In this document: piece by piece, positions 1 through 64,000 of the stretch
How the letters are laid out: every line of letters starts with the position of its first letter
Numbering within the stretch: position 1 is the first letter of the stretch
NCBI RefSeq assembly: GCF_021284745.1
Contig: NZ_CP089925.1
Location: 2,355,001-2,419,000, forward strand
DNA length: 64,000 bases
Direction: 5' to 3'
Origin: Lysobacter sp. KIS68-7
GTDB taxonomy: Bacteria; Pseudomonadota; Gammaproteobacteria; Xanthomonadales; Xanthomonadaceae
Translations under genes and position numbers: made by a program
The notes under the pieces: model-generated
Databases searched by the model: none
What the model was told of the DNA's origin: nothing
The model's input: only the letters and a program-made list of their open reading frames with translations

Positions 1-79
1 CTCCCCACCACTCGTCGGTTCCATGGCCGTTGGGTGAAGCCCCCGGGCGTTGCTCCGGTGGACTGAATGGGAGAACGCC

Positions 80-682
80 ATGCAACGCATCAGCTTGCTG
101 CTGGCAGCGATCGTTGTCGCGAGTGTGTTCTACGTCGTGCAAGCCACGCCGCCAGCGCCGAAGTACAAAATCGTTTCGACCGTCGAGAAGAAATCGCCAC
201 CTGCGCATCCGGCAGGATCGGTCAGCGGCACGTTCAAGCTCATCGAGGCGCCGGACGGATTCGCGCCGATCAAGATCGAGAACGGCCAACCCTACGTCAG
301 CGGTGGCGCATGCCTGGTGTACCAGGATATGCACCATGTCAAAACCTGCCACACGCAAGCCGATTGCACGTCGATGCCGCCCGCGGGGCCGGAGAACGGC
401 TTCGGCTATTGCCACGAGGAATCGGGGACGTGTTGGTTCAAGAAAGCGTCGACACCGATGGCGGGCCCGGGTGGTTTCCTGCTCGACGACTACTGCCTCA
501 AGTCGACGCCGGCGAAGACGCTGGTCGTCGACAACCTCAACCAGTTGCCGATACCGAAGGGGCCGCCGAACACGACGCGCTGGCGCATCACGGCGTGCCA
601 GGGACTGACGATGAAGAGTTGCAGGGACGGCGTCGAGGGTGTCGACTTCCACACGTGGTGGGGAGATGTGATCGAGCCTTGA
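80..682 (+). CDS. Cysteine-rich exported protein of unknown function
   Basis: 200 residues. ATG at 80 is chosen because it opens directly into a hydrophobic export signal (about residues 4-22, then ATPPAP); upstream in-frame starts would bury it. The mature part has eight cysteines, arranged mostly in the middle and C-terminal half, which suggests four disulfides in the periplasm or outside the cell. I recognise no family. It stands alone on its strand and converges on the DUF2058 gene, with only four bases between the two stop codons. Function unknown. Confidence 0.7.
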   Translation: MQRISLLLAAIVVASVFYVVQATPPAPKYKIVSTVEKKSPPAHPAGSVSGTFKLIEAPDGFAPIKIENGQPYVSGGACLVYQDMHHVKTCHTQADCTSMPPAGPENGFGYCHEESGTCWFKKASTPMAGPGGFLLDDYCLKSTPAKTLVVDNLNQLPIPKGPPNTTRWRITACQGLTMKSCRDGVEGVDFHTWWGDVIEP

Positions 683-686
683 GCCC

Positions 687-1241
687 TCACCACACCAAAT
701 CGTCAGGCACCTGGAACTGCGCGTAGTACGCGTCGTCTTCTGATGTTCCCGCGGCGTGCTCGGCGCCCGTCTGCTTCCCGTGGTCGAGCACGATCATGCT
801 GGCATCGCGTTCGCGCACCTTGTCGCCGGCCACGCGTGGCAGCAACTCGAAACGGTCATCCAGCTGCGCGATCACCAGCGCGCCGGAGGACAGCATCCTG
901 CGCAGCGCTTCATCGACGAGCAGCGTGCGGATGGCGCCGCCCACGGTGAAGCGATACTCGATTTCCCCCGTGCGCGGGATTTTCTTGTCTTCGATGATCT
1001 GCCGCGCCTGGGCACGCAGCTCGGCCACGCGCGCAACGGCTTTACGCTCGGCGGCGAGCGCGCGGTCCCGCTCGGCCTTCTCGATTCGCGCACGCTCCGC
1101 TTCCCGCTGGATCTCACTGGGATCGGCGGCCGCTTTGGCATGCTTGGCCTTGTGCTGCTCGCGCGCCACTTCGGCCACCTTGGACTTCTTGACCAGGCCC
1201 GCCTTGAGCAGCTGTTCCTGGAGGGGATTGGGCTTTGCCAT
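687..1241 (-). CDS. DUF2058 (YaiL-like) protein
   Basis: 184 residues from ATG at 1241 (MAKPNPLQEQLLKAGLV is the usual start of this family). The N-terminal third is a lysine/arginine/glutamate-rich coiled coil (residues about 15-80), followed by a compact domain containing EYRFTVGG and RELLVDE-like segments typical of the nucleoid/ribosome-associated YaiL family of gammaproteobacteria. Molecular role is not established; the basic coiled coil suggests nucleic-acid association. Divergent from the metallopeptidase gene with a 74-bp shared promoter region. Confidence 0.85.
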   Translation of the reverse strand: MAKPNPLQEQLLKAGLVKKSKVAEVAREQHKAKHAKAAADPSEIQREAERARIEKAERDRALAAERKAVARVAELRAQARQIIEDKKIPRTGEIEYRFTVGGAIRTLLVDEALRRMLSSGALVIAQLDDRFELLPRVAGDKVRERDASMIVLDHGKQTGAEHAAGTSEDDAYYAQFQVPDDLVW

Positions 1242-1315
1242 GTTGCGGTTTCGCATCGGGGGTTTCGCGCCCATCATACTTCCCGCACCTTCGCCCGCTT
1301 TCGCACCTGCTGCTG

Positions 1316-1816
1316 ATGGACCCTTTGAAGTACCTCGTTGGCTATCCACCCCACGTCCTGGAGCGCGTGCGGGCGCTGATGGAGCAGGGGCGGCTGGGAA
1401 AGGTGCTGGAGGAACGGTACGGGGACATGCACACCGTGCGCACCGATGGCCAGCTGTACGACTACGTCCAGGCCCTCAAGGACCGGCACCTGCGCCAATC
1501 GGTGCCGCTGGGCAAGGTGATCTACGACAGCAAACTGCAAGTCATGAAGCACGCCTTGGGCACCCACACGGCGATTTCCCGCGTGCAGGGCAGCAGGCTC
1601 AAGGCCAGCCGCGAGATCCGCATCGCCACCGTCTTCCGCGATGCGCCGGCGGAGTTTTTGAAGATGATCGTGGTGCATGAGTTGGCGCACCTGAAGGAGG
1701 GCCAGCACGACAAGGCCTTCTATCGGCTGTGCACGCACATGGAGCCGGGGTATCACCAGTTGGAGTTCGATCTGCGGCTTTATTTGACGCAGATGGAGAT
1801 GGGCGAGGGCGGTTGA
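1316..1816 (+). CDS. YgjP-type zinc metallopeptidase domain protein (DUF45/M48-like)
   Basis: 166 residues. The HELAH motif (VVHELAHLKEG, residues about 119-129) supplies the two zinc histidines and catalytic glutamate; a third ligand likely lies in the following CTHMEPGYHQLE segment, as in YgjP/SprT-like proteins. ATG at 1316 is chosen; the longer reading frame upstream overlaps the promoter of the divergent gene. Predicted soluble cytoplasmic peptidase of unknown substrate. In other gammaproteobacteria such genes often stand alone. Confidence 0.82.
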   Translation: MDPLKYLVGYPPHVLERVRALMEQGRLGKVLEERYGDMHTVRTDGQLYDYVQALKDRHLRQSVPLGKVIYDSKLQVMKHALGTHTAISRVQGSRLKASREIRIATVFRDAPAEFLKMIVVHELAHLKEGQHDKAFYRLCTHMEPGYHQLEFDLRLYLTQMEMGEGG

Positions 1817-1870
1817 CGGATTTCCCCTGATACGATTCCCAGAAGGCTTGGAAGCTGTCCGGGGGGGGCA

Positions 1871-2650
1871 ATGAACAAAGGAATGACGGTGCGGGCGCTT
1901 TGCGCGCTCGGCGTCGCATTTGCGACGAGCGCGGCGGCCGCGCATGACGAAACCCAGTCGGTGCGCCAGTGGCACGACGCGCACCACCCATCGTGCAAGT
2001 TCGAAAAGGTCCTCTCACGGGAGCGACTCCCCGGCGACGATGAAGCGACAGTCGAAAAATGGGTGATCGAAGCCTGCCGTGGTGCGCGTTACGCCTATCA
2101 GGTCACCACCTTCGAGTTCGGGGCGATGGTGTCGGATTTCGAAGAGCACGCGCGAGCCGATGTGCCCGGGACCGAGGGCGAACCGCAGGTCGCGGCTAAC
2201 GCACCGGAAGACTTGATTACGCAGGTCACTGCGGATGCGCTCGACGCGCATGAAGCGACGCTTGCTCCGTACATCGCCCAGGCCAGGGCCACGTGGCCGA
2301 ATGCGAAGAAACGGTACTTGGCCGGCCTGCCAGAAGGCCAGATTCTCTTTGTCACGACGCGTCTGTTCGACAACGACGTGCCGCGCACCGGGCCGAACTA
2401 CGAGCAGATATTTGTACGCGTTGATGCCATGGAGGGTGCGACTGTGCGCGGGCGCATCGCGAGTGACATCGTGGCCCTGCGCACCTATCGCGCGGGGGAT
2501 CCCATCGACGTCGCCGAAGCCGATGTCATCGATTGGACCATCGCGCGGCCGGACGGAAGCGAAGAAGGCTACCTTCTCGGCAAGTACATGGACACGCTCC
2601 AGGAACAGGCCGAGAAGGCACAGTCTGCGCCTCCTGGTTCCAGCCGATGA
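1871..2650 (+). CDS. Exported protein of unknown function
   Basis: 259 residues with a clear signal peptide (residues 1-24, cleavage after TSAAAA). The mature part is acidic and shows no motif I recognise; two cysteines (HPSCKFEK and IEACRG) could form a disulfide. Its stop codon overlaps the ATG of the next gene (ATGA at 2647-2650), so the two are almost certainly co-transcribed and translationally coupled. Confidence 0.7.
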   Translation: MNKGMTVRALCALGVAFATSAAAAHDETQSVRQWHDAHHPSCKFEKVLSRERLPGDDEATVEKWVIEACRGARYAYQVTTFEFGAMVSDFEEHARADVPGTEGEPQVAANAPEDLITQVTADALDAHEATLAPYIAQARATWPNAKKRYLAGLPEGQILFVTTRLFDNDVPRTGPNYEQIFVRVDAMEGATVRGRIASDIVALRTYRAGDPIDVAEADVIDWTIARPDGSEEGYLLGKYMDTLQEQAEKAQSAPPGSSR

Positions 2651-3129
2651 TCCGACGTCTTCTGCTCGCAACTGGCTTGCTTGTCCTGTCGCTTTCCGCA
2701 ACCGCCGGAACGTGGGGGACGGGATCGTTCGACAACGATGACGCGGCGGACTTCCTGCTTGACGCAACGAAGCAGGCCGACGTGCAGCAGTTGCGGTCTG
2801 CGCTGGAGCGCGCGACGTCGGAAGGTTTCCTCGAAGCCCCGGATGGCGCATATGCCATCGCCTCCGCCGAGATGGTCGCGGCGGCAATGGGCAAACCCAC
2901 GGCCGAAGCCAGCAAGAATGCAGAGGTGGGCGATTGGGTCGTGCGCGTGCATCCGAAGGTCGACCCGTCGCTCGCCGCGGAAGCGGTGCGTGCGCTGGAC
3001 CGCGTGCTGGGCGATGAGTCGGAGTTGCGCCAGGTTTGGGCGGAATCCGAGGAGTACGACGCGTGGCGCGGCGGCGTCATCGCGCTTCGCGACCGCATCG
3101 CGGCGCTCGGCAGTCGGTCACCCAAGTGA
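2647..3129 (+). CDS. Exported DUF4259-like protein
   Basis: 160 residues. The N-terminus is a signal sequence (MIRRLLLATGLLVLSLSATA) followed at once by GTWGTGSFDNDDAADFLLD, the characteristic start of DUF4259 proteins. The rest is alpha-helical and acidic. DUF4259 proteins have no established function. ATG at 2647 overlaps the stop of the preceding exported protein by four bases, indicating coupling. Confidence 0.78.
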   Translation: MIRRLLLATGLLVLSLSATAGTWGTGSFDNDDAADFLLDATKQADVQQLRSALERATSEGFLEAPDGAYAIASAEMVAAAMGKPTAEASKNAEVGDWVVRVHPKVDPSLAAEAVRALDRVLGDESELRQVWAESEEYDAWRGGVIALRDRIAALGSRSPK

Positions 3130-3144
3130 CTTGCGGTCAGGCTT

Positions 3145-3888
3145 TCACTGGGGGCCAGCGAGCGCGACTGCGTCGGCACCGGCAGGAAAGTGGAGTTGGT
3201 CCGAAGCATCGTTGGCAGCGCGCCACACGGCGTCCGCCACGTCCTGCGGGTAGGTGATGGCCTGGGGCTGCGAGAAGGCCGCGAAGATCGGCCGCGCATA
3301 GTCGGCATAGGCGTCGGGAATCAGTCCCTGCATGCGTTCGGCGCCGTTCTCGGTGAAGCGCGTGGACGGGCCGTAACCCGGTTCGACCAACTTGACGCGC
3401 ACGCCGAACGCGCCGAGTTCCAGCGCCAGCGATCCAGTGAATCCTTCCACCGCGGTCTTGCTGCCCGTGTAGGCGGCGGCGAACGGCATGCTCGCCAGCG
3501 TCACGCTTGAAGTGACGTTGACGATCGCGCCGGCCTGGCGATCGCGCATCTGCGGAATGACGGCCTGGCACATGGCCAGTGTTCCGAAAGTATTGGTGTC
3601 GAACACTTCGCGGATGGTTGTCATCGAGGTCGCCTCGAAGGCGCCGACCACGCCGATTCCCGCATTGTTGACGAGCACGTCGATCGGGCCGGCATCGCGC
3701 AGGACGCGAGTGATGCTGTCCGGCTGGGTGACGTCGAGCGGCAGCAGGCGCATGCGATCGGAGGCGGGCAGGAGGCCTGCACGCGGGGTGCGCATCGTGG
3801 CGATCACGTTCCAACCTTGCTGGTGGAAGTAGCGCGCGGTTTCCAGGCCGTAGCCCGAGGAACAGCCGGTGATCAGGACGGTTTTCAT
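3145..3888 (-). CDS. Short-chain dehydrogenase/reductase
   Basis: 247 residues, classical SDR length. Rossmann motif TGCSSGYG (7-14), NNAG (74-77), catalytic Ser127/128, Tyr140 and Lys144 (YTGSK). It should catalyse an NAD(P)-dependent alcohol/carbonyl oxidoreduction in the cytoplasm; substrate unknown. It is divergent from an AraC-family regulator, which probably controls it. A perfect 10-bp inverted repeat starts two bases before its start codon and contains the likely ribosome-binding site. Confidence 0.9.
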   Translation of the reverse strand: MKTVLITGCSSGYGLETARYFHQQGWNVIATMRTPRAGLLPASDRMRLLPLDVTQPDSITRVLRDAGPIDVLVNNAGIGVVGAFEATSMTTIREVFDTNTFGTLAMCQAVIPQMRDRQAGAIVNVTSSVTLASMPFAAAYTGSKTAVEGFTGSLALELGAFGVRVKLVEPGYGPSTRFTENGAERMQGLIPDAYADYARPIFAAFSQPQAITYPQDVADAVWRAANDASDQLHFPAGADAVALAGPQ

Positions 3889-3889
3889 G

Positions 3890-3917
3890 AGTGACTCCAG
3901 GTTGGGGTGGAGTCACT
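3890..3917. promoter_or_regulatory. Inverted repeat in the SDR/AraC intergenic region
   Basis: AGTGACTCCA (3890-3899) and TGGAGTCACT (3908-3917) form a perfect 10-bp inverted repeat with an 8-base spacer, inside the 54-bp gap between the divergent genes. As DNA it is a candidate operator for the AraC protein; as RNA of the SDR leader it would form a hairpin enclosing the GGAG that precedes the SDR start codon. Confidence 0.6.
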
Positions 3918-3942
3918 GTAGGCAGCTGATAGGGGACGATCT

Positions 3943-4908
3943 ATGCTGTATCGTCCAGAAAACATTGGCGAACGTCCTGCCGTGACCGATCCCCTGTCCG
4001 ACGTCATTTCCCTCCTGCGGCCGGCCGACGTGCGGGCGAAAGCCATCAGTGGGGCCGGGACCTGGGGCGTGCGCTACAGCGCCTACGGGCATCCAAGCTT
4101 CTGCGTCGTCACCGATGGCGCCTGCCTGCTGCAGGTCGAGGGCGCGGAGCCGCTGCGCCTGGAAGCAGGAGACTTTGTGTTCCTGCCCTCAACTCCGGCT
4201 TTCGTGTTGTCTGGCTTCGAAGTCGTAGAGCCACACCCCATCGACCCGGTCAGCGCCGCTGGGCGGTTGGAAGCGCTCCACCACGGCACGACGGGAGTTG
4301 AGCCAGATGTGCGCTTACTCGGCGGCTACTTCCTGTTCGACTCGCCCGACACGGCGTTGCTGGGCGCATTCCTGCCGAAGGTCATCCACGTGCGCAGCGC
4401 TGAGCGACTGTCCGTGCTGGTGCGCCTGGTGCGCGAAGAAACCCTGCAATCCCTGGCAGGTCGCGATCTCATCCTGGCGCGCCTCGTTGAAGTGCTGCTG
4501 ATCGAGGCACTGCGTGCCGCGCCTGGCGATGATGCGCCAGCCGGATTGTTGCGCGGACTTGCGGATTCGCGGCTGGCCGCTTCCATCCGCGAAATACATC
4601 GCGACCCCGCGCGGACGTGGACAGTGGAGCAATTGGCCAAGACCGCCGCACTGTCGCGGTCGGCCTACTTTCAACGCTTCACGCGCGCGGTCGGCCTTCC
4701 GCCGATGGAATATCTGCTCGCTTGGCGGATGGCCCTGGCCAAGGATCTGCTGTGTCGCGAGCGCATGGTGATGGAGCAGGTCGCCGAGCGCGTCGGCTAT
4801 TCCTCCGCGAGCACCTTCAGCACGGCGTTCGCACGCCATGTCGGTCGGCCGCCCAAGGCTTATGCGCGAGCTGCGAGCCTGCTCAGCGAAATGAAAACAG
4901 CCTTGTAA
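3943..4908 (+). CDS. AraC-family transcriptional regulator
   Basis: 321 residues. The N-terminal half is a cupin-type AraC_N effector domain (about residues 15-190; note GACLLQVEGAEPLRLEAGDFVFLPS). The C-terminal 100 residues carry two helix-turn-helix motifs, with EQLAKTAALSRSAYFQRF as the first and the family signature around VAERVGYSSASTFSTAFARH as the second. It is divergent from the SDR gene, so it probably activates or represses it. Inducer unknown. Its 3' end overlaps the next gene, on the other strand, by 26 bp. Confidence 0.9.
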   Translation: MLYRPENIGERPAVTDPLSDVISLLRPADVRAKAISGAGTWGVRYSAYGHPSFCVVTDGACLLQVEGAEPLRLEAGDFVFLPSTPAFVLSGFEVVEPHPIDPVSAAGRLEALHHGTTGVEPDVRLLGGYFLFDSPDTALLGAFLPKVIHVRSAERLSVLVRLVREETLQSLAGRDLILARLVEVLLIEALRAAPGDDAPAGLLRGLADSRLAASIREIHRDPARTWTVEQLAKTAALSRSAYFQRFTRAVGLPPMEYLLAWRMALAKDLLCRERMVMEQVAERVGYSSASTFSTAFARHVGRPPKAYARAASLLSEMKTAL

Positions 4909-5353
4909 AGAAACTGCTGGCCAATGCGGCGAGGATTGCGATGGCGACGGCAAACCAATAGTCAAAACGTCGTTGCCTGCGCGACTCTGCCCGCTGATCC
5001 AACTCCTCGACTTTCAACAAGCCATGGCTGGTGATGCAGATGCTCACCGGGAAGTCATGCCACGACTCGTAACCCACGTCGTGGAAAACGAAGGATTCGC
5101 CAGCCGGAAGAGACAACTGGCAGAGGGACACCGCCGTGTCTTGCGTGTCGGACCCGACGGGCCCTCGCTCCATCCGCCGACGCTCGTCCGCGCCCACGTC
5201 GGCGAACATGTACCCGGCATGCATCAACGCAGCGAGACCATAAAAATCGGTGTAGTCATTCCGAAGCCGCGGGACAAGCAGCACAAGTTCCTGCCCGGGC
5301 ATCTCGCCGCGAGCGGCCAGTAGGCGGAGCAGGTTTTCATGGGCGGGAGTCAT
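4883..5353 (-). CDS. C-terminally membrane-anchored protein of unknown function
   Basis: 156 residues from ATG at 5353 (a GTG at 5395 would add 14 residues but lies beyond the hairpin that probably ends the upstream gene). The soluble part precedes a basic patch (RRQRRFD) and one C-terminal membrane helix (WFAVAIAILAALASSFF), giving a tail-anchored topology with the bulk in the cytoplasm. I recognise no family. It overlaps the araC gene tail-to-tail by 26 bp. Confidence 0.6.
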   Translation of the reverse strand: MTPAHENLLRLLAARGEMPGQELVLLVPRLRNDYTDFYGLAALMHAGYMFADVGADERRRMERGPVGSDTQDTAVSLCQLSLPAGESFVFHDVGYESWHDFPVSICITSHGLLKVEELDQRAESRRQRRFDYWFAVAIAILAALASSFFTRLFSFR

Positions 5354-5360
5354 CGAACGA

Positions 5361-5385
5361 GGAGGAGCGCGATCGGCGCTCCTCC
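5361..5385 (-). terminator. Hairpin after the alpha/beta hydrolase gene
   Basis: GGAGGAGCGC (5361-5370) and GCGCTCCTCC (5376-5385) form a perfect 10-bp stem with a five-base loop, 17 bases past the hydrolase stop codon. There is no strong T-tract, so termination is inferred from position and stem strength. Confidence 0.5.
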
Positions 5386-5401
5386 CTGCGGGCACGGGTC
5401 G

Positions 5402-6178
5402 TCAATGCGCCTTGCCGTGGGCTGCCTGCTCGATGAGTTTGGCGACGGCTTCCGGCTGCGACACGTAAATGGCATGGCTACCGGGGACCTCCACGACCGT
5501 GGCGCCGGCACGTTTCGCCATCATTTGCTGGGCCGGCGGCGGGATCATGTGGTCTTCCGTCGCCACCAGGTACCAGCTCGGCTTCGACTTCCACGCCGGC
5601 GTGGTGACGACGCCCGCCAACGCTTCCACGCCCCAAGGCACCTGCGAATCGGCCATGAAATTCGCTTCGTCGGCCGGGACATCGCCCGCGAACGAGGCCG
5701 CGAACTTCGCGCGATCGAGGAACAGGAAGCCATCCTGCGGCGGCAGGATCGGCGGCTGCGGTGCACCGGGCGGCGGATTGGCGATCAGCGACTGCACCGA
5801 TTCGCCCGTGTCCGGCGCGAACGCAGCGATGTAGACCACGCTCTGCACCTTGGGGTCGGTGCCCGCTTCGGAGACGACGACGCCACCGTAGGAATGGCCG
5901 ACCAGTACCACCGGGCCGTCCTGCTGCGCGATGGCACGCTTGGTGATGGCCACGTCGTCCGCGAGCGAAGTCGTCGGGTTCTGCACGATCGTCACGTTGT
6001 AGCCGTCCTTCTTCAGGAGGTTGTAGACCTTCTGCCAGCCCGAGCCGTCAACGAAGCCGCCGTGCACGAGCAGGACATTCTTCGCGACGCTGGGTGCGTG
6101 GGTGGGGGAAGCGGCATCGGCGGTGGAGGCGAGTGACACCGCGGTCACCGTGGCGAGCGTGAGGAACTTGAGGTTCAT
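5402..6178 (-). CDS. Exported alpha/beta-fold hydrolase (EstC/pyrethroid hydrolase-like)
   Basis: 258 residues with a signal peptide (1-22, ending STADA). After VLLVHGGFVDGSGW (oxyanion hole) comes the nucleophile elbow GHSYGG with Ser96; Asp209 (ATEDH) and His235 (GSHAIY) complete the triad. Predicted periplasmic or secreted esterase-type hydrolase with unknown substrate. A CTGTAG-type repeat in its upstream region (6264-6279) resembles one upstream of the histidine kinase gene, hinting at control by the neighbouring two-component system. Confidence 0.87.
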   Translation of the reverse strand: MNLKFLTLATVTAVSLASTADAASPTHAPSVAKNVLLVHGGFVDGSGWQKVYNLLKKDGYNVTIVQNPTTSLADDVAITKRAIAQQDGPVVLVGHSYGGVVVSEAGTDPKVQSVVYIAAFAPDTGESVQSLIANPPPGAPQPPILPPQDGFLFLDRAKFAASFAGDVPADEANFMADSQVPWGVEALAGVVTTPAWKSKPSWYLVATEDHMIPPPAQQMMAKRAGATVVEVPGSHAIYVSQPEAVAKLIEQAAHGKAH

Positions 6179-6263
6179 GGGACTCTCCGGGAGGCATCGA
6201 GGGGCAATGCGACGCTAAGCCCCGCGCACTCTCCGCAACACGTGATTCCCGACAGGCGCTGAC

Positions 6264-6279
6264 CTGTACTCTTCTACAG
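6264..6279. promoter_or_regulatory. Inverted CTGTA motif upstream of the hydrolase
   Basis: CTGTACTCTTCTACAG reads the same CTGTA arm on both strands (CTGTA...TACAG). It sits 86 bp before the hydrolase start and just past the kinase stop codon. A related direct repeat precedes the kinase gene, so it may be a binding site for the LuxR-type regulator at 9409-10038. Confidence 0.35.
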
Positions 6280-6281
6280 GC

Positions 6282-9200
6282 CTAGCGAAAGATGCTGCGT
6301 CCGGGAACAAGCACGCGCACTTCGGTTCCACCCGTTGGACCACGGGCGACGAAGAGGCGCGCGCCGATCCGCTCTGCACGTTCTCGCATGCCTTGCATGC
6401 CGAAGTGTCCCGCCTTGCCTTGCGCAACCTCGGCCGACGGAATGCCGCTGCCGTCGTCCCGCACCACCAGGGTCAGATCGCGCGCATACGCCAGTTCGAC
6501 CTCGATCGTTCGGCCGTGCGAGTGCGATGCGGCATTGCGAATGGCTTCGTAACCGATGCGGTAGATCTCGTCGCGCACGATGGGGTGCATTTCACGCGCC
6601 CGCCCGGTGACCGACACGCGCACCACCATGCCGCTTTCGCCGGCGCATGCCTCGGCTGCCTGCTGCAGTCCGTTTGCGAGGTCGTTGTCCAGCAACGTGG
6701 ATTGACGCAATGCATTGAGCGTTTCGCGGCCTTCGCCGATCGCCTCGCCGAGCCAGGCCGAGATCCGTTCGAGTGCATGCTTGCGGCGCGCATCCTCCAC
6801 ATCGGGGCCGAGCGCGTCGTCGGCGACCAGTTTCCCCGCTTGCACCGTCTGCAGCAGCGTGTCGTGAAGCTCGCGTGCGATGCGCAAGCGTTCCGCCATG
6901 CGCTCGTCGAAGCGCGCGCTCATCGTCGCTGTCAACCGGCGCAGTCTCCAGCGATACGCCAGCCATGCACCGAGGAGGCAAAGCGCAATGGCACCGACGC
7001 GGAACCAAAGGGTCTGGTACCAGGCGGGCGGGATGCGGAATGAAAGCGAATCGCCGCGTGTGTTCCATACGCCGTCGTCGTTGGCGGCGATGACCGTGAA
7101 CCGATAGTTGCCCGGCTGCAGGTCCGTGTAGAACGCCTGGCGACGGGTGCCCGGCTCCTGCCAATCCTTGTCGCGACCGGCGAGCTTGTAACGGAATCGC
7201 ACGCGTTGCGGGACGACGAAGCTGGTGGCGGTGTAGTCGATCTGCACGTCCCCGGCCCGGGCAGGAAGTTGCACCGCGCCGTGGAGCGGATAGCGCGTGC
7301 GATCGACCACGAGCGACTCGATGTGCACGGAAGGCGCGATGCGGTTTCGTGTCGTGGCTGCGGGATCGATCATCTGGACGCCATGGCCATTGGCGAACCA
7401 GATCCGCCCGTCGGGCGACGTCGTCGCGCCGCGGAAGGGCGCCCAACCCGGGTCGACGCCGTCGAGGGCGTCGTATTGGCGAATCTGCAAGCGCGTTTGT
7501 GGTTGGGTCCACCAACGATCGATCTCGGCGCGCGCAATCTCCACGAGTCCGCATTGCATGAACACCCACAGGCGACCGTCCCTGGCGCTCTGGAGTGCAT
7601 GTGCGTGATTGCAGGGCAAGCCGTTCGCAGTCGTGAGCGTGTTGGTATGTCCATCCTTCCATGCAACGACGCCGTTGGCCGTCGCGCCGAACACTTCGCC
7701 GAGGGACGTCGTGGCCATGTGTTCGACGAAGCCGTTGACGCTGGCCTCCGGTGGTCGCGCGAACGCAAACGTTTGCGCCTTGCCATCGCGGAACCGCGCA
7801 AGATCGCCGCTTCGCAAGCCGAGCCAGATGCCGGATGCCGGATCGGCGACGATCTGACGACCCTCGAGCTCCGGTCCGAGGGGATACGCATCGATCACGA
7901 CATTGTCGCGAATCCGGAGGAGCGAATCCTTCGATCGTCCCCAGAGGTCGTGCTGCGCGTCCTCGGCGAGCGAAGCAATGGACGCGATGTTCGTGGTGCC
8001 GTCTCTTGCATGCACCTGCACGGCCTTGCCGCGATCGATGATCCACAAGCTGCGGTCCACGCCCACCCACATGCGGCCGGCATGGTCCTGGAGCAGATCG
8101 GTCACCTGGCCGTCGGGCAGCCCCAGGGATTTGGTCAGCGAGCTGATCCTTCCGTCACGGAGGACATCGAGCCCCGCGCTTCCGATCCAGATCGACCCAT
8201 CGTTGGCCGCGGCGATCGAGGCGGCCGAGTCGGAGGACAACCCTTGTTGCTTAGAGAATGTCGTGACCCGCAGGTCGCGGAACTGATCGATGCCTTTCGC
8301 CGTGGCGACCCAGAGGTTGCCCTCGCGATCTTCGAAGAGGCCGTTGATCCGATCGTTCGAGAGTCCATCGGTCGATGTGAACGCATCGATTTCGCCGCGA
8401 TGGATCCGATACAAGCCTTTCCCGTAGGTCCCGATCCACAAGGCACCGTGTCGGTCCAGGAGCAGGGCGGACACGGGCAGGGTGCTGGCATCGAAGTTGG
8501 CGCTTGTGAAAGGCGTCCATCTGCCATCGACGAACTGCTGCAGGCCGAGCCCCGGGCCGGGCTTGGCGATCCCCACCCACAGTCCGCCGTCATTTCTCGG
8601 CGCAATCGCAGCGACGCCCATGTCCTTGCGCGCAGAATCCAACGGCAGCTTGAAGACTTGCGACGCCTGGTTTCGCCACGCCGTGAGCGCGATGTCGCTT
8701 CCGATCCACGCCGTTCCCGTCGCATCCTGCAGGAAGGCCGCCGGACAGCAAGGCGAGCCAGGAATCTCGAGCCCCTGCGCCTTGTCCAGGCAAGCGAACT
8801 TGCCGTCTGGGGAGACGCGGCAGACCAGCGCGCTGGAATCAGGCCGGGGTGTTCGCGTCGTCCAGATCGTGCCGTCGCGATCCTCGGTAATCGACATGAT
8901 CGCTCCGCCGGGCGTCGACGGAAAAATGCGCAACTTGCCGTCTCGCCACTGGCCCAACCCCTGTTGGGTGCCGATCCAGAGCGTGCCATCGCGCGTGGCC
9001 AGCAGGCGGGTCACGGCGTCGGAGGGAAGGTGTGTGCCTGCCGGCGCGGACCAGCGCGCAAAGCGCACGCCATCGAAACGCAGCAGGCCATCCAGCGTGC
9101 CGACCCACAGATAGCCATCGGGCCCCTGGGCGAACGCCATGGGCATGCCCGGGAGATCGCCATCCTGCGATCGCCAGGCCACGTGGCCGTACTGGGAGAT

Positions 9201-9305
9201 CTGCCGTGCCGGATCGACAGCCCACGCGGGCGAACAGAACGTGAGCGCAGCCGCCACCAGCCACGTCAATGACCGTCCGATGGCGTGCGCGCTGTGCAAT
9301 GTCAT
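6282..9305 (-). CDS. Hybrid-free sensor histidine kinase with two-component propeller (Reg_prop/Y_Y_Y) sensor
   Basis: 1007 residues. Signal peptide (1-29); periplasmic beta-propeller repeats to about residue 650 (many GLSSDSAASIA..IWIGS-type blades); Y_Y_Y domain (about 680-765); one membrane helix (about 768-788); HisKA_3 dimerisation domain with phospho-acceptor His814 (ARELHDTLLQ); HATPase_c with N box (EAIRNAASHSHG) and G boxes (DDGSGI, GHFGMQGMRERA). It should sense an extracytoplasmic, possibly polysaccharide-related, signal and phosphorylate the NarL-type regulator encoded just upstream. No receiver domain is present. Confidence 0.93.
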   Translation of the reverse strand: MTLHSAHAIGRSLTWLVAAALTFCSPAWAVDPARQISQYGHVAWRSQDGDLPGMPMAFAQGPDGYLWVGTLDGLLRFDGVRFARWSAPAGTHLPSDAVTRLLATRDGTLWIGTQQGLGQWRDGKLRIFPSTPGGAIMSITEDRDGTIWTTRTPRPDSSALVCRVSPDGKFACLDKAQGLEIPGSPCCPAAFLQDATGTAWIGSDIALTAWRNQASQVFKLPLDSARKDMGVAAIAPRNDGGLWVGIAKPGPGLGLQQFVDGRWTPFTSANFDASTLPVSALLLDRHGALWIGTYGKGLYRIHRGEIDAFTSTDGLSNDRINGLFEDREGNLWVATAKGIDQFRDLRVTTFSKQQGLSSDSAASIAAANDGSIWIGSAGLDVLRDGRISSLTKSLGLPDGQVTDLLQDHAGRMWVGVDRSLWIIDRGKAVQVHARDGTTNIASIASLAEDAQHDLWGRSKDSLLRIRDNVVIDAYPLGPELEGRQIVADPASGIWLGLRSGDLARFRDGKAQTFAFARPPEASVNGFVEHMATTSLGEVFGATANGVVAWKDGHTNTLTTANGLPCNHAHALQSARDGRLWVFMQCGLVEIARAEIDRWWTQPQTRLQIRQYDALDGVDPGWAPFRGATTSPDGRIWFANGHGVQMIDPAATTRNRIAPSVHIESLVVDRTRYPLHGAVQLPARAGDVQIDYTATSFVVPQRVRFRYKLAGRDKDWQEPGTRRQAFYTDLQPGNYRFTVIAANDDGVWNTRGDSLSFRIPPAWYQTLWFRVGAIALCLLGAWLAYRWRLRRLTATMSARFDERMAERLRIARELHDTLLQTVQAGKLVADDALGPDVEDARRKHALERISAWLGEAIGEGRETLNALRQSTLLDNDLANGLQQAAEACAGESGMVVRVSVTGRAREMHPIVRDEIYRIGYEAIRNAASHSHGRTIEVELAYARDLTLVVRDDGSGIPSAEVAQGKAGHFGMQGMRERAERIGARLFVARGPTGGTEVRVLVPGRSIFR

Positions 9306-9380
9306 GTAGGCCTCGAAGTCTGCGAACGACGATACCGCTCACGCGCATGCCCGGGCACCGGGCAATCCCCAGCCGCCTTG

Positions 9381-9396
9381 CTACAGATTTCTACAG
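9381..9396. promoter_or_regulatory. CTACAG direct repeat upstream of the histidine kinase
   Basis: CTACAG occurs twice (9381-9386 and 9391-9396) with four bases between, 76 bp before the kinase start codon; on the coding strand this reads CTGTAGAAATCTGTAG. The motif CTGTAGAA recurs upstream of the adjacent hydrolase gene. Candidate activator site. Confidence 0.35.
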
Positions 9397-9408
9397 TCCT
9401 GCCCCGGA

Positions 9409-10038
9409 TCAGATGGGCAGCAATCCCCGCCGCACAGCGACGATGACGGCATGCGTCCGGTCCTTGGCTTCCAACTTGTCGACGATGTTCCGGATGTGGA
9501 AGTTGACCGTCGTTTCCGAAATCGAGAGATGGTCGGCGATCTGCTTGTTGCGGTTTCCGTCGCGGATCAACGCGAGCACCTGGATTTCGCGTCGCGTGAG
9601 CTCGTCGTCGGCGAAATGACCGGCCAGCCGCATGGCGACTTCAGCGGGGAAGTGCTTCTTGCCGCTGTGCACCGCGCGAATGACATGGAGCAGGTCGTCC
9701 TTCGGCATGCTCTTGAGCAGGTAGGCGACCGCGCCGGCCTTGAGCGCGGTGTGGATGTCGCCTTCGCTGTCGGAGGTAGTCAGCATCACCACGCGCGCAG
9801 TCGGGGAGAGCTTGCGGAGCGCCGTCAGCGTTTCCGTGCCACCTGTACCGGGAAGGCGTACGTCCATCAGGGTGACGTCGGGCGCGGTGCGCTGGAATTC
9901 TGCGATGGCCTCGTCCGAGTTCGACGCCTGGGCCACCAGCTCCATGTCCGCCTGCGAGTCGATGATGAAACGCAGGCCCTCCCGGAAAACGGGGTGGTCC
10001 TCGACGCTGAGGATTCTGATGCGCGTGCCCTCGGACAT
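9409..10038 (-). CDS. NarL/FixJ-family response regulator
   Basis: 209 residues. Receiver domain (1-125) with acidic pocket Glu13/Asp14, phospho-acceptor Asp59 (LMDVRLPG), and Lys109; C-terminal LuxR-type HTH (about 145-205; LTRREIQVLALIRDGNRNKQIADHLSISETTVNFHI). It is the likely partner of the propeller kinase encoded 103 bp downstream on the same strand. Targets unknown; a shared CTGTAGAA motif suggests it controls the kinase gene itself and the exported hydrolase. Confidence 0.93.
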   Translation of the reverse strand: MSEGTRIRILSVEDHPVFREGLRFIIDSQADMELVAQASNSDEAIAEFQRTAPDVTLMDVRLPGTGGTETLTALRKLSPTARVVMLTTSDSEGDIHTALKAGAVAYLLKSMPKDDLLHVIRAVHSGKKHFPAEVAMRLAGHFADDELTRREIQVLALIRDGNRNKQIADHLSISETTVNFHIRNIVDKLEAKDRTHAVIVAVRRGLLPI

Positions 10039-10139
10039 GCGGGACGTCCCCCTTGGACAGAGACTGTGCTCTCCCGCAATGATGTGCCTGGGAGCGTTGC
10101 GATGGCAAAGGGCCTTAGGGACGTCGGCGCAGCGGAGTT

Positions 10140-10412
10140 CTACTGCCCCGGGTCGCCAGTCGTTTCAGCGGACTCGGCCGGAGTCGCCAGCGTCTCCGTG
10201 ACCTGGAGTCGACGGACGACAAGTTCGTCGATCTCCAGTCGCCTGATCCGTGCGCGACCGATGACCAAGCGGCCGACCACCAAGGCCCCGATGGCCACCG
10301 CGCCCACTGCGATCGCGCCCAGTGTCATCCCGCCCAGCGCGAGCGCGCCCATGGATTGCGCGCCGACCGCCTTGGCGGGAACGGCTCTGGAATGTCTGAG
10401 TTCGTATCTCAT
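10140..10412 (-). CDS. Small protein with five-residue hydrophobic repeats
   Basis: 90 residues. Residues about 22-70 follow a five-residue rhythm (GALAL-GGMTL-GAIAV-GAVAI and so on), first with glycine and later with arginine at the spacer position (RLVIG-RARIR-RLEID). This resembles a short right-handed quadrilateral beta-helix or a membrane-inserting hydrophobic segment turning into a charged coil. Proteins with this pattern occur in xanthomonads without known function. Start ATG at 10412; no partner in the immediate surroundings. Confidence 0.6.
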   Translation of the reverse strand: MRYELRHSRAVPAKAVGAQSMGALALGGMTLGAIAVGAVAIGALVVGRLVIGRARIRRLEIDELVVRRLQVTETLATPAESAETTGDPGQ

Positions 10413-10579
10413 GGGTGACCATCAGCGCGGGCGGCGGGCGTTCTATAGCAGCCGTTATGTGATGGACGCAGAAAGCGAAGGCCTCGATCGCTCATGCTTC
10501 AAGCGCGGCAACGCTGTCCGGGTTGAATCGGTCAAACCGTTGCGTTGGTTGTTCGTCCGCGCTCCGAAGGAGGTGCGAA

Positions 10580-10870
10580 ATGTATGCAACGACACGGCGG
10601 TATGAAGGCGTGACCGATCCTGGCGAGGCGGGGCGGCGGGTCAACGAAGGCTTCGTGCCACTCATCAGCAAGATGCCGGGGTTTGTTGCCTATTACTGGG
10701 CGGACGCCGGGGGAGGCGTGATGGTTTCAACGAGCGTCTTCCAGGACCGGGCCGGTGTTGAAGCATCCAACAAACAGGCTGCGGATTGGGTGCGCGAGAA
10801 CATGGCGCCATTGCTTCCCAACCCGCCGCAGATCACTGCTGGGGAAGTTGTCGCGCACACGGCGAAGTGA
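10580..10870 (+). CDS. ABM-type (dimeric alpha-beta barrel) monooxygenase-like protein
   Basis: 96 residues. ATG at 10580 is chosen because a strong ribosome-binding site (GAAGGAGG, 10566-10573) precedes it by seven bases. The sequence pattern (short beta strand, helix with EAGRRVNEGFVPLISKMPGF, strand AYYWADAGGGVMVSTSVF) matches the ferredoxin-like dimeric barrel of antibiotic-biosynthesis monooxygenase relatives. Catalysis is not certain; many members are stress or heme-related. Single gene. Confidence 0.7.
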   Translation: MYATTRRYEGVTDPGEAGRRVNEGFVPLISKMPGFVAYYWADAGGGVMVSTSVFQDRAGVEASNKQAADWVRENMAPLLPNPPQITAGEVVAHTAK

Positions 10871-10920
10871 GGATGTGGAAATGGGAGAGGGCGGACGCGT
10901 CGGTACTTCGCGCGACTGAC

Positions 10921-11379
10921 CTATTTCGCAGGCTCGGCGTTCCGGGACGTGAGCGCCCGCTCCAGCGTCACTCTGTCGCGCTCGGCAACCGGGTCCAGCG
11001 CAAATGTTGTCGGACCGATCGATCGCTCCTTGAAATAGGCGATGCGGAGCAGCGTCGGATCCTCCGGCCACTCATCGTCGTAGGTCGCGAATTCCAAGAA
11101 TTGCAGTCGACCGTCGTACGCATACAGGAGTGTCGCCACGCCGTCGGTGACGCCGGCGACTTCCAGGTCGATGTCGCCGATGATGACGGAGCCGGGATCC
11201 AACCGTGGCGCAGCGTCATCGACAGCAAAGTCGATGTACGCGCCAACGCCCGTGTGCCTGCGATCGACGACTGTGATGCCCTTGGCCTGATGGCGAAGAA
11301 TTGACAACGTCGGGTGATCGCCTGCCAGGCAAGCGTCAATGACGCGCTTTTCCAAGTCCGTCGGTGTCGAATTGATCAT
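10921..11379 (-). CDS. Hypothetical protein
   Basis: 152 residues, acidic, no signal peptide or membrane helix, with a plain alpha/beta pattern and no motif I recognise. It lies just downstream of the HTH gene on the same strand (five bases between the HTH stop and this start), so the two are probably co-transcribed. The start at 11379 is inferred from length only. It does not look like a RelE/HigB-type toxin. Confidence 0.6.
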   Translation of the reverse strand: MINSTPTDLEKRVIDACLAGDHPTLSILRHQAKGITVVDRRHTGVGAYIDFAVDDAAPRLDPGSVIIGDIDLEVAGVTDGVATLLYAYDGRLQFLEFATYDDEWPEDPTLLRIAYFKERSIGPTTFALDPVAERDRVTLERALTSRNAEPAK

Positions 11380-11384
11380 TCAAC

Positions 11385-11684
11385 TTAAGCAGACCCTTCC
11401 GTCAGGGCGCTGATCACATGCACCGGATCGTTCTTTATCGCGCGGAGCAATGCCTTTGCAGGTCCGGTGGGCGCGCGTCGGCCTTGCTCCCAATTCTGCA
11501 ATGTCGCGACATGCACACGGATGATACCTGCAAACTTTTGCTGGGAAAGGCCCGTGGCCTTGCGAATCTCGCGCACTTCGACCGCGTCAACATGGAACTC
11601 GCGGGAGGGTGCGCGTTCGCCGCGCACGATCTCGCCCATCTGTTCCATGCTGCCGACCAGGCGGTCAAAAAGCTTCTTGTCCAT
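11385..11684 (-). CDS. HigA/NadS-type XRE-family antitoxin-like repressor
   Basis: 99 residues from ATG at 11684. MDKKLFDRLVGSMEQMGEI and LSQQKFAGIIRVHVATLQNW with EQGRRAPTGPAKALLR are typical of HigA/NadS antitoxins with one C-terminal HTH. A perfect palindrome lies 29-47 bp upstream. No HigB/RelE-like toxin gene adjoins it. The same frame stays open to an ATG at 11903, which would add a 73-residue N-terminal tail encoded by 21-bp repeats; the family start argues for 11684. Confidence 0.8.
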   Translation of the reverse strand: MDKKLFDRLVGSMEQMGEIVRGERAPSREFHVDAVEVREIRKATGLSQQKFAGIIRVHVATLQNWEQGRRAPTGPAKALLRAIKNDPVHVISALTEGSA

Positions 11685-11712
11685 GATGTCCAGGTTGCTG
11701 GCACCGCCGGAA

Positions 11713-11731
11713 TGTACGCCACTGGCGTACA
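11713..11731. promoter_or_regulatory. Palindromic operator upstream of the HigA-like gene
   Basis: TGTACGCC-ACT-GGCGTACA: a perfect 8-bp inverted repeat with a three-base spacer, 29 bp before the start codon. Position and symmetry fit autoregulation by an XRE-family dimer. Confidence 0.6.
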
Positions 11732-11773
11732 AAGTTTGATCTTGGGGCCCCGGAGCACTGGCTTCGGGCGGCT

Positions 11774-12025
11774 CCAAAGCGGGCTTGGGTTGCTCGCGAG
11801 CAGCTTTCGATTGCTGCATTTCAATTTCGAACTGAAAATCTTCAGGTCTGAGCTGCTCGATTTCAGGTCCAGGCTGCTCCCGAGCAACCCGGACCTGCTC
11901 CATTTCAACTTCGACCTGAAAACTTTCAGGTTTCGATTGCTCGATTCGATCTTCGACCTGCTCGATTTCAGCTTTTCGCTGCTCGATTCAATCTGAAAGC
12001 TGAAACATTTCAGCTTTCGATTGCT
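11774..12025 (-). repeat. Twelve 21-bp tandem repeats
   Basis: Read on the minus strand, this stretch divides exactly into twelve 21-base units, nearly all beginning AGCA (AGCAG/AGCAA) or TTCAG and ending in variants of GAAATCG. Since 21 bases is seven codons, the frame continuous with the HigA-like gene reads as heptads of the form IEQxxxE. In-frame stop (TGA near 11992) limits the open part. Whether it is translated is unclear. Confidence 0.7.
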
Positions 12026-12043
12026 AAATAGCAATCCGGCGCT

Positions 12044-12517
12044 TCATTCCCCCGGCGAATCGTCCTTCGACTTCCGGCGCGACCGCGAAAACGCCGAACT
12101 CAGACCCTTCCGCAGTTCATCCAGGCCCATGCTCTTTCCGAAGGCCTTCAGCAGCAGGTAGATGTCGCGGGAGGCGTCGTAGACGTCGCTGCCCAGGGCG
12201 AGGAGGGTGTCGTCCCAGCGCGTCATGATGCGCGTGAGGCGGGCATGGAGCGGGAAGAGTTTGTCGTACGCCGCCAGGTCCGCGATCGCGTCCTGCATGC
12301 CCACGGTTTCCGGGATCAGCTTGGGATTCTCCGCCCCCACCACGAGGGTCTGGCGGCAGAACTGCTCGAACTTGGTGCCCATGCGGCGGATGCTGCGACG
12401 GTCGGCGACGTCCAGGACGATGAAGTCCGGGAAGATGCGCTCGAGCACGTCGAGGGCGGCTTTGGCTTCGGCGATCTGTTCGTCGGTGATGATGGTCTGG
12501 ACGAGGTTCTGGGCCAT
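12044..12517 (-). CDS. Hypothetical protein
   Basis: 157 residues, mainly alpha-helical, no signal peptide. The basic tail (SRSRRKSKDD) follows a helical domain; MGTKFEQFCRQTLVVGAEN is the most distinctive segment. I recognise no family. It stands between the 21-bp repeats and a 436-bp non-coding stretch. Start ATG at 12517, giving MAQNLVQTIITDEQ. Confidence 0.6.
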   Translation of the reverse strand: MAQNLVQTIITDEQIAEAKAALDVLERIFPDFIVLDVADRRSIRRMGTKFEQFCRQTLVVGAENPKLIPETVGMQDAIADLAAYDKLFPLHARLTRIMTRWDDTLLALGSDVYDASRDIYLLLKAFGKSMGLDELRKGLSSAFSRSRRKSKDDSPGE

Positions 12518-12953
12518 GGGGATTTCGCTTTGTGGTTGATGTCAGCGAAATTTCTCTCCATTGCGGACCGAACGAAATTGTCCTCGGGGGCATTTGCGCC
12601 AGACGGCACATGGCGTGGTGACGGTGGGCGAATCTGCGTAGGGGATTGCGAGCAGAAGCGCATTGAACGGGCGAGACGATTCGGACGGTTTTTGGGTTGA
12701 TTGGGGAAGGCTCGCGGTGGACAGTTGGTCCACGGAGCTCAAAAACTCCCAAAGTGATCGCCACCGTCGAAATGGGTGGCGAATGGCGTCTCCTGGACGC
12801 GCCGACGCAAGGGCCCTGCGTCGGGAGGGCGGCTAATACAAGACCCGAAAGGGAAATCCGTCGCGCCGTCACTTTGCGGTTTTTGACCTCCCGACACCTC
12901 GTGCCGCACTCGCGCGGCGCGAGGTCCTCACTTAGAGAGATGGAGGGTCCAAA
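12518..12953. other. 436-bp non-coding stretch with two strong hairpins
   Basis: No gene seen. It contains a hairpin with perfect 8-bp arms CCGACGCA (12802-12809) and TGCGTCGG (12817-12824), and a second with 11-bp arms (12897-12907 and 12914-12924, one G-T pair) that ends 29 bp before the next start codon. A good ribosome-binding site (GGAGGG, 12941-12946) follows. This looks like the promoter and 5' leader of the small gene at 12954. Confidence 0.5.
12897..12924 (+). promoter_or_regulatory. Leader hairpin upstream of the 88-aa gene
   Basis: Arms CCTCGTGCCGC and GCGGCGCGAGG pair over 11 bp with one G-U wobble and a six-base loop. It lies in the probable untranslated leader, 29 bp before ATG 12954. 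No T-tract follows, so it is more likely a leader structure than a terminator. Confidence 0.45.
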
Positions 12954-13220
12954 ATGTCTGATGAAACTCGCGTCCAGGATGTGGCGCCGATTGCCTATAT
13001 CAACCTGCTGGCCGCGCACACGTTGATCGTTCAAATGCGCGACTACGTGCGCATGGCGTCGACTGTTATTGAGTCACTCGGCGATATCGACTCCGAGATC
13101 ACGATCCGGCCGGAGGCTTTGGTCTGGGGTCTCTCAAATCTGGCAGACGATTTGGAGGAGATTGCAGAGGCTGTTCGGTGGTCCAAGGAAGCGTACGAGA
13201 AGGGCGTTTCCGATCAATGA
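12954..13220 (+). CDS. Small hypothetical protein
   Basis: 88 residues, acidic and helical (MSDETRVQDVAPIAYINLL at the start, EEIAEAVRWSKEAYEKG near the end). No membrane segment and no family I recognise. Well-placed ribosome-binding site GGAGGG eight bases before the ATG. First gene of the accessory block that ends at tRNA-Val; it converges on the putative nuclease gene. Confidence 0.6.
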   Translation: MSDETRVQDVAPIAYINLLAAHTLIVQMRDYVRMASTVIESLGDIDSEITIRPEALVWGLSNLADDLEEIAEAVRWSKEAYEKGVSDQ

Positions 13221-13243
13221 GATCCGAGCTGGGCTTCGATAGC

Positions 13244-14047
13244 TCAGACGTGCTTCTGCAGCTGTGCGTACACCCAAATGGATCCACTTGGGAAATGATT
13301 GTCCAAGAATGCTTTCGGAAGAGAATCCATCTCATCGCGATCAACTCGGGAGTAGTAGTTGCTAAGAGTCGCGCCGCCAGCTGGGCCTGCCTGCACCCAT
13401 GCGTACGCGAAACACAGGACGGCCTGGAACGGGCTGCGGTTCACTCCCTCTTGTAAGCTGGCTTGGAGCTCTTCTGTCCACGACAAAGTATTCGTAGTGG
13501 AGCCGACGCCCTCATGGAATAGAAGGTTGCTCATGTCGATCGCCAGCACGTTGAGTCTTGTGCTGTAAGCGGTTTGCGACTTCTTTGCGATAGCTGAGGC
13601 CAGCTTGTATGCGAGTGATCGATTTGTCGGAGCGCCCTTGACCAAGTGCGCACTGGTGCACTCCAAGCCAAGTTCTCCTAACGTAAAGTCAGGAGCTTCC
13701 GACTTGTTAAAGTCGATGCCCTTGGTGATCAAGGATGCGGCCATGCGAATCTCTTGCCGAATTCCAAAATACGCGGTCGCCGAACGGTCTCGCCGCAGCG
13801 CCTTTTTGAAGTGCCGAAACAGGTTCTCGTCGTGAGCCAGGATTCGCTCTAGATCTTCTACGGCGAATTGGGCGAATGCGGCCCGGGCGCAACCCTGTAC
13901 GCGCTCACCTGACAAGTAAGCGTCGCGCGCGCCGTGCAGCCATTTCATGACGGGGTGATGCGAGAGGCTGGACGTGCTGTCGCCAAATAAACGCTCAAGA
14001 CGTTTAGCCAACTGTTCCCATTGCGTCATGAATTCGACGATTCCCAT
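13244..14047 (-). CDS. Hypothetical protein, possible PD-(D/E)XK nuclease fold
   Basis: 267 residues, less GC-rich than the neighbours. The middle region shows a helix with Glu99 (RQEIRMAAS), then APDF with Asp120, then LGLECTSAHLVKG with Glu129 and Lys137. This spacing of E, PD and E-x-T(...)K resembles the core of restriction-endonuclease-like folds, although the canonical E-x-K lysine is displaced. The assignment is a pattern-based guess; no family recognised with certainty. It is monocistronic in an accessory block. Confidence 0.55.
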   Translation of the reverse strand: MGIVEFMTQWEQLAKRLERLFGDSTSSLSHHPVMKWLHGARDAYLSGERVQGCARAAFAQFAVEDLERILAHDENLFRHFKKALRRDRSATAYFGIRQEIRMAASLITKGIDFNKSEAPDFTLGELGLECTSAHLVKGAPTNRSLAYKLASAIAKKSQTAYSTRLNVLAIDMSNLLFHEGVGSTTNTLSWTEELQASLQEGVNRSPFQAVLCFAYAWVQAGPAGGATLSNYYSRVDRDEMDSLPKAFLDNHFPSGSIWVYAQLQKHV

Positions 14048-14379
14048 AGCGCGCTCGTAGTCAGGTTCTCAGCGTCAAAGGGTGGGGCTTAGCTTCGATG
14101 TCTTCTCAGGCGTCGGGTGAACGATACTGGCCCCGTATAGAGGTTTGAAGCTGCCCTAGGTATCGTAACCTCCCGTGAAGCATTGGTTGCGCGCCACTCG
14201 AAGCGGCGTGCTAAAGGAAAGGGTCGTTAAGCCCATGCCGGACAAATACGCGAGTTTTCTTGAGCTCATGGCATCTGAGCCCGAGGGCTCGTACCGTATC
14301 GAGTTGTTGCTCGCTTGCGTCCATGTGCGCAGCGTAGCGACGATGGCCGCAGACGCAATCCCGACAACTTGTCGGTGGT
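14048..14379. other. 332-bp stretch with a probable gene remnant
   Basis: No intact gene. The middle contains the remnant described at 14235-14395; the remainder is the upstream region of the nuclease-like gene and shows nothing I can assign. Confidence 0.5.
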
Positions 14380-14395
14380 TCAAGCTTTCGGGCCG
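14235..14395 (+). pseudogene. Degraded 5' fragment resembling poly-gamma-glutamate hydrolase (DUF867)
   Basis: MPDKYASFLELMASEPEGS followed by YRIELL matches the usual start of the PghP/YmaC/YjqB family (DKYxSFxELAASExEG...YRI). The expected APHGG and IEPGTSE zinc-binding region is unrecognisable: the frame reads MAADAIPTT, and the alternative frame resumes with a possible SVVQAFG. The rest of the gene is missing, and the 3' end runs into the gene on the other strand. Read as the relic of a horizontally acquired gene. Confidence 0.4.
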
Positions 14396-15012
14396 TCGTC
14401 GTTGTCGTCGTCGTCGGGCTTGAGGTCGTGCGCGAGTTCGAGCCGTTCTCTAGCCTCCTCGAAAGTCTCCTTCGCGAAATCGAGCTTTTCGATGATTTGA
14501 AGTGCGAGCTCCTTCAAATCGGCCGGCTTGCTCCCCTTGGCTTCGTAAAAGTCGATGGACGTCGCCACCGTGATGTTGACGGTATCCAGCACGTCGAGCG
14601 CAGTGTTGACGGTAATGCCGGTCCGCCGATCGAACATCGTGACCTGCGGCCGCATGACCGACAGCCCTAGCGCGCGATCGAGGAGGATGAAGCGCTTCAG
14701 GTTTTCAGCCGGAATGACGACTGGCTCGCCGGCGTCGATGCGCGCAACTAGGCCCGTCAGATGTTGCATGCCCTTGGTGATTTCGACGTTGGTGAGGTGG
14801 AACTTCAACTCCATCGTCGAGGCGATGATGTCGGCCTGCCGTCGGCGCTCGCTTTCGACGAGTGCGCGTGCCTCCCGGGAGTTGCGCTCGCCGATCCAGA
14901 TCGCCGCGAAGATCGCCGCGACGGAAAGGACCGCCTGCAAGGACGCCGCGTAAACGGAGCCGATCGCCTGAACCCAGGCGGCCAGTGCCGACCAGTCAAT
15001 CTCGCACGCCAT
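14380..15012 (-). CDS. N-terminally membrane-anchored coiled-coil protein
   Basis: 210 residues. One membrane helix near the N-terminus (about residues 22-40, LQAVLSVAAIFAAIWIG) followed by a charged coiled coil (ERNSREARALVESERRRQAD) and an acidic C-terminal tail (KPDDDDNDDGP). Third gene of a three-gene minus-strand operon: 15 bp separate it from the membrane protein upstream. Unknown function; the trio may form one membrane complex. Confidence 0.65.
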   Translation of the reverse strand: MACEIDWSALAAWVQAIGSVYAASLQAVLSVAAIFAAIWIGERNSREARALVESERRRQADIIASTMELKFHLTNVEITKGMQHLTGLVARIDAGEPVVIPAENLKRFILLDRALGLSVMRPQVTMFDRRTGITVNTALDVLDTVNITVATSIDFYEAKGSKPADLKELALQIIEKLDFAKETFEEARERLELAHDLKPDDDDNDDGPKA

Positions 15013-15027
15013 GTTTCCCCCTTTCGA

Positions 15028-15609
15028 CTAGCGACTCGAGCACGACCGAACGACGATGCGGCGGGTGCGCGCCAACAACACCGACCCCGCCATCGCCTCC
15101 GCCGCCATCAAGGTTGCGAGCTCGACGAGGATCAGCCAGATCACGCCGGTCTTGATCCAGCTGCCCGTGCCGTGACCTAGAAATTCCGCCGTTAGGAAGC
15201 CCAGGCCGCAGATCACCGCCGCCGGTACCATCGACAATTCGAACTTGAACCGAACGAGCAGAGCCCGAAGGTAGCGTTGACCCACCACCTCCGCATCGGT
15301 CTTCAGGCCGAGGTACCGATACCAGTACGCAAAAAGTAGCGGAGCTTTGTCGCGGAGCCAGCGGTCAAGGATCTTTGCCTCGATGCGCGATCCCAAGTCC
15401 TCAAGAACGAAGCCGGCAACCAGCACCATCCCGAAGATCGTCACGCTGATCGGTACCGTGGTCGCGCCCGCCCATGTCTGCGCGTTCATGAGCGAAGGCC
15501 AGAACACGCCTGCGAGCCACGGGCCGATCGCCGTGAAACCGGGGACAAGCACGATGGTCGTCACGCGATAAATGTCCGGCTTCAGCGCCGTAGTCGCGTC
15601 GATGCTCAT
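15028..15609 (-). CDS. Multi-pass membrane protein of unknown function
   Basis: 193 residues from ATG at 15609. About four membrane helices (near 18-38, 52-75, 125-145 and 152-180), with a basic cytoplasmic loop between the second and third. Middle gene of a three-gene operon: 13 bp after the preceding stop and 15 bp before the next start. No family recognised. The longer frame upstream overlaps the preceding gene and is unlikely. Confidence 0.65.
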   Translation of the reverse strand: MSIDATTALKPDIYRVTTIVLVPGFTAIGPWLAGVFWPSLMNAQTWAGATTVPISVTIFGMVLVAGFVLEDLGSRIEAKILDRWLRDKAPLLFAYWYRYLGLKTDAEVVGQRYLRALLVRFKFELSMVPAAVICGLGFLTAEFLGHGTGSWIKTGVIWLILVELATLMAAEAMAGSVLLARTRRIVVRSCSSR

Positions 15610-15622
15610 GCGGCCAGCTCCT

Positions 15623-16330
15623 TCATTCCATCGGTCCCCGGGCGAGCCTTTCGAAATGGCCCGCCAACCGCGACGTGAGCTCCGCGTAGCGCGCGACCGA
15701 TTCGAACGAAGGGTTGAACGTGCCGTCGTGCATGGCGCTGTTGCGCAGTTTGCGGAGCTCATTGAACTGCTCGGCGTCCTCTTTGCGAATGTGGCCGCCT
15801 TCTGCGAGCTCGCGCATCAACCGCATCGCTCCGCTGGGTTCGACGCCCTTCGCCGCAGCAAGCCGGCGCATCGCAGCGTCAACGCTCGTCCAGGCGGCGA
15901 GCACGGCCCCGCGCGGGTCGCCTTGCGCAAGTTCAAGAACCGGGCGCATCTCCGGATCGGCTTCGCGAATAAACCGGTTCGTGTTGCTCTCGGAGATTTC
16001 ATCAAGGGCGACAAGCTCGACGCCGGCTTCTTCGGAAATACGTTCGACGTCTTCTGCGAACTCCACCTCCATCCCGCCCCAATTTCCACGCTTAATGCGC
16101 TTGAGCAGCGCACGGATTTGCGAGCGGAACAGCAACGCGATGCCGAACGTGGCAACGGGCCACGCGAGCGATCGAATGAGTTCGGAGATGAAGGTCAGAC
16201 AGTCCAACGGCGCCACCCGCGTCACGGTGGAGGCGTTCGCGGGCCCCCAACCCGCGGCTGTCGCGATGTGCGGGCAGCCAAAGGCTTCTAACGGCTGATG
16301 TATGCGAGGCCGGTCACCTGAGCGCAACAC
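15623..16330 (-). CDS. Membrane-anchored protein with a HEPN-type Rx4H motif
   Basis: 235 residues as drawn (GTG at 16330; a later start such as the valine near residue 36 is as plausible). One membrane helix (about 47-70) is followed by a basic stretch, a linker, and a C-terminal helical domain that contains LRKLRNSAMHDGTF, i.e. Arg196-Asn-x3-His201, the Rx4H signature of HEPN/DUF4145-like domains (RNases or nucleic-acid-binding). First gene of a three-gene operon. A membrane-tethered HEPN protein would fit an abortive-infection or signalling role, but this is inference. Confidence 0.6.
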   Translation of the reverse strand: MLRSGDRPRIHQPLEAFGCPHIATAAGWGPANASTVTRVAPLDCLTFISELIRSLAWPVATFGIALLFRSQIRALLKRIKRGNWGGMEVEFAEDVERISEEAGVELVALDEISESNTNRFIREADPEMRPVLELAQGDPRGAVLAAWTSVDAAMRRLAAAKGVEPSGAMRLMRELAEGGHIRKEDAEQFNELRKLRNSAMHDGTFNPSFESVARYAELTSRLAGHFERLARGPME

Positions 16331-16477
16331 GAAAATTTCTCGGGGTCCCCCCAGGGGTGAGGGACGGTGGCGGCGCTACCTGGGAGTATGCGACAGAAGT
16401 AGCCAGCAAGCAGGCGGCACGGGATCGTCCCGATGCTGCACGCCGAATTTGTGCTTTGGGTCGACAGCGGCCACTTG
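16331..16477. other. Short intergenic stretch
   Basis: 147 bp between the three-gene operon and the PIN gene. GC-rich, with a short hairpin-forming GGGATCGTCCC; likely promoter of the operon to its left and end of the PIN unit. Nothing else seen. Confidence 0.4.
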
Positions 16478-17122
16478 TTAGGTGTTGAGCAACACACTCA
16501 ACAACTCAGTGGGTAGTACAACAGCCGGCAAAAAACCCAGATTTCCTGAATGGCCAACACACCTTTTTAGCTTCGAGTCGAGTGTCAAAAAGTAATCGGC
16601 CTCGTTGTGCTCCGCGCACCAAAGAAAGAATGCATCCGCCAGCTGGTTGTAGTGCTTGGATGTTGTTCCTTGGAGTCCCCCAGTGGCCTTGGCAAGTTGG
16701 ATGAACCTTGGATGCTCTAGGCGCGAGAGAAAATTGTGGAAGTGGTTCTCTGTAGGGCCGGGGTTCAAGTGCCGCGGCAGGCCTATTATTCGGTCATATT
16801 TCAGGGGTGGATCCGAAACAATGATGTTGCTTCGGTAAAAGTATTCGCCCCGGAACCCGCCGGCCATTTTGACCTCGCCGAGTGTTTCTTGATCCATCAA
16901 TAGCGTGGCGTTTTTCACCTTCAGCTGCGCTGACAACTCACGAAGCCTGCGAATCTCAGAACGCAGGCCCGGATGATCGTGCGGCTTCTTGCTATGAAGT
17001 TGAATCGGCCCACGCTTAACTAAAGGGTCACCAGGCTCGAGCTGGCCGAACTGTATCGTCTGGGTGCGATAACGAGTCGCCGCGTGCCTGATGATGTTGC
17101 TGTCGATGAAGACTTTCATCAA
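16478..17122 (-). CDS. PIN-domain protein (putative toxin RNase)
   Basis: 214 residues. The PIN acid residues are placed as expected: Asp7 in VFIDSN, Glu79/Glu83 in MDQETLGEV, Asp163 in QLADAFFLW, and Asp182 in FLTLDSKL. PIN domains are Mg-dependent RNases, often toxins or Vap-like effectors. It is larger than VapC (about 130 aa) because of an insert around residues 30-70. Start Met1 or Met2 (MMKVF). It follows the HEPN-like gene by seven bases, so they form a pair. Confidence 0.75.
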   Translation of the reverse strand: MMKVFIDSNIIRHAATRYRTQTIQFGQLEPGDPLVKRGPIQLHSKKPHDHPGLRSEIRRLRELSAQLKVKNATLLMDQETLGEVKMAGGFRGEYFYRSNIIVSDPPLKYDRIIGLPRHLNPGPTENHFHNFLSRLEHPRFIQLAKATGGLQGTTSKHYNQLADAFFLWCAEHNEADYFLTLDSKLKRCVGHSGNLGFLPAVVLPTELLSVLLNT

Positions 17123-17129
17123 AACCTCG

Positions 17130-17858
17130 CTAGTTTGCGCAGCGCGCCTGCCGCAAATACGTGCCCGGTTCGTCCTTCGGCTCCTTGCCGGGCTTGTGGC
17201 GATGGGGTCGCAGGCTCTTGTCCGGCCAGAACCGGGGCGTCAGGTGCTCGTAGATTGCGGTAACAGACCAAGGCAGCAGGTCGGCGGTTTCGCCGTCGAT
17301 TTGCCATCGAATTCGTGCGACTTCGAGGTAGCCGGCAGTGCGCACCACCGGACAGGAGAATGACTGTAGTAGCGTTCCGAGTCGGTCAGCCTCGCGACGC
17401 TTGTCGTTGATGCCAATGGGCGCGGTAGCCGCCGGATGCGCCGCGACCTTGTTTCGCCACTGCACGACGGCCGGCACGATCTCCTCGACATAATCACGGC
17501 ATGTCTTGTTCACGACGCCTTCGTTCTCGACGAGATCCGGGATTGACCATGACGTGCGATTCACCAAGTCGACCAGTGCGACGAGGCGCAAGTAGTTGGT
17601 CAACGAAATGGCGAACCAGTTAAAGGTGCAGTAGGTCACCGGGTAGAAGTAGGCGAAGTCCTCCATCGGTTCACGTCCATCGGACTGCTCAGTCGCGTCG
17701 ATGAAGTGCTGTTCCTCCTCGCGCACGTGCTCCGCCAGATGCTCGATGCCGTGCAGTTGCGCTTCGATGAAGTGCGAGTGCAACAGTTTCGGGTTGCGGA
17801 GGTCGAGGCGAATGTCGAGCTCGTAGTCGAGCGTCCATTCCATCGGAGGCAATTCCAT
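17130..17858 (-). CDS. HEPN-like protein paired with a PIN protein
   Basis: 242 residues, helical, soluble. WRNKVAAHPA contains Arg135-Asn-x4-His141, the RNx(4)H motif typical of HEPN ribonucleases and of minimal-nucleotidyltransferase-associated HEPNs. The gene ends seven bases before the PIN gene start, so translation is coupled. A HEPN plus PIN pair resembles known two-component toxin or defence modules, although I do not recognise this family. The C-terminus is basic (RPHRHKPGKEPKD). Confidence 0.6.
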   Translation of the reverse strand: MELPPMEWTLDYELDIRLDLRNPKLLHSHFIEAQLHGIEHLAEHVREEEQHFIDATEQSDGREPMEDFAYFYPVTYCTFNWFAISLTNYLRLVALVDLVNRTSWSIPDLVENEGVVNKTCRDYVEEIVPAVVQWRNKVAAHPAATAPIGINDKRREADRLGTLLQSFSCPVVRTAGYLEVARIRWQIDGETADLLPWSVTAIYEHLTPRFWPDKSLRPHRHKPGKEPKDEPGTYLRQARCAN

Positions 17859-18048
17859 GGACTATGCCCTCAAAGGTTGCTGGCCGGCGAAATTTTGGGA
17901 GCCCGCCCCCACATCGAACTAAAAACGCGAAGCCGTGGTCCCCCGGGGGGGCGTCTGTTCCATCTGTTGCAGCCCCGGTTGTTGCGCAGAGCATCACCCG
18001 GCAAGCTAGATCGGACAAGACCGATCGTAGGCGTGCAAGGAGCACACG

Positions 18049-18330
18049 ATGGCGCTATCCCGCGAGCAGGTGAATGCCCTCGCGCGCCTCAGCTACAAGC
18101 GGTATTGGGCCGGGTTGATGGCGCGCGGTGAGCAGCCCTACCTGCGTCAGTTCCCGCCGATGCACTGCGGCAATGCGCGATGCTGCGGGGAGTTGCCGGT
18201 CGGCGTGACCGTCGACGAGTTAAACGAAGAACGGTACCGCTCCTGGGGCGCGATGCTCGCGGCGCGCGCTGCTTCAGTGGTCAACGAGTTGTTGAGGGTC
18301 GAGGCGGACCCGCGATTTCAACGGCCCTGA
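18049..18330 (+). CDS. Small hypothetical protein
   Basis: 93 residues; start ATG at 18049 with AAGGAG nine bases upstream. Three cysteines in the segment HCGNARCCGELP could bind a metal or form a disulfide. Helical N-terminus. No family recognised. Its 3' end overlaps the gene on the opposite strand by 13 bp. It lies in the accessory block with a 190-bp upstream region that shows no other gene. Confidence 0.6.
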   Translation: MALSREQVNALARLSYKRYWAGLMARGEQPYLRQFPPMHCGNARCCGELPVGVTVDELNEERYRSWGAMLAARAASVVNELLRVEADPRFQRP

Positions 18331-19241
18331 TCGTCTGGATGGTTGGATTCTTCGAGAAGCGTCAACATCTCGTCGGCGGCTTTTGCCATCTGTGCCTGTG
18401 ATGCTTTCGCGCTTAGGAGGAGCGCGGCGAGGTCCGCATCGAGTCCGATTTCGTTGCGGAACGCGGCGGTGAGCCTAACCTGCATTTCGCCGATTCGAGT
18501 GGTCTCCGCCATCGTCGCCCTCATGAAAACCTTTTGCAGGGCGTTGTAAGCCTCCCAGCTGGAATTCCGGTCCTCGCCGTACTTCTCGTAGGCTTCGCGA
18601 TAGTGCTCGAAGTTGTGTCGAAGCACCTTCATGCGGGCTGGATTGGGATCGCCAGATTCGTTTTCGGCGGTGATTTCGGCGAGGGCACGTTGAGCTTGGG
18701 CGAGTTGCTGCTCGTACATGTTGTTCGCGACGTTGATGTCGATCTTGAGGTCGTGCATCGGTTGCGCAGCCGCGAGTAGGTTGAACAGGGCCTGCCCGTA
18801 AATCCCCGCCAACTGCGAGGCGAGGGCAGAGGATTCGCGTTCACCGATTAACTGGACTTTTGCCAGCGCCGCCATCGTGCCTTGAAGAGGGCCGGACAAA
18901 TCCGCGGAGGTGGGATCCTTCGCGGCCAGCGACCCAAGGTGCGCGCCCGTGCTCATCATCTGCGTCGTCAGATCGAGGTACACCTCTTTTCTGAGCGCGA
19001 AGATGCGGTCGCGATGCTTTTCGCGCGCATCGTGGCGAAGCTGATCGTTCAGGCGCTTCTCGCTGCTCCGGTTAGACAGGATCACCCCAGAAAGAGAAAT
19101 CGCGGCTGCGATTACGCCCGACCAGACGACCGTCGGAATGCTGACCGCCGCGGCGCTGTTTTGGGAGGCAGACGCGGCTTCGGCTACGCCCGACACCAGC
19201 AGCACGAGCAGGAAGAGCGCAGGCGGTGCAGATTGCTTCAT
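18318..19241 (-). CDS. Signal-anchored coiled-coil protein
   Basis: 307 residues from ATG at 19241, which opens into a signal sequence (KQSAPPALFLLVLLVSGVAEA). A second hydrophobic segment (about 37-57) follows, then a long helical region rich in charged residues and a coiled coil (EQQLAQAQRALAEITAEN, about 172-190). Probably anchored by the second helix with the helical domain on one side of the membrane. No family recognised. Last gene of the accessory block, next to tRNA-Val. Confidence 0.6.
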   Translation of the reverse strand: MKQSAPPALFLLVLLVSGVAEAASASQNSAAAVSIPTVVWSGVIAAAISLSGVILSNRSSEKRLNDQLRHDAREKHRDRIFALRKEVYLDLTTQMMSTGAHLGSLAAKDPTSADLSGPLQGTMAALAKVQLIGERESSALASQLAGIYGQALFNLLAAAQPMHDLKIDINVANNMYEQQLAQAQRALAEITAENESGDPNPARMKVLRHNFEHYREAYEKYGEDRNSSWEAYNALQKVFMRATMAETTRIGEMQVRLTAAFRNEIGLDADLAALLLSAKASQAQMAKAADEMLTLLEESNHPDDQGR

Positions 19242-19307
19242 CCGATTCCCCGAAGCCCGGCCCCTGGGCGAGCCGACATTAGAACGTGTGGCCACTCGAT
19301 TGGGCAC

Positions 19308-19339
19308 AAAAAAACCGCCTCGTTTTCAGGGCGGTTTTT
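19308..19339 (-). terminator. Rho-independent terminator after tRNA-Val
   Basis: Read on the minus strand: AAAACCGCC, a ten-base loop, GGCGGTTTTTTT. The stem and T-tract are strong. It lies 62 bp beyond the tRNA 3' end, so it ends the tRNA transcript. Confidence 0.8.
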
Positions 19340-19400
19340 CGTACGTTTTCCGTACTCACCCGATTCGGCGATTCGGAAACGATCTAACTCTTTGATTTCA

Positions 19401-19475
19401 TGGTGGGCGGTGCAGGGTTCGAACCTGCGACCCTTGCCGTGTGAAGGCAATGCTCTACCGCTGAGCTAACCGCCC
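19401..19475 (-). tRNA. tRNA-Val (anticodon CAC)
   Basis: 75 nt including an encoded CCA. Acceptor GGGCGGT pairs with ACCGCCC; D arm AGCTCAGCGGTAGAGC; anticodon loop TTCACAC giving CAC (reads GTG); T arm AGGTTCGAACCC. The accessory block 12.9-19.3 kb lies at its 3' side, the usual integration position, but I see no integrase and no second copy of the tRNA end. Confidence 0.95.
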
Positions 19476-19589
19476 GGGTGCTTCTACCGCCGCGGGGCGG
19501 GGCAGGCGCGGCATTCTACGGAAGCGCGGCCGTTCGGGCAACGGGCGTGAAGACGAAATCGTGAATCGGGCCGCCGTTGCCGGCCGCCC

Positions 19590-20438
19590 TCATTCAATCT
19601 GATCCCGCGCCCAGGCCGCATCCAGCGCTTCCATCGCATCCTTCGGCTTCAGTTTCGCGGCCTTCTCGAACGCGCCGGCCGCCGCGTCTTCCTTCTTCTC
19701 GCCATACAGCAGCATCAGCACGTTGCCGTGCTCCACGTGGGCGATCGGGGAATCCGGCGTCAGCTTCAGCGCGGTCTTGATGTGCGATTCGGCCTCGCCG
19801 GCCTTGGCGCCATACGTGAGGCCGCCCAGCATCGCGCCCACCTTGCCGACGATCTCCGCGTGGTACAGCGCCATCGCGGTGTGGGCCTCGGCGTGCTTCG
19901 GCGCGATCTCCAGCGCCGTGTCCAGCGAGGCGCGCACCTTGCCGGCAATCCCCTCCTTCAGCGCCTTCATGATGCTCAGGCCCTGGCTGTAGCGGCCCAG
20001 CGCAAAGGCGTGGCGGTAATGGGCGTTCGCGTCCTCGGGCAGGGCCTTGATCGCGCCCTCTGCGAGCTGGGCGCACTGCTCGAAGCGCTTGAGCTTGTCG
20101 GCGTCGCTGTCCACCAGATAAGTCGCGTGGATCCCCATCGCTTTGACGGCCACCGAGGCGCCGATGGGGCCGAGCTTTTCGCCGGCCTCATAAGCCGCCT
20201 GGAAGTCGCCGTGGTGGAAGGCGCGCCATGCGTCCTGCAAAGCGGCGGCCAGTGCGTCGGCGTCGAGCTTCGGCGCGGCCTTGCCGGCGGCCTTGAGCAG
20301 GGCGGCGGCGCGCTTGGCGTCGGGGTAGGGTTCGCAGTCGCCCGCATGCAGCGCGGGCCAGGCTTTCTTCAGCGCGTCGCCCGTGTAGGCGAAGGCTTTC
20401 GCGTCCTGCGGGAAGGGGGCCCATTTGAACTTCGCCAT
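19590..20438 (-). CDS. TPR-type repeat protein
   Basis: 282 residues from ATG at 20438 (MAKFKWAPFPQDAKAF). Helical repeats run through most of the protein; the alanine-rich pairs near residues 85-110, 165-190 and 225-260 (APKHAEAHTAMALYHAEI, DSPIAHVEHGNVLMLLY) fit tetratricopeptide repeats. No signal peptide, so a cytoplasmic scaffold or binding protein. The gene diverges from the small gene at 20572 with a 133-bp gap. Confidence 0.72.
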   Translation of the reverse strand: MAKFKWAPFPQDAKAFAYTGDALKKAWPALHAGDCEPYPDAKRAAALLKAAGKAAPKLDADALAAALQDAWRAFHHGDFQAAYEAGEKLGPIGASVAVKAMGIHATYLVDSDADKLKRFEQCAQLAEGAIKALPEDANAHYRHAFALGRYSQGLSIMKALKEGIAGKVRASLDTALEIAPKHAEAHTAMALYHAEIVGKVGAMLGGLTYGAKAGEAESHIKTALKLTPDSPIAHVEHGNVLMLLYGEKKEDAAAGAFEKAAKLKPKDAMEALDAAWARDQIE

Positions 20439-20571
20439 GCGGGTGTCTCGGGGGGTGGCGGAAGCGGCAGCATCCCGCCGCGCGACGGTCTTCGCAAGTC
20501 GGTATCCATTGGTGTGCTGTGATGGCGGCATGTGCGCAGCCCCACGCTGCGCTCGCAATCGGAGAGGGGTC

Positions 20572-20814
20572 ATGACGCATCAGGAAACCACGCTCCGTCA
20601 TCTGTGGTTGGCCGGCCTGGGGTTGTATGCGCGGGTGCGGCGTCGGATGGATCGCATCGTCGGGATCGAGACGCCGGAGAAGGCGGAGCCGCCTGCTGTG
20701 GAGTTCGTGACGACGCAGAAGCCGGCGAAGAAGGTGGTGTCGAAGTATTCGTCCGGGTCGCGGCGGGCGGGGGAGCATGAGTCGCGGCGGCGTATCGCTG
20801 GGAAGGGGCGCTAA
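20572..20814 (+). CDS. Small phasin-like protein
   Basis: 80 residues, start ATG at 20572 preceded by GAGAGGGG. The beginning (TLRHLWLAGLGLYARVRRRMD) resembles the first helix of phasin-family proteins, including the phasin at 44255-44788 (IWLAGVGAFARA). The tail is basic and proline/lysine-rich (QKPAKKVVSKYSSGS). It could be a granule-associated protein, but the short length leaves this open. Confidence 0.5.
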   Translation: MTHQETTLRHLWLAGLGLYARVRRRMDRIVGIETPEKAEPPAVEFVTTQKPAKKVVSKYSSGSRRAGEHESRRRIAGKGR

Positions 20815-20821
20815 CGCTTTA

Positions 20822-20991
20822 GGAGCAAAGCCTCGGCTCCGGAAGGGACGGACCGCCACGCCCTCGGTTATCGCGCCTGTCGGAGCGCCTTCAAGCCGCA
20901 TCCATGCAACCGGAGCTCCGCCCGGGTGGCCATCCATGGCCGCCCTGCAGTCGCGACAACCGAGTGCGTGTCGGTCCTTCATCGCGATTTG
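20822..20991 (+). repeat. ~170-bp palindromic element, copy A
   Basis: Begins AGCCTCGGCTCCGGAAGG and ends with TCGGTCCTTCATCGCGATTT. Outer arms CTCGGTTATCGCG and CGCGACAACCGAG are near-inverted repeats; the core holds a second palindrome around CATCCATGG. Three more copies occur at 39.9, 44.9 and 45.1 kb. Non-autonomous repeat; no gene of its own. Confidence 0.85.
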
Positions 20992-21042
20992 CAGGATGCG
21001 GTGCGTTTGACGCTGCATTGGCATTCACCAGAGGAGTTCGCC

Positions 21043-21675
21043 ATGGCCAGTGAACCGATTCGGGATCCGATCAAGGATCATCTGCTCACGCCGGAAAATT
21101 CGGCTTTCATCGTCATCGATTACCAGCCGATCCAGGTGTCCTCGATCCGTTCGATGGATCAGAAGGAATTGGTGTTCAACATCGTCAGCACGGCCAAGGC
21201 GGCGCTCAACTACAAGCTGCCCATCGTGCATTCGACGGTGAATGTCGGGACAGGGCGCAACAAGCCGCCGATCGCCGAACTCCAGGCGCTCCTGGGGCAC
21301 TTGCCGACGTATGACCGCACGACGATCAACAGTTGGGAGGATGTCGAGTTCCGGCAAGCGGTCGCGGCCACCGGTCGCAAGAAGCTGATCATGACCGCGT
21401 TGTGGACCGAAGCCTGCCTTGCCTTCCCGGCACTCGACGCGCTGAAGGAAGGCTTTGATGTCTATGCGGTCGTGGACGCCGTGGGCGGGACGTCCATTGC
21501 TGCGCACGAGGCGGCCTTGCGCCGGATCGAGCAGGCGGGCGCCAGCTTGATCAGCAAGACGCAACTGTATTGCGAGCTGCAACGCGACTGGAAACGCGAG
21601 GCGACCATTCCCGGTTTCATGAACGTGTTCCAGAACTATGGCGGGTCGAACCCTGAGAAGGACTTCAAGGGTTGA
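21043..21675 (+). CDS. Isochorismatase-family hydrolase
   Basis: 210 residues, start ATG at 21043 with GAGGAG seven bases before it. Catalytic triad positions fit the family: Asp26 (FIVIDYQP), Lys113/114 (GRKKLIM), Cys125 (WTEACL), with the cis-peptide region upstream. It should hydrolyse an amide or ether (cysteine hydrolase); isochorismatase activity itself is not implied. Single cytoplasmic enzyme; palindromic element A lies in its upstream region. Confidence 0.88.
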   Translation: MASEPIRDPIKDHLLTPENSAFIVIDYQPIQVSSIRSMDQKELVFNIVSTAKAALNYKLPIVHSTVNVGTGRNKPPIAELQALLGHLPTYDRTTINSWEDVEFRQAVAATGRKKLIMTALWTEACLAFPALDALKEGFDVYAVVDAVGGTSIAAHEAALRRIEQAGASLISKTQLYCELQRDWKREATIPGFMNVFQNYGGSNPEKDFKG

Positions 21676-21700
21676 TCAGAAAGTTCGGGGGGCATGCGAG

Positions 21701-21726
21701 TGTCTGCTTTCGGCCAGAAGCGGACA
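21701..21726 (+). repeat. 26-bp palindromic repeat (unit 1)
   Basis: Arms TGTCTGCTT and AAGCGGACA around TCGGCCAG. Member of the TGTCCGCTT/AAGCGGACA family; lies 25 bp after the isochorismatase-like gene. Confidence 0.8.
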
Positions 21727-21760
21727 CTTGAGGAGCGGGCCCTACCTCGCAGCCGATCGC

Positions 21761-21790
21761 GACGCAGCGCATCCATTGGTGCGCTGCGTC
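21761..21790. terminator. Strong hairpin between convergent genes
   Basis: GACGCAGCGCA (21761-21771) and TGCGCTGCGTC (21780-21790) form a perfect 11-bp stem with an 8-base loop between the convergent hydrolase and secreted-protein genes. No T-tract; a bidirectional terminator by position. Confidence 0.45.
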
Positions 21791-21809
21791 GTCCCGCCGG
21801 CACGATGGC

Positions 21810-22658
21810 TCAGGGTGGCGTGAAATTGAGCAAGTACGGGTGGTTGGGGTCGGTCGGGTCGCAGGCAAAGTTGAAGTGCTGCGCGAACTGCGGGGCAAAT
21901 TGCGCCACGCAGGCATTCTTCTCGGCTGCGCTCATCGGAATGATGTTGCGCTCGACGAGGGGCCCTTCTTCGCTGCAGCCAAAGCCTTCACCGCCAGCGA
22001 GGAAGCCGCCGAGGTAGCTCGTGGTGACGGCGTCAGGGGGCAGCGGAGAGTTGCTCTCGAAGTACCAATCAATCTCGGGGATGCCACTCTGGAGGCCGCA
22101 GCCGAACCGATGGACGAAGCTCGGCGTCGCCGCCAGCACGCGGTTGCCGATGGCCACGCACACATCGGGGCACAGACACACGCCGGGAATCGTGACCGGC
22201 ACGGACAGCGCGCTGAAGGGCGCGCTCTGCGACGCGCCCTTGGTCGAGCTCATGGCCTTGACCCGGATCTGGACGGTCTTGGCGTGATACGTCGCGGGCA
22301 CGGTGCACGGCGAATCCCCCGACGTACACACAGTGACATCCAGGGAGGCCGGCGCGATGTCGACCACGGGGCTGCGACTGAAAATGGAGAACTTGAAGGT
22401 CTGGCTCAGGTCCGGGCTGCCGTTGCAGTCGGGGTCGTACGTGGCGATGGCTTCGATGGAGTATTTGTCCGGCGGGGGGATCAGGGTGTCCATGGTCCAT
22501 GCGCAGACCACGGGTTGCGATGGCTCGACGGTACAGACTGGCGTGCCGGGGGCCGTCGTGTACCCCGGCTGTTTTGCGGACAGGTCAGCCGCGGGCAGCA
22601 GCAACGACATCGCGGCACACAGGGGAACCAGCGCAGGGCGCGCGGGAGCGAGCGTCAT
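21810..22658 (-). CDS. Cysteine-rich exported protein of unknown function
   Basis: 282 residues with a signal peptide (about 1-28, ending LSAKQ). About a dozen cysteines are scattered through the mature part (for example IPGVCLCPDVCVAIG and GFGCSEEG), suggesting several disulfides. No family recognised. Beta-rich composition. Monocistronic, convergent with the isochorismatase-like gene. Confidence 0.65.
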   Translation of the reverse strand: MTLAPARPALVPLCAAMSLLLPAADLSAKQPGYTTAPGTPVCTVEPSQPVVCAWTMDTLIPPPDKYSIEAIATYDPDCNGSPDLSQTFKFSIFSRSPVVDIAPASLDVTVCTSGDSPCTVPATYHAKTVQIRVKAMSSTKGASQSAPFSALSVPVTIPGVCLCPDVCVAIGNRVLAATPSFVHRFGCGLQSGIPEIDWYFESNSPLPPDAVTTSYLGGFLAGGEGFGCSEEGPLVERNIIPMSAAEKNACVAQFAPQFAQHFNFACDPTDPNHPYLLNFTPP

Positions 22659-22949
22659 GGGGGCCTCCGGCAGGAGTGCATGCTCGCTGGCTATGATCCG
22701 GTTGCCCGGGAGAGGACACCATCACCCGAGTGTGCACTCAACCATCCTCAAGCCCCCATGAGCAGTTTCCGTGGGGAAGCTCATCTTCGATCTGAACCAG
22801 TCACTCGACGGCGGCGATCATGGCCAGCGAGTTGATCTACGACAGGGTCCTTCGGTTAGGGGCGTCAGCGGTCACCTGGTGATCTATGGCAGCTTTCGGC
22901 CAATAGCGGACATTCAAGGGGCAGCGCACGGAACGCTACCGGTGGTGCG
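22659..22949. other. Non-coding stretch with one degenerate palindrome
   Basis: 291 bp between two minus-strand genes. It carries a damaged copy of the 26-bp palindrome (22887-22912) and no gene I can support. Confidence 0.5.
22887..22912 (+). repeat. 26-bp palindromic repeat (unit 2, degenerate)
   Basis: Right arm AGCGGACA is intact; left arm reads TGGCAGCTT. One half is therefore eroded. Confidence 0.65.
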
Positions 22950-23408
22950 CTACGAGGCGTCGGAGGCCGCGTTGAACATCGTTGGGCCAATCTGCACAGC
23001 GAAGGGTTCGAATGTCGTCACCGAAATGGACTTCGCAAAAAACCCCTTCTTCCTGATGACATAGGGGACGTAGATGAACCTTGAGAAGCCTTCACTTTCC
23101 AGATGAACACGCAGCCCATCCGGGGCCTGCGGGTTGTACTCCTTTGGAATATCTACGTTTGCTGCCAAAGCAGCCGCCGCGATCGAGCCCTCTGCAGCAC
23201 TTGAAGTAAATGATTCGCACAGGAGGCGATAAAGGTCCTGAGGCGCCGGCCTCTCCTGGCCGTTGTAGCCACCTGCCGCCGACACCTGACCATCGGCGCT
23301 GAGCGTGGCACCGAAGGGGTAGAAATCGCCTGAGTCGTTGAGCATCACCTTGGCGAAGTCGATGCAATAGTTCAGAAGCTCTTGCAGCTTTTCCGGGGAT
23401 GCGCCCAT
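22950..23408 (-). CDS. Hypothetical protein
   Basis: 152 residues from ATG at 23408 (MGASPEKLQELLNYCIDF). The segment MLNDSGDFYPFGATLSADG reads like an alpha/beta domain seen in many small orphan proteins that travel with these repeats. No signal peptide. No family recognised. It lies between palindromes 2 and 3 and reads opposite to the neighbouring plus-strand small genes. Confidence 0.65.
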   Translation of the reverse strand: MGASPEKLQELLNYCIDFAKVMLNDSGDFYPFGATLSADGQVSAAGGYNGQERPAPQDLYRLLCESFTSSAAEGSIAAAALAANVDIPKEYNPQAPDGLRVHLESEGFSRFIYVPYVIRKKGFFAKSISVTTFEPFAVQIGPTMFNAASDAS

Positions 23409-23450
23409 GCGTAAGTCGCCAGAGTGAATGCCAACGCGCAGCGTACGCGA

Positions 23451-23476
23451 TGTCCGCTTTGGGTCGAAAGCGGTCA
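23451..23476 (-). repeat. 26-bp palindromic repeat (unit 3)
   Basis: Arms TGTCCGCTT and AAGCGGTCA; the reverse complement matches unit 8. It forms an inverted pair with unit 4, 42 bp away. Confidence 0.8.
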
Positions 23477-23518
23477 CTCGTGACCGGCCGTCACCCCGCC
23501 ACCGGGAGTGGCCGCCAA

Positions 23519-23544
23519 TGTCCGCTTTCGACCCAAAGCGGACA
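23519..23544 (+). repeat. 26-bp palindromic repeat (unit 4)
   Basis: Arms TGTCCGCTT and AAGCGGACA, interior TCGACCCA. Perfect arms. Confidence 0.85.
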
Positions 23545-23613
23545 TTTGAAGCTCCGCCTTTGCGCCGCTACCCTTCGCGCCAATGACCGGCAAACTCTTG
23601 GTACACGAAAAAC

Positions 23614-23988
23614 ATGAAGTTGCTTGAGTTCGTCCCAGGAAACGATCTGGAAGATCTCATCATTAGGGCAAGGCGCGGATCTATGTCCCTCGATGACTTG
23701 CTGTCGAAGGTTGCGGATGCGTCCGTTTACTTACCTAGTCGAAGGGAAGTTGAGCAAGATGGGCAGGGTTTCGAGCCGTTGCTCATAGGATCAGAAGCCA
23801 ATCCGCTTGTCGCGGCCTTCTCGTCTCTCTCAAGATCGGAGACGACTCGCAGTCGGGCGTCGTATGTTCTCCGAATGCCAGGGCGCGAGTTCTTCCGACG
23901 ACTTCCGGGCGGATTTGGCGTGGTACTCAACCCGGGATTCGAGACGCAGCTAGTAATCTCCGAGGATGTCGTACCTCGTTTGAGATAG
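23614..23988 (+). CDS. SseB-like domain protein
   Basis: 124 residues. LPSRREVEQDGQGFEPLLIG and the later VLRMPGREFFRRLPGG with VLNPG match the SseB N-terminal domain, found alone in many bacteria. Function outside Salmonella is unknown. Soluble, cytoplasmic. Palindrome unit 5 begins eight bases after its stop codon, and a small gene follows. Confidence 0.7.
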   Translation: MKLLEFVPGNDLEDLIIRARRGSMSLDDLLSKVADASVYLPSRREVEQDGQGFEPLLIGSEANPLVAAFSSLSRSETTRSRASYVLRMPGREFFRRLPGGFGVVLNPGFETQLVISEDVVPRLR

Positions 23989-23995
23989 GCGCGAG

Positions 23996-24021
23996 TGTCC
24001 GCTTCTGGCCGAAAGCGGACA
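23996..24021 (+). repeat. 26-bp palindromic repeat (unit 5)
   Basis: Arms TGTCCGCTT and AAGCGGACA, interior CTGGCCGA. Lies eight bases after the SseB-like gene. Confidence 0.85.
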
Positions 24022-24050
24022 GTTTCGCAGCCAATTCGCTAGGAGCGACG

Positions 24051-24218
24051 ATGAACCCGGAACAGTGGAGTCAGGACATAGCCGAGTTGGCGGCTGATGC
24101 GTTGGTTGACGCAAAGTTGATCGATCGCAGCGTCATGGCGAAGGCAAAGGAAATCATCGCCGAGGAGATTTGGATACGCCTCAACCTCGGCGATTTTCCG
24201 ACCAAGCCTGAGGTGTGA
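24051..24218 (+). CDS. Small hypothetical protein (55 aa)
   Basis: ATG at 24051 with AGGAG (24041-24045) placed ideally upstream; 55 codons to TGA at 24216-24218. Acidic helical peptide (DIAELAADALVDAKLIDR, KAKEIIAEEIWIRL). It sits between palindromes 5 and 6 in the same orientation as the SseB-like gene, giving a cassette-like gene-repeat-gene-repeat order. No family recognised. Confidence 0.65.
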   Translation: MNPEQWSQDIAELAADALVDAKLIDRSVMAKAKEIIAEEIWIRLNLGDFPTKPEV

Positions 24219-24234
24219 CAGACCCGGCCGCGCA

Positions 24235-24260
24235 TGTCCGCTTTTGGCCGAAAGCGGACA
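24235..24260 (+). repeat. 26-bp palindromic repeat (unit 6)
   Basis: Arms TGTCCGCTT and AAGCGGACA, interior TTGGCCGA; 17 bases after the 55-aa gene. Confidence 0.85.
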
Positions 24261-24309
24261 CTTCACCCCCTTCAATGCTGTGCCCTCAGGTAATCATGAG
24301 AGTGGCTAT

Positions 24310-25104
24310 TTACTTCCTGCCGGCAGCCAACTCGGCCTCACGCCGCGCCCCGCACGCGTAGTGCACGAACAGGACGATCGCCCAGCTCACCCACAGCGAC
24401 CAAAGGGTGTGTGAGAGGAAGTGGGCGCCGCGCATCTGCTGGATCCATCCGAGTCCGAAGGACCACGCGAATGCGAGGAGGGCGATGCACACGCATCTCC
24501 GCGGGCGCTCGGGATACCAGAGCCATGTGAACGACAGCATCCAGGATCCGCTGCTCACGAACGCCGAAGGGAAGCACCGGCCGGGTGGCACGCCAGCGGG
24601 CGTTGCCTGCAGCAGATCGAAGTAGGGGCTGGCGCCTCCGAACTCCGCGACGTCCCACGGACAATGCGTGGCGCTCAAGTGATGCAACAGGCCGATCGTG
24701 GCGGGCACCACGATGAATGAGATCGCGACGCACGCAAGGCGTCGCCGATGCGTGGACAGGAAGCCCGGCTGCGTCGAACGGGCAGCGAGAATCGCAAGGA
24801 CACACATCGCGATTCCGGCGACGATCTCCAGCGACTTCAGGATTCGATGCACGGCGTAGTGCGTGAGCCACGCGTCGCGCCAAGGGAAGGTGTGGCTGGT
24901 CCGGTCGTACCAATGCGCCGCCAGGTCCAGGTCGAGTCGGGTGGCATGGAAGACAATGGCCAAGGCCCCGCCGGTCAACGCCAGTCCAAGCAAGTGCCAT
25001 CGATAGAGCGCTGGCCGGTGCATCGGCATCGGGCGTCGCCGCCATGTCGGAGGGCGGCGATCATGCCCGATGCCCCATGAGCGGCGGGTCAGGGTAGCGG
25101 ACAT
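24310..25104 (-). CDS. PAP2-superfamily membrane protein (possibly inactive)
   Basis: 264 residues from ATG at 25104 (a start at 25029 or 25023 is also possible). Five or six membrane helices. PAP2 motifs are recognisable: GRCFPSAFVSSGSW in the place of PSGH and RGAHFLSHTLWS in the place of SRxxxxxHxxxD. The histidine of PSGH is replaced (PSAF), so lipid-phosphatase activity is doubtful. The family normally dephosphorylates membrane lipid phosphates at the periplasmic face. Divergent from the small gene at 25170. Confidence 0.75.
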   Translation of the reverse strand: MSATLTRRSWGIGHDRRPPTWRRRPMPMHRPALYRWHLLGLALTGGALAIVFHATRLDLDLAAHWYDRTSHTFPWRDAWLTHYAVHRILKSLEIVAGIAMCVLAILAARSTQPGFLSTHRRRLACVAISFIVVPATIGLLHHLSATHCPWDVAEFGGASPYFDLLQATPAGVPPGRCFPSAFVSSGSWMLSFTWLWYPERPRRCVCIALLAFAWSFGLGWIQQMRGAHFLSHTLWSLWVSWAIVLFVHYACGARREAELAAGRK

Positions 25105-25169
25105 GGCCCAGGCGTCTTCACCCAGCAGTGCGTTAGAGTCGCCGTCCCGCATCCCCCTACACCTTGTCA

Positions 25170-25544
25170 ATGGCATACAAGCTCTCGCTGCCTCGCGAGC
25201 ATGAAATCCTTGAGTTGGTCTACGACGGACCGGTTAGCTATCGCGAACGACTGGATGCACTCGAAGACATGTCGTCGATCCTTGAAGCAACCAGCGTGCG
25301 AAACATTCTGGTGAACTTCACGAATGCGAAGCTGCTGGTGAACGACGACAACGACCGCATTGATTTCATTGCGAAGAGCGCGGTATCTCCCACCCTCAAT
25401 GGGTGTCGGGTCGCAATGCTGGGGCTATCGCGCGAAGACGGGCGGTCCACGCAGACGACGGCTCAGATCAGACAACTTGAGCTGGCCTTCTTCGATGACC
25501 GTGAAGAAGCGATCGCTTGGCTTGCATCACTCCGACGGGAGTGA
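25170..25544 (+). CDS. STAS/SpoIIAA-like small protein
   Basis: 124 residues; ATG at 25170 preferred over a TTG six bases upstream. The beta-alpha pattern with [31 protein letters not shown] and the final AIAWLASL resembles the SpoIIAA/STAS-like group with lipid or nucleotide binding. Function unknown. It converges on the cytochrome P460 gene (stop codons abut at 25544/25545). Confidence 0.6.
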
Positions 25545-26111
25545 TCAAGGCGAGTACTTCGTGAACACGTAGTCGCGCTGCGTGACGGCCTGGTGGCAGA
25601 CAAAGCAGGAGTACATCACTTTTTCATCGGTGGTCGGCTGGAGGTCTTTTCCGAAATTCGAGTAGCCCCAACCACCCGTGGCGGCATACTTTTTGGAATC
25701 CTTCTCCATGAACTGCAGATACCAATCGGGTGCGTCTCCCGGAACGAACGATTGTTCCTTGCCGAAGGTCTTGTTGTTCTCTTCGGAGGGGACCATTTTC
25801 CAGGCCACTCGGCCGACGACGGAACCCTCGGGAAAGGGCTTGCCTGCGCGATAGGCCCGGATCGCGATGTCATTGCCGATCACAACGCGTATGTCGTTGA
25901 GATCACCGGCTTCATGGGCGGCCGAAACGAATTTCCAGTCTCGGTATCCTTGCGGGATCGTCGTCACGATGACTTGCTTGGCCGCGTTGCTGTCTGGTGT
26001 CGCTTGCCCGGCCGTCATGCCGGTGTTCTGTCCAAACGAAGCAGGTGCCAGCCATGCTGCGGTGCCGGTGAGCACGCCCGCCGCAACGAACACCAGCGCG
26101 ATGCGTTTCAT
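25545..26111 (-). CDS. Cytochrome P460-family protein
   Basis: 188 residues, start ATG 26111 with GAGGG upstream. Signal peptide (1-28). Heme-binding CxxCH near the C-terminus (Cys169-Phe-Val-Cys172-His173) and the preceding beta-rich domain are typical of P460 cytochromes, which detoxify hydroxylamine or nitric oxide in the periplasm. Divergent from the large DUF11 protein with a 260-bp gap. A lysine-heme crosslink cannot be confirmed here. Confidence 0.85.
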   Translation of the reverse strand: MKRIALVFVAAGVLTGTAAWLAPASFGQNTGMTAGQATPDSNAAKQVIVTTIPQGYRDWKFVSAAHEAGDLNDIRVVIGNDIAIRAYRAGKPFPEGSVVGRVAWKMVPSEENNKTFGKEQSFVPGDAPDWYLQFMEKDSKKYAATGGWGYSNFGKDLQPTTDEKVMYSCFVCHQAVTQRDYVFTKYSP

Positions 26112-26371
26112 GGTGTCCCTCTTCTTGTTTGAGCCATAGCGGCGAAAGGAGATCACCCGAGGAAAGGCGAATCCATTACGCCTTCTGGGTGATGGGAGCG
26201 CCACGGCGTGCCAACGCGTGGTCGACATGCGATCGGCCATCCGCCGCTCACCTGTACGAGTTACACCTGCACGAGGGATTCCTGCGAGCGACCGTCGGGA
26301 AGATGCTCCGCGGGCCGTTGCCGGTCTCCTGCGGGCTTCCGGTTGCGTCCTTCTTCCAGAGGAATCCGGAC

Positions 26372-28225
26372 ATGTCCAAGCCGACAACCCGTTTCCAAAA
26401 GAATGCCGGTCGCGTCCTCACCTTGCTCCTCGTGGCCGCGGGCGTGGCAATCCCGCTGATCGCGCTCTCGGTCAACGACGAAACCATCTTCGAACTCGAA
26501 GGCAACGCCGTCGATGGCCCACCGGCCGGCGATGACTGGGAAAACATCGCGGACGATCGTCCGGGTGGCCCTGGGCTGATCGCCCAGAACCATTCCAACG
26601 TCCAGACGTTCATCACCGACGGCCTCGACGCCACGGACACCGCGTTCACGGGCGGCGGCTCGAAGGACGTCAACAACGTCAATCAATGGCAACAGGTCAC
26701 GTCCGCGGTTTCGCCCATCAAGAACGAAATCGGCCATGCCTTTGCAGCGGCGTACACCGATCCCTCGAACGGTCACCTGCTGGTCTATTTCGGCCTGGAT
26801 CGTTCCGGCTCCGGTGGCACCGCCGCGACCGGCTTCTGGTTCTTCAAGGACAAGATCAGCCTTGGCGCCAACGGACAGTTCGTCGGCACGCACACCGTCG
26901 GCGACATCCTGGTCACTTCCGACTACGTCACCGGTGGCAAGATCGGCGAGATCAACGTGTTCCGGTGGATCGGTGGACAGAAGCCCCTGCAAGTCGTTGG
27001 GTCCACCTCGACGGGCGGTGGCTTCACCGTCGGCGATCGGTACTGCCTGAATAACGTCGCGGGCCAGACCACGCCGATGGCGTGCGCGGCGTCCAACAGC
27101 AATCCCGAAACCGTGCCGTCGTCCTGGTCCACTTACTTCTTCAAGTCCGGCAGCACGTTCGATCCGACGAACACGTTCCCGGCGCGCACGTTCTTCGAAG
27201 GCGGCGTCGACCTCACCCAGATCTTCGGCACCGGATCGACGTGTTTCGCTTCGTTCATGGCGATGACCCGTACGTCGGCCTCCACCTCCGCGCAACTGAA
27301 GGATTTCGCGCTCGGCGACTTCGCCTTGTGCGACATGTCCGTGGCGAAGGCCTGCAAGGTCGAAGCCGGCGTGAGCCCGGTGGTGAATCCGGATGGCGTC
27401 AGCGTCCATACGAATTTCACCGTGACGTTCTCCAACCCGAGTGGCGGCACCTTGCGTGACGTGCAACTGGTCGAGAAGCTCGGCCTGGGCGGCACGACCG
27501 GAAACGCCTGCAAGATCACCGCCGTCGACCTGGGCTCGGGCGGCACCGCCGCGAATCCGGCGACGCCGTTGAACACCAACCTGGTCAAGGACACCGCGTA
27601 TGAAATCGCCAACACCATCGCGGGCCACTCCTCGGTTGACGTGACGTTGTCCTGCGACAGCCTGGATAACCCGCTCCTCAACATCGTGGAGGCGCGAGCG
27701 AAGACCTTCGTCGGCGCGGGCGATCCCGACCTGGTCCGCACGTACCAGATGAAGTCCGACGACGATGTCCTGGATGAGTGCGTCGCCCCCACCAACACGG
27801 CGATCGACGTGACCAAGGACTGCGTCGGCGACAAGGTGACGCTGGTCAACACCTCGGGCGGCATGAAGGCGCACGCCTGCTTCAGCATCGAGGTCACCAA
27901 CAAGGGCAACGTTGCGTTGAAGAACCTCGTGGTGGCCGACCCGAAGATCAGCGCCAATTCGTTGGTGCCGACGGGAACGACGTTGGGGCCCGCGGGGTCG
28001 GCGACGGACTCGATCCTGCTCGGTGACACCGATCACAGCGGCACGATCGACGCCGGCGAAGGCCTGTGCTTCGACGCGATCGCGCCCGACAACGGCGAAA
28101 CCGATACCGACGTTGCAGTGTTTGGAAACCGGGTGGACGTGAGCGCCGATACGGCCATTCCGGTCCCGAGCTTCCCCAACCCGCAGACCGACTACGCCAC
28201 CGACAGCTGCCCGCTGTGCAAATGA
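26372..28225 (+). CDS. Exported protein with DUF11-like C-terminal domain
   Basis: 617 residues from ATG at 26372 with AGAGGA upstream. Hydrophobic export signal (about 14-32). Beta-rich repeats through the body; the segment CFSIEVTNKGNVALKNLVV (about residue 505) is typical of DUF11/immunoglobulin-like extracellular repeats. Cysteines occur in pairs. Probably a surface or secreted adhesin-like protein; exact role unknown. A strong hairpin terminator follows at 28266. Confidence 0.75.
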   Translation: MSKPTTRFQKNAGRVLTLLLVAAGVAIPLIALSVNDETIFELEGNAVDGPPAGDDWENIADDRPGGPGLIAQNHSNVQTFITDGLDATDTAFTGGGSKDVNNVNQWQQVTSAVSPIKNEIGHAFAAAYTDPSNGHLLVYFGLDRSGSGGTAATGFWFFKDKISLGANGQFVGTHTVGDILVTSDYVTGGKIGEINVFRWIGGQKPLQVVGSTSTGGGFTVGDRYCLNNVAGQTTPMACAASNSNPETVPSSWSTYFFKSGSTFDPTNTFPARTFFEGGVDLTQIFGTGSTCFASFMAMTRTSASTSAQLKDFALGDFALCDMSVAKACKVEAGVSPVVNPDGVSVHTNFTVTFSNPSGGTLRDVQLVEKLGLGGTTGNACKITAVDLGSGGTAANPATPLNTNLVKDTAYEIANTIAGHSSVDVTLSCDSLDNPLLNIVEARAKTFVGAGDPDLVRTYQMKSDDDVLDECVAPTNTAIDVTKDCVGDKVTLVNTSGGMKAHACFSIEVTNKGNVALKNLVVADPKISANSLVPTGTTLGPAGSATDSILLGDTDHSGTIDAGEGLCFDAIAPDNGETDTDVAVFGNRVDVSADTAIPVPSFPNPQTDYATDSCPLCK

Positions 28226-28265
28226 CGGCAAGCCGCTGATCGGCGGAAGCTGATCGGTTGAACGA

Positions 28266-28299
28266 GGGGCGACGGGATTTCCCGTCGCCCCGTTTCTTT
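28266..28299 (+). terminator. Rho-independent terminator
   Basis: GGGGCGACGGG (28266-28276), loop ATTT, CCCGTCGCCCC (28281-28291), then TTTCTTT. Perfect 11-bp stem with a T-run, 41 bp after the DUF11 gene. Confidence 0.88.
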
Positions 28300-28349
28300 G
28301 ACCGATGCGTAGCGATTGCCGCGTTGGCGCCAGCAAAGGGAGGCCTGCG

Positions 28350-29357
28350 ATGCGCACACGTCCTGTCGTTGCCTGGTTGCTGCTGGCGCTGGTGGCATGT
28401 GCCTCCTGCGGACGGCAGGGTCACGGCACGACGGCGTCCGGGGCGGCAGAGGACGGCGATCCATTGCCCGAGCGTTACCGGGCCAGCTTGTTGTCCTCCG
28501 TCGGCGTGGTCCCCAGGCCCGGCAGCATCACCGTCACCTATCTCGGCACCTCGATGCTGCTGTTCGACGACGGGGAAACGCAGCTCCTGGTCAATCCGCG
28601 CGTCAGTCGATCTGCCGGATCGACCACGGATGGGAAGCGCATCGACGAAACTTTGAAGCTGCTGCAAGCCAATCGCGTCGGCGCGATTTTCGTCGCAGGC
28701 GAGGGCGATCGCGTTGGAGACGCGATCTACATCGCACGCAGGACGGGCGCGACTCTCGTGGGGCCGAGCGCCGCGCTCGACGTCGCGCGTGCCAATGGCG
28801 TGCCGCAACAGCAACTCGCCCCGTACATGCCGGGTAGCACCATCAAGGCCGGGAAGTTCCGGGTCGAGCAGATCGCTTCAAAGGCGGCGCCATTGCCGAA
28901 GGACGCATCAGGTCGAACGCATCCGGGCGGCAGTTCCGTCGATCTGCTCATCCGCAAGGGCAGTCGTTCGATCCTGGTCAAGTCGTCGGCGAACTTCCTG
29001 CCCGGCGCCCTCGACCATGTCAACGCGGATGTCCTGTTCCTTCCGACCGGCGGCCTGGCCGAGCAGAGCGACTACTTCCAGGACCTGTATTACCGGCAGA
29101 CCGTCGACCAGGTGCATCCGAAGCTCGTGGTCCCGCTGCAATGGGATGACGCCACGCGTCCGCTCAGTCGCAAACTGGTTTTGGCGGATGGAACGCCGGC
29201 CGCGTTCGATTTCCTGATGGGCCGCCTGCAACAGGACAAGATCAGGTTCGGGCTGCTGCAGGGTTATCACACGACGGAGTTATTCGACGCCAAGTCCTGC
29301 GCGATCCCGCTCTCGGCCGAACCGGTCACGAGTCCCGTCGCGGGCAAGGGCAGATGA
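28350..29357 (+). CDS. Metallo-beta-lactamase-fold lipoprotein with degraded metal site
   Basis: 335 residues, ATG at 28350 after AAAGGGAGG. Lipoprotein signal with lipobox LVAC. The body begins VTYLGTSMLLFDDGETQLLV and ends with a fold matching UlaG-like MBL proteins, but the position of the HxHxDH metal motif reads VAGEGDRVGD and carries no histidines. It therefore looks like a non-catalytic relative or a pseudo-enzyme. The stop codon overlaps the next ATG (ATGA, 29354-29357). Confidence 0.7.
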   Translation: MRTRPVVAWLLLALVACASCGRQGHGTTASGAAEDGDPLPERYRASLLSSVGVVPRPGSITVTYLGTSMLLFDDGETQLLVNPRVSRSAGSTTDGKRIDETLKLLQANRVGAIFVAGEGDRVGDAIYIARRTGATLVGPSAALDVARANGVPQQQLAPYMPGSTIKAGKFRVEQIASKAAPLPKDASGRTHPGGSSVDLLIRKGSRSILVKSSANFLPGALDHVNADVLFLPTGGLAEQSDYFQDLYYRQTVDQVHPKLVVPLQWDDATRPLSRKLVLADGTPAAFDFLMGRLQQDKIRFGLLQGYHTTELFDAKSCAIPLSAEPVTSPVAGKGR

Positions 29358-29662
29358 CAAATCGGGTTCCCCCGTCGCCGCTGGGCGGACCTCACCGTGG
29401 GACACATTCGGATTCGCCGGGAGAGGCGTATACGAAGGCCGTGCAGCTCCCACCGGCCAGCATGAACTTCAAGGATCTCTCCGACTCGAGGAATCTCGAG
29501 TTCGATTTCTTCGTCCGCGCACTGACGCAGGTCTTCCACGGCGAGTCGTGGGACGAGGTGCAGCCTTACGCAGAGCGCGCCTGGTTGGCCAGCGGGTTGG
29601 GCGCGGATCTCCCGTGGACGGACGTGCAGTCCGAGGTGCGTGCGGCCTGGCCCAAGGCGTGA
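29354..29662 (+). CDS. Small hypothetical protein
   Basis: 102 residues from the ATG that overlaps the preceding stop; a start at 29462 (MNFKDLSDS) would give 66 residues and is also plausible. Contains EFDFFVRALTQVFHGESW, an acidic helical segment. No family recognised. Probably coupled to the lipoprotein gene. Confidence 0.55.
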   Translation: MTNRVPPSPLGGPHRGTHSDSPGEAYTKAVQLPPASMNFKDLSDSRNLEFDFFVRALTQVFHGESWDEVQPYAERAWLASGLGADLPWTDVQSEVRAAWPKA

Positions 29663-29671
29663 TTCGGTGGG

Positions 29672-29926
29672 CTAGGGCAGGGTGCGTTTCGACAGTGCCG
29701 ACACATCGGGCGCAAGCACTTGTTCCATCGTTTCGCGCTCGCGCTTGATGCGGAGCGTGTCCAGCTTCAGGCGAGCAAACAAGGTCATCCGATATCCGTC
29801 CGGCGCTTCTTCGAGGAATCCCATCTCCAACAAGGCTTCGATTGCCGCATCGGAAGGGACGACGCCCTTGTCCAGCGCTTCCAGGATGACTTCGTACTCG
29901 CGCTCGATTTCTTGGCTTCCATGCAT
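29672..29926 (-). CDS. Small hypothetical protein
   Basis: 84 residues, helical, with a probable amphipathic segment (EYEVILEALDKGVVPSDAAI). It is convergent with the preceding gene. No family recognised. Start ATG at 29926. Confidence 0.5.
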   Translation of the reverse strand: MHGSQEIEREYEVILEALDKGVVPSDAAIEALLEMGFLEEAPDGYRMTLFARLKLDTLRIKRERETMEQVLAPDVSALSKRTLP

Positions 29927-29982
29927 GAGAACAACCCGCTCGACTTGCTGTGGATCTCAGCAAGCACAGCCTGAACAACACT

Positions 29983-31254
29983 TCATGTCTTCGAATGCGA
30001 CGAAGTCCGCAAATCGCAGGTTCGCACGATCAGGCAAGCCAGCAACGGTATCGCGATCGCATAGGCGTATTGCGCGAGCGTGACCCCGATGCCGAAGGGG
30101 AACCAGATGACGGGGACGCCGATCGCGCTCAGCTCACCGGCAAATTGCGCGACCAGGATCGATGTCATCGTCGCTACCGCCAGGATGCGCATCGGGCCAC
30201 TGCGAAGGATTCGCACGACACAGATCAACAGCAACGCGAGTAATCCGAGCCGACACAAGCGGCTCACCGCCGTGGCGTGGAACGCAGCACCCGCGATTCC
30301 GAGAACGGCCATCACCACGGTTGCACCGTCGATCGCCCGCGAGGCGCGCAGGCACCAGCGGTTCCAGGCAAGCGTCCACGCAACAAGGCTGAGCGGCGTC
30401 CAAAGTGCGTTCAACCAGACATACGTCGGCAGGCTGAGCAGATCGGTCCAGGAGACGATCGCGTTGTCGAGGCGCTTCAACGCCCAAAGCACCAGCGCGA
30501 TGCATGCAAACGCGATGAAGCCCGGGTGGGTGCTGCGTGGCCGAATCACAAGCGCCAGGCCAACGAGTGCGAAGATCGCCGCCGGCTCCACCACCTCGAC
30601 GATATAACCGGCGATCGTCCGCCACCACTGCACGCGGTAAAGCGCCTGGCTTTCCGGGCGCGGCGCTAGCGTCGGCGCGACGTGCACGCCGCCGGAGTTG
30701 TCGGCGGCATCGCTGCCGGGTTGCATGTAAGCGCGGATGGCGATGACCCCGGTTTTGCCCGCCGCATCGGCGGGAAGCGCGAACAACATCGGCCGCGTGC
30801 CCACGACGCGAGGGGATGCACCAAGCCGACCCGATCCGCCCAGCCGCACGCCGTTCCAATATAGCTCGTAGCCGTCCTCGACGGCGGTCGGTCCGAGAAC
30901 ATCCCACGCGCGGTGTCCGGCCGGCACCGTCACGGTGCGTCGATACCAGGCATACCCGCGATAACCGGGGTGGCCGTGCGCCATCCATCCCCCGACGTAG
31001 TTCGGCAACCCGACATCGCCATCGGTGCTGCTTGCCGGTGCGCTCAGGTCCGTCGTTTCCCAGGCGCTGTCGTCTGCGTCCGCATCGGCCCAGTGCGGGT
31101 TGTCGCCAACGTGGAATCGCCATGCCCCGTCGAGCAATGGGGCCGCGGCGCGCAATGCGGGCGGGTCGGGTTGTCCGCCGATCGCCAGGACCACGATCAC
31201 GCCGCCCAGCGCCATCAACGTGACAGCGACGATCCAGAGGATGGTGCTTCTCAT
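29983..31254 (-). CDS. Membrane protein with N-terminal carbohydrate-binding-like domain
   Basis: 423 residues from ATG at 31254. One membrane helix or signal anchor (5-26), then an extracytoplasmic beta-rich domain (about 35-215) resembling glycoside-hydrolase family 2 sugar-binding or galactose-binding folds (GAWRFHVGDNPHW, GYRGYAWYRRTV). The C-terminal half has seven or eight membrane helices, as in 7TMR-DISM-type proteins but without kinase or GGDEF. Possible extracytoplasmic sensor or transporter; role unknown. The VOC gene ends at 31259, five bases upstream of this ATG, so the two are co-transcribed. Confidence 0.65.
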   Translation of the reverse strand: MRSTILWIVAVTLMALGGVIVVLAIGGQPDPPALRAAAPLLDGAWRFHVGDNPHWADADADDSAWETTDLSAPASSTDGDVGLPNYVGGWMAHGHPGYRGYAWYRRTVTVPAGHRAWDVLGPTAVEDGYELYWNGVRLGGSGRLGASPRVVGTRPMLFALPADAAGKTGVIAIRAYMQPGSDAADNSGGVHVAPTLAPRPESQALYRVQWWRTIAGYIVEVVEPAAIFALVGLALVIRPRSTHPGFIAFACIALVLWALKRLDNAIVSWTDLLSLPTYVWLNALWTPLSLVAWTLAWNRWCLRASRAIDGATVVMAVLGIAGAAFHATAVSRLCRLGLLALLLICVVRILRSGPMRILAVATMTSILVAQFAGELSAIGVPVIWFPFGIGVTLAQYAYAIAIPLLACLIVRTCDLRTSSHSKT

Positions 31255-31258
31255 GTTG

Positions 31259-31645
31259 TCAGGCTCGCGCGGATTCATAAGTCCTAATTTCGATGTTGTG
31301 CGCATCCGGGTCATGGAAATACAGCGCATCCGCCATGCCTCTTGCGCCGAGCGATTTCGCAGGGAGCCCGCCCGACCGGTCGAACGGCCCGTTACCGTAC
31401 GGAATGCTCAGCTGGATGAGACGCCGATGGGCCGCATCGAATGCGGCGCGCTCCAGGCAAAACGCCAGGTGCACTTGGTCTTGCGGTACTTGCTCCATCA
31501 AGTCGAGCGTCAACCCCTCGTGCACTCTCAAGATGTCGAACGGGCCGGCCTTGCCTTCGTGTGCAAACGCGAGGATCTGCCGATAGAAAGCGACGGACTT
31601 GGCTGCATTGCGAACCCGCAAGATCATGTGGTCCAAAGCGATCAT
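31259..31645 (-). CDS. VOC-family (glyoxalase/bleomycin-resistance fold) protein
   Basis: 128 residues from ATG at 31645. Typical start LDHMILRV and C-terminal HDPDAHNIEI, which supply the metal-binding His and Glu of the two half-domains. A dioxygenase, glyoxalase or binding protein; substrate unknown. It follows the SDR gene by 10 bases on the same strand, so they are co-transcribed. Confidence 0.85.
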   Translation of the reverse strand: MIALDHMILRVRNAAKSVAFYRQILAFAHEGKAGPFDILRVHEGLTLDLMEQVPQDQVHLAFCLERAAFDAAHRRLIQLSIPYGNGPFDRSGGLPAKSLGARGMADALYFHDPDAHNIEIRTYESARA

Positions 31646-31655
31646 CGGATGTCCT

Positions 31656-32441
31656 TCATGACATGACACGGCCGCCGGCCACATCCAGAGTCACGCCGGT
31701 GATCCAGGAAGAAGCCGAGGACAGGAGAAAGAGGGTCGCGGCAGCGACGTCTCGTGGATGACCGAGTCGACCTAGTGGAAACGCGGCACGCATCTGCTGC
31801 TCTTGTTCGTCCGAGATGGCCTGTCGCGTTCGCTCCGTCAAAACCGCGGATGGAGAAACACAGTTGACCCGGATGCCATGCTTCCCTGTCTCCTGGGCCA
31901 AGTGACGCGTGAGCATGATCACCCCGGCTTTGGCTGCGCCGTACGCAGCGGGCGCCCCTGCGGCCACCCTGCCACCGGCCGACGCCATGTTCACGATGCC
32001 TCCAGAGCCGCGGGCGATCATTGCCGGCAAGAAGCATTTGAGGGTGAAGAACGTCGAGGTCAGGTTGTTGTCGATGCTCGAACGCCAGTCCTCCTCGGTG
32101 ATCTGCTCGAACGGCATCGGCCGCGCGGTGCCTCCCCCGGCAAATGCCACGACAAAGTCAGGCGCACCGAACTCCGCATGGATGCGGTCCCGCATCGCTT
32201 CCACCGACGACAGCCGGGCGCAATCCGCTGGCGCGGCGAGGGCGTGGCCACCGATCGCGCGGATGGCCTGCGCTGTCGCGTGGATCGCGGTTTCGTCCCG
32301 GCCGTTGATGGCGACCTTGACGCCATTCCTCGCCAGCGCGAGGCAGGTCTCCGCCCCGATGCCACGTGAGCCTCCGGTCACGACGGCAACCTTGCCATGG
32401 AGGTCGGGAAACACCGGAATCGTGGACGGCGGCAGAGGCAT
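31656..32441 (-). CDS. Short-chain dehydrogenase/reductase (FabG-like)
   Basis: 261 residues. TGGSRGIG (22-29), catalytic Ser154, Tyr167 and Lys171 (YGAAK). The usual NNAG is altered to FAGGG (100-104). C-terminal LDVAGG is typical of FabG relatives. NAD(P)-dependent oxidoreductase, substrate unknown. Divergent from a LysR-family regulator that probably controls it, with an inverted repeat between them. Confidence 0.88.
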   Translation of the reverse strand: MPLPPSTIPVFPDLHGKVAVVTGGSRGIGAETCLALARNGVKVAINGRDETAIHATAQAIRAIGGHALAAPADCARLSSVEAMRDRIHAEFGAPDFVVAFAGGGTARPMPFEQITEEDWRSSIDNNLTSTFFTLKCFLPAMIARGSGGIVNMASAGGRVAAGAPAAYGAAKAGVIMLTRHLAQETGKHGIRVNCVSPSAVLTERTRQAISDEQEQQMRAAFPLGRLGHPRDVAAATLFLLSSASSWITGVTLDVAGGRVMS

Positions 32442-32494
32442 GGTGGCACCCGATCGTTTGCATTTGCCCAGACTTTGAGGCCGCTATAGACTCA

Positions 32495-32536
32495 ATACAA
32501 ATCATGGATTGATCGTGATCCCATAGATATTTGTAT
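32495..32536. promoter_or_regulatory. Inverted repeat between SDR and LysR genes
   Basis: ATACAAAT (32495-32502) and ATTTGTAT (32529-32536), 26 bp apart, the second half overlapping the lysR start codon. The T-N11-A rule does not fit exactly; candidate LysR autoregulatory site. Confidence 0.45.
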
Positions 32537-33404
32537 GTCTCATCTCCTCTACCTTCGAAGCTTTCTCAGTGTCTACCGGCACAACTCCATCTCGCGGGCT
32601 GCCGACGCGCTCCATCTGACGCAACCCGCCGTGTCGCGGCACATCAAGGTGCTCGAGAGTCGCCTGGGCTGCCGGCTGTTCGAGCGCTTGCCGCGAGGAA
32701 TCGCGTCGACGCCTGCCGCCAACGAATTGGAGCGCCAGGTGGGAGCGCATCTGGATGCGCTGGAAGCCCTCGTGGGCATCGCCGGCGGGAAGAACGAGGC
32801 TCTGGCAGGCGTCATCCATGTGGGGGCGACCAGTGGCTTCACGAAGCTGGTCCTCTCGGGATTTGCGCCCTTGCCGCAGTACGGCATCCGTCTCGACTTG
32901 CGATCGGCGCCACCGCCCGCGCTGCTGACGGCCCTGGCTGACAAGGAGTTGGATCTGGCCGTGACGCCGGCACGGATTCCGCACAAGGCGATCGATTACG
33001 ACCTGCTGTACGAGGGGCCTCTGGTGCTGGTGTGTGCGCCGCGTTGGCGGGAGCGACTTCCCAAGTCAGCAGCGCCCAGGGGATTGCCACTGATCGACAT
33101 CCAGGGCCCGGTGCCCGCGCTTGCGAGCTTCTGGCGTGCCGCATTCGGATCGAATCCGGACCTCCCGTCGGCCATCGTCCCGGACTACCAGGCGGCGCTC
33201 GATGCCGCCGCCGCAGGCACCGGATTGGCTGTCGTCCCTGCGTGCCTGTGCACTGGCCTGCTGCAATCGGGTCAGTTGATCAGCCAGAACACCAAGGCGA
33301 ATTCCCGGGTGTCCCTCTTCGTGGCGCGTAGGAAAGGGAGCGTTGTCCTCGACCGCGTTCGTATCAGTAACGCGCTTCTCGCGGAAGCGGCGAGGGCTTG
33401 GTAG
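32535..33404 (+). CDS. LysR-family transcriptional regulator
   Basis: 289 residues. N-terminal HTH (NSISRAADALHLTQPAVSRH, then IKVLESRLGCRLF) and a C-terminal periplasmic-binding-like effector domain. Divergent from the SDR-VOC operon, so likely its regulator. No Shine-Dalgarno sequence lies before the ATG. Its 3' end overlaps the ArsR-type gene by 41 bp. Inducer unknown. Confidence 0.9.
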   Translation: MSHLLYLRSFLSVYRHNSISRAADALHLTQPAVSRHIKVLESRLGCRLFERLPRGIASTPAANELERQVGAHLDALEALVGIAGGKNEALAGVIHVGATSGFTKLVLSGFAPLPQYGIRLDLRSAPPPALLTALADKELDLAVTPARIPHKAIDYDLLYEGPLVLVCAPRWRERLPKSAAPRGLPLIDIQGPVPALASFWRAAFGSNPDLPSAIVPDYQAALDAAAAGTGLAVVPACLCTGLLQSGQLISQNTKANSRVSLFVARRKGSVVLDRVRISNALLAEAARAW

Positions 33405-34068
33405 CGGCAGGCGCAAGGACGCGGTAGCCCTCGCGTGTCACCGTGAGGATGCGCGAGTGGGGCCGCATCCTCACCCATCCGTTCTCGATGCACGCGCGCA
33501 GAACATTGGCGCCGAGTTGCCCGGCGATGTGCGGACGACGCTCGCTCCAATCCATGCAAGGCCGCACCGCGGGCCTGCGCTTGGACGCATCGGGGAGCGG
33601 TACGCCCAGTGTTTCGAACGCGACTGCGCCGTCGGGCGTGAGCGTCCAGTCTTCGCGCGCGTCATCGATCCAACCGCGCTCGATCGCCATCGTTGCGAAT
33701 CGCACCGCGACTTCGCCGGCCATGTGGTCGTAGCACGATCGCGCGTGCCGCAGTTCCGCATCCGCGGGACCGAGCTGCTGTTTCGCAACAGGCGTTGAAG
33801 CAATCGTCATGAGCGCTTCCAGCGCCAAAGCGACTTCGACGTTCGCCAGGCGGTGATAGCGATGACGGCCCTGGCTCTGGACCGCGACCAGGCCTGCCTG
33901 CGTCAACTTTGCCAAGTGCGCACTCGCCGTCTGCGGCGTCACGCCGGAGACACGCGCCAATTCCCCGGCGGTGCGGCTTCGGTCGTCCATCAACGCGGCC
34001 AGCATCAGCGCACGCGCGGGTTCACCGATGAGGGAGGCGAACTTTGCAATGGGCGGCCCGGAAGTCAT
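33364..34068 (-). CDS. ArsR-family winged-helix regulator
   Basis: 234 residues, longer than usual for ArsR (about 110). The wHTH lies at about 15-80 (RTAGELARVSGVTPQTASAH, LVAVQSQGRHRYHRL); a C-terminal extension with several histidines and cysteines (ARSCYDHM, RPCMDWSERRPH) is similar to other long members. Divergent from the alpha/beta hydrolase gene; a short inverted repeat lies at the start. It probably represses the hydrolase-monooxygenase pair. Confidence 0.85.
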   Translation of the reverse strand: MTSGPPIAKFASLIGEPARALMLAALMDDRSRTAGELARVSGVTPQTASAHLAKLTQAGLVAVQSQGRHRYHRLANVEVALALEALMTIASTPVAKQQLGPADAELRHARSCYDHMAGEVAVRFATMAIERGWIDDAREDWTLTPDGAVAFETLGVPLPDASKRRPAVRPCMDWSERRPHIAGQLGANVLRACIENGWVRMRPHSRILTVTREGYRVLAPAATKPSPLPREARY

Positions 34069-34069
34069 G

Positions 34070-34083
34070 GTTCGATACCGAAC
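34070..34083. promoter_or_regulatory. GTTCG/CGAAC inverted repeat
   Basis: GTTCG-ATAC-CGAAC, immediately upstream of the arsR-type gene, in the region shared with the hydrolase gene. Candidate ArsR operator. Confidence 0.5.
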
Positions 34084-34138
34084 GAAACATCGGATGACGG
34101 TCGAGGGCTAGCTTAGCGTTTTGACACGTGAGCTGCCG

Positions 34139-35050
34139 ATGTCCCAATACGTTCCATGGCGCACGGGCGATGAGCGCCTGAAGCTTGCGATCGTCCGGCA
34201 ACGCGGCGACGGTGCCGCCGTCCTTTACGTGCATGGCGCCACGTTCCCGGCGTCGATGTCCGTTGGCTGGTGCATGCAGGGCGTGTCCTGGCTGGATCAT
34301 CTCCAGGAGTCTGGGTTCGATGCATGGGGCTTCGATTTCGCCGGATACGGCGGCTCGTCGCGCCCTGCCGCGCTCGCAGGACCGGCCGATGCAGCCCCGC
34401 CATTCGGAGACAGCGTGGCCGCTGCTGCGCAGATCATCGAAGTGTTGGAACACATCCACCACGTGCGACCGAATACGCCAATCCACGTCGTCGCGCATTC
34501 GTGGGGAACATTGCCGGCACGGCGCGTCGCCGCCGAACGGCCGGATCTCATCCAACGCCTCGTCCTGTTCGGGCCGGTGGCCACGCGAGCGGGGGATCGC
34601 AACACGAGGCCGGAACCTGCATGGCAACTGATCACGTCGGCAATGCAGCGCCCTCGACAACGCGAGGGCATGCCCGATGCGCTCCCGACACCGGTCACCG
34701 CGCAGGAACTGGAGCGTTGGTGCGACGCGTATCTCGCGACCGACGGGACGTCCGCGTCGCGCGCACCCGCATCCGTGAAGGTGCCGAACGGCCCGATGGC
34801 CGACATCGCGCGCATGTGGGCGGGTGAACGCCTGGTCGACAGCGGCCGCGTCAAACAGCCCACCCTCATCATCCGCGGCGAATGGGATGACGTCACCACG
34901 GATTCCGACGCGCAGCGACTCTTCGCCGAATTGGGAGCCGCGGAAAAACGCGACATCAAGATTGCCGGAGGAAACCACTGGTTGCACTTGCAGCCGCAGC
35001 GCACGGCGCTGTGGGCCGAAGTGACCGCATTCCTCAAGGAGCCCGCATGA
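34139..35050 (+). CDS. Alpha/beta-fold hydrolase
   Basis: 303 residues; ATG at 34139 preferred over an upstream TTG. YVHGATFP (oxyanion loop), nucleophile Ser121 in AHSWG, acid in GEWDD, and His in GNHWLHL give a full triad. Cytoplasmic esterase or epoxide-hydrolase type, substrate unknown. It overlaps the following ABM gene by four bases (ATGA, 35047-35050). Confidence 0.87.
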   Translation: MSQYVPWRTGDERLKLAIVRQRGDGAAVLYVHGATFPASMSVGWCMQGVSWLDHLQESGFDAWGFDFAGYGGSSRPAALAGPADAAPPFGDSVAAAAQIIEVLEHIHHVRPNTPIHVVAHSWGTLPARRVAAERPDLIQRLVLFGPVATRAGDRNTRPEPAWQLITSAMQRPRQREGMPDALPTPVTAQELERWCDAYLATDGTSASRAPASVKVPNGPMADIARMWAGERLVDSGRVKQPTLIIRGEWDDVTTDSDAQRLFAELGAAEKRDIKIAGGNHWLHLQPQRTALWAEVTAFLKEPA

Positions 35051-35349
35051 TCGCCGTCATTTTCGAAGTCGAGTTCGACGATACCGAGAAAGCGCAACGG
35101 TATTTCGACATCGCACAATCGCTGCGGCCCAACCTGGACGCCATCCAAGGCTTTCTTTCGATCGAGCGTTTCCAGAGCGTGTCCACGCCGGGCAAGATCC
35201 TGTCGTACTCCCTTTGGGAAAACGAAAGTGCCATCCGCCAATGGCGCGAGCATCCGGAACACGCGCTGGCGCAGGAGACCGGCAAGCGATCGCTGTTCAA
35301 GTCCTACCGGATCGCGGTTGCCGTCGTGGACCGGGTTCGAAGCGGGTGA
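35047..35349 (+). CDS. ABM-type monooxygenase-like protein
   Basis: 100 residues from ATG at 35047. Dimeric alpha-beta-barrel pattern: AVIFEVEFDDTEKAQRYFD, helix, then SYSLWENESAIRQWREH. Coupled with the hydrolase gene by an ATGA overlap, under presumed ArsR control. Function unknown; members often act on aromatic or quinone compounds. Confidence 0.75.
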   Translation: MIAVIFEVEFDDTEKAQRYFDIAQSLRPNLDAIQGFLSIERFQSVSTPGKILSYSLWENESAIRQWREHPEHALAQETGKRSLFKSYRIAVAVVDRVRSG

Positions 35350-35625
35350 TTGCGGTCGCTAGAAAATGGTGACCAAGTATTGCCACGAACACCCCCGCGG
35401 TTGGCCACCCTGTTGACAGGTGTCCACCCCCATTATTTTTCGGAAACGGCGCTGGAGGGTGTGAGTTCCCGTTCGTGCGCTCCGTCCGACCAAGAAAAAT
35501 TCTCAGATGAGGACCGCTGCGAACCCCACTTTTGTGACCGGGTCGCGCATTAACATTCCCCCCGATGCCGCGCGGCCCGGGGAGGGCCGTGTGTCGCATC
35601 CACGATCCGAATCCAGGGGAAATCC
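35350..35625. other. Intergenic region upstream of the beta-helix gene
   Basis: 276 bp. Contains a TTGACA hexamer (35413-35418) without a convincing -10 partner, and a short interrupted palindrome around CCTGTTGACAGG. No gene seen. Confidence 0.4.
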
Positions 35626-36477
35626 ATGAAGCGTCTTTACCAGTTGGCAGCCCTCGTGCTGCTGGCGTCGCCCGCCGCCGCCTTCGCACAGAGCTGCACG
35701 ACCATCACCGCCGTCCCGGCGGTCATCAGCGCGCCCGGCAAGTACTGCCTGGCGTCCGATTTCACGATCAACTCGACGACCGCCAAGGCGATCAACATCA
35801 ACGCCAGCGATGTCACGCTCGACTGCGATGGCCACACGCTGAAGAACGCCGCCACTGCCAACAACGGCACGTCGGCCGGCATCTACATCGGCAACCGCAA
35901 CAACATCGTGGTCAAGAACTGCCGCGTCATCGGCGGCTTCCAGAACGGCATCGACCTGTTCCAGACCAACACGCAGCCGAACAAGAACTACTACGTCCAG
36001 ATCCGCGACAACTACGTCGCCGGCCCGTTCTGGCACGGCATCCGGGCCTACGGCAGCGCGCTCGAAGTGACCGGCAACAAGGTGTACGACGTGGGCGGCC
36101 AGGTGAACACCTACGCGATCGGCATCCGCCTCGGCGGTTCGACCAGCGGCTTCCGCCAGCACATCGTGCGCGACAACCTGGTGGTCGGCACGAACTCGCC
36201 GGCCTCGGCGGCGTACGGCATCTTCAGCGACGGCTCGCTGAGCAGCGTGTATGCGCAGAACGTCGTCGCCGGCACGTCGGCGAGCGCAGGCAAGGTCACC
36301 TACGGCATGTACATCACCGGCACCTTCAACCGCGTCAGCGACAACCATGTCACGGGCGTTGGCTCGCCGGACGACACCGCGATCTTCACCACCGACGGTT
36401 CGACGAGCTGCTTCGACAACTACCTCCGGTCCGCCACGCGCACGCTGAACTGCGACGCGACGATGGGCAATTTCTGA
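35626..36477 (+). CDS. Exported right-handed beta-helix protein
   Basis: 283 residues with a signal peptide (1-22, AAFAQS). The repetition of short beta strands with Asn ladders (SDVTLDCDGHTLKNA, IVVKNCRVIGGFQNGIDL, IRDNYVAGPFWHGIRAY, VSDNHVTGVG) is typical of NosD/pectate-lyase-like parallel beta-helices. It may bind or cleave polysaccharide. No catalytic residues can be assigned. Monocistronic. Confidence 0.8.
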   Translation: MKRLYQLAALVLLASPAAAFAQSCTTITAVPAVISAPGKYCLASDFTINSTTAKAININASDVTLDCDGHTLKNAATANNGTSAGIYIGNRNNIVVKNCRVIGGFQNGIDLFQTNTQPNKNYYVQIRDNYVAGPFWHGIRAYGSALEVTGNKVYDVGGQVNTYAIGIRLGGSTSGFRQHIVRDNLVVGTNSPASAAYGIFSDGSLSSVYAQNVVAGTSASAGKVTYGMYITGTFNRVSDNHVTGVGSPDDTAIFTTDGSTSCFDNYLRSATRTLNCDATMGNF

Positions 36478-36524
36478 TGTGATCCCGGGGCGGTCGCGCA
36501 GGTCGCGGCCGTCCTTTCGATGGC

Positions 36525-36956
36525 ATGAACATTCGCAGCACATCGCTATTTTTGGTCGCGGCCGTCATCGCGATCGCAGCATTGGCGTGGTGGCGGGAAG
36601 CACGCGCGCCGGCACCCGTCACGCCGATGGCGCCGGTCGTTTCGCACGTCGAAACCGAAGCACTTCCTCCGGGGCTCCGCCGATTGTTGTACACGCGCCT
36701 GGGCCAGCCCGCGCAACTGCGCATCAAGCGCGTGCACGTGGTGGATACGCCGCCTTACGACGGCGTGGCCTGCGGCTTTGTGGCGTGGGGCGACGCGGCC
36801 GGCCCGGACGGCGGATTCAAGCGTTTCGTCGCCACCCGGCGCAACGTGCTGGTGGAAGGACGCGTGGACATCGAGCCGGTCTGGCGCAAGGTCTGTAAGC
36901 TCGGTGCCACTACAGGACCAACGGGTCCGTCTATCAGGTCGTCAGGGCCCATATGA
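36525..36956 (+). CDS. N-terminally anchored periplasmic protein
   Basis: 143 residues. One hydrophobic segment (5-23) as signal or anchor, then a proline-rich linker and a beta-rich domain (RRLLYTRLGQPAQLRIKRV; KRFVATRRNVLVEGRVD). Overlaps the following gene by four bases. No family recognised. Confidence 0.6.
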   Translation: MNIRSTSLFLVAAVIAIAALAWWREARAPAPVTPMAPVVSHVETEALPPGLRRLLYTRLGQPAQLRIKRVHVVDTPPYDGVACGFVAWGDAAGPDGGFKRFVATRRNVLVEGRVDIEPVWRKVCKLGATTGPTGPSIRSSGPI

Positions 36957-37501
36957 GACTTCCCGCAGCCGTTCTACTTGTTCTTCTCGCATTCCCGGCG
37001 GCCGCGGCGATTGAAAAGGTTGCGGCTCGGACGGAATCCGGCATCCATTTCATGTGGTGGCCAAAGGTCGACCCGCCGAAAGGTTGGCACTTCGATGAGG
37101 GGTCCTCGCACCACTTTGCGTTCAATGCGCTTGCTCCGGACGGCTCGACCTTTTCAGAGGCCGAAACCGTCATGTACGCGCGAGCCGACTACAAGCCTCG
37201 TATTCCCGAGACAAAGAGTCTGCAGTCCTACATTTCCAACGACATGGGCGAGTTCAAGCGCTCCGATGCCGGTATGACCGTTTCACGAGAGCGCCCAATC
37301 CTCACCAAGGACGCGATCGAATTTCAGGTCGTCGCGTATTCGCCCGGCAAAGGCAGCTCCGGAAACTGGGAGCGCGTCGCCTACGCAGAGGATGGCGACT
37401 ACTACCTCACGTTTGTCATCAGCTCTCGCACAGAAGTTGGGCTTGCTGGCGCAATGCCTGCGTTCAATTCGTTCGTCGCGGGATATCGGACTGGGCTCTG
37501 A
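36953..37501 (+). CDS. Exported protein of unknown function
   Basis: 182 residues, signal peptide (1-19, AFPAAAA). Segments KGWHFDEGSSHHFAFNALAP and FQVVAYSPGKG. It starts inside the previous stop codon region (ATGA), so the two periplasmic proteins are coupled. No family recognised. Confidence 0.65.
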   Translation: MRLPAAVLLVLLAFPAAAAIEKVAARTESGIHFMWWPKVDPPKGWHFDEGSSHHFAFNALAPDGSTFSEAETVMYARADYKPRIPETKSLQSYISNDMGEFKRSDAGMTVSRERPILTKDAIEFQVVAYSPGKGSSGNWERVAYAEDGDYYLTFVISSRTEVGLAGAMPAFNSFVAGYRTGL

Positions 37502-37520
37502 CCTTCGCAAACGAGTGCCG

Positions 37521-38000
37521 TCAGGAAGGCGACGCGTCGCTTTCTGGCGGCGCCTCGCTGCGATCGATGGCGTCGTATTCGCGCAGTTCGCGTTTTGCGT
37601 CGCGGATCGTGTTGGCGTCGAGTGGGCGGATCGTTTCGATCCGACACGCGTTGATGGCAGCCGGTGAACCACCGGCGCCGCGGGTCACGACGCTATCCAT
37701 CCCGCTGTTGACGACGCCCATCGAGTTCGTGAACGAGAGACCGGCTGAGGTGAGCATGCGAGGGCAGGGGTTGCGCAGTTCGATCAGGTGTCCACTCGTC
37801 GGCGTCGCCCACACCGTCAGCGTCCGATCGTCCAGGGGCGTCCATTGCCGCATGCCAGCGCGCGGCAACTGGAAGGAAGCGACCGGTTCGCCGGCGTGTT
37901 CGCGGTAGAGCGCAACCCGCTCCTCCCTGGTCAGCGTCGAGCCGGTCGAACAGGCGGCCAGCGCGGCGGCCAGCATCAACAAAGGTAGTGCGTTCCGCAT
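37521..38000 (-). CDS. Lipoprotein, DUF6491-like
   Basis: 159 residues from ATG at 38000. Lipobox LAAC (residues about 13-16 of MRNALPLLMLAAALAACS). The middle contains DDRTLTVWATPTSGHLIELR and NACRIETIRPLD, typical of a small xanthomonad lipoprotein family. Function unknown. Monocistronic. Confidence 0.7.
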   Translation of the reverse strand: MRNALPLLMLAAALAACSTGSTLTREERVALYREHAGEPVASFQLPRAGMRQWTPLDDRTLTVWATPTSGHLIELRNPCPRMLTSAGLSFTNSMGVVNSGMDSVVTRGAGGSPAAINACRIETIRPLDANTIRDAKRELREYDAIDRSEAPPESDASPS

Positions 38001-38172
38001 GTGTCGTCTCCCGTGGCGAGGTAGAGCCGAGCCCTCTTGTTGATCAGCTTCGGAAGACCAGGCTCGCAACGCATAGGCGACAAGCGATTACGCTCGGTCA
38101 GGTAAAGCAGCGGTGAGGATCGCATGACCGCAATGACCCACCCGCGCATTTGCTTTCGACCCAAGTGACTTG

Positions 38173-38198
38173 GCTCCGCTTCTGCCCGAAAGCGGACC
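38173..38198 (+). repeat. 26-bp palindromic repeat (unit 7, degenerate ends)
   Basis: Core TCCGCTT...AAGCGGA intact; outer bases changed. Pairs with unit 8. Confidence 0.65.
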
Positions 38199-38231
38199 CT
38201 CCGACTCCTCAGGCCGGTCCACGCCTCTGAG

Positions 38232-38257
38232 TGACCGCTTTCGACCCCAAGCGGACA
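38232..38257 (+). repeat. 26-bp palindromic repeat (unit 8)
   Basis: Arms TGACCGCTT and AAGCGGACA, interior TCGACCCC. 69 bp before the small gene at 38326. Confidence 0.8.
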
Positions 38258-38325
38258 TTCCGATCGCTGCGCTCGGTCCGGCTATCATCGCGCCAAGTAA
38301 GCCGACGTCTTTGAGTTGCGCATCG

Positions 38326-38736
38326 ATGAATTTTTCAGATCAAACAGATGAGGTATCTGCTCAGCTAGAACCAGACGAAATCCTGTCATTGGTGCGAGCC
38401 CTTCCCAGAGTTCTTGTTGACTTGGTCGGAGACGCAAACCTTGTTGCGCGTTATGGCGCAGGCTGCCAAATTCACGGCGACCTATGGCTTGTTCCCATGC
38501 GGGTCAACACGTCCTGGTTGGCGGATTTCTTGGAACGGGCAATTGACCAGAACATTTTTCTTCCATGCGACGCCGAGATGCGTATCGATCTCGAGAGTGG
38601 CCACCTCAAGGTTGCGTTCTGCAATGAGGGGCATCTGCATGTCGGCGGGTCCAGCGAGTCGCTCCGAAGCGCATTCCTGTCCAGTGAACCATTTAGTACC
38701 GTCAGGATGGTGGGCTGGTCGGACGGACTGGGATGA
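38326..38736 (+). CDS. Hypothetical protein
   Basis: 136 residues from ATG at 38326. Helical N-terminus (EPDEILSLVRALPRVLVDLV), then a beta-rich half with ERAIDQNIFLPCDAEMRIDL. No signal. No family recognised. The 26-bp palindrome (unit 9) starts one base after the stop codon. Confidence 0.6.
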   Translation: MNFSDQTDEVSAQLEPDEILSLVRALPRVLVDLVGDANLVARYGAGCQIHGDLWLVPMRVNTSWLADFLERAIDQNIFLPCDAEMRIDLESGHLKVAFCNEGHLHVGGSSESLRSAFLSSEPFSTVRMVGWSDGLG

Positions 38737-38762
38737 CGTCCGCTTCTGGCGGAAAACTGCCA
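38737..38762 (+). repeat. 26-bp palindromic repeat (unit 9, degenerate right arm)
   Basis: Left arm CGTCCGCTT intact; right arm reads AAAACTGCC. Starts at the base after the stop codon at 38736. Confidence 0.6.
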
Positions 38763-38806
38763 TGGCCGGCTTGTGAGTCGAACCCCGTCCTGCATAAGCT
38801 CACGCC

Positions 38807-39145
38807 GTGAGCCAACTCGACAACATTCCGCCACACCTTCAGAAGCGATCAATTTCCCCGAGGGAGATCGTGCTTCCGCTTGCCGACGCATTGGAAGCAA
38901 TCGACTGCCTGGAGTCCCAATCGGCTCTGATCCTGGGCTGGGAGGGCTGGGTAAAGGCGGCTGATGGTCGCGTTGGGCATGGTAGCGCTGGCTACCTGAG
39001 TACATCCACCGAACACCTCTCGGTTGCTGAGGCTGCCGCCGACGCGCGCAAGACGATCAAAGCTGGCGCATTGGACTGGCAAGAAAAACATGGTGGCGGC
39101 ACCGATGTTTTGCACTTCTGCATAACAGTGAGGCCGACTAGCTAG
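38807..39145 (+). CDS. Hypothetical protein
   Basis: 112 residues, GTG start at 38807. Segment EIVLPLADALEAIDCLESQ and GWVKAADGRVGHGSAGY. No signal or membrane segment. No family recognised. Palindrome unit 10 lies 13 bases after the stop. Confidence 0.5.
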   Translation: MSQLDNIPPHLQKRSISPREIVLPLADALEAIDCLESQSALILGWEGWVKAADGRVGHGSAGYLSTSTEHLSVAEAAADARKTIKAGALDWQEKHGGGTDVLHFCITVRPTS

Positions 39146-39158
39146 CAGGACTGTCGAA

Positions 39159-39184
39159 TGTCCGCTTCTGGCCGATAGCGGACA
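39159..39184 (+). repeat. 26-bp palindromic repeat (unit 10)
   Basis: Arms TGTCCGCTT and TAGCGGACA, interior CTGGCCGA. Forms a pair with unit 11, nine bases away. Confidence 0.8.
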
Positions 39185-39193
39185 TGGGGCACG

Positions 39194-39219
39194 TGACTGC
39201 TTCCGACCCGAATCGGACA
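39194..39219 (+). repeat. 26-bp palindromic repeat (unit 11, degenerate)
   Basis: Arms TGACTGCTT and AATCGGACA, interior CCGACCCG. Three compensating differences keep the symmetry only partly. Confidence 0.6.
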
Positions 39220-39276
39220 TTCGCCCACTGAACGCTCCGCCTGCGGGCCTGGTCATGGACATCGGAGAGAAAGGAA

Positions 39277-39492
39277 ATGAATGACGCAAGTCAGGGTGAA
39301 AGCGAGAAGTCCAAGTCGCGCGCCATGGCCATCTCCATCGGTTTTGTCGCTGCCTTCGTCACAGCGGTTACGGTCTCGCTCTCCACGCCGGACGGCAACC
39401 TCGTCGTGACTTTGGTGCCAGCACTGGCAGTTGGGCTGGTCGTGTTCGGCCTGACGTCGTGGCGCACACGAAAGCGGACATCGAACAGATGA
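39277..39492 (+). CDS. Small membrane protein
   Basis: 71 residues, two membrane helices (about 18-36 and 42-62, VTLVPALAVGLVVFGLTSW), hydrophilic N-terminus with lysines and a basic C-terminal tail. Both ends probably cytoplasmic. Palindrome unit 12 begins inside its stop codon. No family recognised. Confidence 0.55.
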   Translation: MNDASQGESEKSKSRAMAISIGFVAAFVTAVTVSLSTPDGNLVVTLVPALAVGLVVFGLTSWRTRKRTSNR

Positions 39493-39515
39493 CCGCTTTC
39501 GACCCAAAGCGGACA
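39490..39515 (+). repeat. 26-bp palindromic repeat (unit 12)
   Basis: Arms TGACCGCTT and AAGCGGACA, interior TCGACCCA. The first three bases are the TGA stop codon of the small membrane protein. Confidence 0.85.
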
Positions 39516-39553
39516 TTCCGTCTGTAGCCAAGGGGTCCGGTACCATTTCCCAA

Positions 39554-39835
39554 ATGACCGACACCATTCGATGCCGTGTTCACGGCGACCAGGAGCAAAC
39601 GTTCGTTTGCCAACACTTGGCGACGGCCTTGGAAACCGGCGAGAGAGTCGGCTTCTTTTGGGCAAGTGGGGAGGACGGGGCGCGAGGCGACGCATGGTGC
39701 TCTACATGCGAGGAGGCGCGGATTCGGGAGGGTGGCGAATCTGGTGACTGGAACGACCGGTCCCAGAAGATCGCCAACATCAAGATTCTCTGCGGTTCTT
39801 GCTTCGACCGTGTTCGCGCAATGCACGGGTTGTGA
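39554..39835 (+). CDS. Cysteine-rich (zinc-ribbon-like) small protein
   Basis: 93 residues. Two CxxC pairs and two further cysteine-histidine sites (CRVHGDQ, FVCQH, WCSTCEEAR, ILCGSCFD) look like one or two zinc-binding ribbons. Cytoplasmic. No exact family recognised. Palindrome unit 13 starts one base after the stop codon. Confidence 0.6.
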   Translation: MTDTIRCRVHGDQEQTFVCQHLATALETGERVGFFWASGEDGARGDAWCSTCEEARIREGGESGDWNDRSQKIANIKILCGSCFDRVRAMHGL

Positions 39836-39861
39836 TGTCCGCTTCTGGCCGAAAGCGGAGA
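39836..39861 (+). repeat. 26-bp palindromic repeat (unit 13)
   Basis: Arms TGTCCGCTT and AAGCGGAGA, interior CTGGCCGA. Starts one base after the zinc-ribbon gene stop. Confidence 0.8.
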
Positions 39862-39923
39862 TCGCCTGCCGTCGGCATCGTCCACGAAACGGAGGTGCAT
39901 CTCTCGAAGGTGCAGCGTCGCGG

Positions 39924-40090
39924 CAAATCGCGGTGAAGGACCGGCACGCCCTCGGTTGTCGCGACTGCAGGGCGGCCATGGATGGCCACCCGGGCGGAGC
40001 TCCGGGTGCATGGATGCGGCTTGAAGGCGCTCCGACAGGCGCGATAACCGAGGGCGTGGCGGTCCGACCCAACCGGAGCCGAGGCTTTTA
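39924..40090 (-). repeat. ~170-bp palindromic element, copy B (inverted)
   Basis: Reverse complement of copy A with the same outer arms (CTCGGTTATCGCG and CGCGACAACCGAG) and the same core. Its outer end supplies the last bases around the tetR stop codon (TAA at 40088-40090). Confidence 0.85.
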
Positions 40091-40714
40091 ATCGATGTAA
40101 GCGCGCGTCAGCGTATTGAGATGCACACGCTCTGCATCACGCAGGAACGGCGCCAGCAACATCATCACCTGCACGATGCCCGCACGAATCGACACCTGCT
40201 CGTTCTTGTCCCCACGCGCCGACGCATAATTCATCCAGAACGTCGCGATCACCAGCACGTTGGTCGCCGCCGCATCGAGTTCCGCAGCAGACGCACGCAT
40301 CACCCCCGCCTGCGACAACCCACGCATCACCTCATGCGCCTGCTCATCCGCCCGCCGCAGGATCCGCGCAAACCGGATCCGCAAGCGCCGATTGCGACTG
40401 AGGATGTCCGCCAGGTCGCGATACAGGAATCGATAATCCCAGATGCACTCGAACACCAGGTGCAGCAGCAACCAGATGTCCTCGAGCCCGGGCAACCGAT
40501 CGGTCGGCGCACCCAGCGCAGCATCGATCCGCTCTTCGTACCGCCCGAAGAGGTGCTCGATGATGTCGTCCTTGTTGCGGAAGTGGTAATACAGGTTGCC
40601 CGGGCTGATCTCCAGCTCGTCGGCGATATGGTTGGTGGTGACGTTCGGCTCGCCCTGCGCGTTGAACATCGCGAGCGACGCATCGAGGATGCGCTGTCGG
40701 GTCTGCCGGGCCAC
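40088..40714 (-). CDS. TetR-family regulator of the acyl-CoA locus
   Basis: 208 residues. N-terminal HTH (TRQRILDASLAMFNAQG, VTTNHIADELEISPGNLYYH). Ligand-binding part helical. ACBP gene ends one base upstream on the same strand, and the acyl-CoA reductase gene is divergent; all probably respond to fatty acyl ligands. Stop codon lies at the edge of palindromic element B. Confidence 0.9.
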   Translation of the reverse strand: MARQTRQRILDASLAMFNAQGEPNVTTNHIADELEISPGNLYYHFRNKDDIIEHLFGRYEERIDAALGAPTDRLPGLEDIWLLLHLVFECIWDYRFLYRDLADILSRNRRLRIRFARILRRADEQAHEVMRGLSQAGVMRASAAELDAAATNVLVIATFWMNYASARGDKNEQVSIRAGIVQVMMLLAPFLRDAERVHLNTLTRAYID

Positions 40715-40715
40715 G

Positions 40716-40973
40716 TCAGGCCGTCAGCTTTTTGACCAGGTCCACGTACTTCTGCATGGCCTCGTCCTGCGAGGTGCCCTTGAGCTTGGCCCAGGCTTCG
40801 TACTTGGCGGTGCCGACGAAATCGAAGAAACCGGGCTTGGGCCCGCTGACGTCGCCTTCCGAGCCCTGCTTGTAGAACGCGTACAGGCGCAGCAGCGTGT
40901 CGTTGTCGGGGCGCTCGGACAGGCCCTGGACATCCTTGGTGGCCTGTTCGAAACGGGCTTTGAGGTCGGACAT
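40716..40973 (-). CDS. Acyl-CoA-binding protein (ACBP)
   Basis: 85 residues, the standard ACBP length, from ATG at 40973. RLYAFYKQGSEGD, PGFFDFVGTAKYEAWAKLKG and AMQKYVDLVKKL match the four-helix acyl-CoA-binding fold. Bacterial ACBPs bind long-chain acyl-CoA in the cytoplasm. It forms an operon with tetR and is divergent from the acyl-CoA reductase, which supports a shared role in fatty-acyl metabolism. Confidence 0.92.
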   Translation of the reverse strand: MSDLKARFEQATKDVQGLSERPDNDTLLRLYAFYKQGSEGDVSGPKPGFFDFVGTAKYEAWAKLKGTSQDEAMQKYVDLVKKLTA

Positions 40974-40990
40974 GCGGGCTTCCTCGCTGT

Positions 40991-41014
40991 GCTGCCTGTC
41001 ATCGGGCAGGCGGC
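40991..41014. promoter_or_regulatory. Imperfect palindrome in the ACBP/reductase intergenic region
   Basis: GCTGCCTG (40991-40998) and CAGGCGGC (41007-41014), one G-T pair, in the 142-bp gap of the divergent genes. Candidate TetR operator. Confidence 0.35.
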
Positions 41015-41115
41015 AATCTGAGCATGCGTTGTCGACGTTTTCAATACGCAGGGGAATTGTGGCCCCGGCACGCCTCTGGCAACGTAACGGAAAGGACCTC
41101 GGGAGCAAGACGCAC

Positions 41116-43107
41116 ATGACCTACTTCGTCACGGGAGCCACCGGCTTCCTCGGCCGCCACCTGGTCGCCACGCTCCTCAAGCGCAAGGGCCCCATCCACG
41201 TGCTCGTGCGCAAGGATTCGCGCAAGAAGCTCGATGCCATCGCGGCAAAGATGGGTTGGGACATGAAGCGGGTGGTGGTGGTCGAGGGCGACATGGCCTC
41301 GCCCAAGTGCGGCCTGTCCGCCGCGCAGGTCCGCGCGCTCAACGGCAAGGTGAAACATTTCTTCCACCTGGCCGCCATCTACGACCTGACTGCGAAGGCC
41401 GAGCCGCAGCGCATCGCCAACGTGGAAGGTACGCAGCACGCGCTGGACCTGGCCGCGGCCATCGGGGCGGGCATCTTCCACCACACCTCGTCCATCGCGG
41501 CCGCGGGCCTGTACCCGGGCGTGTTCCGCGAAGACATGTTCGACGAGGCGGAAGGGCTGGACGATCCCTACCTGCAGACCAAGCACGAGTCCGAGGCCCT
41601 GGTGCGCAAGGAAAAGCGCCTGAAGTGGCGCGTCTACCGCCCGGGCATGGTCGTCGGCCATTCGAAGACCGGCGAGATGGACAAGATCGACGGGCCTTAC
41701 TACTTCTTCTCCTTCATCAAGAAGCTGCGCGAAATGCTGCCGCAGTGGATGCCCACGCTCGGCATCGAGGGCGGGCGCATCAACATCGTGCCGGTGGATT
41801 TCGTGGTCGAGGCCATGGACCACATCGCGCACAAGCCGAAGCTGGACCACCACACGTTCCACCTGACGGATCCTGAGCCCATGCGCGTGGGAGAGGTGCT
41901 CAACACCTTCGCGCGCGCCGGCCACGCGCCGGAGATGACCATGCGCATCGACGCGCGCATGTTCGCCTTCGTGCCCGGTGGCGTGCGCATGGCGGTGGGC
42001 AACCTGCCGCCGGTGCGACGCTTCATCGGCATGCTGCTGCGCGATTTCCGCATCCCCAAGGAAACGCTGAAGTTCATTACGTATCCGACGCGCTTCGACA
42101 ACCGCGAGGCCGAGCGCGCGCTCAAAGGCAGCGGCATTTCGGTGCCCAAGCTCGATACCTACGCCTGGCGCCTGTGGGACTACTGGGAACGCCACCTCGA
42201 CCCGGATCTGTTCATCGACCGCTCGCTGAAGGGCCGTGTGCGCAACAAGGTGGTGCTGATCACCGGCGGTTCCTCGGGCATCGGCCTGTCCACCGCGCAG
42301 CGCGTGGCGGAGGCGGGGGCGATCACGATCATCGTGGCGCGCGGCGAAGCGGAGCTGTTCAAGGCGCGCGACGACATGAAGGCGCGCGGCGGCAAGGTGT
42401 TCGCCTACACGGCCGACCTGTCGGACATGGCCGACTGCGACAAGCTGGTCAAGACGGTGCTGGCCGAACACGGCCACGTCGACGTGCTCGTCAACAACGC
42501 GGGCCGTTCGATCCGTCGTTCGATCGAGCTCAGCTACGACCGCTTCCACGATTTCGAGCGCACGATGCAGCTGAACTATTTCGGCAGCCTGCGTTTGATC
42601 ATGGGCGTGCTGCCGACCATGACGCATCGCCGGCGCGGGCACATCATCAACATCTCGTCGATCGGCGTGCTGGCCAATTCGCCGCGTTTCTCCGCCTACG
42701 TGGCCTCGAAGGCGGCGATGGATGCCTGGTCGCGCTGCGCGCAGGGCGAGTTGTCGGGCAAGGGCATCAGCTTCACCACGATCAACATGCCGCTGGTGAA
42801 GACGCCGATGATCGCGCCGACCAAGATGTACGACAGCGTGCCTACGCTCACGCCGGACGAAGCGGCGGACCTGGTGGTGAAGGGCATCATCGAGCGCCCG
42901 AGCCGCATCGCGACCCGCCTGGGCATCTTCGCGTCCGTGCTCAATGCGCTGGCGCCGAAGGCCTACGAGGTGGTGATGAGCACCGCGTTCGAACTGTTCC
43001 CGGATTCTGCCGCCGCCAAGGGCGACAGGAAGGCACTCAAGGGCGAGCTGGAACCGAGCAACGAGCAGATTGCGTTCGCCGCGCTGATGCGCGGGGTGCA
43101 CTGGTAG
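41116..43107 (+). CDS. Two-domain fatty acyl-CoA reductase (MaqFAR-type)
   Basis: 663 residues. N-terminal extended SDR (FLGRHLVATLLKRKG; TGATGFLG 6-13; active Tyr152-x3-Lys156) for the acyl-CoA reduction step, fused to a C-terminal classical SDR (TGGSSGIG near 383; Tyr528-x3-Lys532) for the aldehyde-to-alcohol step. Length and domain order match the fatty-alcohol-forming reductase of Marinobacter (Maqu_2220 type, about 661 residues). Predicted reaction: acyl-CoA to fatty alcohol with NADPH. ATG at 41116 chosen; longer in-frame extensions overlap ACBP on the other strand. Stop is next to that of the Mrr-like gene. Confidence 0.85.
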   Translation: MTYFVTGATGFLGRHLVATLLKRKGPIHVLVRKDSRKKLDAIAAKMGWDMKRVVVVEGDMASPKCGLSAAQVRALNGKVKHFFHLAAIYDLTAKAEPQRIANVEGTQHALDLAAAIGAGIFHHTSSIAAAGLYPGVFREDMFDEAEGLDDPYLQTKHESEALVRKEKRLKWRVYRPGMVVGHSKTGEMDKIDGPYYFFSFIKKLREMLPQWMPTLGIEGGRINIVPVDFVVEAMDHIAHKPKLDHHTFHLTDPEPMRVGEVLNTFARAGHAPEMTMRIDARMFAFVPGGVRMAVGNLPPVRRFIGMLLRDFRIPKETLKFITYPTRFDNREAERALKGSGISVPKLDTYAWRLWDYWERHLDPDLFIDRSLKGRVRNKVVLITGGSSGIGLSTAQRVAEAGAITIIVARGEAELFKARDDMKARGGKVFAYTADLSDMADCDKLVKTVLAEHGHVDVLVNNAGRSIRRSIELSYDRFHDFERTMQLNYFGSLRLIMGVLPTMTHRRRGHIINISSIGVLANSPRFSAYVASKAAMDAWSRCAQGELSGKGISFTTINMPLVKTPMIAPTKMYDSVPTLTPDEAADLVVKGIIERPSRIATRLGIFASVLNALAPKAYEVVMSTAFELFPDSAAAKGDRKALKGELEPSNEQIAFAALMRGVHW

Positions 43108-44088
43108 TTACATCGTCGCGCACTGTTTGAAGCGCACCAGCTGCTGGGAGTTTTCCGGCGGCTGGAGGTGCACGCGGGCGGTGCGCAGGTTCGCGTAGTG
43201 CATCAGCACCGTGCAGATCTCGTCGAAGCGCTGGGTGCTGGTTTCGTCGACGAAGACCTGCAAGGTCGACTTGGTGGTCCACACCGCGCGATCGACGCCC
43301 GGAAGCGTGCCGACCATGCGCACGACGTCCGCGCGCTGCTTGTCTTCCTCTTCTTCCGTGGCCGCGACGACCACGGTCGACGGGGCGCTGATCCCCACCG
43401 GGGTTCCGGCCGCCGGCGCCGCGACGGTGGCGGGCTGGGCGGGGCGCGGCACGTCGCGGAGCACGGTGACGTCGGGCTTCGCTTTCGGCGGCGGGAGGCT
43501 GGCGCCCACCACGAAGGCGATCGCGACGCCCGCGACCGCGGCCCCCAACCACGAAATCAGCACCTGACGGCGCGCGCGTTGGCCCGCGACGTTGTGCACT
43601 TCGTCCTTGAGGCTTTGGGGCAGGAGCGGGGCGATCTCGGGCCACAGCGCCTTGCCATCGATGAGTTCGATGTTGGCGGAGTCGGCAGGCCTGCGCGCAT
43701 CGGATTCGATGGTGCCGGGCGTCACCAGCAATCCACTGATGGCGCCCTGGAACTTCATCGACGCGCCGAATTCGGAGACCGACTGTTTCGTGAGGCGATA
43801 AGCCGAACCGTGCTTGCAGCTCAGCAGCGCGCGCTCACCGTTGCGCTGCAGGAGGAACTCGGTCTGCTGGCCACGTTCGGCTTCGTCGTTGGCGGTGAGC
43901 ACGTCGTAGCCGCGATGGCGCATCGCATCCAGCACGAAGTGCGAGAACTCGCGCCAGCGCATCGCCGACAGCGCGTGGATGCCCGCTTCGGCCTCGTCCC
44001 GTCGACGACGGATGTTGCCGAAGTAGAGCGACCCGATGGTGCCCAGGATGACCGCGATCACGATGGCGGGAATGAGCGCGGTCAGCAT
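43108..44088 (-). CDS. Membrane-anchored Mrr-like restriction-endonuclease-fold protein
   Basis: 326 residues from ATG at 44088. Membrane helix near the N-terminus (about 3-24) and a second (about 178-200) around an Mrr-type core: RHRGYDVL, Glu77 (QTEFLL), and SCK with Lys92, where the usual Q/E before x-K is Ser. The C-terminal part is a second soluble domain. It could be a nuclease of invading DNA or an inactive binding protein. Convergent with the reductase gene, stop codons adjacent. Confidence 0.72.
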   Translation of the reverse strand: MLTALIPAIVIAVILGTIGSLYFGNIRRRRDEAEAGIHALSAMRWREFSHFVLDAMRHRGYDVLTANDEAERGQQTEFLLQRNGERALLSCKHGSAYRLTKQSVSEFGASMKFQGAISGLLVTPGTIESDARRPADSANIELIDGKALWPEIAPLLPQSLKDEVHNVAGQRARRQVLISWLGAAVAGVAIAFVVGASLPPPKAKPDVTVLRDVPRPAQPATVAAPAAGTPVGISAPSTVVVAATEEEEDKQRADVVRMVGTLPGVDRAVWTTKSTLQVFVDETSTQRFDEICTVLMHYANLRTARVHLQPPENSQQLVRFKQCATM

Positions 44089-44160
44089 GCGGAATGGCTC
44101 GTGCCCTGGGTCGAAGGACGCGAATGATACGCCACCGCCCGGCGTTCTCTGCCGCAAAAG

Positions 44161-44226
44161 AAGGCCCGCCAGTCCGAACCGTCGGGGGAGGGGAGCTGAC
44201 GGTGGTGCTCGGGACTGGCGGGCCTT
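44161..44226. terminator. 15-bp inverted repeat between convergent-type genes
   Basis: AAGGCCCGCCAGTCC (44161-44175) and GGACTGGCGGGCCTT (44212-44226) are perfect 15-bp inverted repeats with a 36-base loop, just beyond the phasin stop codon on its 3' side. No T-tract; position fits transcription termination or a strong secondary structure. Confidence 0.5.
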
Positions 44227-44254
44227 GGAGCGGGCTTGCCTGAAGCTGACTGGT

Positions 44255-44788
44255 TCAGACGACCGGTTGCTTCCTGGTCGCTTTCTTGGTGGCGCGCTTG
44301 CGCGGTGCCTTCGCGGCCTTGGTGGCGGCGGTGGCCGTCCGGCGCGTGGGCGAGCCGCCGACGCGGCGCAGTTCGGCGTTCAGCGCATCCACGCGCTGCA
44401 CGAGGTCGGCGAGGTCTTCGCGGCTCGGCACGCCCAGCTTCACCAGCGCGCGTTGCACGCGATCTTCGAACACTTTTTCGAGGCGATCCCAGGTGTCCAC
44501 GGCGCGTTCGCGCGCCTGGCCGACGCGGCTTTCGACGGCGTCGCGCACGACGTCGGCGCGGTTGCCGGCGATCTTGCGTGCGGTCTGTTCGAGGTTGAGG
44601 CCTTCCTTGACCAGGCCTTCGAAGAGCTTGCCGCCTTCGGCCTGTGCGCGTGCAAAGGCGCCCACGCCGGCCAGCCAGATCTGCTGTGCGGATTCGCTCA
44701 GCGATTTCGAGAGGTGGTCGGCATGCGCTTTGGATCCGGCGCCGGACGCTGCGGTCTTCTTGCGGGCGGTCTTCTTGAGCTTGGCCAT
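44255..44788 (-). CDS. Phasin-family protein
   Basis: 177 residues from ATG at 44788. Central amphipathic helix (SAQQIWLAGVGAFARAQ, EGLVKEGLNLEQ) of phasins that coat polyhydroxyalkanoate granules, flanked by alanine/lysine-rich tails; the C-terminal tail (TAATKAAKAPRKRATKK) resembles PhaF-type DNA-binding tails. It may link granules to the nucleoid. A related short protein lies at 20572. A long inverted repeat follows the gene. Confidence 0.85.
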   Translation of the reverse strand: MAKLKKTARKKTAASGAGSKAHADHLSKSLSESAQQIWLAGVGAFARAQAEGGKLFEGLVKEGLNLEQTARKIAGNRADVVRDAVESRVGQARERAVDTWDRLEKVFEDRVQRALVKLGVPSREDLADLVQRVDALNAELRRVGGSPTRRTATAATKAAKAPRKRATKKATRKQPVV

Positions 44789-44893
44789 GTGCCCTCCGCG
44801 GGCGCGGTGGTTTGAGGAGTGAAAGGCAGGATCGGCTTGCTGGCTAGAGCATTCACACGAGTGGCTGTAAAGGGACGTCAAGAGCTTTTTCAT

Positions 44894-45050
44894 CGGCTCC
44901 GGAAGGACGGACCGCCACGCCCTCGGTTATCGCGCCTGTCGGAGCGCCTACAAGCCGCATCCATGCAACCGGAGCTCCGCCCGCCTCGCCATCCATGGCG
45001 GGGCTGCAGTCGCGACAACCGAGTGCGTGTCGGTCCTTCACCGCGATTTT
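44894..45050 (+). repeat. ~170-bp palindromic element, copy C
   Basis: Same outer arms as copy A (CCTCGGTTATCGCG and CGCGACAACCGAG), core shortened slightly. It is followed 44 bp later by copy D in the opposite orientation, so C and D face each other. Confidence 0.85.
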
Positions 45051-45094
45051 TGTGTGCGCTGCGCTCGAAGCTCTTCACCGAAGCCGCAGAAGGT

Positions 45095-45264
45095 GAACTG
45101 CGGTGGAGGCCTGGCACACGCTCGATGAGCGTGGCTGCAGGGCGGCCATGGATGGCCACCCGGGCGGAGCTCCGGTTGCATGGATGCGGCTTGGAGGCGC
45201 TCCGACAGACGCGCTCATCGAGCGGGTGACAGGCCGTCCTTCCGAAGCCGAGGCGTTTGCTCCA
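45095..45264 (-). repeat. ~170-bp palindromic element, copy D (inverted)
   Basis: Reverse complement of copy A in the core, but both outer arms are changed together: read on the plus strand they are ACACGCTCGATGAGCG and CGCTCATCGAGCGGGTG. The arms differ from copies A-C yet still pair with each other, a compensated change that points to a selected secondary structure. Confidence 0.85.
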
Positions 45265-45293
45265 GGGGCGTGCCGGACTTTCTGGTGTCGAAG

Positions 45294-46535
45294 TCAGCGA
45301 GCTGCTTTTTGCTTGGCGACCAGGTGGTCAACTTCATCCAACGCGCGACGCAAGCGAGCCGTCGTTTCCGTGGCGCGAGGGCGTTTGGGCAAGCCGTCGA
45401 GGATGGAACGCGTGTCGTCGGCCAGCACATCGTCGCGCAGCACCAGGCCGTGTGCCTTCAGCACCGGGCGCAAATCCGGTGCGCGCTTGCGCAGGTCTTC
45501 GAGCGTGTTGCGGTAGGCGATCTCGCAGACGCGGCGGCGGGCGGCGAAGCTGAAGACGTTGGTGAAGAATAATTCGCCGTCGTCGCTGTTGGGTTCGAAG
45601 ACAAGCTGGTCGACATCCGGGTAAGTCTGCGCGTAACGCTGCAGGCCGACTTGCATGCGGGATTGCAGCAGCGTGCGGAAGGTCTGCGAGAGGACGACGG
45701 GCAGGCCGCCTTCGCTGAGTCGGGACTCGATGCCTTCGGGGTTGCGGCGGGCGGTGTTCGCGTCGAAGGGGACGAGCGGATTGAGGCCGATCATCAGATC
45801 GATGTCGCGCTCGAGGACGGTGGAGGCATGCATCGTGCGGCGGAGCGCGCCGTCGACAAAGTGGCGGCCGCGCACTTCCACCGGTGCATACAGGCCGGGC
45901 AGGGCGGCGCTTGCTTGCACGGCTTTCGAGATCGGGACGTCGTCCCAGTCTTCGCCGCCGAAGCGCACGACCTTGCCGCTGTCGAGTTCGACGGCGACGA
46001 CGAACAGGTCGGCCTCCAGGGTACGGAAGTCGTTGCTGCGGCCGCGGCGAGTGAACACTTCGCGCAGGAAGTGTTCGATTTCGGTGCTGTCGAACAAGCC
46101 GGTCGGCACCAGTCCGCCGAAGCGGGTGATCGCGTCGGACCAGCGCGAGTCGCCGCGGGCGAACAGCATGTCGCGCCACCATTCCATCGCCAGGCGCGGG
46201 GCGCTGGCGGCGCGGCGCATGTATTCGAAGAAGGCAGGGCGCAGGAAGGTTTCCGGGCGGAACTGCACGTCGTCGCTGTCGCCGGTGATGAAGATCCGGC
46301 ACATCTCCGCGGTGTCCATGCGGTTGGCCAGCGCCGCGGCGAGGAAGGCGCCGGAGCTCACGCCCACGTAGCAATCCAGGCGGGTGAGGTCCAGGCCATC
46401 GATGGCTTCGTCGAGCGCACGCAGGGCGCCGAGCTCGTACATGCCGCCGATGGGTCCGCCGCCGGCGACCGCCAGGCCGATCTTTGGCGCAGCTTTGGTC
46501 TTCGGGCGTTTCTGGGCGGCGTGCAGGGACAGCAT
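45294..46535 (-). CDS. Patatin-like phospholipase
   Basis: 413 residues from ATG at 46535 (a longer start near 46604 cannot be excluded). Oxyanion-hole GGGPIGG (25-31), nucleophile Ser60 in GVSSG, and the Asp of VDGALRR. Predicted phospholipase or lipid acyl hydrolase; members act on membrane or storage lipids, and the neighbouring phasin and PHA-system genes suggest a storage-lipid link, which remains inference. N-terminal part is basic. Confidence 0.86.
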   Translation of the reverse strand: MLSLHAAQKRPKTKAAPKIGLAVAGGGPIGGMYELGALRALDEAIDGLDLTRLDCYVGVSSGAFLAAALANRMDTAEMCRIFITGDSDDVQFRPETFLRPAFFEYMRRAASAPRLAMEWWRDMLFARGDSRWSDAITRFGGLVPTGLFDSTEIEHFLREVFTRRGRSNDFRTLEADLFVVAVELDSGKVVRFGGEDWDDVPISKAVQASAALPGLYAPVEVRGRHFVDGALRRTMHASTVLERDIDLMIGLNPLVPFDANTARRNPEGIESRLSEGGLPVVLSQTFRTLLQSRMQVGLQRYAQTYPDVDQLVFEPNSDDGELFFTNVFSFAARRRVCEIAYRNTLEDLRKRAPDLRPVLKAHGLVLRDDVLADDTRSILDGLPKRPRATETTARLRRALDEVDHLVAKQKAAR

Positions 46536-46602
46536 CGGGAAGCCGGGGGCAGGGGTCGGGCGAGTGTACGGTCTGGGCCGTCTTTGTGTTTTGATCCCCG
46601 GC

Positions 46603-47307
46603 ATGTCCCGGGGCCACGACCTCCAACGCCGCCTCGCTTGCCACCAGGCCCTGCACGATCCGGTGCGCGAACCCCGCAACCGACTGCGCTGGCTGCCCGA
46701 ACTGCGCCGCTGGCAGGCCGCGCGCCTGGAGCGCAGCTTCGATCACTTGATGAAGGACCCACGCCACGCACCGGCCGCGCGGTTCTTCCTCACCGATGTG
46801 TACGGCGACCACGACTTCAGCCGCCGCGACGCCGACATCGCCCGCGTGATGCCCACGATGCAGCGGCTGCTGCCGGTTTCGCTGCTGGACACCGTGAGCG
46901 ACGGCATCGCGCTCGGCGCGCTCACGCACGCCTTCGACCTGCGCATGGCGCAGGTGTTGGAGGCGCTCGCACCGAACGGGCGGCGGTTGGACGATGCGCG
47001 CTACGCGCAGGCGTATCGGCAGGTCGGCAAACCCCTGCTGCGCGAAAAGCAGATCGCGCTGATCCTCCAGGTGGGGCACGGTCTGGGCGCCGCCTTGCGC
47101 TTGCCGGGTGTCGGCTTGCTGATGCGCATGTCGCGCGGGCCTGCGCATGCCGCGGGCCTGTCGGAGCTGCAGGGATTCCTGGAGCGGGGCGTCGCGGCCT
47201 TCAGCCAGGTCAAGGACGTCGATGCGTTCATGGCCGACATCCAGCGCAGCGAACGCGCGATCGCCGCGCGCCTGTGGGCCGGCGATCCCGATCCTTTCAG
47301 GGCCTGA
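46603..47307 (+). CDS. Conserved hypothetical protein
   Basis: 234 residues from ATG at 46603. The segment FFLTDVYGDHDFSRRDADI, VMPTMQRLLPVSLLDTV and the later AGLSELQGFLERGVAAF occur in proteins of xanthomonads without known function. No signal or membrane helix. It is divergent from the patatin gene, and its stop codon is close to that of the PHA-system gene. Confidence 0.7.
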   Translation: MSRGHDLQRRLACHQALHDPVREPRNRLRWLPELRRWQAARLERSFDHLMKDPRHAPAARFFLTDVYGDHDFSRRDADIARVMPTMQRLLPVSLLDTVSDGIALGALTHAFDLRMAQVLEALAPNGRRLDDARYAQAYRQVGKPLLREKQIALILQVGHGLGAALRLPGVGLLMRMSRGPAHAAGLSELQGFLERGVAAFSQVKDVDAFMADIQRSERAIAARLWAGDPDPFRA

Positions 47308-47310
47308 CGG

Positions 47311-47586
47311 TCAACCGAAGCGTTCGTCGAGCACGCGGCGGATTTCGTGCTCGATCGGCCCCTTCATCGCCGAAAGCAGGAAGCCCAATTGCGCGGTGAC
47401 GTGCAGTTCGTTCGGGGCCAGCGCGATGTGGCCGTCCACGCCGGAGCGGGTGAAGTGCAGGGTGTCGCCTTCCCATCGGCTTTGCATCGCGAAGCGGTCG
47501 CCAAGCTTGTCCGCCACCTCCTGCACGGCCTTGCGGGCCTTGGCGGGCGTGAGCGAATGCGGGTGGCGAATATCGATGCGGGACAT
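47311..47586 (-). CDS. Polyhydroxyalkanoic acid system family protein
   Basis: 91 residues from ATG at 47586 (MSRIDIRHPHSLTPAKARKA). The pattern SRWEGDTLHFTRSGVDGHIA and VTAQLGFLLSAMKGPIEHEI is typical of the short PHA_gran_rgn family found near phasin and PHA-synthesis genes. Cytoplasmic; exact role unknown. Divergent from the FHA gene. Confidence 0.85.
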   Translation of the reverse strand: MSRIDIRHPHSLTPAKARKAVQEVADKLGDRFAMQSRWEGDTLHFTRSGVDGHIALAPNELHVTAQLGFLLSAMKGPIEHEIRRVLDERFG

Positions 47587-47625
47587 GGGCGAGGGCTCCG
47601 GAAGGGCTGGCGGCATTGTGCACGC

Positions 47626-48453
47626 ATGCTAGATTTCCGCGCAGTGGATACCTATCGATTGCGCTTCCCCAACCAGAACCCGCCCGACGCGGCCATCGGC
47701 CCGGGCCTGCACGGCATCGGCCGCAATGCCGACGGCGTGCTTGCGCCCGTGGAAGACACCGCGCGCATGCTCGCGCAGTTGTGCGTGGACCGCCGCGGCA
47801 CCTGGCTCAAGCTCGGGAACGCGGTGCGCACCGTGCACGTCAACGGGCGCCCGGTGAAGCGCATGGCGATGCTGCGCGTGGGCGATGCGATCTATCTCGA
47901 CGGCACCGAGCTGCTCCTGCTCGGCGCGCCGCGCGAACGCGATGTGCTGCCCCCGCCCGGCAACCAGGACGGCGGCGATCCGCGCATGTTGTTGCGCGGC
48001 GTGGGCGGCCAGTACCACGGCCGCAGCTTCACGCTCGAACGCCCGCGCGTCGTCGGCCGCGGCCCGGACGCCGACATCCGCATCGACGATCCGGCCTTCC
48101 CCGAACGCCACGCGCGCATCGAAGTGCAGGGCGGCCAGGTGGTGATGCGCGGGCTGCCCGGCGCGGAAGCCACGGTCGTCAACGGTGAAATGCGGCGCGA
48201 TGCGGTGCTGCGCACGGGCGACCAGCTCGTGTTCGACGCACACCATCGTTTCGTCGTCGAAGCCCCCGGACGGCCCGCCTTGCCGCACGATGCGCTGGCG
48301 CCCGCGCTGCCGGACGACATCGACCTGGAACACGCGCACATCGGCAAGACGCCCGGCAAGGGCACGGTGCGCCGCCTGCCGTGGCTGCTGCTCGCGGCCC
48401 TGCTGATCGCCGGTGCGCTCAGCGCATTGCTGCTGTTCGGCTCGCCTGGCTGA
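47626..48453 (+). CDS. FHA-domain protein with C-terminal membrane helix
   Basis: 275 residues from ATG at 47626. Two FHA-like segments: a degenerate one at about 15-95 (AIGPGLHGIGRNADGVLAP, VHVNGRPVKRMAMLRVGD), then a canonical one at about 125-200 (VVGRGPDADIRIDDPAF, ERHARIEVQGGQVVMRG). A C-terminal membrane helix (about 249-270) anchors it. FHA domains bind phosphothreonine; it may link a Ser/Thr kinase signal to the membrane. Monocistronic. Confidence 0.78.
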   Translation: MLDFRAVDTYRLRFPNQNPPDAAIGPGLHGIGRNADGVLAPVEDTARMLAQLCVDRRGTWLKLGNAVRTVHVNGRPVKRMAMLRVGDAIYLDGTELLLLGAPRERDVLPPPGNQDGGDPRMLLRGVGGQYHGRSFTLERPRVVGRGPDADIRIDDPAFPERHARIEVQGGQVVMRGLPGAEATVVNGEMRRDAVLRTGDQLVFDAHHRFVVEAPGRPALPHDALAPALPDDIDLEHAHIGKTPGKGTVRRLPWLLLAALLIAGALSALLLFGSPG

Positions 48454-48553
48454 TCGTTACGCCTGAAAGCGTTGGAGGGATGACAAGGTCGAGTGCCGGC
48501 TCCAATTTCGCCGGTGCATACTGGCCTGCCACCCCATCGTGAGCCACGCCCGC

Positions 48554-49639
48554 ATGTCACGCGCCTGGAACTTCAGCGCCGGTCCCGCAACCCTGCCCGA
48601 ACCGGTCCTGCGCCGCGCGCAGTCCGACATGCTCGAATGGCGCGACGCCGGGGCGTCGATCGTCGAGATCAGCCATCGCGGCCCCGAATTCCTGGAAGTG
48701 GCCGCCGATGCCGAGCGTGCGTTGCGCACGCTGCTGTCGATCCCGGAGGACTACGCGGTGCTGTTCACGCAGGGCGGCGCGACCACGCAACAGGCGCTGA
48801 TCCCGCTGAATTTTGCCGCGCCCGGGCAACCGGCGGATTACGTCGTCACCGGCCATTGGGGCAAGACGGCGCTGAAGCAGGCCGGCCCGTATGTGGCGAC
48901 CAACATCGCGGCCAGCAGCGAGGCCGATCGCTTCCGCACGATTCCCGCGCGCAACAGCTGGAAGCTCGCCGCCGATTCGGCCTACGTGCACATCACGGCG
49001 AACGAAACGATCCACGGTGTCGAGTTCCGCGACATCCCGGACACGGGCAACGTGCCGCTGGTCGCCGACTTCAGCTCCTCGATCGCGAGCGAGCCGCTGG
49101 ATATTTCGAAGTTCGGGATCCTGTACGCCGGTGCGCAGAAGAACCTCGGGCCGGTTGGCATCAGCGTGGTGATCGTGCGCCGCGACCTGCTCGAACGCGC
49201 CGGCCAGCCGCGCGCGGACATCTTCGATTACCGCTCGCAGCTCAAGGCGGAGTCGATGCTCAACACGCCGCCGACCTGGAACTGGTACATGCTCGGGCTG
49301 ACCGTGCAGTGGATGCTGGACGAAGGCGGCGTTGCCGAATTCGCCAAGCGCAACGCGCGCAAGGCCGCGTTGCTGTACGCGGCCATCGACGATAGCAACG
49401 GCTTCTACAAGAACGACATCGACCCGGCCGTGCGCTCGCGCATGAACGTGCCGTTCTTCCTGCGTGACGAGGCGCTCGACAAACCTTTCCTGGCCGAAGC
49501 GAAGGATGCGGGCCTGATCGCGCTCAAGGGCCATCGCGTGCTCGGCGGCATGCGCGCGTCGATCTACAACGCGATGCCGGAGCAGGGGGTGCAGGCCTTG
49601 GCCGACTTCATGCGTGCGTTCGCAAAGCGCCATGGCTGA
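48554..49639 (+). CDS. serC: Phosphoserine aminotransferase SerC
   Basis: 361 residues from ATG at 48554 (an upstream GTG at 48539 adds five residues). PLP-binding Lys196 in [20 protein letters not shown] at the start, and HRGPEFLEV are family signatures. Reaction: 3-phosphohydroxypyruvate to phosphoserine in serine synthesis and the related pyridoxine step. First gene of the serC-pheA-hisC-aroA operon; it overlaps pheA by eight bases. Confidence 0.97.
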
Positions 49640-50819
49640 GCGCAAGAAGCCCGCGGAGAAGACCACGAAGGCGCCTGCGAAGGCGAAGAAGGCGCCTGCC
49701 AAATCCGTGCTCGCAAAGTCGACCGTGCCCGTCGACGACGCGCCGCTCGACCTGGCCGCCGTACGCGCCCAGATCGACGGCATCGATCGCGAGATCCAGT
49801 CGCTCATCGCCGATCGCGCGCTATGGGCGCGCCAGGTCGGCAAGGCGAAGGGCAAGCTGGCCGCCGCCGTCGATTACTACCGGCCCGAGCGCGAAGCGCA
49901 GGTGCTGCGCCGCGTGGTCGACCGCAACCAGGGCCCGCTCGCCGACGACGTGCTGGTGCGCCTGTTCCGCGAAATCATGTCGGCCTGCCTGGCGCAGCAG
50001 GAGCCGCTGAAGGTCGGCTACCTCGGCCCGGAAGGCACGTTTTCGCAGCAGGCGGTGCAGAAGCACTTCGGTCATTCGGCGAAGGGGCTGCCGCTGGCGA
50101 GCGTGGAGGAGGTGTTCGACGAAGTCGCCGCGGGCCACGCGGACTTCGGCGTGGTGCCGGTGGAGAACTCGGGGCAGGGTACGATCCAATCGACGCTCGA
50201 CATGTTCCTGTCCTCGCCGCTGAAGATCTGCGGCGAAGTGGAACTGCGCGTGCATCAGTACCTGCTGTCGCGCTCGGGCCACATCGAGGACATCGAGCGC
50301 GTGTATTCGCATGCGTTGTCGCTCGCACAATGTCGCGGCTGGCTGCGCGCACACCTGCCGAAGGCGGAGAAGCTGCCGCTGGCCAGCAATGCCGAGGCGG
50401 CGCGACGTGCGCGCAATGCGGACGACTCGGCCGCCATCGCCGGCGAGAACGCCGCGCATGTGTACGGCCTGAAGATCGTCGCTGGCCCGCTCGAAGACCG
50501 GCCGGACAACACCACCCGCTTCCTCGTCATCGGCCGCAACCTGTTCCCGCCTTCGGGCCACGACCGCACCTCGCTGATGGTGTTCGTGCGCGACCAGCCC
50601 GGCGCGCTGTTCCGCGTGCTGGAACCGCTCGCGCGCCGCGGCGTGAGCATGAACCGCATCGAGTCGCGCCCTGCGCACACGGGCTTGTGGCAGTACGCGT
50701 TCTTCATCGATGTCGGCGGGCATGTCGAGGAGTCGCCCTTGCGCGATGCGCTGGCGGACCTGGAGGACTTCGCGGAGAACGTCACCGTGCTCGGGTCGTA
50801 TCCGGTGGCGGTGCCGTGA
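49632..50819 (+). CDS. pheA: Bifunctional chorismate mutase/prephenate dehydratase PheA
   Basis: 395 residues. Chorismate mutase domain about 47-130, prephenate dehydratase about 135-310 ([25 protein letters not shown]), ACT regulatory domain about 320-395 ([21 protein letters not shown]). Reaction: chorismate to phenylpyruvate, inhibited by phenylalanine through the ACT domain. Unusual N-terminal tail (residues 1-40) is made of Lys, Ala and Pro. Overlaps serC by eight bases and hisC by four. Confidence 0.95.
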
Positions 50820-51940
50820 GCGGAGGCGTCGGCGACGCCCCCGATTTCGAATCGCTCGCCACCAAGGCGATCCGTGGATTGCGTGCCTACGATCCGGGCC
50901 ACGACCTGGTGGCGTGGCGGCGGCGCGTCGGGCCCGGGCTCATCGAACTGGGCTCGAACGAAAACCCTTGGGGCGCATCGCCCGCCGCGCGCGCAGCGGT
51001 GCTCGACAGCCTGCATGCCCTGCATCGCTATCCCGACCCGCTGGGCGGCGATCTCAAGCGTGCGCTGGCGGCCCTGCATGGCGTGGCGGTCGAACAGCTG
51101 CTGCTGGGCAACGGGTCGCATGAGTTGCTGATGCAGTTCGCGCAGGTGTTCGCGGGCGAGGGCGACGAAGTGATCGCCTCGCAATACGGGTTCGCGGTGT
51201 ATGCGATCGCCGCGCAGGCCGCGGGCGCGAAGCTCGTGCAGGCGCCGGCATTGCCGCGCACCGATGCCATGGCGCGTGGGCACGACCTGGACGCGCTCGC
51301 GGCGGCGATCACCCCGCGCACCAAGCTCGTCTATCTCGCCAATCCGAACAATCCGACCGGCACCTGGTTCGGCATGGACGCGCTCGGCGCGTTCCTCGCG
51401 CGCGTGCCCCGCAACGTCATCGTCGTGGTCGACGAGGCCTATGCGGAGTTCAACGAGGACGCAGGCTCGGCGTTGCGCTACCTGGCAACGCATCCGAACC
51501 TCGTCGTCACCCGCACATTCAGCAAGGCCTACGCCCTGGCGGGCTTGCGCATCGGCTTCGCCGTCGGCGATCCGCGGCTCATCGCCGTGATGGAGCGCGT
51601 GCGCGAGAGCTTCAACGTCAACCTTGCCGGGTTGGCGGCGGCGGAGGCGGCGCTGGGCGATGGCGCGCACCTGCAATGGGGCTTGGCGCGCAATGCCGAG
51701 GAACGCGCACGCCTGGCGGAGGCCTTCGCCGCGCGCGGTTGGTTCGTCCATCCTTCACGCACCAACTTCCTGCTCGTCGAGTTCGGCGCGCGCACGAGTG
51801 CGATCGAGCACGCACTCCTCGAAAGGGGCATCGTGCTGCGCCCGATGATCGGCTATGGTCTGCCCGACTGCCTGCGCATCACCGTGGGCGACCGTGACGA
51901 AAACCGGCGCCTGGTCGCCGCACTGGACGAGATGGGATGA
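50816..51940 (+). CDS. hisC: Histidinol-phosphate aminotransferase HisC
   Basis: 374 residues. GTG start at 50816 overlaps the pheA stop (GTGA), keeping the operon coupled. PLP lysine 237 in TFSKAYALAGLRIG, with IELGSNENP and ANPNNPTG motifs of class I/II aminotransferases. Reaction: imidazoleacetol phosphate to histidinol phosphate, also active on aromatic amino acids in many bacteria. Ends in a four-base overlap with aroA. Confidence 0.93.
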   Translation: MSGGVGDAPDFESLATKAIRGLRAYDPGHDLVAWRRRVGPGLIELGSNENPWGASPAARAAVLDSLHALHRYPDPLGGDLKRALAALHGVAVEQLLLGNGSHELLMQFAQVFAGEGDEVIASQYGFAVYAIAAQAAGAKLVQAPALPRTDAMARGHDLDALAAAITPRTKLVYLANPNNPTGTWFGMDALGAFLARVPRNVIVVVDEAYAEFNEDAGSALRYLATHPNLVVTRTFSKAYALAGLRIGFAVGDPRLIAVMERVRESFNVNLAGLAAAEAALGDGAHLQWGLARNAEERARLAEAFAARGWFVHPSRTNFLLVEFGARTSAIEHALLERGIVLRPMIGYGLPDCLRITVGDRDENRRLVAALDEMG

Positions 51941-53253
51941 ACCGCGACGCGCACCGCGAAGACTGGATCGCTTCGAAGCGCGGTGCCCTGCAAGGGTCGC
52001 TGGATGTCCCCGGGGACAAGTCCGTCTCCCATCGCGCGGTGATGTTCGCCGCGCTCGCAGACGGCACCTCGCACGTCGATGGCTTCCTGGAAGGCGAAGA
52101 CACACTGGCCACTGCCGCCATCTTCGAACGCCTGGGCGTGCGCATCGAAGCGCCGGAACCGCGCAAGCGCGTGGTACACGGCGTCGGCATCGATGGGCTG
52201 CGGCCGGCCTGCGGCATGCTCGACTGTGGCAACGCCGGCACGGGCATGCGCCTGCTCACCGGCTTGTTGTCGGGCCAGACGTTCGACTCGGTGCTCACCG
52301 GCGATTCGTCGCTGTCGCGACGCCCGATGCAGCGCGTGATCGAGCCGCTGCTGCGCATGGGCGCGTCGATCGATTCCAAGTCAGGCTTTCCGCCGCTGCG
52401 CATCCGCGGCGGGCAGGCCTTGCAGGGCATCGAGTATTCCTCGGAGATCGCGAGCGCGCAGGTGAAGTCGGCCGTGCTGCTGGCGGGCCTGATGGCGCAA
52501 GGGCAGACGATCGTCCACGAGCCGCATCCCACGCGCGATTACACCGAACGCATGCTCAGCGCCTTCGGCTGGCCCATCCATTTCGCGCCGGGCATGGCGC
52601 GGCTGGAAGGCGGGCATCGGCTGCGTGCGACGGATGTGTCGATTCCCGCGGACTTCTCGTCGGCGGCGTTCTTCGTCGTCGCCGCCTGCGTGGTGCCCGG
52701 CTCGCAGCTCGTGCTGCGGCGCGTGGGCATGAACCCGCGTCGCACCGGCCTGCTGCGCGTGCTGCGCGCGATGGGCGCCGACATCGACGTTCGCGACGCG
52801 GGCGAGCAGGGCGGCGAAGCGGTGGCGGACCTGCACGTGGCGCATGCGCCGCTGCGCGGCATCGATGTGCCGCTGGAGGACGTGCCCGACATGATCGACG
52901 AGTTCCCCGCGCTGTTCGTCGCAGCAGCCTGCGCGCGCGGGACCACGACGGTACGCGGCGCGTCGGAATTGCGAGTCAAGGAATCCGACCGTATCGCGAC
53001 CATGGCCGCGGGCCTGCGCGCCCTTGGCGTCGACGTGGAGGAGACCTCGGACGGCGCGGCGATCCGCGGCGGCCCGATTCGCGGCGGTAGCGTCGCCTCG
53101 CAGGGCGATCATCGCGTGGCGATGGCCTTCGCGATCGCCGGCCAGGTGGCCGACGACGAAGTGCGCATCGGCGATATCGCGAACGTCGCGACCTCGTTCC
53201 CCGGCTTCGACACGCTCGCGCGCGAGGCCGGCTTCGGCCTCACCGCGGCCTGA
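51937..53253 (+). CDS. aroA: 3-phosphoshikimate 1-carboxyvinyltransferase AroA (EPSP synthase)
   Basis: 438 residues. PGDKS (25-29), SHR (31-33), GEDT, RPMQRVIEPL and the ASAQVKSA segment place it in the EPSP-synthase family; the overall pattern is closer to the class II (CP4-type) enzymes. The phosphoenolpyruvate-site residue is Gly101 in GNAGTG, where CP4-type enzymes have alanine, so glyphosate tolerance is not predicted from this position alone. Shikimate pathway step 6; ATGA overlap with hisC. Confidence 0.95.
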   Translation: MNRDAHREDWIASKRGALQGSLDVPGDKSVSHRAVMFAALADGTSHVDGFLEGEDTLATAAIFERLGVRIEAPEPRKRVVHGVGIDGLRPACGMLDCGNAGTGMRLLTGLLSGQTFDSVLTGDSSLSRRPMQRVIEPLLRMGASIDSKSGFPPLRIRGGQALQGIEYSSEIASAQVKSAVLLAGLMAQGQTIVHEPHPTRDYTERMLSAFGWPIHFAPGMARLEGGHRLRATDVSIPADFSSAAFFVVAACVVPGSQLVLRRVGMNPRRTGLLRVLRAMGADIDVRDAGEQGGEAVADLHVAHAPLRGIDVPLEDVPDMIDEFPALFVAAACARGTTTVRGASELRVKESDRIATMAAGLRALGVDVEETSDGAAIRGGPIRGGSVASQGDHRVAMAFAIAGQVADDEVRIGDIANVATSFPGFDTLAREAGFGLTAA

Positions 53254-53256
53254 GCC

Positions 53257-55274
<2,018 letters not shown>

Positions 55275-55275
55275 G

Positions 55276-55800
55276 CTAGTGCTTGCGTGGTGGCAGGCAT
55301 TCGCGCGAGCGCGCGAGTTGCCTGCCGTCGAAGCCCCAGCATTCGTAGAGCTCGCGGTCGTCCCGCCATCCGGCGTACACGAGGAAGCTCATCGTCCCGT
55401 CGTGCAATCGCGCGACCTGGGTCGGGCTGCCGCTCAACTGCGCAACCCGCACCGCCCGCGGTGGTGCATCGGCTTTCGGGTCGATGCGATACACGTTGCC
55501 TTCGTTGCTGCCCAGGTGCGCCAGGCCGGTGAACACGAAGATCCCGGCGGGCGTTTCGACGATGCCGTGCACGTTCTCGCGCAGCAGCGGATGCAGGGTG
55601 TCGGTGTTGTCTTCGAACGAGAGGCCGCCGATCCATTCGCCCATGTCGGTGCCGACGAGCGTTCCGCCGAAGGCGGGCAGCGAATAGTCGGTGACGATGG
55701 TGCGCTCCCTTTTCGGCGGCGGCGCGGCTTCTGCGGCGGTCTCGCGCTGCGAACACGCGGCGCAGGCAAGGAGGGCGACGGCGAGGGCGGCGGTACGCAT
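55276..55800 (-). CDS. Lipoprotein of unknown function
   Basis: 174 residues from ATG at 55800 (a GTG three codons upstream is possible). Lipobox in LLACAACS. The body (FGGTLVGTDMGEWIGGLSFE, GNVYRIDPKADAPPRAVRV) looks like a beta-propeller fragment. No family recognised. Ends two bases from the serS stop, so convergent. Confidence 0.65.
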   Translation of the reverse strand: MRTAALAVALLACAACSQRETAAEAAPPPKRERTIVTDYSLPAFGGTLVGTDMGEWIGGLSFEDNTDTLHPLLRENVHGIVETPAGIFVFTGLAHLGSNEGNVYRIDPKADAPPRAVRVAQLSGSPTQVARLHDGTMSFLVYAGWRDDRELYECWGFDGRQLARSRECLPPRKH

Positions 55801-55825
55801 GCGCCGCACGATGCCAGAAAAGAAG

Positions 55826-55846
55826 CGGGCCGCACATGGCGGCCCG
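55826..55846 (-). terminator. Rho-independent terminator of azoR
   Basis: On the minus strand: CGGGCCGC, loop CATGT, GCGGCCCG, then CTTCTTTTCT. 8-bp stem followed by a T-rich tail, 25 bp past the azoR stop codon. Confidence 0.75.
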
Positions 55847-55871
55847 TGTCCTGTCCTTCGAGGTGCGTGGC

Positions 55872-56453
55872 TTACGCCGCTTTGCGCAGCGCCACCGGGA
55901 TCGACGCATGGGCCGCCGCAAGGGCGTCCGTGCGGTGCTGCGGCGAATACGCGACGCCTTCGGCGCGCACGAACTCGACGTCGCTGATCCCGAGGAAGCC
56001 GAACACCTGGCGCAGGTAGGCTTCCTGGAAATCCGCCGGGCTGCTGTCGCCATAGATGCCGCCGCGACCGCTGGCGATCACCACGCGCTTGCCGCCCGCG
56101 AGGCCTTCCGGGCCGTTCTCGGTGTAGCGGAAGGTCTTGCCGGCGACGGCAACGCGATCGATCCAGGCCTTCAGCGTCGAGGGGACGCCGAAGTTGTACA
56201 TCGGCGCGCCGATCACGATGACGTCGCTGGCGAGGAACTGGGCCATGGCCGCGTCGTTCTCGGCCGAGGCGGCGGCGTCGGTGCCACCCAGCACACCGCC
56301 GGTCAGGTGGGGCAGGGGATTGGTGTCAAGATCGCGATAATCGACCGTCAAACCCGGCACAGCGTCCTGCCAACGCGCGACAATCGCCGCGCTGAGCTCG
56401 CGGGTGACGGAAGAAGCGCCCAGGGCGCTGGAGTCGAGGTGAAGGAGTTTCAT
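55872..56453 (-). CDS. azoR: FMN-dependent NADH-azoreductase
   Basis: 193 residues. Flavodoxin-like pattern: LLHLDSSALGASSVTRELS at the start, APMYNFGVPSTLKAWIDR, and GRGGIYG. Reduces azo and quinone compounds using NADH. Divergent from a LysR-family gene with a palindromic operator between them, the usual arrangement for azoR/quinone-reductase genes. Confidence 0.9.
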   Translation of the reverse strand: MKLLHLDSSALGASSVTRELSAAIVARWQDAVPGLTVDYRDLDTNPLPHLTGGVLGGTDAAASAENDAAMAQFLASDVIVIGAPMYNFGVPSTLKAWIDRVAVAGKTFRYTENGPEGLAGGKRVVIASGRGGIYGDSSPADFQEAYLRQVFGFLGISDVEFVRAEGVAYSPQHRTDALAAAHASIPVALRKAA

Positions 56454-56548
56454 GGCCGGTGGTTCCGTTCGAAGGCAGCGGTGGCTGCGTTGGGGCGTAC
56501 CTTAGGCCGTTGCAGTAATGGGATAAATAAGGTTTAATGCCACTGATC

Positions 56549-56564
56549 GTTGCACATGTGCAAC
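56549..56564. promoter_or_regulatory. Palindromic LysR operator
   Basis: GTTGCACATGTGCAAC, a perfect 16-bp palindrome in the intergenic region between azoR and lysR, 19 bp before the lysR start. Contains the T-N11-A spacing of LysR sites. Confidence 0.7.
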
Positions 56565-56582
56565 AGTAGTCCGGAGCCCCCC

Positions 56583-57602
56583 ATGCAGGACCTCAACGAT
56601 CTCTATTACTTCTCCGCCGTGGTCGACAACGGCGGCTTCGCGGCGGCCGAGCGCGCGCTCGGCATTCCGAAGTCGCGGCTGAGCCGCCGCATCAGCGCGC
56701 TGGAGAACGAACTCGGCGTGCGGCTGCTTCAGCGTTCCACGCGCCGTTTCGCCGTCACCGACGTCGGCAATGCCGTGCATCGCCATGCGCAGACGATGTT
56801 GGAAGAAGCCAAGGCGGCGCGCGAAGTCGTCGATCGCCTCAGCGCCGAACCCCGCGGCACGATCCGCATCAGCGTCCCGGTGAACATCGCGCAGGAAACG
56901 ATCCCGAAGCTGATGCCCGAGTTCCTCGCGAAGTACCCGGAAGTGCGCGTGCAACTGCACGTGAGCAACCGCCGCGTGGATGTGATCAACGAAGGTTTCG
57001 ACCTCGCCATCCGCGTGCGCAACAAGCTGGACGACGACGGCAGCCTGGTGATGCGCACCTTCGGCCAGATCCAGGAGTTGCTGGTCGCGAGCCCGAAGTA
57101 CCTCGATCGCGCGGGCCGGCCGAAGCAACCCGAAGACCTCGCCCACCACGTCACGCTCACGATGAGCGAGGACGAAGCGCGCCAGCGTTGGGACCTGCAG
57201 GACGCGAGCGGCGAGATGCGCCGCGTCGAACTCAAGCCGCGTTTGTCCGGCTTCGATTTCCCCATGCTGATGGCGCTCGCGCGCCAGGGCATGGGCATCA
57301 CGATGCTGCCGGAAAACGTGTGCGCCGATGCGATCCGCAACGGCGAGCTCGAAGTCGTGCTGCCGAACTGGCGCCTGCCGCTGGGCATCGCGCACCTGGT
57401 GTTCGCCTCGCGCCGCGGCCTGTTGCCCGCGGTCCGCGCGATGATCGACTTCCTCGCGGAGAAGATGCCGGCGCTGATCGAGGAATCGAGCCTGCATTGC
57501 CGCAATTGCCCGCCCGTGCCCGGACTTTCGCCCGGTAACGGCGAGGCGGCCAAGGCCGACGTGCCCCGCCGAAAGGCGCCCGAGGCGGTCCCGGCGCGTT
57601 GA
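56583..57602 (+). CDS. LysR-family transcriptional regulator
   Basis: 339 residues from ATG at 56583. HTH at about 3-60 (GFAAAERALGIPKSRLSRRI), effector domain about 90-290, and a longer-than-usual C-terminal tail with four cysteines (SLHCRNCPP). Probably the activator of azoR through the palindrome at 56549. Inducer unknown. Confidence 0.9.
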   Translation: MQDLNDLYYFSAVVDNGGFAAAERALGIPKSRLSRRISALENELGVRLLQRSTRRFAVTDVGNAVHRHAQTMLEEAKAAREVVDRLSAEPRGTIRISVPVNIAQETIPKLMPEFLAKYPEVRVQLHVSNRRVDVINEGFDLAIRVRNKLDDDGSLVMRTFGQIQELLVASPKYLDRAGRPKQPEDLAHHVTLTMSEDEARQRWDLQDASGEMRRVELKPRLSGFDFPMLMALARQGMGITMLPENVCADAIRNGELEVVLPNWRLPLGIAHLVFASRRGLLPAVRAMIDFLAEKMPALIEESSLHCRNCPPVPGLSPGNGEAAKADVPRRKAPEAVPAR

Positions 57603-57666
57603 TGCGGCCCTGACGCGCGCGCATGCATGGTGCGCGCGCAGAGTCCGTCCCCCAGGAGCCGTCCCG

Positions 57667-58110
57667 ATGACCAGGATCCGAGTCGCCGCCGCAGCGTTGT
57701 CGACCGTATTGATGCTCGGTGTGTTGGCCGTTGCGCAGGCGCAGAGCACGGCCGCACCGGCGGCGCCCGGCGCCACGATGGCCAAGCGCCCCGGAGATGC
57801 GGGACAGTCGTGGCGCATCAACTTCGACCGCACGGCGAAGGCCGACGGCGTGCTGCATTTCCGCATCTGGCCGTACGGCGCCGACCCCATCGACATCAAG
57901 ATCCCGGTGGCGAAGGGACAGACCGAGAACGCGATGGCGCGGATCACCAGCGACACGTTCAGCGACACGCTGGACAACAACGACTACCGCACCGACGTGA
58001 AGAAGAACGTCGCGTTCCTGATGGCGGTGCACGGCAATCGGCGCTTCGCGCTGGAGCTGGTCGAGAAGCCGGAAGGGACGGACATCGATCTGTATCGCGG
58101 CGGGCGTTGA
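57667..58110 (+). CDS. Exported protein of unknown function
   Basis: 147 residues, signal peptide (1-25, AVAQAQ). Beta-rich: SWRINFDRTAKADGVLHFRI, IWPYGADPIDIKIPVA. No family recognised. A GC-rich hairpin follows and then tRNA-Ser. Confidence 0.65.
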   Translation: MTRIRVAAAALSTVLMLGVLAVAQAQSTAAPAAPGATMAKRPGDAGQSWRINFDRTAKADGVLHFRIWPYGADPIDIKIPVAKGQTENAMARITSDTFSDTLDNNDYRTDVKKNVAFLMAVHGNRRFALELVEKPEGTDIDLYRGGR

Positions 58111-58118
58111 CGCTTCGG

Positions 58119-58145
58119 AACGCGCCGGCTGGGCGCCGGCGCGTT
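58119..58145 (+). terminator. Hairpin after the exported-protein gene
   Basis: AACGCGCCGGC (58119-58129), loop TGGGC, GCCGGCGCGTT (58135-58145). Perfect 11-bp stem just past the stop codon at 58110 and before tRNA-Ser. Weak T-tail. Confidence 0.65.
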
Positions 58146-58161
58146 AAAGTGCGCCCCCAGG

Positions 58162-58251
58162 GGAAGGATGGCCGAGCGGTTTAAGGCACCGGTCTTGAAA
58201 ACCGGCGTTGTCGCGAGACAACCGTGGGTTCGAATCCCACTCCTTCCGCCA
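58162..58251 (+). tRNA. tRNA-Ser (anticodon TGA)
   Basis: 90 nt with long variable arm and encoded CCA. Acceptor GGAAGGA/TCCTTCC; anticodon loop CTTGAAA gives TGA (reads TCA); variable arm and T arm (GTGGGTTCGAATCCCAC) intact. The 3' end at 58251 touches the hemerythrin stop codon on the other strand. Confidence 0.96.
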
Positions 58252-58773
58252 TCAACTCGCCCGCACGCGCCCCGCGCCCAGCGACGCCGCCTTGGCCTTC
58301 TCCGCCACCAGCAGCTTTTCGGCATCCGGCGAGGCTTTCCATTCCTCGTACTGCTCGTCCAACTGCGCAAGCTCGTCGGCCGAGAACATCTCGCGCGCCA
58401 TCCGGAACATCGTCTTCTCTTCTTCCTTGGCGTGGTGGTCGACGAACTCGCCGAGGACCTTCGATCGGCCTGCGAACTCGGGCGTATCCGGATTCGCCGC
58501 ATGGACTTCCGGGATCACCGAGTGCTCGACGGCATGGTGCTCCGACACCGCCTCGGCCAGCGTCTGCAAGCCATCGCGATCCGCGCGTTCCTTGAATGCG
58601 GGATAGAAGACCTTCTCCTCCCACTTCGCGTGCGGGATCAGGTGCGCTTCGATCTTGTCCAGCAATTCCGCGCGCCCTTTGACGGCGCGATCGGTCGTGC
58701 CTTTCAGGTCATCGAAGAGGCTGCGCAGGAGGTCGTGCTCCTGCTTGAGGGTCTTGAGGATGTCGCGTGCCAT
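58252..58773 (-). CDS. Hemerythrin-domain protein
   Basis: 173 residues. Metal-ligand pattern: His13, His44, His48, Glu52, His80/84, His113 and Glu118 on a four-helix bundle. Binds O2 or senses oxidative/nitric-oxide stress through a di-iron centre. Soluble. The stop codon lies directly next to the tRNA-Ser 3' end, with no space for a separate terminator. Confidence 0.9.
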   Translation of the reverse strand: MARDILKTLKQEHDLLRSLFDDLKGTTDRAVKGRAELLDKIEAHLIPHAKWEEKVFYPAFKERADRDGLQTLAEAVSEHHAVEHSVIPEVHAANPDTPEFAGRSKVLGEFVDHHAKEEEKTMFRMAREMFSADELAQLDEQYEEWKASPDAEKLLVAEKAKAASLGAGRVRAS

Positions 58774-58881
58774 GTGCGCTGCTCGATGCGGAAACGAACC
58801 GCACCATTACGTTGCGACGCGTCGAAGTCGCGTGCACGCACCCGCAGCCGCTACTGAATCAGTCAGCTTGCACGGTTGACG

Positions 58882-60267
58882 TTACAGGCGGCTGACCCGA
58901 AACTTGCGCGCCTTGATCTTCCCCTGCTGCAGCTTCGCCAGCGCCTGCCCGACGTGCGCGGCCTGGATGGCGACGTAACTGCGCGTGGGGAACACATCGA
59001 TCTTGCCGATCGCGTCGTTCCTGATCCCCGCATCGCCCGTGAGCGCGCCCACGATGTCGCCCGGGCGCAGCTTGTCCGTCTTGCCGCCGTCGATCCGTAG
59101 CGTCGCCATGGTCGCGCGCGGGCCGATGTTGGCGCGCAGGGCGGCGAGCGTCGGGCGACGCAACTCGGCCTTCAGGCCCAGCGCTTCCTCGATTGCACGC
59201 AGGCGCGGCAATTCGCGCGGCGAGCACAAGGTGAGTGCAATCCCTTCGCGCCCCGCGCGACCCGTGCGACCGATGCGATGCACGTACGTGTCCGGATCAT
59301 TGGGCACATCGAAATTGACGACGGCCCCCAGTTCCTCGATGTCGAGCCCGCGCGCCGCAACATCGCTGGCCACCAGCACGTTGCAACTGCGGTTGGCGAA
59401 GCGCACCAGCACTTCGTCGCGATCGCGCTGTTCCATGTCGCCATGCAGCGCGAGCGCGGAGAAGCCCAGGTGCGCCAACGACGACACGACTTCCTCGGTA
59501 TCGCGCCGCATGTTGCAGAACACGACCGCACTGTTGGCGCCATGGTCGATCAGCAGGCCGGCGAGGGCGGCAGGCTTCAGGGCGGGCTCCACTTCGTAGA
59601 AGCGCTGTTCGATCGTCGCCTCGTGCGCGGCGCCTTCCACGGTGACTTCGGCGGCATCGTGCGTGGTGCTGCGGGCCACGTCGCGAACCGCCTCCGGAAA
59701 GGTCGCGGAGAACAGCAGCGTCTGCCGCTGCTTCGGCGTCGCCTTCACGATTTCGCGGATGGGCTCTTCGAAGCCCATGTCGAGCAGGCGGTCGCCTTCG
59801 TCCAGGACGAGCACGCGCACGCCGCGCAGGTCTAGCGCCTTCTTGCGCAGCAGTTCCTGCACGCGGCCGGGCGTGCCGACCACGACATGTGGCGCGTGTT
59901 GCGCCAGCGAGGCCAGCTGCGGGCCGAGCGCGACGCCGCCGGTCAGCGTCATCAGTTTCAGGTTCGGCAGGCCAATGCCGAGCTTGCGGATCTGCTTGGC
60001 GACCTGGTCGGACAACTCGCGGGTGGGGCAGAGCACGAGCGCCTGCAGACGAATCTCCGCAATGGCGAGCCGATGCAGCAACGCGAGCCCGAAGGCGGCG
60101 GTTTTGCCGCTGCCGGTCGGGGCCTGGGCGATCAGGTCCCGGCCTTCCAGCAGGGTCGGGAGGCTGCGCGCCTGCACGGGCGTCATGCGCACGTGGCCCA
60201 AGGCATCCAGGCCCCGCAGCAGCGCGGGATCCATGGAAAGATCGGAAAATTCGACGGCTTCGTTCAT
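58882..60267 (-). CDS. dbpA: DEAD-box RNA helicase DbpA
   Basis: 461 residues from ATG at 60267. Q motif, Walker A (APTGSGKT 49-56), motif II reading DEGD (156-159) instead of DEAD, SAT, and HRIGRTGRAGREG motif VI. The C-terminal DbpA RNA-binding domain (last ~75 residues) recognises 23S rRNA hairpin 92. Role: ribosome large-subunit assembly. The Ala-to-Gly change in motif II is conservative. Confidence 0.93.
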   Translation of the reverse strand: MNEAVEFSDLSMDPALLRGLDALGHVRMTPVQARSLPTLLEGRDLIAQAPTGSGKTAAFGLALLHRLAIAEIRLQALVLCPTRELSDQVAKQIRKLGIGLPNLKLMTLTGGVALGPQLASLAQHAPHVVVGTPGRVQELLRKKALDLRGVRVLVLDEGDRLLDMGFEEPIREIVKATPKQRQTLLFSATFPEAVRDVARSTTHDAAEVTVEGAAHEATIEQRFYEVEPALKPAALAGLLIDHGANSAVVFCNMRRDTEEVVSSLAHLGFSALALHGDMEQRDRDEVLVRFANRSCNVLVASDVAARGLDIEELGAVVNFDVPNDPDTYVHRIGRTGRAGREGIALTLCSPRELPRLRAIEEALGLKAELRRPTLAALRANIGPRATMATLRIDGGKTDKLRPGDIVGALTGDAGIRNDAIGKIDVFPTRSYVAIQAAHVGQALAKLQQGKIKARKFRVSRL

Positions 60268-60314
60268 GCGCCATGATACCGGGACGGGTCCATCCGCCGC
60301 CGCATGGCACCAAT

Positions 60315-60320
60315 TTGACA
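60315..60320 (+). promoter_or_regulatory. Possible -35 element of fabA
   Basis: TTGACA at 60315-60320, 44 bp before fabA. No convincing -10 hexamer at 17 bp; TACGCC at 15 bp is the closest. Confidence 0.3.
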
Positions 60321-60363
60321 CGTTTTGGTTCAAGCTACGCCGTTTCCCCGACGCTACAGCCCC

Positions 60364-60879
60364 ATGTCCCGCCCTTCTTCGCTCGACAAAGACCAGCTGC
60401 TGCAATGCGCGCACGGCGCGATGTTCGGCCCTGGCAACGCACGTTTGCCCGCGCCGCCGATGCTCATGTTCGATCGCATCACGCGCATCAACGACAACGG
60501 CGGTGGCTACGGCAAGGGCGAGCTGGTGGCCGAGCTCGACATCCGTCCGGACCTCTGGTTCTTCCAATGCCATTTCGAAGGCGACCCGGTGATGCCCGGC
60601 TGCCTGGGCCTGGATGCGATGTGGCAGCTCGCGGGCTTCTACCTGCCGTGGCTCGGCGAGCCCGGCCGCGGCCGCGCCCTGGGCGTGGGCGAAGTGAAGT
60701 TCACGGGGCAGGTGCTGCCCAACGCGAAGGTCGTGCGTTATGAGATCGACGTGAAGCGGGTCGTGCGCGGCAAGCTGCGCCTTGTGGTGGCCGATGGCCG
60801 GACCTATGTCGATGATCGTCTGATCTACGAAGCGAAGGATCTGCGCGTGGGCCTGTTCCAGTCGACGGAGGGTTTCTGA
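60364..60879 (+). CDS. fabA: 3-hydroxyacyl-ACP dehydratase/isomerase FabA
   Basis: 171 residues, catalytic His70 and Asp84 in [20 protein letters not shown], exactly as in E. coli FabA. Dehydrates 3-hydroxydecanoyl-ACP and isomerises the product to cis-3-decenoyl-ACP, the entry to unsaturated fatty acids. The TGATG overlap couples it with fabB. Confidence 0.97.
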
Positions 60880-62096
60880 TGCGTCGTGTCGTCGTCACGG
60901 GCATGGGCATCGTCTCGCCGCTGGGCAACGATGCGGCGAGTGTGCAGAGCGCGCTGCGGGAAGGTCGCAGCGGTTTGCGGGCCTACCCCGAGGAAGCCGA
61001 GCACCTGCGCAGCCACGTCGCGGGCATCTGCGATATCGACCTGGAAGCGGTGATCGATCGCAAGCTCAAGCGGTTCATGGGCGATGCGGCGGCGTATTCC
61101 TACGTGGCGATGCGCGATGCCATCGCGGACGCGGGCCTGTCGGACGAGGCCGTCCACGATCCGCGCACGGGCCTGATCGCCGGCTCCGGCGGCGGTTCGC
61201 CGGAATGGCAGACCGAAACCAGCGACCTGCTGCGCAACAAGGGCGTGCGTCGCGTCGGTCCGTACATGGTGCCGCGCACGATGAGCTCCACCGTGTCGGC
61301 CAACCTCGCCACCGCGTTCGGCATTCGTGGCGTGAGTTATTCGCTGTCGGCGGCCTGCGCGACCTCCGCGCATTGCATCGGCGCGGCGGCCGACCTGATC
61401 CGCCACGGCGCGCAGGACATCGTCTTCGCCGGCGGCGGCGAAGAACTGCACTGGGGCATGACCTGCCAGTTCGATGCGATGGGCGCGCTGTCCACGCACT
61501 TCAACGACACGCCCGAACGCGCATCGCGTCCCTACGACGTGGACCGCGACGGTTTCGTCATCGGATCCGGCGCAGGCATGCTCGTGCTGGAGGACTACGA
61601 ACACGCGAAGGCGCGTGGCGCGCGCATCCATGCCGAGCTGACCGGCTACGGCGTGACCTCAGACGGCGCCGACATGGTCGCGCCCAACGGCGAAGGTGCG
61701 GTGCGCTGCATGCGCATGGCCCTCGCGGGGCTGGACGGCAAGGGCGTCGGCACCATCGATTACCTCAACACCCACGGCACCTCCACGCCGCTGGGCGACA
61801 TCGTCGAGCTCGAAGCCGTGCGCCAGGCCTTCGACGGCAAGGTGCCCCCGCTGTCCTCGACCAAGGGGCTCACGGGCCATCCGCTCGGCGCGGCCAGCGT
61901 GCACGAAGCGATCTACAGCCTGCTGATGTTGCAGGGCGGGTTCATGGCGGCGTCGGCGAACATCGACACGCTGGATCCGCGCGCGGAGGGCTTCCCGATC
62001 CTGCGCGAGATGCGCGAAGCGCCGCTGAACACGGTCATGTCCAACAGCTTCGGCTTCGGCGGGACCAACGCGACGCTGGTGTTCAGCCGCGTCTGA
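60879..62096 (+). CDS. fabB: 3-oxoacyl-ACP synthase I FabB
   Basis: 405 residues. Catalytic Cys160 (SAACATSAH), His299 ([11 protein letters not shown]) and His334 (TGHPLGAAS) fit the KAS I triad. Elongates the cis-3-decenoyl-ACP made by FabA. Start codon shares its first base with the fabA stop. Confidence 0.97.
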
Positions 62097-62115
62097 CGTG
62101 GGGTAGAGTGCGGCC

Positions 62116-62484
62116 GTGCGAACCTGCCTGCCGCTCCTGCGATTGCTGTTGTGCGCCAGCCTTGTGTTGAACGGGGTGGCGAGTGCGTTCGCGGGTGCGT
62201 CGACGCACGTCGCGACGCAGGCGACGGCCGCAACGCAAGCCGCCGGTTGCCATGAGGACGCGATGGCCGCGCCCACGCATGAACGCGCACCCGCGCCGGC
62301 CCACGATGGCGATTCGTGCTGCACCGACGTGACCTGCCTGTCGCACTGCCTGGGCACCGGCTACGTGGCTGCGCCCGCGATGACGCTGTCCGCACAACTC
62401 GCGTCCGTTGCGCCCGCACTTCCAGCGCCCGCGCAACACCGCGCACCGGCACCAACCAACCTGCTTCGACCTCCCATCGGCTAA
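62116..62484 (+). CDS. copL: CopL-family metal-binding protein
   Basis: 122 residues, GTG start at 62116. Signal sequence (1-26), then histidine- and cysteine-containing segments (GCHEDAMAAPTHERAPAPAH, SCCTDVTCLSHCLG) typical of xanthomonad CopL, which precedes copAB and is needed for copper-induced expression. Probable periplasmic copper binder. Confidence 0.85.
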   Translation: MRTCLPLLRLLLCASLVLNGVASAFAGASTHVATQATAATQAAGCHEDAMAAPTHERAPAPAHDGDSCCTDVTCLSHCLGTGYVAAPAMTLSAQLASVAPALPAPAQHRAPAPTNLLRPPIG

Positions 62485-62570
62485 GCGATCCCTGGCGCGA
62501 TTTGCGCCGCTTGGTCGTGCGCGCCGGCTTTGGCGCGTGCGGTTCCTGATCGCCATTCGATGGAGTTCCG

Positions 62571-64000
62571 ATGTCGTTCGATTTTCCGCATCGCGGCGCG
62601 CTCGCGCAGCCGTCGCGTCGTCGTTTCGTCCAGGGCCTCGCTGCAGGCGGGGCCATCGCGGGCCTCGGTCTGTGGCCGCGTGCTTCCTGGGCGTTGCAGT
62701 CCGCAGGCCTGCCCACGGTGCTCGCGGGCACCGAGTTCGATCTGCGCATCGGCGAGACGCCGATGAACTTCACCGGCCGCGCGCGCACGGCCGTCACCGT
62801 CAATGGTTCGCTGCCCGCGCCGCTGCTGCGCTGGCGCGAAGGCACCACGGTGAACCTGCGCGTGTCCAACGCATTGCCGCATGGCGCGATGCACGGCGAG
62901 CAGACGTCGATCCATTGGCACGGCATCCTGCTGCCCGCGAACATGGACGGCGTGCCGGGCATCAGCTTCGACGGCATTGGCCGGGGCGAGACTTACCAAT
63001 ACCGATTCGACGTCCGGCAGGCGGGCACCTACTGGTACCACAGCCACTCGGCGTACCAGGAACAGGTGGGACTGTACGGGCCGCTGATCATCGATCCGAT
63101 CGCGCCCGAGCCGTTCGCGTTCGATCGCGACTACGTGGTGATGCTCACCGACTGGACGGACCTGGATCCTGCGGCGCTGTTCGCGCGGCTGAAGAAGATG
63201 CCGGGGCACGACAACTACGGGAAGCGCACGATCGGCGACTTCTTCCGCGATGCGAAGCGCGATGGCCTGCGCGCCACCGCCGAAGATCGCGCCGCGTGGG
63301 GACGCATGCGCATGACGCCGACCGACTTGTCGGACGTCAACGCAAACACCTATACCTACCTGCTCAATGGCACCACCAGCCTCGGCAACTGGACGGGTTT
63401 GTTCCGCTCGGGCGAAAAGGTCCGCCTGCGCTTCATCAACGGCGCATCGATGACGCATTTCGACGTCCGCATCCCGGGCCTGAAGATGACGGTCGTCGCG
63501 GCCGACGGACAATACGTGCATCCGGTGACGGTCGATGAGTTCCGCATCGCGACGGCGGAAACTTTCGATGTGATCGTCGAACCGTCGGGGCAGGACGCAT
63601 TCACCATCTTCGCGCAGGACATGGGCCGCACGGGTTACGTGAGCGGCACGCTAGCCGTGCGCGAGGGCCTGCGTGCGCCGGTACCTGACGTGGATGCCCG
63701 CGCGATCCTGATGATGGCGGACATGGGGCACGGCGGCGCGGAGCACGAGATGCCCGCGATGGCCGACATGCCCGACATGCCCGACATGCCGGGCATGGAC
63801 CACGGCAGCGCGCTGTCGCATCCCGCCAGCGAATCGCACAACCCCTTCGTCGACATGCAGGCGACCGCGCTGTCCGCGCGACTCGACGACCCCGGCATCG
63901 GCCTGCGCGACAACGGCCGCACCGTGCTCAGCTACGGCATGTTGCACAGCGCGTTCGACGACCCGGATGGACGCGAACCGGGCCGCGAGATCGAACTGCA
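62571..64000 (+). CDS. copA: Copper resistance multicopper oxidase CopA (5' part)
   Basis: 476 codons, open at the right edge of the window; the full protein is usually about 600 residues. Tat signal (RRRFVQGLAAGGAIAGLG, residues 16-33), then cupredoxin motifs HWHG (115-118) and HSHS (157-160). A Met-rich stretch (MPAMADMPDMPDMPGMDH, residues about 394-411) should bind extra copper. Oxidises Cu(I) in the periplasm. The preceding copL supports a copABCD-like resistance operon. Confidence 0.94.
   Translation, partial: MSFDFPHRGALAQPSRRRFVQGLAAGGAIAGLGLWPRASWALQSAGLPTVLAGTEFDLRIGETPMNFTGRARTAVTVNGSLPAPLLRWREGTTVNLRVSNALPHGAMHGEQTSIHWHGILLPANMDGVPGISFDGIGRGETYQYRFDVRQAGTYWYHSHSAYQEQVGLYGPLIIDPIAPEPFAFDRDYVVMLTDWTDLDPAALFARLKKMPGHDNYGKRTIGDFFRDAKRDGLRATAEDRAAWGRMRMTPTDLSDVNANTYTYLLNGTTSLGNWTGLFRSGEKVRLRFINGASMTHFDVRIPGLKMTVVAADGQYVHPVTVDEFRIATAETFDVIVEPSGQDAFTIFAQDMGRTGYVSGTLAVREGLRAPVPDVDARAILMMADMGHGGAEHEMPAMADMPDMPDMPGMDHGSALSHPASESHNPFVDMQATALSARLDDPGIGLRDNGRTVLSYGMLHSAFDDPDGREPGREIEL

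Follow-up and report, generated by a model that had tools for sequence, protein, structure and literature searches.

Short palindromes alternate with small orphan genes at two places in the genome of Lysobacter sp. KIS68-7, and their order recalls gene cassettes. Integrons are the classic bacterial system for stockpiling and shuffling single genes as cassettes. Is this locus the product of a comparable system, as the original prediction proposed, or are the palindromes a signal of another kind? We analysed the 64,000 nucleotides that contain both clusters (hereafter the window) together with related genomes. From sequence comparison, the palindromes are probably the recombination sites of an integron-like gene-cassette system that is independent of IntI.

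Two types of palindromic site in two clusters

The window holds 13 palindromes at the predicted places, in one cluster of six copies (starts 21701-24235) and another of seven (38173-39836). Each has 9-bp arms, TGTCCGCTT/AAGCGGACA, which are nearly symmetric, around an asymmetric 8-bp centre, and two centre types occur, G (TCGGCCAG) and D (TCGACCCA). Three copies have perfect arms, compared with 0.00 expected (100 shuffles), six have one mismatch and four (22887, 38173, 38737 and 39194) have at least three, making the damaged copies four rather than the three originally counted. A 14th weak match with five mismatches, at 16448 and outside both clusters, may be due to chance. Random placement across the genome, which would have spoken against cassettes, was not seen: G and D sites fell into about ten islands among the matches listed. 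The sites and genes are as follows (strand in parentheses).

21701..21726 (+): G site (G+), at the 3' end of left-arm gene 21810-22658(-)
21810..22658 (-): left-arm cassette gene, 282 aa, without Pfam family
22887..22912 (+): degenerate G site (G+), at the 3' end of 22950-23477(-)
22950..23477 (-): left-arm cassette gene, 175 aa, without Pfam family
23451..23476 (-): D site (D-), left half of the divergent array head, overlapping the called start of 22950-23477
23519..23544 (+): D site (D+), right half of the array head
23451..23544 (no strand): divergent head, D-, 42 bp, D+; strong hairpin when folded, z -9.2
23614..23988 (+): cassette gene, 124 aa, SseB N-terminal domain (PF07179)
23996..24021 (-): G site (G-), 7 bp past the stop of 23614-23988
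24051..24218 (+): cassette gene, 55 aa, without family
24235..24260 (-): G site (G-), 16 bp past the stop of 24051-24218
38173..38257 (+): composite site, degenerate G- 38173-38198, 33 bp, D+ 38232-38257
38326..38736 (+): cassette gene, 136 aa, ATG at 38326, longest ORF begins 38170; without family
38737..38762 (-): degenerate G site (G-), immediately 3' of the stop codon of 38326-38736
38807..39145 (+): cassette gene, 112 aa, without family
39159..39219 (+): composite site, G- 39159-39184, 9 bp, degenerate D+ 39194-39219
39277..39492 (+): cassette gene, 71 aa, DUF1761 and DUF3188 matches below cut-off only
39472..39480 (-): right arm of a G- site, a lone remnant
39490..39515 (+): D site (D+)
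39554..39835 (+): cassette gene, 93 aa, without family
39836..39861 (-): G site (G-), immediately 3' of the stop codon of 39554-39835

The predicted contacts with stop codons were all present, sites 38737 and 39836 directly abutting a stop and site 39490 taking its first three bases from the TGA of gene 39277-39492. Placement at 3' ends, claimed for the repeats in general, is only part of the picture: the four D+ sites of the window lie 39-70 bp upstream of a gene start. Predicted gene sizes of 55 to 152 codons were right at the lower end, and 152 was not reproduced (55, 71, 93, 112, 124 and 136 aa). SseB was indeed the sole Pfam match above cut-off (23614-23988, E 1.1e-6), the other seven of the eight window cassette genes having none; the survey of cassette proteins covered 88 ORFs, namely 86 of the 113 listed and two set by hand (38326 for 38170; 39277). 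Profiles of anti-phage proteins matched none of the eight.

Sites follow an orientation rule

Units read D+, gene, G-. Neighbouring sites were co-oriented in 189 of 204 pairs across five genomes of the genus, and all 67 sites of the array in genome G004 were G- or D+. Cassettes are thus co-oriented and end in a site, as in integrons, yet a called ORF stop lay within 40 bp upstream of only 69 of 129 G sites on the unit strand, against 25 of 129 on the opposite one. The orientation rule, the two centre types, the two left-arm genes and the divergent D-/D+ centre at 23451-23544 had been absent from the original prediction.

A two-part G-/D+ site often forms the boundary of the putative mobile unit. 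In 45 such composite sites the spacer measured 5-12 bp (27 sites), 22 bp (5), 31-34 bp (12) or 45 bp (1), lengths that cluster at steps of about 11 bp, a period picked post hoc after periods of 10 to 11.5 had been tried. This grouping would point to duplex DNA as the substrate. All five sites that we folded formed hairpins (z -3 to -9), and of four pairings analysed for covariation none was convincing, the best (within G) being matched by 68 of 2000 shuffles; covariation therefore leaves single-strand and duplex substrates unseparated. The asymmetric cores are kept between distant genomes. Divergent D-/D+ heads recur in the unrelated gammaproteobacterium G102, where they have AT-rich 52-bp centres, two identical and one similar, and a scan of the first window cluster for consensus promoters found 0 (0.7 expected).

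Shared units stand at different places, often with breakpoints at sites

The original prediction looked to relatives for gain and loss of gene-repeat units, and for synteny throughout as the contrary outcome. Two intervals of the window bear directly on this.

20824..40091 (no strand): 19.3-kb segment with both clusters near its ends, missing at this position in 4 of 4 congeners
38763..39220 (+): whole unit (gene and composite site); the 38-kb G004 array contains a unit 89% identical to it (L034, 6338-6804)

Where the segment is missing, its flanks lie 0 to about 135 bp apart in all four congeners, a comparison that concerns this position only; synteny in all relatives was not seen. Gene 21810-22658 likewise has a relative, 80% identical in DNA, next to a different array in the window's genome (L030, 11832-12735). 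When shared units stood at different places, 33 of 79 ends of homology fell at or inside palindromes, compared with 9.8 expected; the remaining 46 lay away from any site. Of 160 homology blocks, 42 entered this count, being at least 80% identical and 150-2000 bp long with a site no more than 600 bp away in each copy; ends at locus edges were left out. Individual breakpoints at sites are visible base by base.

A small tyrosine recombinase accompanies the arrays of relatives

A search for a recombinase or RAYT gene, which the original prediction had suggested, succeeded in its first half. A tyrosine recombinase of about 208 aa, with the catalytic domain only, lies inside the arrays of congeners G002 and G003 and occurs as contig-end fragments only in congener G001, and a 62% identical recombinase lies at the ends of two arrays in G102. 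It matches PF00589 (Phage_integrase, E 4.7e-20) and has the R..K..HxxR..H..Y residues of the superfamily: R59, K87, H156, R159 and Y191 were invariant in 49 of 49 aligned copies, and H182 was present in at least 90% (the alignment omitted copies with internal stops or odd length, contig-edge fragments and L044). A peptide-pattern scan of genome contigs returned three Noviluteimonas loci and one weak fragment, few because the patterns came from the N terminus of the recombinase. The copy in Noviluteimonas gilva occupies L049, 188-814. In a phage collection the recombinase was rare, found in 3 of 50,697 records at E <=1e-20.

Recombinase and site are associated locally. Among 51 recombinases from outside the genomes used to build the site matrix, 16 had a G-like site (at least 15 bits) within 110 bp past the stop codon, compared with 1.7% of random stretches; these were matches that reach residue 200 with at least 60 bp downstream, several from one genome or genus. 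A recognisable site just downstream was lacking in 36 of 57 recombinases, including the Noviluteimonas copy L044. Genome-level co-occurrence was rejected as a measure of this link, since among 369 gammaproteobacterial genomes the D-site pattern occurred in 18, the recombinase in 17 and both in one, compared with about 0.8 by chance; the link thus rests on local position. Neither the window's genome nor G004 has a recombinase of the array family, only Xer-like matches at 30% identity, so the arrays of the window are likely to be stranded or to depend entirely on supply from outside. The array of G004 is the largest seen (about 38 kb), yet its genome lacks the array-family recombinase.

Occupied and empty sites in E. 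coli

Related recombinases and sites also occur in other Proteobacteria, including many E. coli. A 4.27-kb segment that carries the recombinase distinguishes strain Nissle from EcPF7, and its joint falls within such a site. A comparison with F41 gives a second case of occupied and empty sites, in which the shared left flank is only about 0.6 kb, from sequence with several copies per genome. Among the matches listed, 14 of 40 junctions had one edge inside the site and 23 of 40 ended 50-58 bp before it. Taken singly, any of the E. coli differences might have arisen by deletion between direct repeats of 24 bp. One site sequence is followed by different DNA in different genomes, which speaks against passive repeats. 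Genes between E. coli sites break the orientation rule.

A proposed mechanism and its alternatives

Breakpoints at sites, the recombinase in relatives' arrays and the absence of the segment from this position in congeners favour the cassette reading of the original prediction. Our model draws on site architecture, the orientation rule, unit boundaries, presence or absence differences that fall exactly at sites in E. coli and the local recombinase-site association, each established by sequence comparison. Each site of about 34 bp would consist of two inverted half-sites around the asymmetric 8-bp core. A cassette would be a small gene with a G site behind it; that G site would often be fused to a D site, and the resulting G-(spacer)D+ would form a two-part site, attC-like in layout. 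An exchange between two sites of the same kind in direct repeat, with the crossover inside the palindrome, would excise or insert a unit, and repeated exchange would build co-oriented arrays starting at a D-/D+ head. The exchange enzyme is most likely the recombinase of about 208 aa in or at the ends of relatives' arrays. Substrates would be circular and of duplex DNA, and the D-/D+ heads may drive expression.

The palindromes might instead be REP/BIME-like or insertion-sequence-like, that is, transposon ends or RAYT-mobilised elements inserted beside genes. They do stand in inverted pairs, and in L039 and L049 G sites in inverted orientation flank the recombinase, an arrangement that recalls the terminal repeats of an insertion sequence. 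Co-orientation, gene-site-gene order and breakpoints that take in whole genes would be unexpected, and we consider this origin unlikely; a RAYT/REP system was rejected because the Y1_Tnp profile (PF01797) had no match in the window's genome. There is similarly a slim chance that the palindromes are passive repeats, which act as RNA hairpins at 3' ends while homologous or slippage recombination of the ordinary kind shuffles the genes. G sites do frequently adjoin stop codons and would make hairpins in RNA, and the Nissle/EcPF7 difference could have arisen by deletion between 24-bp repeats; against this stand the D sites at gene starts, the conserved asymmetric cores, spacers grouped about 11 bp apart, the repeated finding of a site at the 3' end of a tyrosine recombinase and the varied DNA beyond one E. 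coli site. The 3'-end stability signal that the original prediction offered as its alternative could be true in addition to cassettes.

Modules moved by host XerC/XerD on dif-like sites, like the pdif modules of Acinetobacter, share the general layout of genes between oppositely oriented short sites, and the window's genome has two tyrosine recombinases that are Xer-like by size and score only. The nearly symmetric arms look unlike those of XerC/XerD when judged by eye against the dif consensus, a separate recombinase lies beside the sites, and 0 of 5 Xer-like gene loci (about 3.2 kb each) carry such a site; we give this explanation hardly any credence. Descent from an ordinary integron, as an attC cluster that has lost its integrase, would account for the array layout, the small orphan genes with few known families and two-part sites able to fold into a long hairpin. 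It is strongly disfavoured and very improbable, since the sites recur beside a different recombinase, which scored 22.4 bits against the IntI profile (TIGR02249; cut-off 265), and 0 of 5 genus genomes had an IntI match above cut-off, only ones below it. The R-box pair, RYYYAAC ... GTTRRRY, was found in 0 of 45 composite sites, in keeping with the predicted lack of an attC consensus.

Wider significance

The odds are about even, in our judgement, that this is a second, integron-independent cassette platform that extends across the Pseudomonadota and occurs in roughly one complete E. coli genome in seven. Here a tyrosine recombinase with a catalytic domain only would use two-part palindromic sites to shuffle small genes. 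The result would be arrays of up to about 38 kb in Noviluteimonas and, in E. coli, the loading of hotspots in prophages and islands, next to genes some of which are annotated as anti-phage. If such a system is widespread, many unexplained orphan-gene islands could be read as cassette arrays and island borders predicted from a short DNA motif. It would also be tractable, since E. coli strains offer sites that are naturally occupied or empty and the recombinase has only about 200 residues. Through its two-part site, possible origins of attC-like sites could be tested directly. We found no description of these sites or arrays in the open literature, which is weak evidence because preprints and most subscription papers lay outside the search. 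Six site strings of 13-17 letters had 0 matches there; four 10-letter strings had matches, none on repeats or mobile elements by title among the matches listed.

Comparison with known systems

REP/BIME-REPIN elements with RAYT also form intergenic inverted palindrome pairs, but here there is no RAYT match and the sites bound mobile genes rather than move themselves. Acinetobacter pdif modules are mobile as well, with single genes or groups of them lying between short tyrosine-recombinase sites of opposite orientation; the present arrays differ in a recombinase family separate from host Xer, in site sequence and in being long and ordered.

FimB/FimE-type invertases are likewise about 200 aa with the catalytic domain only, and the array recombinase matches their profile weakly (NF007371, E 2e-5, below its cut-off). 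Those enzymes invert one promoter segment, whereas here many directly repeated sites stand in arrays.

Integrons are organised in a similar way, and the arrays differ from them in several respects. Their recombinase is only about 208 aa, has no IntI match above cut-off and adjoins the last cassette at its 3' end rather than the head; their sites lack the R-box pair, each half-site being itself palindromic; and their heads are divergent with two arms. Arrays without a recombinase resemble CALIN, a term used in PMC9024848. In common with integrons, these arrays hold small, co-oriented genes, mostly of unknown function, each with an often two-part site, have a tyrosine recombinase at the array end and show, in E. 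coli, a contrast of simple and composite site that may correspond to attI against attC.

Palindromic sites delimit oriented gene units

All 13 palindromes of the original prediction were recovered at G000:C1:2355001-2419000 of the Lysobacter sp. KIS68-7 genome (G000; 3.25 Mb, single contig), and in three of them both arms are perfect; shuffled sequence gives 0.00 such cases. Every site has a direction, as its 8-bp centre is asymmetric. Two types of centre occur: TCGGCCAG or TCGGCCAA for G, and TCGACCCA for D. Throughout the five genus genomes, units run in the order D+, gene, G-, or its reverse complement. At up to six mismatches, the stretches compared in these genomes, selected for bearing sites, contain 85, 76, 27, 53 and 35 of them; 189 of 204 neighbouring site pairs less than 3 kb apart share one unit orientation, and seven of the 15 that do not agree are D-/D+ pairs. 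For 69 of 129 G sites a called ORF ends no more than 40 bp before the site on the unit strand, versus 25 of 129 on the opposite strand, and all four D+ sites of the window lie 39-70 bp upstream of a gene start. The borders of the units are shown by sequence comparison. The two clusters of the window are arranged as follows.

Cluster 1, 21.7-24.3 kb, divergent: head of D- (23451) and D+ (23519), two genes per arm
Cluster 2, 38.1-39.9 kb, rightward: array of four small genes

A 38-kb array in a congener, G004, has 67 sites, of which 38 are G- and 29 are D+, and none in the opposite orientation. Composite sites consist of G-, a spacer and D+; the 45 spacers measure 5-12 bp (27), 22 bp (5), 31-34 bp (12) or 45 bp (1), with 11 or 12 bp in 17 of the 44 distinct composite spacers. 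These lengths are roughly whole helical turns, at a formal p of 5e-12 that is too optimistic because same-class spacers are related and the period was chosen after looking.

Homology between congeners at the sites

Positions 38763-39220, comprising one gene and its composite site, have an 89% identical counterpart within the 38-kb array of G004, where two copies occur that are 98% identical to each other. The G004 copies have one divergence point in the D+ left arm and the other directly past the G- palindrome, with one core mismatch. The comparison of 42 homology blocks gave 79 ends, of which 33 fall at a site, versus 9.8 expected from local site density, and 46 elsewhere. Both clusters lie near the ends of a 19.3-kb segment (20824-40091) whose flanks are 0 to ~135 bp apart in all four congeners at this position; the genes between the clusters look chromosomal. 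Sites lie no more than a few hundred bases from the ends of several draft contigs (among the matches listed, C4, C5, C7 and C8 of the congener G001, and C1-C7 of L. gilvus HX-5-24). Repeated or rearranging sites would be expected to give this pattern, which suggests that the culture sequenced had repeats or a mixture of arrangements.

A repeat of ~160 bp is present at 20827-20992, 39923-40088 and 44893-45263; its copies at either end of the 19.3-kb segment are in inverted orientation, and it recurs in other cluster-bearing stretches (L023 2198-2366; L028 2896-3078 and 8595-8777). Rfam sRNA-Xcc1, an integron-cassette sRNA of Xanthomonas, maps to 12820-12903 and also to L035 6834-6916, towards the right end of the array in G004.

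A tyrosine recombinase lies within arrays of relatives

Of the two gene types named in the original prediction, recombinase and RAYT, the first was found in arrays of relatives; no RAYT gene was found in G000. The tyrosine recombinase (208-218 aa) is located inside arrays in L. gilvus HX-5-24, which has two copies, and in L. dokdonensis DS-58 (now Noviluteimonas dokdonensis), whereas in G001 only fragments occur, at the ends of contigs; G000 and G004 gave no match at E<=1e-5 save a Xer-like one of 30% identity. It matches PF00589, with no NCBIfam model above cut-off. R59, K87, H156, R159 and Y191 are invariant in 49 of 49 aligned recombinases and H182 is kept in at least 90%, these six being the residues expected for catalysis in this family. 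At loci L039 and L049 the gene is flanked by one G- and one G+ site; the block that is homologous between the two loci (L039 3647-4409, L049 107-870) is exactly the recombinase with its flanking sites; a third complete copy (L044) has a site on its upstream side only.

Recombinase and site beyond the genus

Among 369 gammaproteobacterial genomes, the recombinase occurs in 17 (E<=1e-20) and the D pattern in 18, with both only in G102, a member of another family; this single joint occurrence is no more than chance, so genome-level co-occurrence lends the link no support. Local position does support it, at the level of sequence. The recombinase is present in 55 of 398 sampled genomes of the phylum (E<=1e-40). 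Of 57 recombinase copies, 21 have a site of at least 15 bits within 110 bp past the stop codon, as do 16 of the 51 that are not from the matrix-building genomes, versus 1.7% of random stretches from the same loci. None of five loci with Xer-like genes has such a site. The other 36 of the 57 copies showed no recognisable downstream site; theirs may have diverged or be absent.

In G102 (GC ~0.36), each of the two recombinases is separated by ~26 bp from the final G-type site in an array. At one of these loci, L091, 10 of the 12 genes called at 2.8-9.4 kb have a G-type site (consensus CGGCGCAATAGCGGTCATT) in the expected orientation no more than 57 bp from the gene end. Three places have a divergent D-/D+ head whose 52-bp centre is AT-rich, two of the centres being identical and one similar; this 112-bp module is possibly a divergent promoter with attachment sites.

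L091 5797-5908: D-/AT-rich/D+ head module
L093 7882-7993: D-/AT-rich/D+ head module
L094 6681-6792: D-/AT-rich/D+ head module

On a Roseomonas gilardii plasmid (L062 1373-5588), two recombinase copies each lie just downstream of a toxin gene of RelE/ParE type and its partner, and VOC and NUDIX genes stand between the copies, which suggests a duplicated block.

Junctions within the palindrome in E. coli

The 761-bp recombinase unit was matched in 983 of 5,426 complete E. coli genomes (over at least 80% of its length in 765, some matches being fragments), and 1,044 of the 1,081 places lie on chromosomes. Both flanks are common to Nissle 1917 and EcPF7, at 95.3% over 5.3 kb and 99.9% over 5.0 kb. 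Where EcPF7 has one site, Nissle has two direct-repeat sites enclosing 4.27 kb that includes the recombinase; the alignments overlap in the palindrome only, within which the letters change from those of the left flank to those of the right. At this junction sequence F41 has 3.4 kb of different DNA bounded by sites, and here too the letters change inside the palindrome; the shared left flank is only ~0.6 kb and is part of a sequence that occurs at a median of two places in each genome. For 40 of the 4,155 records matching an 863-bp junction query, the match edge lay inside the site in 14 and 50-58 bp before it in 23, two matched in full and one in the site alone. Aligned sequence shows joints inside palindromes in E. 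coli.

Genes between the E. coli sites have no consistent orientation, contrary to those of Noviluteimonas, and neighbouring annotations include anti-phage dGTPase, HEPN and dynamin-family proteins. Two Rac-like prophages (L170, L171) carry differing genes at corresponding places between ydaV and hok, adjoining a copy or remnant of the recombinase unit; in L171 an anti-phage dGTPase is annotated.

Proposed mechanism

The recombinase would likely bind each palindrome, G or D, at its two half-sites. Pairing of two same-kind sites in direct repeat would probably follow, with strand exchange in the core, and the exchange would likely release or insert a gene with its composite site. We infer that the recombinase acts on duplex sites, with circles as the released form. 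A folded single strand could still be the substrate, since all five sites folded in silico gave long hairpins, though site covariation is not convincing.

Comparison with known systems

No description of the sites or arrays was found in the open-access literature searched, and an earlier description elsewhere is possible. Relative to pdif modules, recombinase and site both appear different. The proposed cassette system is integron-like in its working, yet departs from integrons in two defining features, IntI and the R-box pair: no integron integrase scored above cut-off in the five genus genomes, and the R-box pair, the defining attC motif of integrons, occurs in 0 of 45 composite sites. The 88 cassette proteins scanned matched 26 Pfam families at E<=0.01 (of the 25 families listed, 24 are hit by one protein and one by two), a variety that resembles the content of integron cassettes. 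A further likeness, to attC and attI, is found in E. coli, where Nissle and F41 have a composite site at the right end of their inserted DNA and the empty site is simple.
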